64,000 nucleotides of DNA from Whalleya microplaca (lineage: Eukaryota; Ascomycota; Sordariomycetes; Xylariales; Xylariaceae), in contig MU385715.1 in the NCBI GenBank assembly GCA_022497155.1, forward strand, positions 1,302,001 to 1,366,000, given 5' to 3'. The notes below the pieces were generated by a model. That model was not told the DNA's origin and searched no databases. It saw only the letters and a program-made list of their open reading frames with translations. Below, piece by piece: positions 1-64,000 of this stretch. A program made the position numbers and the translations under genes. Position 1 is the first letter of the stretch, and each line of letters begins with the position of its first letter.

Positions 1-779
1 ACTCGTGTGAATGATAGAATACCACAATGAAGCTTATTTGGTTCATGCAGTAGCTAGGTAATACAGCTGGCCCTATCAATGTTATGAGTGGTTGCTACAT
101 CATCGAATGTCTTAATACTGAATAGTCAAGTTTATCCCCACATTCAAGTATTTTAAGATAGATTCATTATCAACCGCAATATTAAGTTTGATATTTCTCG
201 CTCGTCCTCGACCGTTACAACCATGTTTTACAAAATCAGAAGTGTTTCACCCACGTCAAAAATGATAACAACTACAATTAGTTTCAAACGCATCGAAATT
301 AGACGTTCATTCTCTAATTTATTTGTTTATCATGTTTACTTCGGTAGCTTCGATGATTAATTGCCATTAACTGTATTAGTATTCACAGAGCGGTCTCTTG
401 GCACTCGACGGTCTGGTTGATACTGCCTCGGTCTGTTATAAGAAACACTTACCTCGTGCAACTCGTAAGTTAGTAAGACTTGAGCTGCATGTTGTTTAGA
501 ATTGATTCCTGTTGACTGAAATATGTTTTGGATGGACCCTATGGGTGTCGGTGTATGTACGGATTGGTTTACGTATCACAAAATGTCGGTCAACGCTCAA
601 CTACTTCCCCACAGTAGACCCTTCAAACTCACCAAACACGGGGCAGATTGACAGTGGCAGCGCTCCATTATTTTCTCTATTGTTGCATTTCACACTTTGT
701 TCCGCGGCCGGCAACACGTCTCCTCATTCTCCTAACTCCTGCTTGCGTAATACTGCTTGTTATCGGTGCGACTGCAAAC
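1..779. other. Intergenic flank and likely 5' UTR of the vWA-like gene
   Basis: I see no convincing gene here. Base composition is normal, without RIP bias. An in-frame ATG at 648 would add 44 residues to the next gene, but that extension is hydrophobic and cysteine-rich and unlike the body of the protein, so I treat the stretch as leader or promoter. No clear TATA box or repeat was recognised. Confidence 0.5.
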
Positions 780-1574
780 ATGGAGACATACACCCAAGAC
801 GACGCAACAGGCGTCCCCCAGGCACCGGGAAATGAACACACAGAACTACTCTCTTTTCTACAGTATTTTGAGACCCTGTTTATCGTTGACGATTCCGATC
901 ACATGAAAAGACAATGGAGTGACGTATCGGCCCTCATCCAGGCCGTCGCCCCAATCTGTCTCAAGTACGACGAAAACGGCATTGACATCTACTTCATCAA
1001 TCACCGACCCTTGTTCTACTTCCCGGGCATGTCCGTGCGCAAGTCCGGGTACAACCACATCGGCAAAGTCCACAGCGACAGCGGGAAGCGCGACAGCGCG
1101 CAGGCCATCTTCCGCGACGTCAAGGCTGGCGGTAAATGCAAGCTAGGCGCGCGGCTAAAGAAGATACTGTCGTGGTACATCGAGCAGCTGAAGGCGGATC
1201 CGCAGCGGGCCCCGCTCAACATCATCGTCATCACAGCCGGCATCTCAGACGACGACTTCACGGCGCCCCTCCTCGAGGCCGCGAAGGCGCTCGACGGCAT
1301 GAAGGCCCCGGAGCATCAGCTCGGCGTGATGCTCTTCCAGCTCGGCGATAATGAGGAGGCGCGGAAGAAATTTGAGCATGCGGACGATCACATGTGGAAG
1401 GCGGCGGGTACTCGTGATATTGTCGACACCGTGGCGTGGCGTGGCTGGCCCGCAAGCTTCACCTCGGATGACATGGTGAAAGCGGTGTTGGGTGCGGTGT
1501 CTAAGAAGATGGACGGGGCCAAGTCAGCACTGGCGGGTACGGCGCCTCCAGAGCGTCGTGAGACGACTATCTGA
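780..1574 (+). CDS. von Willebrand factor A-like domain protein, metal site degenerate
   Basis: Predicted 264-residue soluble protein, no intron. I start at the ATG at 780 (context gcaaacATGg) rather than 648. From about residue 30 the order of elements fits a fungal vWA fold: a first beta strand ending FIVDDSDHM (residues 34-42), an amphipathic helix, a GKCKLGARL segment where the family usually has a Pro-Thr-Gly metal loop, and NIIVITAG where the family usually has ITDG. vWA domains bind a divalent cation through a MIDAS site (DxSxS, a Thr and an Asp) and mediate protein-protein contacts. Here the first Asp and first Ser remain (D37, S39), but the second Ser is His, the Thr is lost and the Asp is Ala. 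No signal peptide or membrane segment is seen from this start. Family assignment is from pattern recognition; the cellular role is unknown. Binding without metal, or functional decay, are both possible. Confidence 0.75.
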   Translation: METYTQDDATGVPQAPGNEHTELLSFLQYFETLFIVDDSDHMKRQWSDVSALIQAVAPICLKYDENGIDIYFINHRPLFYFPGMSVRKSGYNHIGKVHSDSGKRDSAQAIFRDVKAGGKCKLGARLKKILSWYIEQLKADPQRAPLNIIVITAGISDDDFTAPLLEAAKALDGMKAPEHQLGVMLFQLGDNEEARKKFEHADDHMWKAAGTRDIVDTVAWRGWPASFTSDDMVKAVLGAVSKKMDGAKSALAGTAPPERRETTI

Positions 1575-2134
1575 TACGGCTCCTTATGTATGGAGACCTC
1601 CATCCTCATGACTTTGTTGACCAGTTCAGAGGCTAATGAAAAAGTTGAATTGGAGCCTCTGATGTGAACGTATAGCTTCCCATATACCCTTGTTCTAGTG
1701 TCGCAAAGCCCTATTCAAGTATGAAGTGATATTGTGCTACAAACCTCTCCCACGTCCTACCCCCGTAAAACTGAAAACCTATTCTGTTGAACATGTATTT
1801 TAGGTATTTCGCGTGAAAAACATGATAACGTGTAAAACTATGACGGAATAGCACTAAACCCTATAAAATTACTTGATGTACGGAAGATAGTCGTAGAGAC
1901 GGTTGCATCTTAGTAAGAGATTGTATATGGTGTAGTTGCTGATGCGGATATGTATTTCATCTCCATAGATACATCTATTTGTAATACACATTCACTAGGC
2001 GAGCGAACCCATGTCAATATGGCACTATATCCATCAACTATTTCCTACAAGATATGTTGATCTATATAACTGCATGAACAGTGCAAACTTAGCTAAGGCT
2101 GGAGGGACTGAATGAGAACGCGTACTGACTCAAT
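1575..2134. other. Intergenic region between convergent genes
   Basis: The genes at 780-1574 (+) and 2135-3364 (-) converge here, so this should hold both 3' UTRs and terminators. The sequence is moderately AT-rich but not RIP-like. No ORF, repeat or RNA gene was recognised. Confidence 0.5.
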
Positions 2135-3364
2135 TTATGCTTCCAGAACCTTCACTCGTCTTGTGAAATCAGGGTTAATAAAAGGGTTGTGAAGTTCAGC
2201 GATTGTGCTCATACAAGCAGCTGCGGGATCCCCGCTGCTCGATAGAGAGCCTTCCCAATATTCATTGCCTGGAAAAGCATTTCCATCCCATGCATACGAA
2301 AGAACAAGGAGTTGGTTCTCATCCTCACCCTGTAATTTTGCTGCTGGATTGCGCTGCGTAAACTTCACCTTGATCCCAAATTTACCAGCTGTGGCCTTCG
2401 TCGTGTGTTGGATATCGGGGGGCACTGAGATCCATGCAAACTCTAGTGTTCCAATATGTTGGAGTGTCAATCCTAGCTCTTCCAGTGTCTCTATGAAGGC
2501 TCTCATGTAGGCCGTGGGCTGCTGTTTGTTGCATTGCCACACGCCAAGGCCTAGACCAACTACGTACACGTGCGCCTTCTTTCCTGCTGCTCGAGCACGA
2601 ATATTGGCTTCAAGTAGTAAGATGGCAGCAGTTATCTTGATGCGCGCGATGTAGACATCGATGTTAAATTGAGTAGAGGGTGCCCGTGCCACACCCAAGA
2701 AATCCTGTAAAAGCTTGGTGAGCTCTGGGTGTTGCCTCGGTTTCGCAACACTGCGCGTCATGAGCACACTGTCCATACGGTCCCCACGTTCGAACCGAGC
2801 GCCGACTAGACCAACAATAATGCCCCTGGATTCGAATGTTCCAGGTTTCATCGGAATTGCATTGTTGGATCGATTGCCATCGTTGATGAAATAGCTGGGC
2901 CCACTGACGCCGATAAAGCTGCCGAGCATGATCTCGTCATAACTTAAGTACTCTGAAAGTGATAGATACTTGTTCTTATATTCCTCTTCAGTGCCGACAC
3001 GGTCCCATTCTTCAGCTCCTATAAAGAGAGTCTGACCGTTGCGAAGTATAGTATGGTCATAAGCCCCTATGAAGACTAGGGGTCGCTTCTTTAGTAGTCT
3101 AGCTACTTGTTGCTGCCACGTCCAATCACTGCTGTACAAGATCTTTTCGTACCTACTTCCGTAGGTACGTTTGTGGGCTATGAATCTTTCGACAAGCTCT
3201 GGGAATCGGTAATGGACTACGACCCGAGTATCTTGTGCATCCTGTTTGATCACGTCGGGATTGAACTTGAGGACACTGTTGCTAGTGACTGGAGGGTCGA
3301 CTATGATTCCAGAGTGCTGTAGACCCAATGTCCTCAGACTCGACTTATTAGACCCAGAAGCCAT
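2135..3364 (-). CDS. Uncharacterised 409-residue protein, possibly DUF4804-like
   Basis: A single uninterrupted frame of 409 residues on the minus strand, starting MASGSNKSS. There is no signal peptide, no membrane helix and no intron. Conspicuous segments are SFIGVSGPSYFINDGNRSN (near residue 150), HVYVVGLGLGVWQ (near 270), SYAWDGNAFPGNEYWEG (near 355) and SGDPAAACMSTIAELHNPFI (near 375). Clustered Gly/Asn/Asp motifs close to the C-terminus suggest a nucleotide- or sugar-phosphate-type pocket, but I cannot name a catalytic residue. The motif set reminds me of the uncharacterised DUF4804 family found in fungi and some bacteria; this is recollection, not a search result. It is convergent with the vWA-like gene and divergent from the NCS1 permease. 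Codon use and base composition match neighbouring genes. I assign no function. Confidence 0.7.
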   Translation of the reverse strand: MASGSNKSSLRTLGLQHSGIIVDPPVTSNSVLKFNPDVIKQDAQDTRVVVHYRFPELVERFIAHKRTYGSRYEKILYSSDWTWQQQVARLLKKRPLVFIGAYDHTILRNGQTLFIGAEEWDRVGTEEEYKNKYLSLSEYLSYDEIMLGSFIGVSGPSYFINDGNRSNNAIPMKPGTFESRGIIVGLVGARFERGDRMDSVLMTRSVAKPRQHPELTKLLQDFLGVARAPSTQFNIDVYIARIKITAAILLLEANIRARAAGKKAHVYVVGLGLGVWQCNKQQPTAYMRAFIETLEELGLTLQHIGTLEFAWISVPPDIQHTTKATAGKFGIKVKFTQRNPAAKLQGEDENQLLVLSYAWDGNAFPGNEYWEGSLSSSGDPAAACMSTIAELHNPFINPDFTRRVKVLEA

Positions 3365-4493
3365 GGACGCTTGATATAATACCGTATGAATCGTGTTTGA
3401 CTATATATGGATGAACAGTGTGGGTCGTATTAGCTACTTGACTTTAGCACTGGAAAATTGTCGCGGATATATCGGGCGTATGTATCGGGCGTTAGTTCTG
3501 CATGGCAATTACGGGGCTGTTTTTGCGACAAGTAGGTATTGTGTTAGTTACCTGTTCGGACATAAATGCAAATAAGCAAGATTTTATGGTCACGAGGCGA
3601 ACATATGAGGCTGGTGGTAGGTGGATGTTGTATTAATGATGATGGAGTGAATGTGACTAAGTAGGTAATAAATTACCACCGCCACACGGGGAAGCAACAT
3701 CAGGTGCTCCACGCAGAAATTGTGGTTCTTACACTAGCCACAGATCTCAATGGTGAGAAATCAAGAAAATGAGGGCGTACAGAACATAATATGTGGCATG
3801 AGCATGAAAAATCTTCTGCTAGGTTGTAGATATACTTCTCATATCTTGAGCACTTGATTTCACTTTCTCTGGCATCTCATCTTCCTTTATGGTTTTTTTC
3901 TTCGGGGGGGCACCAAGGGTAATCAACTTTGAGTCGGCTCGTTGATAAAAAAAGATACATTCGAATATAGTTCACCCTCCATTTAAGGTCGTCGACGGTC
4001 TTTACAATTTTGTATTACCTATCAATCGGGAAGAAAGGTTAAAGTTAAGCAGTTTGAAATCTTTCAATTTAAAAATATAAGCCCCATTTGGTTAAATAGC
4101 ATAAATCTGAGGGATGCTCATTGGCAAGATGCATGTGTGCGGGTCTTTCTCTTATCAGGAACTAGAGATGACACCCGATGAATAATGACTTGATTAGCTG
4201 CATAACCCTTTTACATGTGGGTTGTGCCGAAATGACCTCTAAGGCAATGTGGCTTACAAAGGTTTCGTAATTGATCTAGCTGATGAGACTAGATATTTCT
4301 TTCATACATTCGCTGAGTACATGATTCGAGGTGATAGCCACTTGCTACATCCCTATATGAGCCATTATCTCTTTGCGTTGCGTGCAAGATTTTCTGATCT
4401 TCCAAGCCCCCTGAGAGTGACTCGCGTCACTTGCCTGGACATTATTCCCGAATCGTGATTTATCCACGTTTCCGTAGCGTCGAGATAAGGACC
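3365..4493. other. Divergent promoter region
   Basis: About 1.1 kb separates the minus-strand gene ending its 5' side at 3364 from the permease starting at 4494. Short open frames here (3393-3575, 4249-4458) have no recognisable content and are taken as chance. The region should hold both promoters; I could not identify a specific regulatory site. An in-frame ATG at 4431 would add 21 residues to the permease. Confidence 0.45.
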
Positions 4494-6056
4494 ATGTCTG
4501 ACGATGCGGAGATAGGCCAGGCGAAGTCTGACGCCAGTGCACTCGATGGAAAAGAAATCCGCAGCATATCGACCAACGAGCTGTATAATAACGTCCATGT
4601 GACGAAGGACAATGGCTTCTTATCCAAGCTTCGAAAAGTCGAAGCAAAACTTGATGCAAAACTTGGGATCGAGTCTCAGGCCATCGATCGCAAGCTCCCC
4701 GAGGATAGGCGCCCTGTACCATGGCATCAACAGCTGAGTATGGCGCTATTATGGGCCTCTAGTACTCTAAACACTTCTTGCTTTGCGACGGGCTTCCTTG
4801 GGCATGAACTCGGTTTATCCCTTAAGCAATCGATTGTCATCACAATTTTCGCATCCCTACTCGGTGGTGCTGTGACAGGTTTCAGCGCCACATTTGGCGC
4901 GGTCACTGGTCTTCGTCAAATCTCGGTGTCGCGGTACAGTTTTGGATGGTGGCCTAATAAGATCATTGCCGCGCTCAACACAATTGTGCAAATCGGCTGG
5001 GCGGCGGTCTCATGTATTACTGGTGGCCTAGCACTAACTGCCGTCGCGGATGGTCATCTATCACTTGTGGTTGGCATTATTATCATTGCAATAGTGGCCT
5101 TGCTGATCTCCTTCATTGGGCTAAGAGCGATTCTTGTCTATGAGCGATATGCTTGGGTCATTTATTTCGTCATCTTTATGATCTTCTTCGGAGAAACTGG
5201 TCGATATGCAGACAACGCAACCCCATCATCTCTCTCTGGTGCCGACCTCTCAGGCAGCGTTTTGAGTCTCCTTGCTATTGTCTATGGTAGTTCGGCATCC
5301 TGGTGCACTATGGCCTCGGATTATTACGTCCATTACCCGGTAGACGTCTCGCGCGTTAAAGTCTTTTTTATGACGACCTTTGGAATCACAATACCAACAT
5401 GTATCGGTATGCTCGCAGGTTGCGTCGTCTCGTCAGCCCTGAATAATAGGCCGGATTGGGCTAGTAGCTACGAAGACGACGGTATCGGCTTCCTCATTCA
5501 AGATATGCTCTATCCGCGCGGCTTCGCTAAGCTCATCCTCACGTTACTGGTCCTGTCAGGTATTAATGTAAACGTGATAAGCCTCTACAGCGCCGCTATC
5601 TCTTGCCAGCAGTTTGCTCGCCCGCTCTCGCGCATTCCTCGGTTCATTTGGACGTTCCTTTGCTTCGTTGTCATCCTGGCCGTCGCCCTTGGTGGACGCG
5701 AACAGCTTAATACGTATTTACAGAACTTCCTGTCCCTGCTTGGTTACTGGTGCACGTCTTACTTCGTCATTACCTTTCTCGAACACTACGTCTTCCGAAA
5801 GGGAAATTTCAAGAACTATGATCTCGATGCATGGAATGATCCCGAGCGGCTGCCGATCGGACTGGGCGCGCTGGCTGCGTTCCTTCTCGGGGTCGTGGCA
5901 TGGGTCATGGGTATGGTAGAAACCTGGTATGTTGGGCCGCTAGGTAAACTTATCGGAAGTTCTGGAGGAGATGTTGCCAACGAATTCGCATTTGTTGTCA
6001 CACTTATTGTGTACTTGCCGGCTCGATTTCTAGAGTTAAAGGTAACCGGGAGGTGA
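4494..6056 (+). CDS. NCS1 purine/cytosine permease (FCY2/FcyB-like)
   Basis: A 520-residue plasma-membrane nucleobase:cation symporter, intronless. I start at the ATG at 4494 (accATGt), not the in-frame ATG at 4431, because MSDDAEIG begins a normal hydrophilic NCS1 N-tail. A cytosolic tail of about 75 residues is followed by some 12 hydrophobic segments. Family landmarks are GLRQISVSRYSFGW (residues 139-152), the stretch WCTMASDYYVHY (270-281) and the NVISLYSAAISCQQ helix (about 360-373). Length and layout fit fungal purine-cytosine permeases of the Fcy2 type, which import adenine, guanine, hypoxanthine and cytosine with protons. The exact substrate cannot be read from the sequence, and closely related fungal paralogues differ in specificity. 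No frameshift or missing segment was seen. No metabolic neighbour suggests a dedicated pathway. Confidence 0.9.
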   Translation: MSDDAEIGQAKSDASALDGKEIRSISTNELYNNVHVTKDNGFLSKLRKVEAKLDAKLGIESQAIDRKLPEDRRPVPWHQQLSMALLWASSTLNTSCFATGFLGHELGLSLKQSIVITIFASLLGGAVTGFSATFGAVTGLRQISVSRYSFGWWPNKIIAALNTIVQIGWAAVSCITGGLALTAVADGHLSLVVGIIIIAIVALLISFIGLRAILVYERYAWVIYFVIFMIFFGETGRYADNATPSSLSGADLSGSVLSLLAIVYGSSASWCTMASDYYVHYPVDVSRVKVFFMTTFGITIPTCIGMLAGCVVSSALNNRPDWASSYEDDGIGFLIQDMLYPRGFAKLILTLLVLSGINVNVISLYSAAISCQQFARPLSRIPRFIWTFLCFVVILAVALGGREQLNTYLQNFLSLLGYWCTSYFVITFLEHYVFRKGNFKNYDLDAWNDPERLPIGLGALAAFLLGVVAWVMGMVETWYVGPLGKLIGSSGGDVANEFAFVVTLIVYLPARFLELKVTGR

Positions 6057-6175
6057 TCGTGATTGTCTAATGACTCGCTTCTCGTTCGTTTAGCTGAACT
6101 TCTGTACCTGATTCCTCTTATAGCTAAATAAACCGAAGTTTCTTGATAGGGGCAACTATAATGAGGAGGGGAAAA

Positions 6176-6313
6176 GGGGGGGGGGGGGGGGGGACACAAG
6201 GTGGTAAAATATTAGAAGAGATATAACAACAAATACACAAAGACACCAGCTTTAAGCTGTAAAACCNNNNNNNNNNACCCCCCCCCCCCCACCCCCCCCC
6301 CCCCCCCCCCCCG

Positions 6314-6358
<45 letters not shown>

Positions 6359-6452
6359 CCCGCCCCCCCCCCCCCCCCCCCACAAGCTGGTATACTAGTA
6401 GAAGAGAGATAACATCAACTACTCAAAGTCACCAGCTTGAAGCTGGATAACC
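6176..6452. repeat. G18 tract, 72-bp duplicate, 10-N gap, C tract of about 100, second 72-bp copy
   Basis: In order: 18 G (6176-6193), a 72-bp block (6195-6266), ten N (6267-6276), a C tract of about 100 with rare A or G (6278-6381) and a second 72-bp block (6381-6452). The two blocks align without indels and differ at about a dozen sites, all transversions and mostly C/A, G/T or T/A. That is not how natural duplicates diverge. It looks like one sequence read badly after a homopolymer on two contig ends and never merged. The true locus probably has one homopolymer and one copy of the block. Confidence 0.75.
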
Positions 6453-6496
6453 AAAAGAAACTTGCAATTACGGACAAGTAAATAGTCCTAAGTGAA

Positions 6497-6517
6497 CAAC
6501 AATACTTCGTATTGTTG
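6497..6517. other. Perfect 9-bp inverted repeat, 3-nt loop
   Basis: CAACAATAC, TTC, GTATTGTTG forms a perfect stem-loop in the intergenic region. Its role is unknown; it is not followed by a T tract. Confidence 0.4.
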
Positions 6518-7466
6518 CAGCAAGTTGCTATGTGTATAAAGGTCTCTGAAATCTGAAAGATTCTACTGAAAACTAATATAGCAACGCCTTAGCAACGCCT
6601 TGTAGATAAGGAAATCCTGTACGTACACCTCCTAAGCTACTTATCATGTAATCTCACCACACTAATGCCAGTTCAAAGGCGTCAATGGTATTTTAGCAAC
6701 TTAAATGTCAAATGAAAAAATGTGAATAAAGTTATCAAGGCACAGGGCATGTGGGGTGCCCGGGAGCTCCCTGCAGCTGCCTGTGGCACCCCTTAAGCCC
6801 CTCACAAGTGACCTGCTTAGTCATAGACTCGATGAGTAGCCGAGGAAGCTTTTTAGGTCACAGCTTTGTAGTTGACCTTTCACTCCTTAGCTTGTTACTT
6901 GCCAGCAATACACACCTATCGCCTCCTACTTCCTCGTGTCCTCATAGCACACAGCAGATAGCTTTGTCTCAAAGAATAGAGGCCTTCTAGCCACTCTTCT
7001 TCGCAGGCAGCTGTGTGGCATGTCCATCATCTCATTGTAAAAGATCTACTTTTCAAATTATGAACACTTTATATGGTTTTCGCAAAACGACGATATTCAA
7101 CCGGATACCAAAGCAACAGACAATAGAAATTGATCAATTACATTTGATTCAATGTGTTGAATATGTTAGCGTGTCTACTCTGGATATTATGTGGTCAAAT
7201 AGCGACACACGCAGCAATTACGACAGCGTTTTAGCGACAAATAGTGATGTATTATGAGACACAGTCGTGTCTTGGTGTGCTGACATAGGTAAGACAAGAT
7301 TAACAGGTGCAATTTAGAGTGTTGCATGCATTTTCTATATGCATGCCTCATAACCCCCTCTTTGCGCCTAGATCCAGTCGTGCGGGATATTCTGAATTGT
7401 ATATAACGTGCTTCATGCGGTCGACTTGTAGACGGATTCAAGCCTGCCACAGCAGACAATTCAGTT

Positions 7467-9175
7467 ATGGGGTTACTGTCACAACCCGGCCATGGGAAAT
7501 CGTCGCTACCCGACGAACTTCAACTATCTCCTCTTGGAGGTGACCTCATTGACGTAGACCATGCATTTAATTGCAATACTGCGCAAGACACCGCAGACAT
7601 GCATCGCCTAGGGAAGAACCAGGAGCTCAAGCGCAACTTCTCACTTATTTCCACCCTAGGATTCATATCGATATATATGGCGACCTGGGAGTTCGTACTC
7701 CTTTCATTGGGCCTTGGCTTAGTAAATGGGGGTTTTGGCGGCTTGTTCTGGACTTTCATCTTGACTGTCACTTGCTACGCATCCGTTGTGGCGAGTCTCG
7801 CTGAGATGGAGTCTATGGCTCCTACGAGCGGGGGACAGTATCGTAAGTTTTCCGGAGAATGCCTCCAAGTATCCTTAGTCTTTTTCGATGCGTAGACGAC
7901 TGATATGGACTATAATCAGATTGGGTTAGCGAGTTCGCGCCCGCGAGCTGCCAGCGGTTCTTGAGTTATACTACTGGATGGATGAGCACTCTCGGGTGGC
8001 TGGCTTCAACGACCAGCACCCTCTTCGTCTGCGCCTCTCTCGTCCAGTCACTGGTTGAGATTACCTACAAGGACTTTGTCTTTGTTAACTGGGAGTACAC
8101 TTTGATTGCACTTGCTTTCATTAGCATCATGATACCCTGCAATACCTGGTGGGTAGAGACTCTTCCGGTGCTTGAGACTGTATCTTTGGTCGGACATCTT
8201 GTGGGGGTTCTTATCGTGGTTATTACCCTATGGGTCATGTGCCCAAAGAATAGTGTAGCCGAGGTCTTTACTGCGGTTGTTGACAACGGAGGATGGGGAA
8301 ATGTTGGTTTGTCTTGCCTTGTGGGTCAAACCAGCGTTCTCTATTGCAACCTGGGTGAGAGACGACGCCTCTGACAGTCGAGCACATTTATTAATGCTGA
8401 TTTAGGAAGTGATAGTGCCGTACACATATCAGAGGAGGTCTCAGATGCTTCTCTCACAGTCCCACGGGTGATGTGGTGGTCTTTCCTTATGAACACGGCC
8501 CTAGGTATCATCACGTTAATCACGATGCTCTTCTGTATCGGAAGCCTGGAAGACGCGATTGCGGCCGAAGTCCCCTATCTCCAGCTATTTCTTAACACAG
8601 GCTCTACCCACGTCGCCTTAGCCCTGACAATCATCCTGCTCGTCCTAGTCATGGCGGGCAACATCACGACACTTGCCACCACATCGCGCGAGGTCTTCGC
8701 TTTCTCGCGGGACCGGGGCTTCCCCTTCAGCGCCTGGCTCTCGCGCATCGAGACGAAGCGCCATGTTCCCTTCAATGCAGTGTATGCGACAGCTTTCTGG
8801 TCCGGGATGCTCTGCTTAATCAACCTCGGCTCCACCTTTGCCTTTGAGACCATTGTCTCCCTTACGCTACTAGCTCTTTTGAGTACCTACATGTTGTCTA
8901 TCGGCTGCATACTGCGAAAACGTTTGTGCGGAGATCCATTGCCTCCGGCGCGTTGGGGTCTAGGTCGTCTCGGGCTTCCCGTTAATATTTTTGCATTTGT
9001 GTATAGTGGTTTCGCTATGGTATTTTCCTGCTTTCCAGTCGGAGTACCCATCAACACTTCGACGGCAAACTGGGCACCTGCTGTTTGGGCCGGTGTAATC
9101 CTACTCAGCTTCTTGAGTTACATTGTACATGGGAAGAATCAATTCACAGCTCCGGTCATGTTTATACAACGCTAG
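7467..9175 (+). CDS. APC-superfamily amino-acid/choline-type permease, three exons
   Basis: Exons 7467-7842, 7920-8354 and 8406-9175 join into a 526-residue frame (1,581 nt with stop). The splices restore family motifs: EMESMAPTSGGQYHWVSEF spans intron 1 (residues 113-131) and NLGSDSAVHISEE spans intron 2. A hydrophilic N-tail of about 60 residues precedes about 12 hydrophobic segments. The SDxxxHxSEE motif, the TTSREVFAFSRDRGFPFS loop and the C-terminal NWAPAVWAGV helix are typical of the fungal branch of APC transporters that contains the yeast UGA4 (GABA) and HNM1 (choline) proteins. These import amino acids, GABA, choline or polyamines across the plasma or vacuolar membrane; the substrate here cannot be told. 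The C-terminal tail ends soon after the last helix, slightly short for the family. It is the last intact gene before the RIP-degraded block. Confidence 0.88.
7843..7919 (+). other. Intron 1 of the APC permease
   Basis: Starts GTAAGT and ends TCAG, 77 nt, with an ACTGAT branch-like site upstream of the acceptor. Removing it joins GGQY to HWVSEF in frame. Without it the frame stops within the intron. Confidence 0.9.
8355..8405 (+). other. Intron 2 of the APC permease
   Basis: Starts GTGAGA and ends TTAG, 51 nt, with GCTGAT a few bases before the acceptor. Removing it restores the conserved NLGSDSAVHISEE segment. A very short intron with this branch site is typical of Pezizomycotina. Confidence 0.9.
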
Positions 9176-9850
9176 GTACGCGTGGTAGGCTACATAGAAC
9201 ACCAAGGAGTTTGCCTATACGTGATCATGGAAGAAACCATCATGATCTGAAATTGAGATTTGTCACAGTTACAGTGTGTGCAATAATCGTTTAGGTGCTA
9301 CTATGATCACTTCAGTGATAATCAATTGAAATTGTGTAAAGCCCTAAGATCTAAAAGAGCTCTGTATAATAGCTTAAAAGGTCCCTGTGAAAGAAGAGGC
9401 TTAGTTAGGGGTAACTATTACTGCAAGCCCCATTTTCTAAGGCGCCATAGCTTATACCCCTATTGTGACAGAAATACTTATCTTTTTAAATTATTGTAAG
9501 CAGATCTGTTCTATGACTGATCAGGTGGGTACATTGGGTCATACTTCAGTTTTTGTTATGATGTTGGTGTAGTTGTTTGGGTAGGGGTGTGAGCCCTCGC
9601 TATATTAAATTCACCACACCCTTTTATATTATTACCAATATTTGCTCACAGTTATACGTAAAGTGACTTTGGCTCATGGAATTCTCAAATACCAGTACCA
9701 TTTATGTCGGCCCAAAGGGACATGAAGCTAGACTTATACATGGGAGTCCCATAGGACTCCCACCAATTCCCATGGGAAGTAATGGGACTTTTATATAAAT
9801 CTCACGCTAGTAGTAAGACTCCTATAAAATTTCCCTCCTATTATATATTT
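9176..9850. other. 3' flank of the permease and junction to the AT-rich block
   Basis: Non-coding sequence in which composition shifts from ordinary to strongly AT-rich. A perfect 9-bp hairpin lies at 9741-9762 (TGGGAGTCC, CATA loop, GGACTCCCA), and a 12-bp palindrome TTCCCATGGGAA at 9767-9778, right before the composition change. From about 9,850 nearly every base step fits RIP-mutated DNA. Confidence 0.6.
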
Positions 9851-11003
9851 CTATAAGACTTTTATAAGAAATATATATATATTAATAAAACAGATAAAAT
9901 TTCGAAATAATTATAAAATAATTAATTAAAACTTATATATTAATATAAATTAGTAAATATTTAAATATTTATATTAATAAATAATAAAAATATTTATATA
10001 AAGTTTTATATTTTAAACGCTAGTATTTTTTAAAAACTAAATACTATTAAATTATTATTTTAATTAAATTATAAAAAATTATTTTTTTATAGTTTTAGAT
10101 TGTTAACTTTTTTTTGTATTTTTTGGTTTTTTAAAACTTATCGAATTAATATAGCTTAATATTATTTTAAAGCTGTTTTTTTATGCCGCCCGATTTTTTC
10201 GAGCTATTTCCTTACGGTATATTTATTATTTTAATAAATTAGGCATATAGCTTTTTAACTATATTTTTTATAAAGTTAGGAAATAATTAATAACTATTTT
10301 TATTAAAGTTATATTTTTAATTTATAATATAACTTAATTAGCATAAATATAAGTTAAATTAAATATTAAAAATTTATTAAATTATTTTATAATTATTTTA
10401 TTAATAACTATATTTTTTATTATTTTTATTATAATAAATTTAGCTATTTTTTAAAAGTTAAATATAATAAAAGCTTGCTATTTATATTTTATATTAAATT
10501 GCTAAAAAATTTCCCGGACGAATTATTAAAAAGCGGCTTTAAAAATTAAAAAATCGGTACTTTTTTAATAACAACAAATTTTATATAAAGTAGCGACTAT
10601 AATTAAATTAATAAAATAATTATAAAATAATTTTTTTATATATTTTTTAGCCTTTATTTATGTATTTTTAGTTATTACGTATTAGGCGTATTAAAAATAG
10701 GAGTTTTTTTATCTATTTTTAAAGTTTTTTTTAGTTAATAAAATAGGTATTTTATAAGCTATAATTTTACGGCCTTTTTTATTTATAATAAATTAAATTT
10801 TTTTAAACTTAAAATCGGTATTTTTTCTTTTTAAAAGTAGTAGATTTATATTAATATATCGCTATTTTTTTTCGGTAGAATTTTTAGTAATTATAATAAT
10901 AACTTTATTATTTATATTTATTTTTTATTATTTTCGTTATTTTTATTATCGTTATTAGCTTTATAATTAAGTACTATTTTATTATATTTATTCCGGTTAT
11001 TAT
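9851..11003. repeat. RIP-degraded repeat relic, unassigned
   Basis: About 1.1 kb of extremely AT-rich sequence with scattered CpG and few CpA/TpG steps. No intact frame is present. The minus strand between about 10,450 and 10,900 has a stretch that could be an old coding region with RIP stops, but I could not match it to a transposon family. It is probably the element or repeat into which E2 inserted. Confidence 0.5.
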
Positions 11004-11350
11004 TGTCATAAATTTACTTAATCTTATGACTTAATTAGCCTGTGATTTTATAACTTAATTAGCCTGGTCCTAGCTTAAGGTAATAAAGCGTAAAATCGAT
11101 AATGCACGGATTTCGTAACTGATTAAGTAAGGTGGGGTAGCTATTATATAAAATACTTACATACCTCCCGTAATTTTAAATCTCTAGCTTTATTATATTA
11201 TATTAATTAAGTAAAAGGTATAATTATTACTATTATAGCTAGTTCTTATAATATAGTAATAAAGTTTATTTTATTAAACTAATTATTAATTATTATTAAG
11301 GATAATTATAAACTTTTATTTTATATATAACCGATATTAGGGTTATTACA
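11004..11350 (+). repeat. Probable 5' LTR of E2
   Basis: The block starts TGTCATAAAT, ends TTATTACA and directly precedes the gag-bearing interior. It contains a TATATAAA box near 11,142. Two near-identical 19-bp units (from 11024 and 11048; 24-bp period) sit at its start. A second possible start is the TGTGATTTTA at 11041, inside the repeat. No partner LTR is in the window. Confidence 0.5.
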
Positions 11351-14012
11351 TTTACGAACCTGTAAAAATATTTTAAAACCCGAAAGTATTAAATTAATAT
11401 ATTTTATACCGAAATAATATATTATATTAGTAATAATGTATATATTTAAGGAACGTGCGGCTAATAAAAAGCGTGTCTAAAAAGAAGTGTATTTTTTATT
11501 ACCCGATTTAAAGCGGAATTTGCCGTAGCCCGATCGCGTACGCAATTCCGATTTAGGAAGTCGCTCCCGCTTAAGCGGTATTTATAGTTTTAAAATACCT
11601 GCTATATCGGCAATTTTAAATAACGAGAAAAGAGACGGAAATAAAGAAATTTAAAAGGTTCGGGAAACTTTTATTAAATTTCGAGAGATTTTTAATAAGG
11701 AAGTTATAAAGAATTTAGTTTATAAAAAAATTTAATAAGGCTAAATATATTTTTTTAACAAATTTTAAATAATATAACTAAATTATATATTAATATAAAG
11801 GATAATTTTTTATACCTTTTTTACTTTTAATATAATTAGGTTATAAGAAATAGCCTAAAACGGAAGGCGCTATAAATATTACTTAATTTAAAAATATATA
11901 TGTTTACCCGGAGGCTTTATTTCAGAAATTTAAATAATAAGCTTTTATATTAATAATATATTAATATTAAATAACGTAAATATATTATTTAATATATAAA
12001 TAAAGTAACGTTATTAAAATATTACGCGATTAAGGATTTAGTTTAAGTATTTAATTAAAAAAGGAATAAATATAATAAACGATATTTTAAATATTTTAAT
12101 TAAAGGGAAAAAAAATTAATTAAAAGATTTAAGGGAAATTATTATTTAGTAATAACGCGCTACTTTATAAATATAGCAAGTTTTTTTTAATATTAAAGCC
12201 CCCGAGGATATACCCCGTATTATAACCGAAATATCCCATATATTACGTGTAAGTATATTTAATATTATATTTACGGAAGAAAAATCGCGTTACGTTAAAC
12301 TGCCGGACTTATTTATGTTTATAGATAATATGCCTACTAATAGTAAGCCTAAAATCGGTTATACGTATTAAAAAATGTAAATAAAAAATAAGTTAGTAGC
12401 TAATATAGATATATTTTATTCGGAAATAAAGAAGCGTTTTTATATATTAAATTATATAAATAGTAATATAGCTAAATAGTTTTATTTATTTATAAAAAAC
12501 GAGTATAAGCCTTTTTTATTAATAATAGCGGATAAAATTTTAAAATATATAAATAAAAAATACGAGAACCTTAATAAATATAATAAAGTACTAATTAAAT
12601 ATAGCAAATACGAAATAAAAAAGCCGGATTATTTTAATACCTTTTATTTAGAATTTATTTATTTTATAAACTTAACTCGTAATTTTTATAACGTTTAAAA
12701 AAGGGACTTATTTAAAAAATTACCCGACTATTTTAATATACTCGTTATTAATAAATATTATAACCTAGCGTTAGATTTTACGGCGTTTTATAAGATTATT
12801 TAATAGCATAATTATAATTATTATTATAATTATATTATTTAGGCAGAAAAAAAAGTAGTAAAAAAAAATTCCCAACCGGAAAAAAATAAAAGTAAAAAGT
12901 TAATAAATAAAACTTTTATTAAAAAAACTTTATAAGTAATAAAAATATAGCAAGCGTATAAAACAATTAAAATATAATATTTTTAAGAATTAATAAATCG
13001 GGAACTAAAATTTAAAAGCGATTAGTTAATAATGCCGATTAACTTATATTAATTTAAGCGGAACAATATTTTATTTATTATTAAAAAGGGTATATTATAT
13101 TTAATTATCCCTATAAAGCTAAATATATTAAATTAAAGGTAGGTTGCCTTAATATAATTATGGCTTATATAAATATCCCGAAGTCTAACGTTTAAAAGTT
13201 ATTTACGCCTAAAGATAACTAGCTAAAAAAGCTACCCTAAGGTAATTAAACTTTATCTTAAGGAATATATTATTAGTAATAAATATCGATATTAATAAAG
13301 TTTTATTTAATTTTTTAAATTAGTATTTAAAGGGAAATTTATTATTAGCTTTATATATAATAGCTTATAATAACTTTTTATTAATTATATATAATATATT
13401 AGTAAATATAGAAATAAATAGTTATATATTTATAAGTATACATTTTATATAACGACTTTTAAAATTATTAAAATTATTTACAATATAAGATTTCGAGTTA
13501 TAATAAATTAATAGTTTCGATAGTAATATAATATAACTAATTAATATAACTATATTTATATATTCATAAATATAAAATTACATTATCTGGAATATTATAT
13601 TTTTTATTATTAATATAAAATACGACTTTATTTTAAGGCAAAAATAATTCGACCGGTATAATATTATAATAAATACACGACGTTATTATTTTTTATTTCT
13701 GCTTAAATAAAAACCGGATTATAAAATACGTAATTTAGTTATAAATAATATAGAAAAGTTACTATTTAATTAGGACGGCAGCTAGTAATAGGACGCTTTT
13801 ATAAAAAAAAAACGTATAAATCTCGAGAATAAGTGCCGGCGTAATAGCCGTAAAAGTTTTAAACGTTTAAATATAAAGGTAATTATAATAATTATAATCG
13901 AAAAGCTACCCGAGGGAAAAAAAGTATTGCTAAAAAATATCGATTTCTCTTTAATTAAATAGCGGATTAAAAAGTTAGAAGTAAAAAAAATCCCGGTTAT
14001 AGAATAAATTAC
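11351..14012 (+). pseudogene. E2 gag and protease relic
   Basis: RIP-broken coding remains. A Gag core is readable at about 12,290-12,820; the translation includes LPDLFMFIDNMP, then KKRFYILNYINSN and ADKILKYINKKYENL, with stops where Gln or Trp is expected. Ty3/gypsy capsid proteins of ascomycetes have this layout. A retropepsin-like region follows at about 13,330-13,800, and the frame runs up to the E1a insertion at 14012. Not functional. Confidence 0.65.
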
Positions 14013-14203
14013 TATAATAGGCTGTGCCGTAGTGGGGAATATCGGCGATTATAAGCCGATATGGCAGTATAGCTTTCGAGAGCTAGTATAAATGCTCTCG
14101 AGCTATATCGATATACTTTTTTGATTTTCTTTTTTTCTTTAGTTAGAAAATAAACATTTATTTGGTATTATAAAATTGCATTTTGGCGTAACGGCTTTTT
14201 ATA
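14013..14203 (+). repeat. E1a 5' LTR (191 bp)
   Basis: Begins TATAATAGGC (RIP form of TGTAATGGGC) and ends TTTTTATA (RIP form of TTTTTACA). Same length as 21316-21506 and as 59483-59673. Confidence 0.92.
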
Positions 14204-17200
14204 TATTTTTTAATTTACTAATTCCCGAGTTGCGTTAAAGCAGATTAAAATATTAGGAGAAGCTTTAAAATAACTCTCTAATAATCCGGAAATACCGTTA
14301 GTAAAATACGCGAAAGCATTAAATATTTAGGTCTACTAGATTTATACCCGTTTCGAGTAAATATATATAGTATTAAAAGCGGTATTAAAAAATAATTCGG
14401 AAAAATAACAACTAAAACGAGCGGCTTATAAATAAAGACTAAAAAAATAATAGGACGAATTATTATAACGTTAGGCGGTTTTAGAAATATAGTTACAAGA
14501 AAACTTCGACTTATTAATTATATAAAACGCGAATATAATAAAAAGTACTCCCGTATAAAACCCTCGGGATCTTTAAAAACCCTAAAGACAGCTAGCTTAA
14601 ATAAATATAAACCCTTAGTTAGGAAACTTTTAGCTAAAAAACCTTTAAATATTTTTAGCACCCGCTCTAATAATTATTACAGTCCCGGTACTTAAATATA
14701 AGCTATTATTATAGCCCGAGAAATTTAGGGACAAGCGTAACTGCTACTCCATATAGGAGATATTAATAAAGTATAAGTTTTAAAAAGATACGGAGTTTAT
14801 AAAAGGGGACTAAAATAAGTAATATAATATTTACAAGCGGCTTAAAAATAACGTATAACGTATAGTAAAGTTATATTATATTATAAAAAGACTTAATAAA
14901 ACGTATAATTTAGTATTTTTTTTTTAATACTTATCGAATATTTATAAAAATTATAATAAAGTTATTAAAGCAGGGGGCGAATTATATAAATACCGCCAGT
15001 CCGTTAATTAGACTTTTATATCCTTTTATACTAATTTCGAGCGACTATTAATAAAAATAAAAGGTAATGTATAAAATAATAAAGCGAAATTTATATTTAT
15101 TAAGAGAGCGATTAATAATAAATTTAAAAATGCGTTAGTTCTAATGGCGTTATCGAGTATTTACTAAGACTAGGTTTACTAAATAATAGGTATCGTAACC
15201 CGATTTAAGGGATCGCTATTTTATTATAGCGAGAATAGTTTAGAAGGTAAGACTGTATCGGGTGGATTACTTTTTTCGGGCTTATTACCCCCTATTTTTA
15301 GTCGCTTTAGGACTAATTATAAAAGCAATATATTAATAACCGGTATAGCCGCGCTAATAAAAAGCTAGCGGATTAAATAAATAATAAATAAAAAATAAAA
15401 CGCTCGAATAAAGCGCGGAAAATGTTTACGATATAAAAAAAAAAGCTACTTATTTAAAAAATGTGCCTATTATTTTATAAGACTATTTATTTATATTAAG
15501 GTTAACGTAATAATAGGCTATAAATTTAAAAAAAATAAAGCCGAAAAAATATTAAAAAAGTAGAAAAACGAGTAACTTTTAAGCAAAATTACGTTTAAAA
15601 ACTTGATATAATAGCAAAAAAAATTAATATAGCCGAATAATTTATAAACGGGAAATTTTTTATAGTCGATATATATTTAAATTAATAATTATATATAGAA
15701 ATTTTTATAGATTTGGGATATAAATGTTATATTATTATTAACGAAAATATAATAAAATGCCTAAAGTTGCCGCATATATTTATCCGGGAAAAGATAGTAA
15801 AAAAAGCTATTTATAGGGAGAGATTAAACGTTTCGGGTATAATTCGCAAAATAACTTATATAAAGGCTAACTTTAATAGATATAAATTAAGAATATTTAC
15901 GTATATTATATTAGATTTAAATTACTTTATAATATTAAGGAAGTTTTAGATAAAGCATAATCGGGTAATATATATAATATATAAATATATATTATATATA
16001 GGAGTTACCGGAAACCTAAAAATATAGAAAAAAGGATATTTTTTAAAAATTATAAAAGTCCGTAAAGCTCGGGAAACGTTTTATATTAATGCGATATATT
16101 TCGTAAAAAAAATAAAAAGAGCTCGGAAATAAGAAAAGCTGGGAAAACGAGTAATAGTTTAATAGACAGCTAAATTTACTATTATATTAATAGATATTAA
16201 TAAGGTTTTAACGTTTAAAAAAAAACTAATATTTGAGAGAATTTTTTTTTTTAGTTAGAAAGTTAGAAGTAATTATTTAAGGAAAAAAAAGGTAAGAATT
16301 TTCTGCCGTACCGTATAAAAGCCGATTATAAAATTAACTTAAATTACAATAAAGCGGGTAAAAAGTTATTTGCTTTTTGGGAGCTATTATATAGCATATC
16401 CCGGAAGGAATTATTAGCGTTATAGAAAATATTAATTAAACTATTAGATAAAAAATATATTTATACGAGTAGCTTGCCCGTAAAAGCTTTTATATTTTTC
16501 GTCCGGAAACCGAACGGCAGATTCCGTTTTTATTATGATTATAAAGTACTAAATAATATTATTTAATAGGATCGGTACCCGCTTCTATTTATATAGGAAA
16601 TATTTAAAACTTTTTCGGGAGTAAAATAGTTTTTTAAGGTAAATATTAGGTCGGCTTTTTATAAAATTAAAATTAGGGAAAAAAATAAATAAAAAACGGC
16701 TTTTTATACCCGCTTTAGGCTATTTAAATAACTCGTAACCCTTTTTGGCCTAACGGGTACTCCCGTAATATTTTAGCGTTACGTAAACGGTATATTAAGA
16801 GAATATTTAAATATCTTTTATTTAATATATATAAACGATATACTAATTTATTTTTTTGAGATAAAAAAAAATTATATTAATAAGGTAAAAAAAGTATTAA
16901 AATATTTAAAAGTAGCGGGCTTAAATTTAAATATAAATAAATGTAAATTTGTAATAACTATTACGAAATATTTGGGATTTATTATTAAAATAAGGAAAAG
17001 GGTTTATATAAATTTAGCTAAAATATAAATAATTAAAAAATAGGAGCTTTTTAAAATATTTAAGGGAGTTTATAGTTTTTTAAGATTTGTAAATTTTTAC
17101 CGGGATTTTATTAAAAACTATATAAATTTTATTACTTTTTTATCGGCATTTATAAAAAAGGGAATACCGTTTCGATAAAAGCTTTCGGAAAATTTAGCGT

Positions 17201-19400
17201 TCGAGAATTTTAAACGAGCGTTTTTAAAAAAACCGGCTTTAATATAATAGGATCTTAAATAAAAGATAATAGTCGAAATAAACTATTTAGGATAAGCTTA
17301 CGGGAGGTACTTATTATAATGTAATAAACGAAAGATTTTATTACCTGTAACCTATTATTCCAGGCGCTTAATTCCGGCAGAAATTAATTATAAAATTTAT
17401 AATAAAAAGCTGCTAATAATTATAAGCTATTTATAAATATAAGATATAAAATTACAAAACGTAATTTTAATATTTATAATTTTATTTAATTATAAAAATC
17501 TAAAATATTTTATAATTTTTAAAAGACTTTTTAAGCGATAAATACGTTAGTTAAAAAAATTAATACGCTTTAATTTCCGATTGGAATTTTATATTAAACG
17601 CCTAAATATTAAACCCGATATTTTCTTACGGCGCGAATAAAATCTATTATAGGGAGTATAAAATAAAAAGTATAAAGGATAGAAATTCTAATTATTATAA
17701 AAGAAATAGTTACTTTATATATAATTTAAGAAATATAAATAAACAGGGATTATTAAAATAAAATATATTTAATTATATAGATAAAATATCCCAGAAAGTA
17801 AGGAAATTTTTAAATATAAGGATTTATAATTATTATAAGATATAAAAGTAGCGAAAAACCCGAGTTATATATAAGCGATAAAAGCGGTAGCTTAAAAAAA
17901 TCGAGCGTTCTTTAAAAACTTAAATATAAAAATATCGTTATCGGAATATAATATTAATAATAAAAGTCGATTATGCTTCCGCAAGTATATTTAAATTCTT
18001 AATTAAAAGCTGTTCCGCACCATTTTAATATAAAATATTTATAACTTATACCTAATAAAGCACCCGGGAAAGAAAAATATACTAATAATATTTTCGAGAA
18101 CGTTTTATTAGCTTAAAATATCGGCGTTTATAAAATACTTTTGTAAAAATTGCGATATTTGTGGGAGAAAAACGATATAACGTAACTAAAAAAAAAGGTT
18201 TCTAAAACTATTACTTATTTCAGATCGATTTTATAATAAGTTATTTATTAACTTTATAACTAATTTGCTAACTATTTCCGAATAAAACCCTACCTTTATA
18301 ATGGTAATTTTTAATTAATTAAAGAAATAGGTTATATTAGAGACTATAATTTTAATAAAGGCGGAAATATATACCGAATAGTTTATAAACTATTATTAAA
18401 AGTATTATAATTTTCCCTATATTATAATTAATAATAAAAGATTTAATTAGGTAGGACGGTTTTAGAAATAGCTTTATTTATTAGTGGGAATCGAGTAGCG
18501 CTTATTAACTATATTTTACCCGGAAACCGACAGAGTTACTAAATAAGCGAATTAAAAAATATTAGTATATTTTCGAGCGTTTATATTATACGCTTAATTT
18601 AAATAAAGCTTATTATTACCGGGAGCGATACTTGCGATTAATAATTAAAATATTACAACAATAAAGCTAAGTCTTTTTTTTATATTTTATAAATATTACG
18701 TAAAACTTATTCCAATAGTAGAATATATCCCGGGACCTGTTTCCGAATCGCACGTACGGGCGGAAGTTTTTATTTAACGCTTAAAAAAAGCGATAGAATT
18801 TATATAAGCTGTAATAATAATTACGTAATAACAATAAAAAGACGTAACTAATAAGTAGCGATTCCTTATAAAGTAATTCCGAATAGGGGATAAAGTATAG
18901 TTAATATTTAAAAATATTTTTATATTTTAACCTTTATAAAAGCTAATATAATTATATATTAAATATAAAATAACGTATGTTATTAGCCCTTAGGTTATAA
19001 AATTAAATATACCGAAAGGAATATATAACCGGTTTTATATTAAGCTTATTTGTTATATAAAAAATAATCCTCTGCTTTTTTAAAGGAATAAAAATATATA
19101 ACCTTTTTTTATAATTAATAAAAAAGGAAAAAAAGAAATAAAGTAATAGATAAAGGAAATTATTTAAGTAATTACTAAGCAAAAAAGGCAAGAAAAAATT
19201 AAATAAGTATTAGTAAAGTGGGTAAACTATATAGCCTTAATATAAAAACCGCTTGAAAATTTAAAAAATACCGAAATAGTAGACTATTTTAAAGAAAATT
19301 ATAGTAATATAAAAACAAACGATAGGCCTAAAGAAATTAGTATAAAGGGAAGGGTAAAAGCTGCGCTTACGCGGCAATTATATAACTAATAAAGCATTAG
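14204..19400 (+). pseudogene. E1a gag-pol relic with C-terminal chromodomain
   Basis: RIP-degraded polyprotein. Gag fills about 14,250-15,400. A zinc knuckle at 15423-15464 still has the CX2CX4HX4C spacing, but its second Cys and its His now read Tyr, as expected from G-to-A and C-to-T changes. Retropepsin lies at about 15,690-15,950 and includes a 78-codon stretch that stayed open (15713-15949). Reverse transcriptase and RNase H span about 16,400-17,640, with YINDILIY in place of the YxDD box. Integrase spans about 18,050-18,720, with the zinc pair NCDIC intact at 18148-18162. The chromodomain is at about 19,155-19,310; VLVKWVNY and KPLENLKNTEIVDYF are readable and the aromatic Trp of the WxPLENL motif is now TAA. 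Chromodomains direct integration to marked heterochromatin. No frame is functional. Confidence 0.85.
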
Positions 19401-21298
19401 TAAAATACGGGAACAAGAGGATATAAATAAAATAAAAAAATATTACAGGAGATTATAAATTTTTTATTATTATAAATAATATAAATATTACTCCTAAATA
19501 AATAATAAATAACCTTCTTTATTTACGTAATTTTTTTTTAATAAACCGATAATTAAAATTACTATAAAACCGACCGAAAAATGTAATAAATTTAACCGAA
19601 CGGCGTACTTATATTAGCCAGGAACTAATAATTTAGCTCGTTTTTTTTATTATTTTCCTTTTTTTTATTTATATTTATCGCTTTTTTTTCTACCTCTATA
19701 GAAAGGAGTTTAGAGAGGCGGCTATAATAGCGAGAAATATTAACGGGGGTAAAGGAAACGCGCGGGCGAAAATTACGCAAATTATGCTTAAACGAAAGGT
19801 TTATAATAATAATAAAAGCGGGCGGAATAAGCCGAAAAAAAAAACCGGAAACGGAAATATATATATAAGCGGCAGGCCCGGTATTACTTACTATAAAATA
19901 CGTAATAACTATAATATCGCTAATATTATTAACGATATATTTAAGTAAGTAAATAACCTCTTTAAATATAGCTATAAGTTATTTTTATATAGCGTATAAA
20001 CTAAAGAAAATTACAAAAAAATAAAGTAAGAATTTATATATTATTTTTATTACTATTAAATTTCGGCCCAGCTTAAAGCTATAGCGCCTATTTTAATACA
20101 CTCGAAATATATAACGGCGTTAATAATACGTTACGCCCGCGTTCCGGCCGATTTTTAAACAGCGATAAAAATTAAATAAAAAAAATAAGTAACGGGGGTA
20201 TTATAAAAAAGCGGAAAGGATAAATAATTTATTAAAGTTCGAGCTATTATAAGTTTGATAAGCTTTTATTAAAGTAATAGCGAAAAAGCAAATTTTAATA
20301 CCCGTAAGTAGTTATAAAACGGGATTAAAAAGCGGTACTCGAACGGAAAAGACGAGAGGTAATTTATAATAAAATAATTATAGCTTTTGGTATATTTTAT
20401 ATATTATATATTACGAATAGCTAAATATAATTAGTACTATATTTAAGATATTTTAGGACTAAAAAAAAAAAAAAAAAGAAATTTATAGGTTTGGTCGGAA
20501 TAAAAGGCGGAAGGGTTTTTGGCTATATAGCTAACGTAAGGGCAGTACGGGATACGACACGTAAAAGGAAAAAAAGCCGTAAAAATAGCGCGAACGGGCG
20601 GCTTAAAGGCGGTAAAACTAAAGGGGGAACGAAATAAAGATATAGCGGCAGTAGTAAAAGTAAAAATAGGCAAAAATAGCGGCAAAAAAAAAAAGGCGCG
20701 TTACGGAAATATTATAAGGGAATATATTAGTAACTTAAATAATAAAAAAATAAAAAAATTAAAAGATTAGAAATTAAAAAATTAAAAGATTGGAAAATTA
20801 AAAAATAAGAGGATAAAATAAATAGTTAAGGAGATAGGTTTTTACTTATAAATGGCCTAAAGAAAAAAGGAAAAAAAAAAGGAATTTCGAGAGGAAGGCC
20901 CGGGATATTTAAACGATTTTAAAAGAGGATTAATTGCGCGGCTAATTATAAAAGCTGATTATATATTACGCTAGTTATACGCCTAAATTAATTAAAAGCG
21001 GGAATCGATTTATTAATTTAAAAATAGATTTAACTGCCGAATAAAAAATTAATTAAAAATAAAAATCGAGCTTTAATTTTACGCGCGTTTATTTCATACT
21101 CGATTAGCTAATAATAACGCAAAATTAAAAACCTTTATAATAAAAGAATTCTTTTATAAAAACACCCTTATATTATCTCCCGAACCGGGCTTAATTAATA
21201 ATAAAATAAACTATTAGTAGCTAGAAGGGCCGATAATTAATAAAAATCTATATGTACCTTACGTTCGGGTATAAAGGACGCGATACAATTACATAAAA
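19401..21298 (+). other. E1a post-chromodomain region, about 1.9 kb, unassigned
   Basis: Long for a chromovirus 3' UTR. A frame from about 19,757 to 20,370 can be read through TAA/TAG (possible former Gln/Trp), but its stop density is close to chance for this composition, so coding is unproven. An 80-codon open frame on the minus strand (20443-20685) is rich in Phe and Pro and looks fortuitous. An A/T-simple stretch occurs at about 20,733-20,815. Confidence 0.45.
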
Positions 21299-21315
21299 AA
21301 TAAAGGGGGGGGTAA

Positions 21316-21506
21316 TATAATAGGCTGTATTATAGTAGGGAATATTAGTAATTATAAGCCGATATAGCAGTATAGCTCTCGAAAGCTAGTATAAATGCTC
21401 TCGAGTTATATTAATATACCTTTTTGATTTTTTTTTTTTCTTTAGTTAAAAAATAAACACTTATTTGGCATTATAAAATTGTATCTTGGCGTAACGGCTT
21501 TTTACA
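21316..21506 (+). repeat. E1a 3' LTR (191 bp)
   Basis: Starts TATAATAGGC and ends TTTTTACA. Preceded by the polypurine tract AAAGGGGGGGG plus TAA, and followed by the target duplication ATTAC. Confidence 0.92.
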
Positions 21507-21511
21507 ATTAC

Positions 21512-23109
21512 GGCTATATTTATTTAAATCGCTAGATTATAATAAATTTTTAACGTTATATTTATATAGCGCCGAAATTCCCGTATGTAATTTAAGGAAA
21601 TTCGGGAAATGTAGTAATAATTAAATTAAACAATAAAAGAACCCGAAAAGCCGTTTAATTTTAAAAAACCTAAAATTGAAGTAAATAAAAACGACAAAAA
21701 TGTTTATATATAATATAAGAAATTTATAAGATAATATAAATATTATATAAATATTGCCGTTATTAATGCGGTATTTTTTAATAAAACTATAAATCGTAAA
21801 GGCTAATTAAATATTACTAGTTTATATAAAATCGACTGTTTTATATAAGAAAAAAAAAGCCTAAGGATTAAATTAAAATAATAAAAACTTATAAGAAATA
21901 ATATAACGGGTAGTGCCCAAATGTTATTATTATTAATTCTTAGTTTTTAATAAAGTAAATTCCGATAAGCTATTGCTAAACCGGCTTAACGTTAACTATA
22001 AAATTAAGCTCGATAAAAGGTTTTATTTTAAAGACTTAAGCTATAGTTTTTTTTATAAAATATTATTAAAAAAATTAAAAGTATATCGCTAATATATCGC
22101 TAATAATTTTTATAAAAGGTTTATAAAATCGAGCGTAATATTATAAGCCGTTCCGGTACTATTTATGTTTAAAAAATAAAAAGCTAAGGTTTTATATCGA
22201 CTATAAAAAACTAAACGTTATTATTAAAAAGATCGATATTTACTGCCGCTAATTGAGGAAATTATAGCGCGAATTTTTAAGGCTAAAATATTTATTAAAA
22301 TAAATATTTAATAAGCTTTTAATTATATCCGTATATAACTTAATAACGAAAAACTTATTATTTTCTAAACCTGCTATAAGATTTATAAATATAAAGTTTT
22401 ATTATTTAGATTTATTAATAGACCGTTTACGTTTTAAAGATATATTAATAATATTTTAATAGATTATTTAAATAATTTTTATAACGTTTATATTAATAAT
22501 ATTTTAATTTTCTCGCGATCCGAAAAGGAGTATCGGTAATATGTAAATCAAGTGCTAGCTAAATTATAAGCTATAAGGCTTTAAGCAGATATTAAAAAAT
22601 GTAAATTTTATATATAGAAAACTAAGTTTTTAAGGTTTATAATATTAACCGAAAGTATCGCTATCGATTTAAATAAAATAAAAGTTATTTATAATTGGAA
22701 ATAATTTATTATAATATAAAAGGTATAGTTTTTTTTAGGATTTTATAACTTTTATTATAAGTTTATCGAGCGGTATAACGCTATAGCTATAATTATTATA
22801 TAACCTTATTTATAAAGGTAAATTATTTAGCTAGGATTCGAAATGTAAGATAGTATTTTAAAAGCTAAAGGGACGCTTTTTAAAAGCCTTAATATTAGTT
22901 TATTTTTTATATAATAAAAAAACGAAAATAAAAATAAACGCCTCCTAAAATGTCCTTTTAAAGGTATTGTCGCAATTTTAAAAAAAGGACTAGGCTTAAT
23001 ACCTTATATCCTTTTAGTTTAAAATTTTAAACTAAATATAAAACTATTATTTTATGTAAAATAAGAAATTAATAACGGTAGTTAAAACTTTATAATATTA
23101 GCGAGCGGA
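21512..23109 (+). pseudogene. E2 reverse transcriptase / RNase H relic
   Basis: The E2 polyprotein continues after E1a. Reverse transcriptase is readable at about 22,130-22,740: AVPVLF-like, DRYLLPLIEEII, then FTFQRYINNILIDYLNNF. The catalytic box reads YINN, that is, both Asp of YxDD became Asn through G-to-A changes. The RNase H start follows and is cut by E3 at 23109 inside a W-R-A-E-L motif. Its first four residues are here and the rest is at 59253. Confidence 0.75.
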
Positions 23110-23352
23110 TGTGACAGCGTAGCTGGTATAGCTAGGGTGGCTCGTGCTATGGCTTGTGCACGCGGTACGTATTATTAAGATTAGGTTGTTATAAAACGAA
23201 AGGCCCGTATACCTTGGGTGGGATATCCTAGTTATTTCTACCTATAGCTGGTAGAAAAAAATCCCTTCCTTTTTTTCCTTACTTTTAATATTTTTTATAA
23301 ATAATTAGGTAATAAATAGCCTTACCTTTTCTATTTTTTTCAGGCTATAATA
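23110..23352 (+). repeat. E3 5' LTR (243 bp)
   Basis: Starts TGTGACAGCGTAGC and ends CTATAATA (RIP form of a GTAACA end). The next bases, TAATATTAAAA, equal the tRNA-iMet primer site TGGTATCAGAG if every G became A and every C became T. Confidence 0.88.
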
Positions 23353-23777
23353 TAATATTAAAAGTTAAATATATTTTATTGCTTAAAAAAGCCTTTATAA
23401 TATTTTAATTATTTTAAAAAATTGTCGCAAATTATTAATCGCTAATTATTTCTAAATTAGTACTCGCGCCGTAAGTGTTATAACGAGTTAACCCGTTTTT
23501 TTATATTTATTTATTTATTACAAACGCGTTATAAATTAGTAACGTTATTTTATTTATACTTTATAAATTTAATATGCCGTTTATTTTAAAAAAAGCGTTA
23601 GCAGGTTTAAGATAAAGTTGCGATAAAAATATAGTTCGACTATATTAATATTTACGCCGGCGTTTTTAAAGAAGTAAAAACTTTAAATAGTTTATTATAA
23701 TAGAAGTCGCGTATTATTATTACTGTTTATTTTGCACGACTGGCAGCGTTTTTTCCCAGCTATACTTTAGCAAATAT
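23353..23777 (+). other. E3 leader, up to the E4a insertion
   Basis: RIP-mutated interior of E3 between its 5' LTR and E4a. No domain was recognised; it continues at 37148. Confidence 0.6.
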
Positions 23778-23865
23778 TGTCTTAGGACAGGGTATCGGGG
23801 TAAAACGAAAGTAAGATATTAGGTTAAAAATAAGTGTATATTAGCTGCTAAAGCTATCTATATAT

Positions 23866-24154
23866 TGTAATGGGGCAGGGGATTACGGGTATTGACAGCA
23901 GCTTAGGAGCCACTAGAAGCCCCCTGGAGCCACGTTATAGGACACTCCACAGGGTATCCACAGGGCACTCCACAGGGCAATTTACAGTGGATCACATACC
24001 TATATTTAGCTGACCTTTTCCCTCACATCTCCTTTACAACAGATATCACCAGATAGTTAGATAATTACACACACACAGCTTTGGCAGCTGATATACACTT
24101 ATTTTTAACCTAATATCTCACTTTCGATTCACCCTAACACCCTGTCCCAAGACA
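23866..24154 (+). repeat. Solo LTR of the E4 family (289 bp) inside the E4a low-side LTR
   Basis: Starts TGTAATGGGGCAGGGG and ends TGTCCCAAGACA, in the opposite orientation to its host LTR, with target duplication ATAT (23862-23865 and 24155-24158). It is notably richer in CpA/TpG than its surroundings, so it is young or escaped RIP because it is short. With its host LTR it makes an interleaved inverted repeat. Confidence 0.88.
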
Positions 24155-24366
24155 ATATAACTATCTAACTATCTGGTAATATTTATATTAAAAAGTAAAG
24201 GAGATATAAGGGAAAAAGTTAACTAAATATAGGTATATAATTCATTATAAATTGCCTTATAAAGTGCCCTGTGGATACTTTGTGAAATGTTTTATAACGT
24301 AGCTTTAAGGGGCTTTTAATAGCTCCTAAGCTGCTGTTAATACCCGTAATCCCCTGCCCCATTATA

Positions 24367-25358
24367 TCTCTCCCTGATTTTTCAGCTAGCGTCCACGCAG
24401 CTAAAAAATCCAAAAAAAAAAAACAAAAATAAAAACACGCCCCACACTTAAATGCCTAACCTTTAAATCTGAAAAAAAATTTTCACCCTAGGGACCTTAA
24501 GGTAACAGGTTAAATAGCCATAGCTATTAACAGCAGCTAACAGCAGCAGCAACAGGTTAAGTTAGGTAGCCATAGCTTATAGTAAATTAGCAATAAGTCA
24601 GGTAATAACAAATAACAACAAGTTAGCTAGCTATAGCTAGCTACGGCTTTTAATAAGTCAAATAACCACAGCTATTAGCAGCAGTAAGTTAGGTTAGGTA
24701 ACCTCCCTATAAGCCTCCCTAGCAGCTAATAGCAGGTAATAGCAAGTCAGCTAGCCATAGTTAGCCACAGCTTTTAATAAGTTAAATAGCCACAGCTATT
24801 AGCAGTAGTAGCAGCAGCTAATAGCCTCCCTTACTACTAAAAGTAGTATTTAAGTAATAAGGTATATTAGGGTATATAAAAAAATGTTATCCGATATTAT
24901 TGTCTATATAAATTATATACGTATTAATAGCTGGCTACATTTAGCTATATATTAAAAGCATAATTAGCTTATTACTATTGCCTATATAAAATAGACAGGT
25001 TTATATATAAAAATATACGGTCTAATATTTCTGGTATTATTACGTTCTATATTTCTAGTATATAAAAAAAAAATTCGTAAATCGTAAGTAATAAATAACG
25101 TAAATATAATATAAATAAAGTAACTAGCTATTAATTATATAGCTTAATTCGATTTATATAAAAAACAGGTAGCTATCGGATAAAATAAAATATTTGCGTG
25201 CGATATATCGAATAAAAATAAAATAAATCTGACAGTATATATTTTAAGTAACTATTGCTAGTAAATTCTATGCTTCTATAACGTATGGTATAAAAAAGAC
25301 TGTTTTATTCGATTAATTAAAAGGCAAGGAAGTTAAGGCCTGTCCGGAAAGAGCTAAA
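24367..25358 (-). other. E4a interior: hairpin, degenerate tandem repeats, leader
   Basis: On the minus strand, from its 5' end: a leader (25,358 downward) like that of E5, about 700 bp of unassigned sequence, an array of degenerate units rich in CAGCAG and AGCTAGCCA (about 24,500-24,830), a hairpin with near-perfect arms at 24376-24410, and the purine tract before the 3' LTR. No ORF is present in either E4 copy. Confidence 0.7.
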
Positions 25359-25446
25359 TGTCTTAAAATAAAGTATCGGGATAAAACGAAAATAAAATAT
25401 TAGGTTAAAAATAAGTATATATTAGCTGCTAGAGCTATCTATATAT

Positions 25447-25674
25447 TGTTATAAGGCTAGTATGCCGTGGCATATATATATCGCTTGTTTTTTTCTTTTA
25501 CTCTCAGATAAAATATACACAGCTCAGACAGCCTTATTACCGAAAATAGACATATCTCTCCTTTCGATCAGCCGCTATTATAAATAACTCTTTTTGTTTT
25601 ATCGCCTTAATTACCTCCGATCAGTTAAGCTATATAATAGCACCTCCTTTACCCTAACACCTTATCCCAAAACA
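25447..25674 (+). repeat. E5a 5' LTR (228 bp)
   Basis: Starts TGTTATAAGGCTAGTATGCC and ends CCCAAAACA. The interior then begins TTTAGCTCCCCCGG, a segment shared with the E4 leader. Confidence 0.9.
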
Positions 25675-28600
25675 TTTAGCTCCCCCGGATAGGCTTTAAC
25701 TTTTTCGCCTTTTTAATTAATCGAGAAAAATAGTCCAAATAAAGGCAGCAGTAAAATAAAACCAAAAAAAAAAGACTTTAATAAAACCCCTAAAACTACT
25801 AAACTAATTAAACCTATAAAAAAAAAGCACTAACTAAAAAAAAGAACTAACGGTAAATAATTATCTAAAATAAAAAAATAATACCAAAAATAAATAAATT
25901 AATAAAAAAATCTATAAAAAACCTATAATATATATTAATAAACTAGTAATATAAAAATATAAAAATATAAAAAATATAAAATATAGAAAATATAAAAATA
26001 TAGTAATATAAAAATATAAAAAAATATAAGTTCTAATAAAATAAGTTAAATATAAAAAAATTAGTAACACAAAAAATTAAAAAAAATTAGAAAATTATAA
26101 AATATATAGCAAATAATATACGAAAACGTATTATAATTTAGACCTATAAAATAAACTAAGATAAAATTTAGGTAACGAGGATAATATCTAAGCTTTTAAC
26201 TAGCCTATTAGTAATTTTATTACACAATTAATTAATTAATATAATATAATAGCCAGGTTAGCGACTTATTATCGAAATCTTTTTTAAAAGTCTCCTAACC
26301 TTTAAGGCTATTATTAACGTCTTAAAGAACAGTTGTAATTTTATATCTAAAATATTATAAAACTATAACTTAATATAATTAAAAGAAATAAATTATATTC
26401 CTTTAAAATTAAACATAACTAAAGAATTAAAACAGCTAAATAATAAAACATTTTAAATTATACCAAATATAGCTAAAAAAAAATCTCTCCGACCAACCGA
26501 CAATTAAAGAACTATTAACCTTACTACTAATTAAAAACACCAATAAAATAAAAAAAACTCGGTATTATATAGTTAAAATATTTAATCAAAAATAACTAAC
26601 TAAAAGATTTTATCCCTTAATATAACAAAGGACATATAAATTAATAAAAAACTTACGGATTAAAATATAGCTTCCAATTAAAAGCAACTTATTATAACTA
26701 AAAAAACTAGGTTTATAATAATAACTATATTACCAGACTTTCAAAACTACTTATAATTTTTATTTAATAAAAATAATATTACAAATTAAATCGAAAATAT
26801 AACATATATATTCGATAAATACAGCTTAGAAAATAATATTAAAATTAGGGAAATATTATATTAAATAAATAATCAGACTAATAAGCGACAAATCGAAACT
26901 CTATTAAAAAATATTATTATTTAGAAAAAAACAAAGGCAGTTTTAAAGCGATATTTTAAAATTAATAACCTAAAGCAAATAAAAACCCTTATAAAACAGT
27001 TAAAAAACCTAAAAAGAGGTAATAAACTATTTAGACTAACAGAAATTTATTATTATACTTTAAATTATTCGGTTTAAATAAAGAATATCCGGAAACAAAA
27101 GAAAATTAAGAAATAAAACGCTATTTTCGTTAATAATTTATAACAAAAAATCGATTAAAAAGTTATTAAACAGATTATATAATTTTATTCGAAATTATAT
27201 AACAAGCTTTTCGAACTAAATTACAAAAAAGCTTAGAACGTTATATATATATAAGCAAATATTATAATCGGCCTAATAAATTACAATAACCGTAATATCC
27301 GATAGGTTTCGCCTAATCGATAATATAAAAATAAATCGATTAATTATTAACATTCGGTTCGGTTCCGCTTACTATTAATAAGCCTAAAGTAGCTTAAGGT
27401 TATTTTAAAAAAAAAGACTTTATTTTTTTAGCTAAATAAAATAAAGAACTTAATTAAATTTATAAAACAAATATTTATTATATAATTTAAAACTAACGAA
27501 AATTTTATTATATTTATAAAGAAATTTCAATTAATATTACCGAAATTAAAATATTATATCTTATAAAAAAAAACCTCTGCCTAATAAAATATTTAAAAAC
27601 GTAAAGCAAAAAATATATCTTTTAATATTTATTACGCCAGGCCTTTAAATAAAAGAGAAAAATATAAAAGATATAATAGCCGACAAAATTAAAATAGTTA
27701 ATATATATTACAACCGATATTATTTTAAAGGTATAATTAAAATATCTGTTTTTTTTACAAAGAACTAGGCCACTTTTTTATTACTTATTCTTTAATAATG
27801 TCGTTAAGCCGCAACAATATAATATAATATAATAATTAACTTAAGGGATATTTTATCGGAAGTTTTTAAGCTACTCCCGAAATTAGGAATATTTTATTTC
27901 CTAAATATATAATTACCGAAGGCAAAATAAATAAAAAAAGTATTATTTAGGCTTATTTATAATTTTTATATAAAATAAAGGTATACGGTATTTAAATTTA
28001 AAAATTAGCTTACTATTACCTTTATAAATATAGCAAAATCGAAAAAGATATAAAATTTAAATAAAATTATAATTTTATTTAATTAATAATTGATTTATAA
28101 AATCGTAACCTAAAAACAATATTAGCTACAGATTTAAAAGTTAATAATATTGGGATAAAAGGCCTAAAAAGTAACATTTTTTACAAATTTATAAACCTAT
28201 AAAATTATTTTTGGGAGGAACTAATTATTAATAGAAGCGAGAATCTTATATATAAAACAGTAATTAAATTATTTTAATATAAAAATAAGAATAAAATTAA
28301 CGTTTTAATATTAAAGAAGTATAAGAATATAAACAGTAATATATTCGTAAAAAAAACAATCGATCAAATATTATTAAAGCTAAACTTTTTACCTTTAATA
28401 ATTTTAGAGACGCCGAAATAAACCTAGGCTAATATATTAGAAAGTATTATATTTAATTAACTAGCTTTAGCTCTAATTTCGGAATACTAGAAGAAAAAGA
28501 TTTTTAAAAATATAACGAAAAGATTTAAAATCTTATAAGATAATTTAATTAAATACTATACGGGATTTAATAAAGTATTATTTTAATACCTATTTAATAA

Positions 28601-31600
28601 AGCGGGTAAAATAGATTAAAAGCTTTATAAAATAATTTATATCCTTTTAGCCGAAATAATTAATTAGTAGTAATAAAAATAGCAATTTTAATTCAATTCT
28701 ATATTAAGCGTATTATAGCTAATCTTTACGCCTAATAAATTCTAAAATAGCCTTATAAATATATTAATTAATAATATTTTTATAATACCCGGTAACGTTA
28801 CCCAGATTATTATAGTATTTCTGCCGGTATTTATCCGGGATATTAAAATATATATCTAACTATTGCTTTAATTAACTATAAGAATTAGTTTTAAAGAATA
28901 TAAAAACTTAATTACTATAGTTATTAATACGGGTATTTAATTAAATATTATTATATAATTATACGTTTTTAAATATTAAATATTTATATAAAAAATTAAA
29001 ATTACATAATTTAGTTTTAATATATTAGTAAATAATAAAACTAAAAGCTTTAGCTTAATTAAAAGACCTATATAATTAGTAAGCTATAATTTACCGCTAC
29101 CGATTTATATAGTTAAAAATTTTAAAGCTATATTCCCGTTATTTTTCGGCTTTAATTTTATTTTTTAATTACATATAATAATTTACCCTAAAAAAGGCTT
29201 ATTAATAGCTTCGATATTTTTCGGAAATATTAAAATTATAGTACCCCTTATATATAATAAGCTAATTAAGCAAACTTTAGCTAACGTTATTAATCTTTCG
29301 GAAAATTAATAACTGCCGATATTAAGGGCTAAATTAATAGTAAATAAAAGCTTTAAAATATTACAGTAATAATAAATCTAATAAAATTTAAAAGTATAGT
29401 TTAAAATAACTTAAGTTTAAAATAAATCGGTAAACGGATAGAAATTATTATTAATAAAATATTTTAAAATAGCAATTAAATATAAGTCTCGCTATTTAAT
29501 AATTATTTACTAGGCCTATTACGGAAAACTATTAAAAAAAATTTAAATAGATAATATAGCGTTTAATATTATATCGTAAAAAAATATTACGGAAAAACGA
29601 AATTAAGTTATATATAATATATAAATTAAAAATACAAAAAATTTACTTAATCGATAATACCGAATTAAATAGTATAATTTTTTTAAAGTCGATTAATTAG
29701 AAGCAAGCAATATTATAAAATATAAAGCCGAATTTCGAACTCTAAAATATATCTAAAATAAATAAAAAATATAAGAATATTATTTCGCGTTTTGTTTCCG
29801 TACCGCGAAATATTAAATTAACGAAAGAACGTTTAAATATTATTAAAATAAAGCTGCTAAATATAAAATTTATAAATTAAAAAAAAGTAATATTAATTAA
29901 GATTTTTTATTAACAAAAAATAACATTAGCTTAAGACTTTATAAAAATCGGCCGAATTAAAAAAAAAGTGTTTTTTTTATATAAGATTAAAATAATATTA
30001 TATAATATATAATAAGCTAAATTAATTTTTATTTTAACGTTACTAAAGATATAAGTTTTAAATATTTTATAAAGTCGGCTTAAAAATAAAATATTAGAAG
30101 AATTTTATATTTTATATTATAATATTTAGTTTATAGTTAAGAAAAAAAATAGAAGTTTTCGGTTAATTAATTTAGTTATAAAATTAAACGTTATATAAAT
30201 ACAAGACGCTTTTTTTCCGAGTAATTGTAATAAATTTGCGGAGGAATTTGTTATATAAATAATGATTTTTATAATAGATTTTTTTTTAGGATATAATTAA
30301 ATATTATTATCTATATTTAGTAAAGATTATATTATATTTTCGACGCCAATCGGGCTTTTCCGGATAACGATTTTATTATAAAGAGGGACTAATTCGGTAG
30401 TATAATTTTTATATATTATTACCCGGATTTTATTTAACTTTATACCCGATAAATACAAGCTATTTTTTAATAATATTAATATTAAAGAGCTAAAAACAAA
30501 ATACAATAATTAAGAAATTATATTAAAAATAAAATAATTTATTTATAAACATTTAAAAAATATCAATAATATTTTATTTAATTTTAAACTAATAAGAACT
30601 ATAGCTAATACAGAAAAAAGCAATTAATATAAAAATGCTACCGTTATTATCAGCTATTTATATAGTACTAATAATTATTCTCCTAATTAGACTAAAGTTA
30701 TTAAAATTATAAAATAGGTACCTTATAATAATATTTTTAAAATACAGGCATTTTTTAGAAATTATAATTTATTATTATATATAAATTATATATTATACGT
30801 TAATTATTTTATTACTAATAAAATTTTTCCGGAAAAACGCAAATTAAAAATAGGAAATAAAATAATAATAAATTATAAATAAACTTAAAATAGCGTTAAT
30901 TAATATACCCTATTTAATTACGCTCGATTATATAAACGGATATATTATTGGGCTTAAAATTAATACGTTAAGCATTAAATAAAAATATATATTAAAATAA
31001 GAAATTAATAAATACATTTAACTTATAAAGTTTAAATTTAATATATAAAAAGGGCTAAAATTTAATTACGATATTACAAAACAAAAATATCTCGGAATAA
31101 TTAAGTCTTTTTAATAATTATAAAATTACTTTTATAGCATAAGATTTATTCTCGAAACTAATATTAAAGTTTTAATTACTTAATTAAATAATAAATTCTC
31201 TAGCTTACTTAACGCGATATTAACCTAATAAATAACTTTTATTAAAATATTTAATTTCGAAATAAAATATATCCCTAAAAAACGATATTAAATAGTAAAT
31301 AATTTATTATACAAACTATTAAAGCCGTCCGATAAACTAGATAATTAATAGAAAAAAAAATCGACAATTTTATTAATATCTAATTTAATATTCTTATAAC
31401 AAGAATACTTTAATTAAATAAACTAATATAAAAAATACCGGAATTCTCCCTACTACTTATTATTTTATATCCGCTAAAAAACTAATTTAAAGCTTCTTAA
31501 AAAATCGTAATATATCTTAATACCCTAAAATTACTTAATTAACTAAAAAATTCTAATATAATAAAATAATATTATACGAAAGCAAGCTTCCGGAATAAAG

Positions 31601-32790
31601 CTATTAAATACGTAATTTAAAAAAGAATTTTATAGCGGAAACCTTATAAAAAATATAGCTAATAATATATTATTAATAATATTAATTAATAAAAACGTAT
31701 TATTAAAAACTACTACTCGAGAATTAAAACGTATCGAAAACGTAAATCGATTTATAATAAAATAATTAAATTTTATTATTAAAAAAGGATATATTAAAAA
31801 ATTTAAACTGCCGTTAAATATTGCCTAAAATGCTAGCCTTTTACAAATAGACAATTTAAAAATTAAGGACTTTTTTTAACGCTAAAATAATTACTAACTA
31901 CTTAAATTATTAATATTTAATTTTTCCCGAATAATAATAAATATTCGGCTATTATCGAAACAAAAAATAAACTATTAGGGTAGCCTAAAATTAAGGCACT
32001 AAAAAATACTATAATAACTAAGGTATAAAAGTTCCTTTAAGACTATATTTATACTAATTATAGTATTTTTATAATAATTAAATGTAATAAAGGCTTAGAA
32101 AATAAGGCAAAGGTAGCTAAAAATGCTATATAGCTAAGTATTAAAATATAAGTCGGACTTATATATTACCTTCAGATATAAAAATAAATAAAAATAAGCT
32201 ATTAACCGATTATAAGATTTTTTATACGTATAACGGAAAAAATTAGTAAATTATAAATTAAAAAGTTTAAAATTATATTTTAAGCTAATCGAATATTTAT
32301 ATAAAAATATAAATTTATATTATATAAATTAGTCTATAATAAAAAACTTATTATACCGATCGAAATAGTTTTATTATTTTAGCGAGTTTTTAATTAGTCG
32401 GATATTTATAATAAAAAAGATTTTATTTTTAAAAAAGTAAAGATATTTAAACAATAGAACAAAAATATCGCGAAAATAGTATAGATTTTAATAAAAAAAC
32501 GAAAAAAAGCGGCGGAACAAAATAATTAATAATACCTATTAAAAAAACGGTTAAAACTATTAAAATAAGGCAGCTTAATTTTATTTTATAATATAATACG
32601 AGATATCGATATATTTAAAAATAAGAAACTAAAATATAAATAAACTAAGCCCTATCGAATTACGAAAAAATAAAAATAAAACAGGTTTTTCTTTAAAAAA
32701 TTAAACGGGGTAATATTATAAGGAATATTTTTTTCTAATCGACTAAAAAGATTTATTCGAGATATAAAAAGGTACTAGAAACTTAGCAAA
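25675..32790 (+). pseudogene. E5a gag-pol relic
   Basis: Gag-like sequence fills about 25,700-28,500. Retropepsin is near 28,800-29,200 with INTG in place of DTG (Asp to Asn by RIP). Reverse transcriptase spans about 29,900-30,600: RLIN followed by DAFFPSNCNKFAEEFV, then IDFFLGYN and TPIGLFRITIL are readable, and the catalytic box reads FFNN. RNase H follows to about 31,600. Integrase is at about 31,680-32,780: a Cys-Cys zinc motif with one Cys kept, a GLENKAK segment where active copies would read GPENKAK, and the C-terminal NRLKRFIRD segment. The RLIN...DA...SxDEF...IDFFSGY pattern belongs to a known fungal Ty3/gypsy-type lineage. All frames are broken. Confidence 0.75.
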
Positions 32791-35700
32791 CCTTATAATA
32801 ACTATTAGTTAAGTGGCTATAATAAAATAAAAAATAATTAAGAAAGCCTTAAACTAGCAGACAATAATATATTATATTAAAATAAAAATATATAAAAAGG
32901 CCCGATAATTTATAGCCAGATTAAAAAGGTCGAGTCTAATAAAAATTAAAAAATTATAAAAAATAAAATACCTAAAAGAATAATTAAAATCAGACTATCT
33001 GGAATATTATTAGCGGAGCGAAAAACCTATAATCAAATATTAAAAAAATAGTATTAATAAATTAGATTATTTTTCTTTACGTTTTATATAAATTAACATT
33101 TTATAAAAATAAAGTTTTATAAAGTTACAGCAAATATAAAAAAGTAATAAAAAAAAAGCTTAAATTAAAAAATATAACCGCAAACTTTAATATATAACTA
33201 ATTAATTAAACAAAAGAAATTATCGCGAGCTATAAATAAAACTGCCTACAATTTCGGTAAAAAAAACAGATTTTTTTAGTAATTTAGCCTAAATATATAT
33301 TACCTATAAAACGACTTATTAAAACAGAATTATTATAATTAATATCGCTATTAAAAAAAAAATCTTTTAATTAATAAGCTTATAAATACGTATATTTTTT
33401 ATCCCGGAACAAATATTTATTTACTTAAATACCGACTATATAATTCCTATATAAACTCCCGAATCAGCCTTTTATTAATCGATATTTATAAAATAGCTAT
33501 ATTTTATTATAGCGCCTATTTTTAAAACCAACAAACCGATTTTTATAAAGCTAGCAAAAGACTTTATTATAGGTATTATATTTCTAAATAAAAACTTCAA
33601 ATTATATACGGCAATTTTTAATTAAGCGAAACATTAAGTTATTAATAAGGTTAGTTTTATAAATCTTAATAAAAAAAGGGTATTATTAATCGAAAAGGTA
33701 TTTCGTTACCTTAAAATATTTAATATATTTTAAGGCAGGCTTTTATATTTAATTTTTACAATAAAATTTCGAGGCTATAAATTCCTAAATATAATACCGA
33801 TTTTCCTTAAAACTATTAAGAAGTTTAATTTCTATTAGTCAAATTATCTTATATTAATTAATAAAAATTATATATATTAGATAAAAAAGGAATTTACCCG
33901 GATAAACTTATTTATTATATTAGCTTTTAAAAAGTAGCGGCTTATATTATTTTTCCAAAATTAAAGCAGCTTATTTTTATTAATCTTTAAATTAAAGCGA
34001 TTAGATTTAATATTAAAATAGAAACTAAAAATACAATTAACGTTTTTTACTATCAAATTAGGAGTTTTCGATCGCTTAAAAACGATAGACCTAAAATATA
34101 AAAAAAGCTTAACGCTAAGGTATAAATTAATAGGAGAAAAAAAATAACGAAAATCCCTAGCTATTTATATAGCCGATTTACCTATTTTAAAAAGGAAGTA
34201 ATAATAAAATAAAACGGGATAAAAAAATCGAGAAAGAAAATTACAGAAACTAAGGTTATTTTAATAAAATTTAATTCGATTAAATAGCGGGAGTTTAATA
34301 CCTGCTTTACAAGTTTTAAAAGGAGGATTACCGATACACGTTTTATCCTAAATATTTATTAAATTTTAACAAACTATTATAACCCGATAAAAGCGTTTAA
34401 AGTTATTTAGTTTTTAATTAACGCTATTATAATAAAAGATTTAACTCCTAAATATAGAACCTTTTATAAAAAAGAAAGGAATAAATAACTTATATAAAAG
34501 CCTAATAAAAAAAGTTCCCTTTTTTCCTTTCTGCCCCTTATATAATAACAAGTTTTACGATATAATTATAAATAATTAATTAAATAAATACTATAAAGCA
34601 AAAATAAAGAATAAATAGTTAGGTTAGTAATTATTAAAAGGAAAAAAAGGTATAAAATATAAGAATAAAATAAATAAAGGGTATAACAAGTAGCCTAGAA
34701 AACGTATTAAAGCTAAATCGAATAAGCCGACTTTTAAAATTAGTAATAACGACTTAAATGCTTTATTATATTTAATATCTAGTTTATTATAAGTTTAAAT
34801 AACTAATTAAAAATAGAAAGGACTTTTTAATTTACTTTTATTTATTACAAATTAAAACCTGGCGTAAAAAAGTTTTTTTTATACTAATTTACTAATAACT
34901 TTTATCTAATTATTTATTAACTTTTTTCCCTTATTTTTTATCGTTTTTAATTAATTAGTTCAGTTTTTTTATAGTTTTATATTACCTTATTATTATAGTA
35001 TTATATTTTAAACCTTACTTTTTATATATTAAAATGTCGTTATAGCTATTATAGTTTAAGAAGTTACCTAAAAAGAAAAAAAATAAGTATAAGAATTGGA
35101 ATAAGAATAAAAAAGTTAATTAAGTAGCCCGTAAGAACCTTAAGCCTATTTTAAAAGCTAATATTAAGTTTGAGGCTGTATTTAAAAATGAGGCTAAAAT
35201 TAAGTTTGCGGCTAATTCCGACCTTAAATATAAGGCTGGAATAACCTTACCTACTAGTTCGCTTTTATAAAAATAGCTTCCCTTTTTAGATTTTAATATA
35301 TTTATTATAATAGCTAATATTAATTTTTATATTATTAATTAATTTTGCGGCTTTTTTATTAAAATATACGGACTTAAATTTTAGATTAAGAATAAGCTAT
35401 AACATTTAAAACAAGAGATTAAATAGATTGTCGATTTTTTAAAAATAGATTTTTTGTTAGTTAGAAGCAATAAAATACCTAAAGTTACCTTTAATCGAAA
35501 CGCCCCTTCTAATTATAATAAAAATAAATAAAAAGTAAATAAAGTATTAAGCTTATATAATGCTTTTTTTGCTTATTATAAGCGTTAATATTACAATATT
35601 ACTTTTATGGCTATTATAATTTAAATAAGTATTGCTACTTTTAAGGAAGGATTTATTAAAACGGAGGTTTACTTTAGGACTATTATAAAGCTTAATTAAG

Positions 35701-36695
35701 GGGTTACTTAAATTAATAACCAGTTCTTTTTTCGGATTGTCTTAAATAACCTCCGGTTCTTTATATTAACGGCATTTATATATTTATACGACCCTATAGC
35801 TACTAACGTTAAAAAAAAGGCAGCTTTTATTTTTTTTTAATTATTATATTAATAAAAACTCGCATTACCTTTTCGTTTAACTTTATAAGTATTTATAGTA
35901 AAAAAAAAGCTCGGGCTACTTTTAATCGATTATGTTAGGTTTAAATTTAGCAGAATAATATAGTTTTTATTCGTATTAGACTTATTTAAATAATATAATA
36001 GTAAGATAGGTTTAATTATAGCTTTTAGGTAGCTTACTTAATCTTTCGCTTTTTTTATTTCCCCACTATATTTTTTCGCCTTTATAAAAATCCTTATTTT
36101 ATTAACGAAAAACGAGAAATAAAAAGCTGGATTACGAAAATAAAGCAAACAGTAGTTTATAAAATTATTAATTAACCCGATAGCTCTAATAAACTAGAAC
36201 GAGAACCCGAATTTAAGCCTATCTTTACCCCTAGCTTATTTTAAGCGAAAAAGATATCCCGACGTTAGCCTAAACTATATAAAGCCTATATAAATTTCCT
36301 AAATTTTAATTAATATTAATCTCTTTTAAAAAAACGACGAGAAGCTATTTATCGAAATAAAAAGGCCTATATTTTATATAGATAAGTAAGAAATAAGTTT
36401 ATTACGCTAAAAAAATAACTATAGCCTACTTTTTTTATAGGATGGAATAATTGGGCAGATTATAAAAGACATATAGCTATTATTAATCGATAAAGAATTC
36501 CTTTTTTTATTAAGCCTAATCGATTAAAACGTATAAGATAACGTAAGTTTATTGGAAAACATATAAAACTAGATAAAAAAAAAAGGGCAATTAAGCCTAA
36601 AGCGAAAGCTTTTAAAAATAAATAAAATAAATGCTTTTTACGTTTATATTAATTAATTAGATTTTTTTATAATAAAGATATTTATAATAAAATCT
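32791..36695 (+). pseudogene. E5a post-integrase region with a possible third ORF
   Basis: About 3.9 kb lies between the integrase C-terminus and the polypurine tract. Stretches near 33,900-34,500 read with few stops. From the ATG at 35034 a frame runs towards the LTR, starting with a basic segment (KKLPKKKKNKYKNWNKNKK) and continuing with mixed hydrophobic and charged sequence; the stops are TAA/TAG, compatible with former Gln and Trp. The same ATG and frame exist in E5b at 51707. I recognise no domain. It could be an accessory or envelope-position ORF, or long untranslated sequence. Stop density is only modestly below chance for this composition, so coding is a hypothesis. Confidence 0.45.
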
Positions 36696-36703
36696 AGGAA
36701 GGA

Positions 36704-36931
36704 TGTTATAGGGCTAGTGTACTATAGCATATATATATCGCTTGTTTTTTTTTTTTACTCTCAAATAGAATATATATAGCTTAGATAGCTTTGTTACCGA
36801 GAATAAACATATCTCTTCTTTCGATTAATTGCCGTTATAAATAACTCTTTTTATTTTATCGCTTTAATTACTTCCGATCAGTTAAGCTATGTAGTGGCAC
36901 CTCCTTTACCCTAATACCCTGTCTTAAGACA
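36704..36931 (+). repeat. E5a 3' LTR (228 bp)
   Basis: Starts TGTTATAGGGCTAGTG and ends with the perfect 12-bp palindrome TGTCTTAAGACA (36920-36931). Followed by target duplication ATAT and then the second half of the E4a LTR. Confidence 0.92.
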
Positions 36932-37147
36932 ATATAACTATTTAACTATCTAATAATATCTATATTAAAAAGTGAAAAAGATATAAGGGAAAAAGTCAGC
37001 TAAATATAGGTATATAATTTACTGTAAATTGCCTTATAAAGTGCCCTATAAATACCTTGTGGAGTACCTTGTGACATAGCTTTAGGGGGCTTTTAATAGC
37101 TCCTAAGCTGCTGTTAATACCCGTAATCCCTTGCCCCATTACAATAT

Positions 37148-40100
37148 AAACCCGGAATAAAATAAGCGTAATACCTTCGAGAATTTTTACGTATTATATT
37201 TTAGCGAAACTTTAGCGGATACCCGGTACGGCATTTTAACCGATAGTTATATAAAAAATGCGCGGGAAAAGACTATCGGAATAGCCCGTCTCTTTATTAA
37301 AAAAACACAATATAATATGCCAACTATTTATTTTAAACTTATTATAAAAATAACATAATAAATTTAGCCTATTTAAAATAATTATTTCGAGTTCGAGAAG
37401 TTTTAGCGTTATATAAATAAATATTCCGAAATTATATATTAGAAATTTAAGTTCCGCGTAATTTTTATAATAACTAAAATTATATAAGTAAATTAGTTAT
37501 ATAATATCGTAAAAGGCTTAAATATTAGCTTGGAATAATTATATAAATAAATTACGGACTTAAATATTACTTATAAAAATGCGATTTTCTTAAAAAAATT
37601 GGGAGCGGAAAGGGCTAAACGCTATATAATAATTAAAAACCCGAAAAATAAGCCCTAGCCTTAACCGGTTAATTTAATAACTAAATAACCGATAGTAAAA
37701 AAGCTATTATATAAGCTCGCGTAAAAAAAACGAAAGATTTCCGACCTAAATATAATAGTCGTAGCTTTAGGTAAAAAACTATATAATATTTAAAAAAAAG
37801 CCATAACTGCCGAAAAAGAAAAAACTAATTGTCGCAAAAGCGAGATAAGGCAATTTATAACCGCGATACGGCTAAAAGGAAGTTATAGGCCTATAAAAGT
37901 ACCCCACATTCGATAATAAATAGCAGTAAAAAAAAAGCGGCAAAATAACAAATCCCCCGGTATAATATAATTAAAAAGGGTTGTTATAAAGTAGTAATGT
38001 ATATTATAAAATAAATAAAGATCTAGCATTTAGGTTATAACGGACTGCGATCCTAAATACTTAGGATCTTTTATTTTTTTTATCTATTATTTTATTTTAT
38101 TTAATCTAAGCTAGTTTATAAGACCCCTCCGGGGCCCTATATTAATAATAAAAAGGCGCGAGATACTGTTAATTTCGAAATTTAACACTAATTAATAACT
38201 AATAAATTAAAAGTAAACGCTAATTATTTCCGAAACGACTTATAAAAACGCGTATATATTAAAAAAAATATAAGTAAAAAGGCAGCCTTTATACTAATAT
38301 CTTATTTATAACTGATATATTTTAACTGTATTAAAACTAGTTAGCAGTTATTTAATTACTTATATATCTAATATAATAACTTTAATACTAAAAAAAAGCA
38401 GTAGCTTTATTTAATAAATTATATATAAATAAAATACCCGATTACTTAACCTTTAAAAACCTTTTCGTAAAGTATATAAGTAATAGCGAAAAGCCACACT
38501 CGAAATAAAAAACGGAATTTAAACGTAAACTTACTACCGAACTTTAATACGCGTTAGTAATATTATTAATCGACCCGATAATAAATTTCGAGACTTACGT
38601 ATATCGCGTTTAAAAATTAGACCTTATTTTTAAATAAATATTAGCAGGAACGCGTTTAACTCTAACTACTACCGAATTAAATAAATAACCCTATAATAAT
38701 CGCGGAAGAAATAACTAACGTAATATTTCGTAATAAAATATTTTAATACGCGATACCGTTAAAGCCCCGACTACCGGAATTAAAGCAAAAATTACTTAAA
38801 TTATCGCTATATAAAAAAACTTTTTCTCCAAAAAATATAACAAGCCGACTAATAATAAATTTATTAAATTAATTTAAAAAAACCGTTATTTTATTTATTA
38901 ATTAACCGCTTATATTACTTCCCGTTACCCCGAAAAATAGAAAAAGTCCGATCGAATCGCCGTTATTATTGTAAAAATATTTAGCCGAAACTTAAAATTA
39001 AACCTAAAAAAATTAGAAAAAAACTCTAACGTAAAATCGGAATCGGAAAACTAGCGACCTCAAGAAATATCGACTCCCTTTTAAAAAAAATATTAGCTTT
39101 AGTAAAAAATACTTAGGAAATATTATATAACTTTTTAAATAAGTATTTAAGGGGCAACCTTTTAATTATAGCCTATATTATAATTAATAACGGATATTTT
39201 TTAACTATTTTTTTATTTTAATTAATATAAAAATAAATAGTTATATTTTTATAAATATAAAGTTTACAAAATAAATAATAAAACTCTTAAAACCCTATAA
39301 GATTACTAGGTTTTATTTATAATAAATCGGCGGATTTAATAATAAAATTACCTGAATAATCGATATAACTTTAATCGCTAACCTAATAATTTAAAGTAAG
39401 GATTTCTTAAATACCCCTCTCTTAATAATCGATATAAAATAAAACCTAATCTTAAAAAAGAAATAATTTTAAAAATATAATATATAAATAGACCTTAAGC
39501 GGCATTATTTATTATTTTCTTCCGATTAGCCGAAAAGCGAGATTTAACCTATATATATTTTATTAAATAAGGCCGGGAAATTACTATAAAGTCTTATATA
39601 TTAAAAAAACGCTAATAAGCGTAACGAAAAGTTTGCTAAAAAAAACCAGCGCCGATAAATAAGAAGTAAAAGCAAATAAAAAAAAAATAAAAAAATACCG
39701 GATAAATTACTTTTACCCCCATTAGCTAAAATACAGTAGCGAATTTTAAAATTAAAGGATATAAAGCATGTCCGGAATAAACGAGTAATTATAATAAAAT
39801 CCCTAAAGGACTAAAAAAATAAACAACTTTTAATAAGCCGACTTATATTATTATAATAACGTTTTAAAGTTATATTAAAAGTTTCTCGCCTTATTACCGA
39901 TATAAATATAAGCTAAAACTAAGGTTTTTATTATATAAATAAAAAGTTATATTAATAAAAAAACCTCCTCCCATATCCCGAAAGTATTAAAAAAAGACGT
40001 AAATATAAATGCGTAACTAACGAAAAGGACCTATCGTTTCGAAATAATCGGGGTATTTATAAGCTTAAGCGAGACGTGTTTAGCTGGTATAAATATTATA

Positions 40101-40691
40101 TAAATATAGCTATAGTTTTAGCCGAGCTTTTTCTCGAAATAGCTAGGGAAATTTATATAGATATAATAAGCCTATATAAAATCGACCGATTTATTAAAGA
40201 TAAGCGCGAAATTACCGACCTTTTATACGCCGACGCTAGAAAATTTTAAAAATAAATTAGGAAGGTAGTGCCGGAATATTATTACGAGATATTAAAAGTG
40301 TTTAGTAAGGTCGAATCCGATATACTATCGCTTTATTATTTTAATAATTATATAATTAAGTTAAAACTTAAAGCAATACCTGATAACCTAGGGTATAGTT
40401 TATTATATAAAATATTTATAAAAAAATTAAAGGAGTATCGGAAGTATATTACCGAGAATTTATATAAAGGCTTTATAAAATTAAGCGTAATATTATAAGT
40501 TGCGCTTATATTATTTGCCGTTAAGTAAAATAGGGGCTTTCGATTTTATGTAGATTATTAGAAGCTAAATAAAATTATAATTAAAAATAAATATCCGCTA
40601 CCTTTTATTAAAAAAACGTTAGCATAAATTTTTAAAGCTAAAATATTTATTAAAATCGATATTTAATAAGCTTTTTATAAGATCCGGATAA
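37148..40691 (+). pseudogene. E3 gag, protease and start of reverse transcriptase
   Basis: E3 resumes after E4a. From 37148 to about 38,150 I recognise no domain; a perfect 8-bp hairpin lies at 38049-38068. A Gag-like core is readable at about 38,400-38,700 (TEFKRKLTTEL followed by FETYVYRV). Retropepsin lies at about 39,170-39,530, ending IDIK then NIQIDP-like. A 76-codon open stretch (40268-40498) matches the conserved segment just before reverse transcriptase in Ty3/gypsy proteins (PEYYYEILKVFSKVESD, then ITENLYKGFI). The frame enters reverse transcriptase and stops at the E5b insertion, after K-I-R-I. Confidence 0.7.
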
Positions 40692-40917
40692 TGTTATAGG
40701 GCTAGTATGCCGTGGTATATATATATCGCTTGTTTTTTTTTTTACTCTTAGATAAAATATATATAGCTTAAACGGCTTTATAGCCGATAATAGATATATT
40801 TTTTCTTTCGATTAATCGCTATTATAAGTGACATTTTTATTTCGTCGCCTTGATTATTTCCGATTAATTAAGCTATAAAGTGGTACTTTTTTTACCCTAA
40901 TACCCTATTTTAATATA
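40692..40917 (+). repeat. E5b 5' LTR (226 bp)
   Basis: Starts TGTTATAGGGCTAGTATG and ends TTTTAATATA, a RIP form of the family terminus. The interior begins TTTAGCTTTTCCGG. Confidence 0.88.
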
Positions 40918-43900
40918 TTTAGCTTTTCCGGATAGGCCTTAATTTCTTCGCCTTTTTAATTAATCGAGAAGAATAATCTAAATAAAGGCAGTAATAAAAT
41001 AAGATTAAAAGAGAAGAACTTTAATAAAACCTTTAAAACTACTAAATTAATCGAACTTATAAAAAAGAAGCACTAACTAAAAAAAGAACTGACAGTAAAC
41101 AATTATTTAAAATAAAGAAATAATGCTAAAAATAAATAAATTAATAAAAAGATTTATAAAAAACTTATAATATATATTAATAAGTTAGTAATATAAAGAT
41201 ATAAAGATATAGAGAATATAAAGTATAAAAAATATAAGAATATAGTAATACGAAGATATAAAAAAGTATAAGTTTTAATAAAGCAAGTTAAATATAAGAA
41301 AATTAGTAGTACGAAAGATTAGGAAAAATTAGAAAATTATAAAGTATATAGTAAATAATATATAAAAACGTACTACGGTTTAAATCTATAGGGTGGATTA
41401 AGGTGGAATTTAGGTAACGAAAATAATATCCGAGCTTTTAACTGGCTTATAAGTAATTTTGTTACGCGATTAATTAATTAATATAATATAATAGCTAGGT
41501 TGGCGATTTATTATTGAGATTTTTTTTGAAAGTTTTCTAACCTTTAAGGCTATTATTAGCGTCTTAAAAAATAGTTATAATTTTATATCTAGAATATTAT
41601 AAAATTACAACTTAATATAATTAAAAAGAATAAAATGTATTCCCTTAAAATTAAGTATAAATAAAGAATTAAGATAGCTAGATAATAAAATATTTTAAAT
41701 TATATTAAATATAGCTAAAAAGAGATTTTTCCGACTAACCGATAATTAAGGGATTATTAACTTTATTATTAATTAAAAGTACCGTTAAAATAAGAGAGAC
41801 TCGGCATTATATAATTAAAATATTTAATTAGAAATAATTAGCTAAAAGACTTTATTTTTTAATATAACGAAAAATATATAAGTCGATAAAAAGCCTATAA
41901 ACTAAAATATAGCTTCCGATTAAAAGCGACTTACTATAACCGGAAGAACTAGGTTTATAGTAATAGCTATATTATTAGACTTTCGAAACTACCTATAGCT
42001 TTTATTCGATAAAAATAATATTATAGATTAAATCGAAAATGTAATATATATATTCAATAGATATAGCTTAAAAAATAATATTAAAATTAGGGAAATATTA
42101 TATTAAATAAATAACCAAATTAATAAGCGATAAATCGAAATTTTATTAAAAGGTATTATTATTTAGAAAAAAATAAAGGTAGTTTTAAAGCGATATTTTA
42201 AAATTAGTGATTTAAAATAAATAAAAACTTTTATAAAACGGTTAAAAAACCTAGAAAAAGGTAATAAATTATTCGGATTAATAGAGATTTATTATTATAT
42301 TTTAGATTATTTAATTCGGGTAAAAGATATCCGGAAATAAGGGAAAATTAAAAAATAAGACGTTATTTTTATTAACAGTTTATAGCAAAAAATTAATTAA
42401 AAAGTTATTAAGCGGATTATATAGTTTTGCTCGAAATTATATAACGAGCTTTTCGAACTAAATTACGAAAAAGCTTAAAACGTTATATATATATAGGCGG
42501 ATATTATAGTCGGCCTAATAAATTATAATAGCTATAATATCCGATAGGTTTTACCCGATTGACTGTATAAAAATAAATCAGTTAATTATTAACGTTTAAT
42601 TTGGTTTTATTTATTATTAGTAAGCTTAAAATAGCTTAAAGTTATTTTAAAAAAAGAGATTTTATTTTTTTAGTTAGATAAAATAAAAAATTTAATTAAG
42701 TTTATAAAATAAATATTTATTATATAGCTTAAAGCTAACGAAAATTTTATTATATTTATAAAAAAACTTTAATTAATATTACTAAAATTAGAATATTATA
42801 TTTTATAAAAAGAAACTTTTGCTTAATAAAATGTTTAAAAACGTAAAGTAAGAGATGTATTTTTTAATATTTATCGCGCCGGGCTTTTAAATAAAAAAGG
42901 AGAATATAAAAGGTATAATAGCCGATAAAATTAAAATAGTCGATATATATTATAACCGATATTATTTTAAAGGTATAATTAAGATATTTGTTTTTTTTAT
43001 AGAGAATTAAGCCATTTTTTTATTACTTATTTTTTAATAGTATTATTAAATCGCGATAATATAATGCGATATAATAATTAATTTAGGGGATATTTTATCG
43101 GAAGTTTTTAAGCTATTTCCGAAATTAGAAATATCTTATTCTTTAGGTATATAATTACCGAAAGTAAAATAAATGGAAAAAATATTATTTAAGCCTACTT
43201 ATAATTCCTATATAAAATAAAGGTATGCGGTATTTAAATTCGGAAATTGGCTTATTATTACCTTGATAAATATAATAAGATCAAAAAAAATATAAAATTT
43301 AAATAAAACTATAATTTTATTCGATTAATAGTTAATTTATAAAATCGTAACCCGGAAACGATATTAGCTATAGATTTAAAAGTTTATAATATTAAAATAA
43401 GGGGCTTAAAAAGTAATATTTTTTATAAATTTATAAACTTATAAGATTATTTTTAGAAGGAACTAATTATTAATAAAAGCGGGAATTTTATATATAAAGT
43501 AGTAATTAAATTATTTTAATATAAAAGTAAAAATAAAATTGACGTTTTAGTATTAAAAAGGCATAAAAATATAAATAGTAGTATATTTGTAAAAAGGACG
43601 ATTAATAAAGTGCTATTAAAGCTAAACCTTTTATTTTTAATAGTCTTAAAAACGCCGAAATAAATCTAGGCTAATAAGCTAGAAAACATTATACCTAATT
43701 AATTAATTTTAGCTTTAATTTCGGAATATTAAAAAAAAAGATTTTTAAAAATGCAGCGAAAAGATTTAAAGTCTTATAAGATAATTTAATTAAATATTAT
43801 ACGGGATTTAATAAGGCATTATTTTAATACCTATTTAATAAAGCGGGTAAAATAAGTCGAAAGTTTTATAAAACGATTTATGTTTTTTTAGCCGAAATAA

Positions 43901-44228
43901 TTAATTAGTAGCAATAAAAATAATAATTTTAGTTTAATTTTATATTAAACGTATTATAGCTAGTTTTTACGTCTAAAATATATCGATTAATAATATATTT
44001 ATAATATTTAATAACGCTACCTAGATTATTATAGCACTTTTGCCGGTATTTATCCGGGATATTAAAGTATATATCCGACTATTACCCCGATTAATTATAA
44101 GAATTAGCTTTAAAAAATATAAGAACTTAATTATTACAATTATTAATACGGGTATTTAGTTAAATATTATTACGTAATTATACGTTTTTAAATATTAGAT
44201 ATTTATATGAAAAATTAAAATTATATAG

Positions 44229-44539
44229 TGTTTTAAAATAGGGTGTTAAGGTGAAGCGAAAGTGAGATATTAAGTTAAAAATAAGTGTATATAGTTACTA
44301 AAGCTATTTATATATAACTATTTGGGAATATTTGTGGTAAAAAAGTGAAGGAGATATAAGGGAAAAGGTCAGCTAAATATAGGTATGTGATCCACTGTAA
44401 ATTGCCTTATGGAGTGCCCTGTGGATACCTTGTGGAGTGCCCTGTGAATACCTTGTGAAGTGCTTTATGACGTGGCTCTAGGGGGCTTTTAGTGGCTCCT
44501 AAGCTGCTGTTAATACCCGTAATCCCCTGCCCTATTACA
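44229..44539 (-). repeat. E4b 3' LTR (311 bp)
   Basis: Plus strand reads TGTTTTAAAATAGGG at the low end and CTATTACA at the high end. On the element's own strand it is preceded by the purine tract AGGGAGGGA (44540-44548). Confidence 0.88.
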
Positions 44540-44549
44540 TCCCTCCCTG

Positions 44550-44582
44550 ATTTTTCAGCTAGCGTTCACGTAGCTGAAAAAT
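44550..44582 (-). other. Hairpin next to the E4b polypurine tract
   Basis: Perfect 12-bp arms (ATTTTTCAGCTA and TAGCTGAAAAAT) with a 9-nt loop. The equivalent hairpin in E4a (24376-24410) keeps its fold despite changed bases. It lies directly upstream of the purine tract on the element's strand. Confidence 0.65.
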
Positions 44583-44676
44583 TAAAAAAAAAAAAAAATT
44601 GAAAACACGCCCCACACTTGAATGCCTGACCTTCAGATCTGAAAAAAAAAAATTTTCACCCCAGGGACCTTAGGGT

Positions 44677-44860
44677 AACAGGTCAGATAGCCACAGCTAT
44701 CAGCAGCAGCAGCAGGTCAGGTGACAACAGGTCAGCTAGCCACAGCTATCAGCAGCAGCAGGTGGTCAGGTGACAACAGGTCAGCTAGCCACAGCTAGCC
44801 ACGGCTTTCAACAGGTCAGATAGCCACAGCTATCAGCAGCAGCAGGTCAGGTCAGGTGAC
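44677..44860 (-). repeat. Tandem repeat array in E4b
   Basis: Four units of about 35-50 bp, each starting AACAGGTCAG on the plus strand and containing TAGCCACAGCTA and usually CAGCAGCAG runs, ending GGTGAC. E4a has a degenerate, longer version at about 24,500-24,830. Confidence 0.75.
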
Positions 44861-45431
44861 CTCCCTGTAAGCCTCCCTAGCAGCTGATAGCCTCCCTTGC
44901 TGCTGAAGGTGGCATTCAAGTGATGTGGTGTATTAAGGTGTGTAAAAGTGTCATCCGATATCGTTATCCATATAAATTATATACGTATTAATAGCTGGCT
45001 ATATCTAGCTATATACCAAGCATAATTAGCTTGTTATTATTGCCTATATAAAATAGACAGATTTATATATAAAAATATACGGTCTAGTGTTTCTGGTATT
45101 ATCGCGCTTTATATTTCTAGTATTTTGGTATATAAAAAAAAGAAAATTTGTAAATTGTAGGTAATAAGTGACGTAAATGTAATATAGATAAAAACAGCTG
45201 GCTGGCCATCGATCGAATATATAGCTTAATTCGATTTGTATAAAAAATAAGTGGCTATTAAATAAAATGGAATGAAATAATTCGCGTGCGAAAGTAAGTT
45301 TAATAGTAGATATACTTTAAGTAACTATTGCTAGTGAATTCTATGCTTCCGTAATATATAATATAAAAGACTATTTTTGCTCGATTAATTAAAAGGCAAA
45401 GAAGTTAAGGCTTGTCCGGGGGTAAGCTAAA

Positions 45432-45742
45432 TATTTTAAGACAAGGTATTAAGGTAAAGCGAAAGTAAGATATTAAGTCAAAAATAAGTATATATAGCTA
45501 CCAGAGCTATCTGTATATAACTATCTGGTGATATCTGTGGTAAAAAAGTGAAGGAGATATAAAGGAAAAGGTTAGCTAAATATAGGTATATAATTTACTA
45601 TAAATTGCCCTGTGGAATGCCCTGTGGATACCCTGTGAAATGCCCTGTGGATACCCTATGGAGTGCTTTATGACGTGGCTTCAGGGGGCTTTTAGTGGCT
45701 CCTAAGCTGCTGTTAATACCCGTAATCCCCTGCCTTATTACA
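45432..45742 (-). repeat. E4b 5' LTR (311 bp)
   Basis: Same length as its partner. On the plus strand its low end reads TATTTTAAGACAAGG (RIP form of TGT...) and directly follows the leader shared with E5. Confidence 0.88.
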
Positions 45743-48700
45743 ATAGTCCGGCTTTAATATATTAGTAAATAATAAAACTAGAAGCTTTAGTTTAATCGAA
45801 AAACCTATATAATTAGCAAGCTATAATTTGCCGCTACCGATTTATATAATTAGAAATTTTAAAGCCGCATTTCTGTTATTTTTTAGCCTTAATTTTATTT
45901 TTTAATCGTATATAATAATTTATCCTAAAAAAAGCTTATTAATAGCTTCGATATTTTTCGGAAATATTAAGATTATAATATCCTTTATATATAATAAATT
46001 AATTAAGCGAATTTTAGCCGACGTTATTAATCTTTTAGAAAACTAATAACTGCCGATATTAAAAGCTAGGTCGATAGTAAATAAAGGCTTTAAAATATTA
46101 CGGCAATAATAAACCTAGCGAAATTTAAAAATATAATTTAAAATAACTTAAATTTAAAATAAGTTAATAAATAAATAGAAATTACTATTAATAAGATGTT
46201 CTAAAATAGCGATTAAATATAAGCCTCGCTATTTAATAATTATTTATTAGGCTTATTATAAGAAATTATTAAAAAGGAATTTAAATAAATAATATAGCGT
46301 ATAATATTATATTATAAAAAAATATTACGGAAAAACGAAATTAAGCTATATATAATATATAAATTAAAAGTATAAAAAGATTAATTAGTCGATAATGCTA
46401 AATCGGATAATATAGTTTTATTAAAGTTAATTGATTAAAAGTAAGCAATATTATAAAATATAAAGCCGAATTTCGAACCCTAAAATATATTTAAAATAAA
46501 TAAAAAATATAAAGGTATTATTTCGTGTTTTGCTTTCGCGCCGCAAAATATTAAATTAACGAAAGAACGCTTAGACATTATTAAAATAAAGCTACTAAAT
46601 ATAAAGCTTATAAATTAAAAAAAAGTAATACTAATTAAGATTTTTTATCGATAAAAAATAATATTAGCTTAAAATTTTATAAAAATCGGCCGAATTAAAA
46701 AAAAAGTATTTTTTTTATATAAAATTAAAATAATACTATATAATATATAGTAAGCTAAATTAATTTTTATCTTAGCGTTACTAAAAATATAGGTTTTAAA
46801 TATTTTATAAAATTAGTTTAAAAATAAAATATTAGAAAAATCTTATACCTTATACTGTAACGTCTAGTTTATAATTAAGAAAAAAAATAAAAACTTTGGG
46901 TTAATTAATTCGGCTATAAAATTAAACGCTATATAAATATAAAACGCCTTTTTTCCGAATAATTGTAATAAATTTGCGGAGAAATTTACTATATAAATAA
47001 TAATTTTTATAATAGACTTTTTTTAAAATATAATTAAATATTATTATTTATATTTAACAAAAATTATATTATATTTTTAACGCCGATTAGGCTTTTCCGA
47101 ATAATAGTTTTGTTATAAGGAGGGACTAATTTAGTAATATAATTTTTACGTATTATTACCCGGATTTTATTCGATTTTATACCCGATAAGTGCGAGCTAT
47201 TTTTTAATAATATTAGTATTAAAAGGTTAAAAATAAAATATAATAATTAAAAAATCGCACTAAAAATAAAACGATTTATTTATAAATATTTAAAGAATAT
47301 TAATAATGTTTTATTTAATTTTAAACTAGCGGGAGTTATAGCTAATATAGAAAAAAGCAATTAATATAAAAACGCTGCCGTTATTATCGGCTATTTATAC
47401 AGTATTAATAGTTGTTTTCCTAATTAAGCTAAAGTTATTAAAATTACAAAATAAATACCTTATAATAATATTTCTAAAGTGCGGGCATTTTTAAAAATTA
47501 TAATTTATTATTATATATAAATTATATATTATATATTAATTATTTTACTACTAATAAAACTTCTCCGGAAAAACGTAAATTAAAAATAGGAAATAAAATA
47601 ATAGCAAGTTATAAATAAACTTAAAATAATATTAATTAATATACCCTATTTAATTATACTCGATTATATAAATAGATATATTATTTAATTTAAAGTTAAT
47701 ATGTTAGATATTAAATAAAGATATATATTAAAATAAAAAATTAATAGATACGTTTAATTTATAAGGTTTAAATCTAGTATATAAAAAGGGCTAAAACTTA
47801 ATTACGATATTATAAAACAAAAATATCTCGGGGTAGTTAAGTTTTTTCGATAATTGCGAAATTACTTTTATAATATAAGATTTATTTTCGAAACTAATAT
47901 TAAAATTTTAATCGCTTAATTAAATAATAGATTTTCTAGCTTATTTAACGCAACATTAACCCGGTAGATAGCTTTTATTAAAATATTTAATTTCGAAATA
48001 AAATATATTCTTAAAAAATAATATTAAATAGCGGATAGTTTATTATATAAACTATTAAAGCTATCCGATAAATTAAATAATTAATGGGAAAAAAAGTCGA
48101 TAATTTTATTAATATTTAGCTTAATATTCTTATAATAAAAATACTTTAATTAAATAAACTAATATAAAAAATACCGGAATTTTTTTTACTACTTATTATT
48201 TTATACCCGCTAGAAAACTAATTTAAGGTTTCCTAAAAAGTCGTAATATATTTTAATGATTTAAAATTACTTAATCGACTAAAAAGTTTTAATATAACGA
48301 AATAATATTATACGAAAGTAAGTTTCCGGAATAAAGCTATTAAATACATAATTTAAAAGGGAATTTTATAGCGGAAACTTTATAAGAAATATAGCTAATA
48401 GTATGTCGTTAATAATATTAATTAACGAAAACGTATTATTAGGGACTATTACTCGAGAGTTAAAATATATCGAGAACGAAAATCGATTTATAATAAAATA
48501 ATTAAGTTTTATTACTAAAAAGAGATATATTAGGAAATCGTAATTGCTATTAAGTATTGCTTAAAATGCTAGCTTTTTGCGGATAGACGATTTAAAAATT
48601 AAAGACTTTTTTTAACGCTAAAATAGTTATTAACTATTTAGATTATTAATATTTAATTTTTCCCGAATAATAATAAATATTTAGCTATTATTAAAGCAAA

Positions 48701-49480
48701 AAATAAATTATTAAAGTAGTCTAAAATTAAAGCACTAAAAAATGTTATAATAATTAAATATAATAAAGGCTTAAAAAATAAGGCAGAAATAGCTAAAAAT
48801 ATTATATAGTTAGGTATTAAAATATAAATTAGACTTATATATTACTTTTAGATATAAAGATAAATAAAAGTAAGTTATTAACCGATTATAAAATCTTTTA
48901 TATATATAACGGGAGAAATTAGCAAATTATAGGTTAAAAACTTAAAGCTATATTTTAGGCTAATTAAATATTTATATAAAAATATAAGTTTATATTATAC
49001 GAATTAATTTATAATAAAAAATTTATTATGCCGATCGAAATAGTTTTATTATTTTAGTAGGTCTTTAATTAGTTGGACATTTGTAATAAGGAAGATTTTA
49101 TTATTAAAAAAGTAAGGATATTGAAATAATAAGATAAAAATATTACGAAAATGGTATAAATTTTAATAAAGAAACGAAAAAAAGCGGCGGAATAAAATAA
49201 TTAATAATACCTATTAAAAAAACAGTTAAAACGATTAAAATAAAATAGCTTAGTTTTATTTTATAATATAATATAAAATATCGATATATTTAAAAATAAG
49301 AAGCTAAAATATAAATAAACTAAACTTTATTAAATTACGAAAAAACAAAAATAAAATAGGTTTTTTTTAAAAAAATTAAACGGGGTAATATTATAAGAAA
49401 TATTTTTTTTTAATTGACTAAAAAAATTTGTTTAAAATATAAAAAGGTACTGGAAATTTAATAAACCTTATAATAACTAT

Positions 49481-52400
49481 TAATTAAGTGGCTATAATAA
49501 AATAAGGGATAATTAAAAAAGCGCTAAACTAATAAATAATAATACGTTATATTAAAATAAAAATATACAAAAAAGTTTAATAACCTAAAGTTAGATTAAA
49601 AAAGTCGAGCCTAATAAAGATTAAAAAATTGTAAGAAATAAAATACCCGAAAAAACAATTAAAGTCAAACTATTTAAAATATTATTAGCGGAATAGGAAA
49701 TTTATAATCGAGTATTAAAAAAATAATACTAATAAATTAAATTATTATTTTTTTACGTTTTATATAAATTAATATTTTATAGAAATAAAGTTTTATAAAG
49801 TTATAAAAAATATAAAGAGGTAATAAAAAAAAAGCTTAAATTAAAAAATATAATTATAAATTTTAGTATATAATTAATTAATTAAATAAAAGAAATTATT
49901 ACAAGCTATAAATAAAGCCGCTTATAATTTTGGTAAAAAAAATAAATTTTCCTAATAGTTTAGCTTAAATATATATTATTTTTAAAACGACCTATTAAAT
50001 TAGAATTATCGTAATTAATATCGCTATTAAAAAAAAATCTCTCGATTAACAAGCCTATAAATATATATATTTTTTATTCCGGAATAAATATTTATTTATT
50101 TAAATACCGACTATATAATTTTTATATAAACTTCCGAATTAGTTTTTTATTAATTAATATTTATAAAATGGCTATATTTTATTATAGCGTTTATTTTTAG
50201 AACTAACTAATTAATTTTTATAAAGCCGGTAAAAAATTTTATTATAAGTATTATATTTCTAAGTAAAAACTTTAAATTATATACGGCAATTTTTAATTAA
50301 GCGAAATATTAAGTTATTAATAAGGTTAGTTTCGCGGATTTCGATAAAGAAAAAATATTATTAATCGAAAGGGTATTTCGTTATTTTAAAATATTTAATA
50401 TATTTTAGGGCAGGCTTTTATATTTAACCTTTATAATAAAATTTCGAGGCTATAAATTCCTAAATATAATACCGACTTTTTTTAAAACTATTAAAGAGTT
50501 TAATTTTTATTAATTAAATTATTTTATATTAATTAGTAAAAGTTATATATATTAAATAAAAACAAGACTTACCCGGATAAATTTATTTATTATATTAGCT
50601 TTTAAAAAATAGCGGCTTATATTATTTTTCCAGAATTAAAGTAACTTATTTTTATTAATCTTTAAATTAAAGCGATTAGGTTTAATGTTAAAATAGGGAT
50701 TAAAAATATAATTAACGTTTTTTATTATCGAGCTAAAAGTTCTCGATTGCTTAAAAACGGCAAATTTAAAACACCAAAAAAGTTTAATATTAAAGTATAA
50801 ATCGATAGAAAAAAAGAAATAATAAAAATCCCTAGCTATTTATATAGCCGATTTACTTATTTTAAAAAAAAAGCGATAATAAAATAAAACGGAATAAGGA
50901 AGTCGAAAAGAAAGATTACAAAAACTAGGGTTATTTTAATAAAATTTTACTCGATTAGAAAGCGGGGGTTTAATACTTATTTTATAAGTTTTAAAAAGAA
51001 AATTGCCGATATACGTTTTATTCTAGATATTTATTAGATTTTAACGAATTATTATAACCCGATAAAAATATTTAAGGTTATTTAGCTTTCGATTAACGTT
51101 ATTATAATAAAGGATTTAATTTTTAAATATCAAACCTTTTATAAAAAAAAGGGAATAGATAACTTATATAAAAGCCTAATAAAAAGAATTCTTTTCTTTC
51201 TTTTTTGTTTTTTATACAATAAAAAATCTTACGATATAACTGCGAATAATTAATTAAGTAAATATTATAAAGCGAAAATAAAGGACAAATAGTTAGGTTA
51301 GTAGTTATTAAAGGAAAAAGAGGGTATAAAATATAAAGTTAAAATAAATAAAAGATATAATAAATAGCCTAAAAAATATATTAAAGCTAAATCGAGTAAG
51401 CCGACTTTTAAAATTAGTAATAACGACTTAAATGCCTTATTATATTTAATATCTGGCTTATTATAAGTTTAAATAATTAATTAAAAATAAAAAGGACTTC
51501 TTAATTTACCCTTATTTATTATAAATTAAAACCTGGCGTAAAAAGTTTTTTTTATACTAACTTACTAATAACTTTTATTTAATTATTTATTAATTTTTTG
51601 CCCTTACTTTTTATCGTTTTTAATTAATTAGTTAAGGTTTTTTATAGCTTTATATTAATTTATTACTATAGTATTATATTTTAAACTTTATTTTTTATAT
51701 ATTAAAATGTCATTATAACTGTTATAATTTAAAAAGTTACCTAAAAAAAGGAAGAATAAGTATAAAAATCGGAATAAAAATAAAAAAATTAATTAAGCGG
51801 CCCGTAAAAACCTTAAGCTTGTTTCGAAAGCTAATATTAAATTTGAGGCTATATTTAAAAACGAGGCTAAAATTAAGTTTACGGCTGATTCTAACTTTAA
51901 ATATAAGGCTAAAATAATCTTATCTACTAGTTCGTTTTTATAAAAACAGTTTCCTTTTTTAAATTCTAGTATATTTGTTATAATAGCTAATATTAACTTT
52001 TATATTATTAATTAATTTCGCGGCTTTTTTATTAAGATATATAGATTTAAACCTTAGATTAAGAATAGGTTATAATACTTAAAATAAAAGATTAAATAAA
52101 TTATCGATTTTTTAAAAACGGATTTCTTATTAGTTAGAAGCGATAAAGTATTTAAAGTTATTTTTAATTAAAACGCCTTTCCTAATTATAATAAAAATAA
52201 ATAAAAGGTAAATAAAGTATTAAGTTTATATAATGCTTTTTTTGTTTACTATAAGCATTAATATTATAATATTATTTTTATAGCTGTTATAATTTAAATA
52301 AGTATTACTACTTTAAAAAAAAAACTTATTAAAACGGAAATTTACTTTAGGACTACTATAAAGCTTAATTAAAAGGTTATATAAATTAACGACTAATTTT

Positions 52401-53370
52401 TTTTTCGGATTATTTTAAATAATTTCCGGTTTTTTATATTAACGGTATTTATATATTTACGTAACCCTATAGCTACTAACGTTAAAAAAAGGTAGCCTTT
52501 ACTTTTTTTTAATTATTATATTAGTAAAAACTTATATTACTTTTTTATTTAATTTTATAAATATTTATAGTAAAAAAAAAACTCGGGCTACTTTTAATCG
52601 ATTACGTTAGGTCTAAATTTAATAAAACAACATAACTCCTATTTATATTAAACTTATTTAAATAGTATAATAATAAAATAGGTTTAATTGCGGCTTTTAA
52701 ATAGCTTATTTAATTTTTCGCTTTTTTTATTCCCCTACTATATTTTTTCGCTTTTATAAAAATCCTTATTTTATTAACAAAAAACGAGAAATAAAAAGCT
52801 AAATGACGAAAATGAAGCAAATAATAATTTATAAGGTTATTAATTAACCCGATAGCTTTTATAAACTAAAACGAAAACCTAAATTTAAATTTACTTTTAC
52901 TTTTAGTCTATTTTAAGCGAAAAGGATATCCTAACGTTAGTTTAAGCTATATAAAGTTTATATAGATTTTTTAACTTTTAATTAATAATAACCTTTTATA
53001 AAAAAACGATAAAAAGCTGTTTATTAAAATAGGAAAGCTTATATTTTATATAAATAGGTAAAAGATAAGTTTACCGCGTTAAAAAAACGGCTATAATTTA
53101 CTTTTCCTATAGAACAAAATAGTTAGGCAGATTACGAAAGATATATAGCTATTATTAATCGATAAAGAATTCCTTTTTTTACTAAGCCTAATTAATTAGA
53201 ACGTATAAAACGACGTAGGTTTATTAAAAAGTATATGGAATTAAATAAAAAAAAAGGGCAGTTAAATTTGAGGCAAAAATTTTTAAAAAGTAAATAAGGT
53301 AGATATTTTTTACGTTTGTATTAATTAATTAGATTTTTTTATAATAAAAATATTTATAATAAAATCTAGG
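49481..53370 (+). pseudogene. E5b post-integrase region with the same possible third ORF
   Basis: Counterpart of 32791-36695 in E5a. The ATG at 51707 corresponds to the one at 35034 and is followed by the same basic segment and the same reading frame. Only RIP-type differences separate the copies, so the comparison neither proves nor excludes coding. Confidence 0.45.
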
Positions 53371-53375
53371 AAGGA

Positions 53376-53603
53376 TATTATAGGGCTAGTGTGCCGTAAT
53401 ATATATATATCGCTTGTTTTTTTTTTTTTACTTTTAGATAAAATATATATAGCTTAGATAGCTTTATAGCCGATAATAAATATATCTCTTCTTTCGATTA
53501 ATCGCCGTTATAAGTGACATTTTTGTTTCGTCGCCTTAATTACTTCCGATTAGTTAAGCTATAAAGTAGCACCTCCTTTACCTTAACACCCTGTCCCAAT
53601 ATA
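53376..53603 (+). repeat. E5b 3' LTR (228 bp)
   Basis: Starts TATTATAGGGC (RIP form of TGTTATAGGGC) and ends GTCCCAATATA. Followed by the target repeat ATAA and then E3 reverse transcriptase codons. Confidence 0.9.
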
Positions 53604-53669
53604 ATAAATCCCGATAATAAAAACTTTATTACTTTTTATACCTAATACGGAACGTATAAATTTAAGGTA
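53604..53669 (+). pseudogene. E3 reverse transcriptase fragment between E5b and E6
   Basis: Only 66 bases of E3 remain between two insertions. They read I-N-P-D-N-K-N-F-I-T-F-Y-T with a stop, then YGTYKFKV, the RTRYGTYKFKV segment of Ty3/gypsy reverse transcriptase with one RIP stop. Confidence 0.8.
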
Positions 53670-53926
53670 TATGACGGCTTAAGGAAAAAGGCGGCGCGTG
53701 TTAAGTAATAGGTGTGTATTACTATAAAATTATAAAGTGAGGAGTAAAAGGTTAGTTAGTTAGCTATATAATAGCTCTGATTTAAGAAAACCTCCTCACC
53801 TAATTACTTAAGCTATTTAATTAAGCATGTGGTTTAATAAGTTACGTGTGAGGGATTTAGTGGGGTGCCTTATAGCTATATAGCTTATAAGGCCTTATAA
53901 TATCCCATAAGGCTTGTGCTGTAACA
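53670..53926 (-). repeat. E6 3' LTR (257 bp)
   Basis: Plus strand reads TATGACGGCTTAAGG to GTGCTGTAACA. The adjoining TTACCCCCCT is the polypurine tract read from the opposite strand. Confidence 0.9.
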
Positions 53927-54229
53927 TTACCCCCCTGAATCTACTGTATATAACAGCTAATAATAGCTAACTTATAGCATACTTGGTATATATAAAGATT
54001 AACCTAATTACCATTATCTTTAAAAGGTGATTTTTTAACCTTATTTAACCCCTATATTTCAGTTTATATAAATCGTATAAAACCTGATATTAGTACTAAG
54101 TGAATTTGTTAAAATTTTAAAAATCGAGCCTTTTAAAAAGATCTTATTAATTTACTATATTTTTTTATAATCATTTAATATTCTCTATAAGCTATATACC
54201 TACTGTTATAGCTACCCCCTTAATTCCTA

Positions 54230-55400
54230 ACTTACATATTATTATCGTTAGCGTATAGTTTGCGGAAATTCGATTTATATAATAGCAACGGGTAATCTTA
54301 AATTTTATAAGTTTCGTTTTTATAACACTAGCACTATTAATTCTTCCGCCGTATCTGCCGTTATTTATAAATACTTAACGTCGCTATCTAACCTTTAAAA
54401 ATCTAAAATAATATAATTTTAAGTAACTATTTACCGTTTAAAATATTCGTAAATAGCGTAACGTAAATAGTACTAACAAAAGTATTTATAGCGTTCGGGT
54501 AATAAGAAACTGACGTATTTCTACCGTCCCTATAAATATAATATTCCGACAATCGGTAAAATAAAGAAATAAATTTATCGTAATTATTTAGTAGTTCTTA
54601 CAGCTAACTTATCTTATTTAGTTTATCCTTTAATCGGTCGTTTATATTATAGCGGAAGCCTTAAATTTTAAAGGCTTTAAATAAGGTAGCGGCACCTAAT
54701 TCGTATATTTAGCGTTCCTAATTCGCTAGAAAAATACAAATAAACTCGTTTTAACCTTACTTAAAGCCGTAAAGCTTTTTAGCAGCTCGATCGGCTTTAT
54801 TCGGATTTTCGTATAGTCGGTTTAAGGTATTTAAAATTTGCTAATAGTTCTAAATACCCGTTTCCTATACCTAATAAAAAATAGAGTTAATAAAATATTA
54901 TATTTTAGGTTTAAGCCGAACGTATATGTAATAAAATTTTGCTTCCGGCGTTCCGAGAGTATCGCTATTAACGTTTAGCTTGCCAGATAACTAAAATATT
55001 TATACGTTAAAGTCTAACGGGCTAAATAAGGTAAGAAGATCTGGGAAAATAAGTCGAAAGCGTAGCTGCTTAATTAGGAAAGTACTATAAGTAGTTTTAA
55101 TAACGGCGAGCTTAGTTTCGATAAAAGACTTATCGACCTAAAGCTATTAAACGTAGCTTTTATAGTTGCCTTATAAAAATTCAATATAGGCATTAAATTT
55201 AAAAATAAGTTTAATACGTAAAGTAGCCGTAGCTGCCTAAATAGCGGCGTTAATCTTACTGCCGCTAATAAAGGCTATTACTAATAAGAAATTTTAGGTC
55301 TAACGTATAATTAACGGATTAAAGCTAAAAGAAAAGTGAAAGAATTTCGCACCTGCTATATAATTAGCGTATTAGGTCGAAAGGAAAGTAAGGGTATTTA
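54230..55400 (-). pseudogene. E6 gag relic (minus strand)
   Basis: Read on the minus strand, one frame is coherent over about 1.1 kb. It includes LIFPDLLTLFSPLDFNV, KLNVNSDTLGTPEAKFYYIY, LYENPNKADRAAKKLYGFK, QNEFICIFLANQERQIYEL and NINDRLKDKLNKIS. This is the pattern of ascomycete Ty3/gypsy Gag (a PDPPxFxG-like start, a YxDPNxxxxA box, and RLKDKL). Stops are TAA/TAG at Gln or Trp positions. No zinc knuckle, protease or polymerase was seen. An active ancestor would have supplied its own capsid and borrowed pol. Confidence 0.78.
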
Positions 55401-55831
55401 ACTTTATCCGCCGGGTTAATTTAACAAATCCGAATAAAATATTTATTATAATAAAGTTATCTAAGAATTTAAACGAGACTAGCTATAAAAGAGCTGGCGT
55501 ATTAAATATATAAAAGTGATAGCGCAGGAAATAAAAGGTAAAAAAAAAAAAAAGTAACGAAAGAAAATTCTAATAACGTGCCGATAAAGGTAGCTAATCC
55601 GACTGGCTGCTAGTAAATATAACTAATAATTTTAAAGGCAACGCTACTAATTATCAGTATATATAACTAGCTGCTTAGGGTAACTAAAAAAAAAAGACCT
55701 TATTATCGCAAAATTAAAGGTATCGTAAACGCTTAATAAAAAAAGGGTAAGCGCTAACGAGATATTAAATATCGTACGATAGCCTAATAAATGGAATTAG
55801 CTGAATTTAGCGCTAAAAGACCTTATAATTA

Positions 55832-56088
55832 TATAACGGCTTAAGAAAGGAGGCAGCGCGTACTAAGTAATAGATATATATTATTATAAAATTATAAGGT
55901 AAGAAGCAAAAGGTTAGCTAGTTAGCTATGTAATAGCTTTAATTTAAAAAAACCTCCTTACCTAATTACCTAAGCTATCTAACTAAGCATGTAGTCCAGC
56001 AGGTCACGTGTGAGGGGTTTAGTGAGGTGCCCTATAGCTACATAGCTTACAGGGCCTTATAGCACCCCACAAGGCTTATGCCGTAACA
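55832..56088 (-). repeat. E6 5' LTR (257 bp)
   Basis: Partner of 53670-53926 with identical length. Better preserved, with several CpA/TpG steps. Followed on the plus strand by target duplication AGGTA. Confidence 0.9.
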
Positions 56089-58991
56089 AGGTATTACTTT
56101 TTAGCTTAACTAATAGTCTGGCTATTTTTTAGCGATTTATTAATAATATATTAATAAAATATTTCGATAAATTTTATTTAATATATATCGACGATATATT
56201 AATTTATTCCGAAAGTAAAAAATAGTATTAAAAATATATTATAAAGGTATTACGTAAGCTAAAGGCTGCCGGCCTTTAAATAAACCTTAAAAAGTGTAAG
56301 TTTTACGTTATAAATATTAAATTTCTCGGTTTTATTATTAGCATTAAAAGTATTATAATAAACCTTAATAAAGTGGCTGTTATTTAAAATTGGCAATAAT
56401 TAAATAATATATACGGTATATAATCTTTTTTAAGGTTTTATAATTTCTATCGTAAGTTTATCGAAAAATACGGACATATCGCACGCCTTCTAACTAATTT
56501 TATATAAAAAGATATACTTTTTATATAAATAAATAAATATAAAGCTACGTTTATTAGGCTAAAGGAAAAATTACTAACTATATTTATTTTAGCGTACTTT
56601 TTATTTAATAAAAAAACCTATTTTAAAACCGATATATCGGATGGCGTTTATATTAGAATTTTATTATAAAAAACTAATAAATATTTCCCCTAATATCCGG
56701 TTGCCTATTATTCCGAGATTATATATAACATTAAATATAATTATAATATATATAATAAAAAACTAATAACAATAGTCCGAGCGTTATATTATTAGCGCGT
56801 TAAATTAATAAGGCTATAATATTTTTATTTTTTCGAGATTATTACTAATTACCGGGTTTTAATTTATTTCGGAATTAAAAAATTATTAAATCTCCGCTAA
56901 GCCGGCTAGGCTAAAATACTTTTATAATATAACTTTATTATTTTATACTAACTAAAAGGAGAGAACGTTCTCGCGGATGTTTTATCCCGTAAATTTGAAA
57001 ATATAAAAATATAAAAAGCTAAATAAAAAATATACTAATATATGCGGATATTTAAGCCCGCCGCTATATATTATAAAACAATTTTTAAACTATTAAATAA
57101 CGTAAACGTACCGGTAATTAATATAATTAAAAAAATAATAGACTTAATAGTATTTAATAAGGAAATTAAACCTCCCGTAAAATTAAGCGTACTCTTAATT
57201 AATAAGCTGTTATAAGTTAACCGGACTAGCCGTAACTTTAATATATAGCGTATATAAGCTTAAATAAACCCGACTAAAAGATAAACTATATTAAAGGGAT
57301 TACTAATATTTAAAAAGCAACTTATAATGCCCGACTAAAATAACTTACGTACGAGAATAATTAAAAAAACTTATGCGCGTATTATTACTGCTTACTTAGG
57401 GCGGAATAAAACGCGATATATCGTTATTAACTACTATTAATAGCCCCGGATAGCTAGAAATATCGACTGCTATATCGCTAATTATTTAACCTGCCGATTT
57501 TTTAAAAATTCTCGCGATAAAACTCCAGAACTATTAAAACTACTACCGGTATTCTATTATATATAAAAATATCTCGTAATAAATTTTAAAAATATATCTA
57601 AAAATAAATATAAATATAATAACGTTTTAGCTATAATTTGCCGGCTAAATAAATAAGTATAAATAATTCTTTATACGTAATAAGTAATTATAAAAAATGC
57701 CGTATATATATATTACTATAAACTTTTAAGAATATTTAGCTTGCCTTATAATATTATTAGCAATTGCGGACTGTAATTTATTTCCGACTTTATAAATAAA
57801 ATATCCCGTATATTTAATATATATTAGAAATTATTATTTTTAAGTTATTCCTAAATAACCGGATAAGTTAAAATTATATATTAGGTCTTAAATATATACT
57901 TACGGCCGTTTATTAATTATTTTTAAAATAATTAGTCTGAAACGTTTCTAGTTTTAAATATAATATAAATTAGTATTATTTATAATTTAATTGGTTTTGA
58001 ATTATACGAAATAAAAATAAGATTTAAAATACTTATGTCTTTTAATTGGGAAAGCCGAATTACCGAATTTAAAAATATACCTTTACGTAAGCGACTATTT
58101 CGGAAAAAGGCCCAAAAGATTATAAAAACGATTTAAAGGTATATAAATTACGCGAGGTCTTTAATAAGTAAAGCATAAGCTAAAATAACGGAATAAGCTA
58201 ATAGGTATCGATAAAAACCTAATTTCGGCGTCGGCAATTATATATTTATTATTAAAAAGGTTTAATTTACTAATAGGCTTAGTAATAAGTTAGATTTTTT
58301 ATAACCTGTTAATATTATAAAATTATCTAATAAATCGGTTATTTATATCGACTAAAAGTTCCGGACGGGTGGCGTACGAGTGATATATTTTATGCGGACC
58401 GTTTGTAAAAGTATTTAAATAATCCCTTATTAGGCTAAAAGGCCGAAAATCCCCCCGGAAAGCTAATTAATGACAAAAAAAATAAGTAGTAGATAAAATT
58501 CTTTTATCCCAGCTATATTATAATAAATTATAATATTAAATCTAATAGTAAAAATAAAACTTAAATCTTATATAATATAATACGGAATTATTTAAGAATT
58601 TACCAAATAAGTTATAAAAGTTTTATAAGTTTTATTCCGAAATGTTAAGACCGCCGATAAAACTAGCGAACTAAAAAAAAGTATATACTAACGAAATAAA
58701 TGATCCGCTTTATTTAAATAATAATAAACTAATAATAAAAAAAATCCGTTATAAAAAAAAGGCTATAAACGCCGCATATAAAACCTATAATTAAAAATTA
58801 AATAACTAACGAAATTATATAAAATAATAATAGTTATAATATAAATTAAAGGCCTATAATATAGCTATCCGAAATAAATCCGAGGGTACCTCTTTTTTAC
58901 TTAAAAAATAATCGCTACCCGGGTCCGCCTATATATAATAAAAGTCTTGCGTTCGATTTTAATTATAATTCGGGACGAGTTATTTTTTTTT
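56089..58991 (+). pseudogene. E3 reverse transcriptase, RNase H and integrase relic
   Basis: E3 resumes after E6. Reverse transcriptase continues with an intact YIDDILIYSES catalytic box (near 56,180-56,215) and LKAAGLQINLKKCKFYV. RNase H follows at about 56,540-57,000: KTDISDGVYIRILL, then ENVLADVLSRKFE. Integrase starts near 57,360 with a Cys motif (CYIANYLTCRFF) and DKTPELLKLLPV, and runs to about 58,300. About 700 bp more leads to the polypurine tract. Many stops, none functional. Confidence 0.8.
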
Positions 58992-59004
58992 AAAGGGGGG
59001 GTAG

Positions 59005-59247
59005 TGTGATAGCGTAGCTGGTGTGGCTAAGGTGGCTTATGCTATAGCTTATGCACGCGGTACGTACTGTTAAAATTAGGTTGCTATAAAATAAAAGGCC
59101 TATATACCTTGAGTGGAATACCCTAGTTATTTCTATCTATAGCTGGTGGAGGAAAATACCTTCCTTTTTTTCCTTACCTTTAATATTTTTTATAAATAAT
59201 TAAGTAATAAGCAGCCTTACCTCTTTTATTCCTTTTAAGCCGTAATA
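59005..59247 (+). repeat. E3 3' LTR (243 bp)
   Basis: Starts TGTGATAGCGTAGC and ends AAGCCGTAATA. Equal in length to the 5' LTR. Preceded by AAAGGGGGGG plus TAG and followed by ACGGA. Confidence 0.9.
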
Positions 59248-59252
59248 ACGGA

Positions 59253-59482
59253 GCTAATAAGTTTATAACGTAAGGAATTATTTTATGTTATTATAAATTA
59301 TAAAATATTAAAATATTTCAGTATTAAGCGTATGTTTAATGTCCGATAAGCTAATTAAGCCGAGCTGTTTATATAATATTACTTTATTATTATATATCGA
59401 TTAAAGTCGGAAAGCGGGTTAGCAAATATCTTTTCCCGTCCCGAAAATATAAAATATATTTAAAAATAAAAGAGAAAAAAAT
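59253..59482 (+). pseudogene. E2 RNase H relic, continued
   Basis: Completes the E2 motif broken at 23109. The frame reads E-L, then LFYVI, YKILKYFSIKRMFNV, AELFI and SGLANIFSRPENI, i.e. the TDHKNLEYF...ADALSR pattern of retroelement RNase H ends. Cut off by E1b at 59483. Confidence 0.75.
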
Positions 59483-59673
59483 TATAATGGGCTGTGCCGT
59501 AATAGGAAATATCGGCAATTATAAGCCGATATAGTAGTATAACTCTCGAAAGCTAATATAAATGCTTTCGAGCTATATCGATATACCTTTTTAATTTTGT
59601 TTTTTTCTTTAGTTAAAAAATAAATATTTATTTAGCATTATAAAATTATATTTTAGCGTAACGGCTTTTTATA
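59483..59673 (+). repeat. E1b 5' LTR (191 bp)
   Basis: Starts TATAATGGGCTGTGCCG and ends TTTTTATA, matching both E1a LTRs. Confidence 0.92.
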
Positions 59674-62600
59674 TATTCTTTAACTTACTAATTCCCGAGT
59701 TGCGTTAAAACAGATTAAAATATTAAAAAAAACTTTAAAATAGCCCCCTAATAATTCGGAAATACCGTTAGCGAGATACGCGGAAATATTAAATACTTAG
59801 GTTTATTAGATTTATACTTATTTCGAATAAATATATATAATATTAAAAGCGGTATTAAAAAATAATTCGGAAAAATAACGACTAAAATAAGCGGCTTATA
59901 AATAAAAACTAAAAAAATAACAGAATAAATTATTATAACGTTAAATAGTCTTAAAAGTATAGTTACGAAAAAACCTTGATTTATTAATTATATAAAACGC
60001 GAATATAATAAAAAGTGCTCCCGTATAAAACCCTCGGAATTTTTAAAAACCTTAAAAATAATTAGCCCAAATAAATATAAACCTTTAGCTAAAAAACCCT
60101 TAAATATTTTAAATACTTTAAATACTTTTAGTACCCGTTTTAGTAATTACTATAGCCCCGGTACTTAAATATAAGCTATTATTATAGCCCGAAAAGTTTG
60201 GGAGCAAGTGTAGCTGCTATTCCGTATAGGAAATATTAATAAAATATAAGCTTTAAAAAAATACAGAATTTATAAAAAAGGACTAAAATAAATAATATAA
60301 TATTTATAAGCGGCTCGAAAATAACATATAATATATAATAAAGTTATATTATATTATAAAAAAAACCTAATAGAATATATAACTTAATATTTTTTTTTTA
60401 ATATTTATCGAACGTTTATAAAAACCGTAATAAAGTTATTAAAACGGGGGGCAAATTATATAAATGCCGCTAATTTGCTAATTAAATTTTTATATTTTTT
60501 TATACTAATTTCGAGCGATTATTAACAAAAGTAAAAAGTAATATATAAAATAATAAAGCGAAACTTATATTTATCGAAAAAGTAATTAATAATAAACTTA
60601 AAAACGCACTAGTTTTAGTAATATTACCGAATATTTATTAAAATTAAAGTTATTAAATAATAGATATTATAGCCCGACTTAAAAAATCGCTATTTTATTA
60701 TAACGGGAATAGTTTAAAAAGCGGAACTGCATTAAGTAAATTACCTTTTCCGGGCCTATTATCCCCTATTTTTAATTGCCTTAAAATTAATTATAAAGGC
60801 GATATATTAATAACCGGTATAGCTATATTAGTAAAAAGCTAGCGGACTAAATAAGTAACGAACGAAAAACGAAACGCTCGAATAAAATATAAAAAATGCT
60901 TATAATATAAAAAAAAAGCTACTTATTTAAAAAATATACCTATTATTTTATAAAACTACTTACCCGTATTAAGATTAATATAATAATAGGCTATAGATTT
61001 AAAAAAAACAGAGCCGAAAGAATATTAAAGAAGTAAAAAAACGAGTAGCTTTTAAATAAAGTTACGCTTAAAAATTTAACGTAACAGCAGAAAAAATTAA
61101 TATAATTAAATAATTTATAAACAGGAAATCTTTTATAATCGATATATATTTAAATTAATAACTATATATACAAACTTTTATAAATTTAAAATATAAATAT
61201 TATATTATTATTAATAGAACTATAATAAAACGTCTAAAATTATTATATATATTTATCCGGGAAAAAACGGTAAAAAAAGCTATTTATAAAAAAAATTAAG
61301 CGTTTCGGGCATAATTTATAAAATAACTTATATAAAAGCTAAATTACTTTATAATATTAAAAAAGCTTTAAATAAAATATAATTAAGTAATATATATAAT
61401 ATATAAATATATATTATATATAAAAATTATTAAAAACCTAAAAGTATAAAAAAAAATTACTTTTTAAAAATTACGAAAGTCCGTAAAACTCGGGAGGCGT
61501 TTTATATTAATGCGATATATTTTATAGGAGAAATAAAAAAAGCTTAAAAATAAAAAAGGCTAGAAAAACGAGTAATAATTTAATAGATAGTTATATTTGC
61601 TATTATATTAGCGGATATTAATAAAGCTTTAGCGTTTAAAAAAAAACTAACGTTCGAAAAAATCTCTTTTTTTAGTTAGAAAACTAAAAATAGTTATTCG
61701 AAAAAAAAAAGGCAAAAATCTTTCGCTATACCGCCTAAAAGCCGATTATAAAATTAACTTAAACCGTAATAATATAAGTAAAAAATTACCTGCTTTTTAA
61801 AAACTATTATATAATATATCCCGGGAAAAATTATTAGCGTTATAGAAAATATTAATTAAGCTATTAAATAAAAGGTATATTTATATAAATAGTTTGCCCG
61901 CAAAAGCTTTTATACTTTTTATCCGAAAACCGAACAATAGATTCTGTTTTTATTATAATTATAAAGCCCTAAATAATATTACCTAATAAAATTAATACCC
62001 GCTTTTATTTATATAAAAAATGCTTAAAACCTTTTTTAAAATAAAATAATTTTTTAAAATAAATATTAAATCGGCTTTTTATAAAATTAAAATTAGGGAG
62101 AGAAATAAATAAAAAACGGCTTTTTATACCCGCTTCGGGCTATTCGAGTAATTTATAATCTTTTTTAGCCTAATAAATACTCCCGTAACGTTTTAGTGCT
62201 ATATAAATAATACGTTAAAAAAATACCTAAATATTTTTTATTTAATATATATAAATAATATACTGATTTATTTTTTTAGGATAAAAAAAATTATATCGAT
62301 AAAATAAAAAAGATATTAAAATATTTAAAAATAGCAGGCTTAAATTTAAATATAAATAAGTATAAGTTTGTAATAATTATTATAAAATACTTGGGATTTA
62401 TTATCGAAATAAAAAAAAAAGTCTATGTAAATCCGGCTAAAATATAGGTAATTAAAAAATAAAAGCTTTTTAAAACGCTTAAAAAAGTCTGCAATTTTTT
62501 AGGATTTATAAATTTCTACCGGGATTTTATTAAAAACTATATAAATTTTATTACTTTTTTATCGGTATTTATAAAAAAAAAGTACTATTTCGATAGGAGT

Positions 62601-64000
62601 TTTCGGAAAATTTAATATTCGAAAATTTTAAATAAGCGTTTTTAAAAAAACCGGCTTTAATATAATAAAACCTTAAACGGGAAATAATAATTAAAATAAA
62701 CTATTCGGGATAAGCTTATAAAAAATGCCTATTATAATGTAATAAGTAAAAGATTTTATTATTTATAAGTTATTATTTTAAACATTTAATCCCGGCAAAA
62801 ATTAATTATAAAATTTATAATAAAAAGTTACTAATAATTATAAACTATTTATAAATATAAAATATAAAATTATAAAACGTAACTTTAATATTTATAATTT
62901 TATTTAACTATAAAAATCTAAAATATTTTATAACTTTTAAAAGATTTTCCGAGCGATAAATATGTTAGTTAAAAAAATTAACACGCTTTAATTTCCGATT
63001 GAAATTTCGCGCTAAACGTTTAAATATTAAACCCGACGTTTTTTTACGGCGCGAATAAAACCTACCATAAAAAGTATAAAATAAAAAATATAAGGGACAG
63101 AAATTTTAACTATTATAAAAAAAATAGTTATTTTATACGTAACTTAAAAAATATAAATAAACGGGAACTATTAAAATAAAATATATCTAATTATACGGAT
63201 AAAATATCCTAAAAAATAAAGAAATTTTCGAATATAAGAATTTATAATTGCTATAAAATATAAAAGTAGCAAAAGACCCGAATTACGCGTAAATAATAAA
63301 GGCGGTAACTTAAAAAAACCGAGCGTTTCTTAAAGACTTAAACATAAAAATATTATTATCGGAATATAATATCGATAATAAAAATCGATTATATTTTTAT
63401 AAGCGTATTTAAATCTTTAATTAAAAACTGCTTTATACCGTTTTAGTATAAAATATTTATAACTTATATTTAGTAAAATACCCGGAAAAAAAAATATATT
63501 AGTAATATTTTCGAGAACGTTTTATTAGCCTAAAATATCGGCGTTTATAAAACGCTTTTATAAAAATTATAATATCTATAGAAAAAAAACGGTATAACGT
63601 AACTAAAAAAAAGAGCTTTTAAAACTATTACTTATTTCGGATCGATTTTATAATAAGTTATTTATTGATTTTATAACTAACCTACTAATTATTTCCGAAT
63701 AAAAGTTAACTTTTATAATAGTAATTTTTAATCGATTAAAAAAATAAATTATATTAAAAGCTATAATCTCGATAAAAACAGAAATATATACCGAATAGTT
63801 TGTAAACTGTTATTAAAAATATTACAATTTTCCCTATATTATAACTAATAATAAAAGATTTAATTAAATAAAGCGGTTTTAAAAATAGTTTTACTTATTA
63901 ATAAAAATAAAGTAATATTTATTAATTATATTTTACCCGAAAACTAATAAAATTATTAAATAAACGAACTAAAAAATATTAACATATTTTTAAACGTTTA
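59674..64000 (+). pseudogene. E1b gag-pol relic (partial)
   Basis: Parallel to 14204-18590 in E1a, with the same domains in the same order and similar RIP stops. The zinc knuckle, protease and polymerase boxes are all damaged. Integrase is incomplete because the sequence ends. Confidence 0.8.

What the first reader, a model, noticed from the sequence alone, without database searches (positions are those of the whole stretch)
23778..53603. E4 looks like a miniature parasite of the large E5 family: shared leader, U5 end, polypurine tract and target rule
On its own (minus) strand E4 has LTRs starting TGTAATRGGG and ending like E5 (ACCCTAACACCCTGTCTTAAGACA-type end). Its leader matches that of E5 over about 50 bases (TTTAGCT...CCCCCGG, then the CTTAACTTCTTCGCC-like segment). 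Its tract AGGGAGGGA abutting TGTAATRGGG resembles AGGAAGGA abutting TGTTATAGGG in E5. The rest is unrelated and non-coding. This is what is expected of an element retaining only the cis signals for priming, packaging, plus-strand synthesis and integration by E5 proteins.
Basis: partly seen in the sequence, partly recalled or inferred. Interest (0 to 1): 0.85.

Follow-up and report, generated by a model that had tools for sequence, protein, structure and literature searches.

The report
Tiny retrotransposon riding a larger one
A 1.5-kilobase non-coding jumping element in a fungal genome carries the same start, end and insertion signals as an 11.5-kilobase element that once coded for the copying and insertion enzymes, so it most likely spread by borrowing that element's proteins.

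Summary
E4 is a non-coding LTR element of about 1.5 kb; E5 is an 11.5-kb Ty3/Gypsy-type LTR element. Both are repeated in the genome and RIP-mutated. No other similarity exceeded shuffles. Twenty further leader sites sampled were all E4 or E5. Some E5 copies carry an integrase zinc domain and E5a a weak Ty3 RT/RNase H match. LTR pairs differ almost only by transitions, and the families are nested in each other. Mobilisation of E4 by E5-type proteins is the best reading. Co-occurrence in other species, the priming tRNA, E5 gag and the host's name remain open.

The parts
44229..45742 (-). E4 copy 2, complete TRIM-like element nested in E5b; 5' LTR 45432-45742, 3' LTR 44229-44539; CTAT duplication 45743-45746 / 44225-44228
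45370..45431 (-). E4 copy 2 primer-site region and leader (shared block, together with the last ~28 nt of the 5' LTR)
44549..44583 (-). E4 copy 2 stem-loop abutting the purine tract
44540..44548 (-). E4 copy 2 purine tract AGGGAGGGA directly before the 3' LTR
23778..37143 (-). E4 copy 1, ATAT duplication 37144-37147 / 23774-23777; 5' LTR 37143-36932 plus 25446-25359 (split by E5a), interior 25358-24367, 3' LTR 24366-24155 plus 23865-23778 (split by a solo E4 LTR)
25297..25358 (-). E4 copy 1 primer-site region and leader
23866..24154 (+). solo E4 LTR inside the 3' LTR of E4 copy 1, ATAT duplication; sits at the base homologous to the E5a insertion in the other LTR
25447..36931 (+). E5a, Ty3/Gypsy-type element; LTRs 25447-25674 and 36704-36931; ATAT duplication 25443-25446 / 36932-36935
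25675..25736 (+). E5a primer-site region and leader
36657..36696 (+). E5a stem-loop abutting the purine tract
   Evidence: 19 of 20 other copies
36697..36703 (+). E5a purine tract GGAAGGA before the 3' LTR
30749..31192 (+). E5a stretch matching Ty3 reverse transcriptase/RNase H (4ol8) weakly, X at each stop
   Evidence: E = 0.019
31693..31836 (+). E5a integrase zinc domain (PF17921), below cut-off here; over the cut-off in eight other E5 copies; a different frame from the RT stretch
40692..53603 (+). E5b, with E4 copy 2 inside; ATAA duplication 40688-40691 / 53604-53607
40920..40980 (+). E5b primer-site region and leader
53329..53375 (+). E5b stem-loop (53329-53368) and purine tract (53369-53375)

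Best explanation
E4 is a TRIM-like non-autonomous LTR retrotransposon that moved by using the proteins of E5, a Ty3/Gypsy-type element in the same genome. Shown: E4 is non-coding; the two LTRs of an element are copies of one template; it makes 4-bp NTAN duplications as E5 does; and it shares with E5 only the U5 end, primer-site region, leader, the purine tract with LTR start, and a stem-loop abutting the tract. Inferred: E4 RNA was packaged in E5 particles, primed at the shared site, second-strand primed at the shared tract, and inserted by E5 integrase. RIP then inactivated the copies seen.
For: Block shared with abrupt borders: purine/pyrimidine identity between families 0.937 over the 62-nt leader (0.938 within E4) and 1.000 over 22 U5 columns, against 0.556 and 0.545 in the adjoining columns (48 and 40 copies). 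89.7 bits against at most 41.0 in 100 shuffles. Target rule: TA at positions 2-3 in 37 of 41 and 27 of 27 (E4), 35 of 36 and 5 of 5 (E5), 7 of 19 (E1). 4-bp duplications perfect in 17 of 21 E4 elements and 11 of 12 E5 copies compared. Sampled leader sites: 20 of 20 are E4 or E5. Integrase zinc domain over the cut-off in eight E5 copies (paired by hand). LTR pairs of 20 E4 elements: 758 transitions, 16 transversions in 6,197 sites. E4 in E5 and E5 in E4.
Against: No RNA, particle or transposition data. No gag or protease recognised in E5 and no protein homologue found; RVT_1 gave no hit at E5 places I could recognise; the RT stretch and the integrase domain of E5a lie in different frames. The junction pattern at the purine tract is only 288 against 116 in its reversed control. 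The copies were picked by an expression that itself spells part of the block, which raises the values inside it. Primer complementarity is short. Other species could not be examined.
Confidence: 0.82

Rival explanations
1. E4 was mobilised by a sister lineage of E5 with the same termini and leader, now lost or not sampled, and not by E5 itself.
For: E4's LTR body and interior are unrelated to E5's, so E4 need not descend from E5; 88 of 188 leader sites were not listed and only 20 unassigned ones were fetched.
Against: 20 of 20 sampled sites are E4 or E5. E4 and E5 leaders are as alike as E4 leaders among themselves. One E4 copy, L070, has an E5-like leader. Both were active over overlapping periods.
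Confidence: 0.12
2. E5 is itself non-autonomous (a large passenger), and a third, unseen family supplied the proteins for both.
For: No gag, protease or intact frame was found in E5; E5 is long for a Gypsy element.
Against: Integrase zinc domain over the cut-off in eight E5 copies at a constant place and a Ty3 RT/RNase H match just before it (weak).
Confidence: 0.05
3. The likeness is convergent: both use the same tRNA and similar LTR ends by chance.
For: A primer site can be shared by unrelated families that use one tRNA.
Against: The shared block is about 90 nt, far beyond a primer site, and includes the integrase end; 89.7 bits against at most 41.0 in 100 shuffles. Duplication length and target rule agree too.
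Confidence: 0.01

Closest known systems
RLG_Cereba / RLG_Quinta of Einkorn wheat (PMC11302176; abstract and passages seen)
   Same: An autonomous and a non-autonomous Gypsy family that share LTR termini, primer site and purine tract, proposed as a cross-mobilised pair on the same kind of evidence
   Different: Quinta still codes for GAG and shares half of its LTR with Cereba; E4 codes for nothing, shares only ~28 nt of U5 and the LTR start, and its host is a fungus with RIP
TRIMs of plants and animals (PMC6934838, passages; PMC4717578 and others, listings)
   Same: Small non-coding LTR elements with a purine tract and primer-site region, dependent on proteins of others
   Different: PMC6934838 gives under 1000 bp and terminal repeats of 100-250 bp; E4 is about 1.4-1.9 kb with ~300-nt LTRs. 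Partners are often unknown there
TRIMs and LARDs in fungi, e.g. Venturia inaequalis (PMC4646964, passages)
   Same: Non-coding LTR elements in a RIP-active ascomycete
   Different: No named autonomous partner in the passages seen
Rolly and other LTR retrotransposons of Leptosphaeria maculans (named in PMC2973834 and PMC4646964, passages)
   Same: RIP-affected LTR retrotransposons in AT-rich blocks; Rolly's similar large size is recalled, from no call
   Different: Identity of this host, or of E5 with Rolly, was not tested; [quoted passage not shown] maculans

Membership tests
TRIM (E4) | two LTRs from one template, flanking a short interior, with a target duplication | tested here: met
   20 LTR pairs, 16 transversions in 6,197 sites; 17 of 21 elements with a perfect 4-bp duplication, 4 with three of four
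TRIM (E4) | no coding capacity | tested here: met
   22 interior rows (one of them twice, L001 and W): longest ORF 13-96 aa, mostly below the mean of shuffles; L002 (96 against 63) and L019 (81 against 59) exceed it, with no frame kept across copies
TRIM (E4) | purine tract before the 3' LTR | tested here: met
   26 junctions printed
TRIM (E4) | primer-binding site complementary to a tRNA | tested here: inconclusive
   TGGCTC 2 nt after the LTR fits the CCA ends of tRNA-Asp and tRNA-Glu for 6-8 nt; internal matches to other tRNAs are as long; 60 of 61 listed tRNA genes compared
TRIM (E4) | size under 1000 bp, terminal repeats 100-250 bp (as in PMC6934838) | tested here: not met
   about 1.4-1.9 kb with ~285-335-nt LTRs; hence 'TRIM-like'
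Ty3/Gypsy (E5) | Gypsy-type integrase with H2C2 domain | tested here: met
   PF17921 over its cut-off in eight E5 copies; below it in E5a
Ty3/Gypsy (E5) | Ty3-type RT/RNase H lying before the integrase | tested here: inconclusive
   E = 0.019 to 4ol8; no Pfam RT match
Ty3/Gypsy (E5) | gag and protease; placement of RT in a tree | tested here: inconclusive
   no Pfam match in RIP-broken frames; tree not attempted
autonomous/passenger pair (criteria as in PMC11302176) | same primer-site region, same LTR termini, shared by no other family | tested here: met
   20 of 20 sampled sites; the census is incomplete

The most novel reading that the evidence does not exclude
Mobilisation of a Gypsy passenger needs, besides a ~90-nt U5-primer-leader block kept letter for letter up to RIP transitions, a stem-loop that abuts the purine tract and is shared as a shape: both families have it with the same outermost bases (GATTTT...AAAATC) but unrelated inner stem and loop. 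It would be a plus-strand-priming or packaging signal read by structure. An E4 copy (L070) carries an E5-like leader, as template switching in shared particles would leave.
Probability: 0.3. Interest if true: 0.65.

Novelty: new member of a known kind. Interest (0 to 1): 0.5.

Why it matters
Partners of miniature LTR elements are often not found (PMC6934838, passages). Here the pair can be read off one genome: RIP makes transitions, so the purine/pyrimidine pattern, transversions and target duplications still report what was constrained. The pair outlines a minimal cis set for passenger mobilisation in a fungal Gypsy element and points to a tract-abutting hairpin to test. In the papers listed (listings, with passages from some) I saw no fungal miniature LTR element with a named autonomous partner; the library lacks most subscription papers.

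Tried and rejected
Tf1-like self-priming: the longest LTR/leader complement is hardly longer than with shuffled leaders (E4 6.21 against 5.73, E5 5.55 against 5.50; 29 copies each). Among the best eight listed per family, CCTGTCC 14 nt before the LTR end against GGACAGG in the leader appears in 2 E4 and 1 E5 copies: a possible U5-leader stem around the primer site.

tRNA priming by a long 3' match: not found among 60 fetched of 61 listed tRNA genes (63 of 1,595 candidates had been scored). A first pattern for a matching tRNA 3' half gave 0 hits.

E4 as a simple internal deletion of E5: rejected, LTR bodies and interiors are unrelated.

Wider folding: the 160 nt before the E4 3' LTR do not fold unusually well as a whole (z = -1.76, 9 of 200 shuffles as good); the claim rests on the local stem and its place.

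Host identification by assembly size: no match; the assemblies in PMC6219404 (41, 33, 288, 606 and 156 sequences; passages) do not match 114 contigs. Two gene-rich stretches were fetched for this and not used. Protein homologues of an E5 stretch: none at E <= 1. E5 3' part: no Pfam match.

E4 at contig ends first looked like a telomere link; six ends read are breaks at the E4 T-run and hairpin region.

mis-sorted leaders by family; only one search is used (its label E4 for L072 conflicts with LTR BLAST; one of 88 rows). Its count of a 2-nt leader insertion returned zero because of a faulty expression and is not used.
Full report
Setting. The window is C6:1302001-1366000 of a 48.1-Mb genome in 114 contigs. 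[quoted passage not shown] I take the host for a filamentous ascomycete; the species was not identified.

Anatomy. E5a (25447-36931) and E5b (40692-53603) are LTR elements with ~228-nt LTRs. E4 copy 2 (44229-45742, minus) is complete inside E5b. E4 copy 1 (37143 down to 23778, minus) is split by E5a in its 5' LTR and by a solo E4 LTR in its 3' LTR. E5a and the solo E4 LTR sit at homologous bases of the two LTRs of E4 copy 1, each with an ATAT duplication (23778-23871 aligns with 25359-25452). An E5 and an E4 insertion thus picked the same base.

Copies. E4 gave 84 match pieces from 40 scored of 307 first-look candidates; E5 5' ends gave 40 from 40 scored of 301. The tool calls such counts lower bounds.

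What is shared. E4 against E5a gives one match above chance: 92 columns over the U5 end and leader, 89.7 bits; 100 shuffles of E4 gave at most 41.0. I compared 48 leaders labelled E4 and 40 labelled E5 (one label doubtful) with transitions ignored, because RIP makes them. Between families the median identity is 0.937 in the 62-nt leader and 1.000 in 22 U5 columns (7 to 28 nt before the LTR end). The 18 columns before that give 0.556 and the 21 columns after the leader 0.545. Within E4 the leader value is 0.938. The copies were picked by an expression that spells part of the block, which raises the inside values; the listing by LTR BLAST shows the same leaders. The leader pattern has 188 genome hits and none read backwards. 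Of the 100 hits listed I fetched 20, chosen by hand as not yet assigned: all 20 have E4 or E5 U5 sequence upstream. One, L071, leaves the E4 sequence inside the leader, perhaps a nested insertion.

3' side. E4 has AGGGAGGGA before TGTAATRGGGC, E5 has AGGAAGGA before TGTTATRGGGC. The looser pattern for this junction hits 288 times against 116 for its reversed control, weak by itself. In both families a stem-loop abuts the tract. In E4 the outer arms are perfect in 16 of 26 junctions, the others differing mostly by changes that look like RIP. In E5 19 of 20 fetched copies fold with 14-15 pairs ending 5-7 nt from the LTR, at only -3.2 to -9.6 kcal/mol; L206 folds otherwise. The one E1 copy folded shows no such stem. 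The outer GATTTT and AAAATC are common to both, the inner parts are not.

Target rule. The four bases before the LTR have TA at positions 2-3 in 37 of 41 E4 starts and 35 of 36 E5 starts; the four bases after it in 27 of 27 E4 ends and 5 of 5 E5 ends. Three of the 41 E4 starts follow E4's own interior, so are 3' LTR starts sorted wrongly, and probably make up three of the four exceptions. E1 has 7 of 19 (one of 20 copies gave no clear start). Background TA frequency is 0.16. Duplications, E4: of 25 rows, two are wrong pairings; of the 21 complete elements 17 are perfect over 4 bp and 4 have three of four; two solo LTRs are perfect. E5, read by hand: 14 copies had the 3' flank fetched, 12 could be compared, 11 identical, one differing by C/T; the two window copies agree. 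E1 has a 5-bp duplication in the one copy with both ends.

Movement. LTR pairs of 20 E4 elements differ by 758 transitions and 16 transversions in 6,197 sites, 8 of the 16 in one element; 13 pairs have none. Transversion distance between different E4 copies (median 0.016, 16 copies) exceeds that within elements (0.0026). Both LTRs of an element thus come from one template, as reverse transcription gives, and insertions look young apart from RIP. The E5a and E5b pairs show no transversion. E4 interiors show no convincing ORF. Flanks place E4 in E5 (L001, the window copy; L013; L016 on one side) and E5 in E4 (L002, L014, L037, L043); E4 also lies in E1 (6 of 38 upstream flanks). Activity overlapped, but nesting is not specific to the pair.

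E5 as supplier. The H2C2 integrase zinc domain is over its cut-off in eight places that fall 6.24 kb from an E5 5' end or 5.25 kb from an E5 3' end (C2:895165, C3:12909, C41:240797, C43:5812, C80:95630, C87:49288, C98:49354, C102:23574; hits paired by hand); all eight hold stops. In E5a it is below the cut-off. A Ty3 RT/RNase H match lies before it (30749-31192, E = 0.019), in another frame of E5a. No gag or protease was recognised, and RVT_1 gave no hit at E5 places I could recognise.

Priming. In little-mutated copies the leader starts TTTGGCTC. TGGCTC two bases after the LTR fits the CCA end of tRNA-Asp and tRNA-Glu for 6-8 nt, but internal matches to tRNA-Ala, -Ser and -Thr are as long. 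The primer stays open. Tf1-type self-priming is not supported.

Mosaics. E4 copy L070 has the E5 state at three of four diagnostic leader sites; E5 copy L085 has the E4 state at two. Template switching in shared particles would do this; RIP and small numbers leave doubt.

Verdict. It is a new case of a known kind (compare Cereba/Quinta, PMC11302176), in a fungus, with an unusually clean outline of the shared cis signals.

Noticed in passing
G000 contig ends, e.g. L061-L066: 24 of the 100 listed E4 junction sites lie within 350 nt of a contig start or of a contig end of known length; six ends read break in the E4 T-run/hairpin/interior or just beyond, so E4 seems to break this assembly.
   Followed up: partly
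14018-21512 and 59483-64000: A second Gypsy-type family (E1) with RVT_1 and integrase zinc hits, 5-bp duplication ATTAC, LTR start TGTAATGGGCTG; used as control.
   Followed up: partly
53668-53926 and 55830-56088: A pair of ~259-nt direct repeats 2.2 kb apart, 83% alike, possibly another small LTR element or two solo LTRs.
   Followed up: no
L071 (C25:323170-323600): E4 LTR and start of the leader, then unrelated sequence beginning GTCACGTG: a nested insertion or a different interior behind an E4 LTR.
   Followed up: no
E4 leader copies and L075 (an E5): Many E4 leaders carry a 2-nt insertion after TTTRGCTY (TTTRGCTTACTCCCGG type); the E5 copy L075 has it too, another hint of exchange between the families.
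   Followed up: no
G000:C76:79526-79678: An integrase zinc domain in an open 486-aa frame without stops, unlike the RIP-broken ones: a possible intact retroelement or a host gene.
   Followed up: no
44660-44900 (minus), E4 interior: G+C-richer repeated units (CTGACCTGCTGCTGCTGATAGCTGTGGCTAG-like) in the E4 interior and CACAGGGYAYTC-like units in its LTR (read) may cause the length differences between copies.
   Followed up: no
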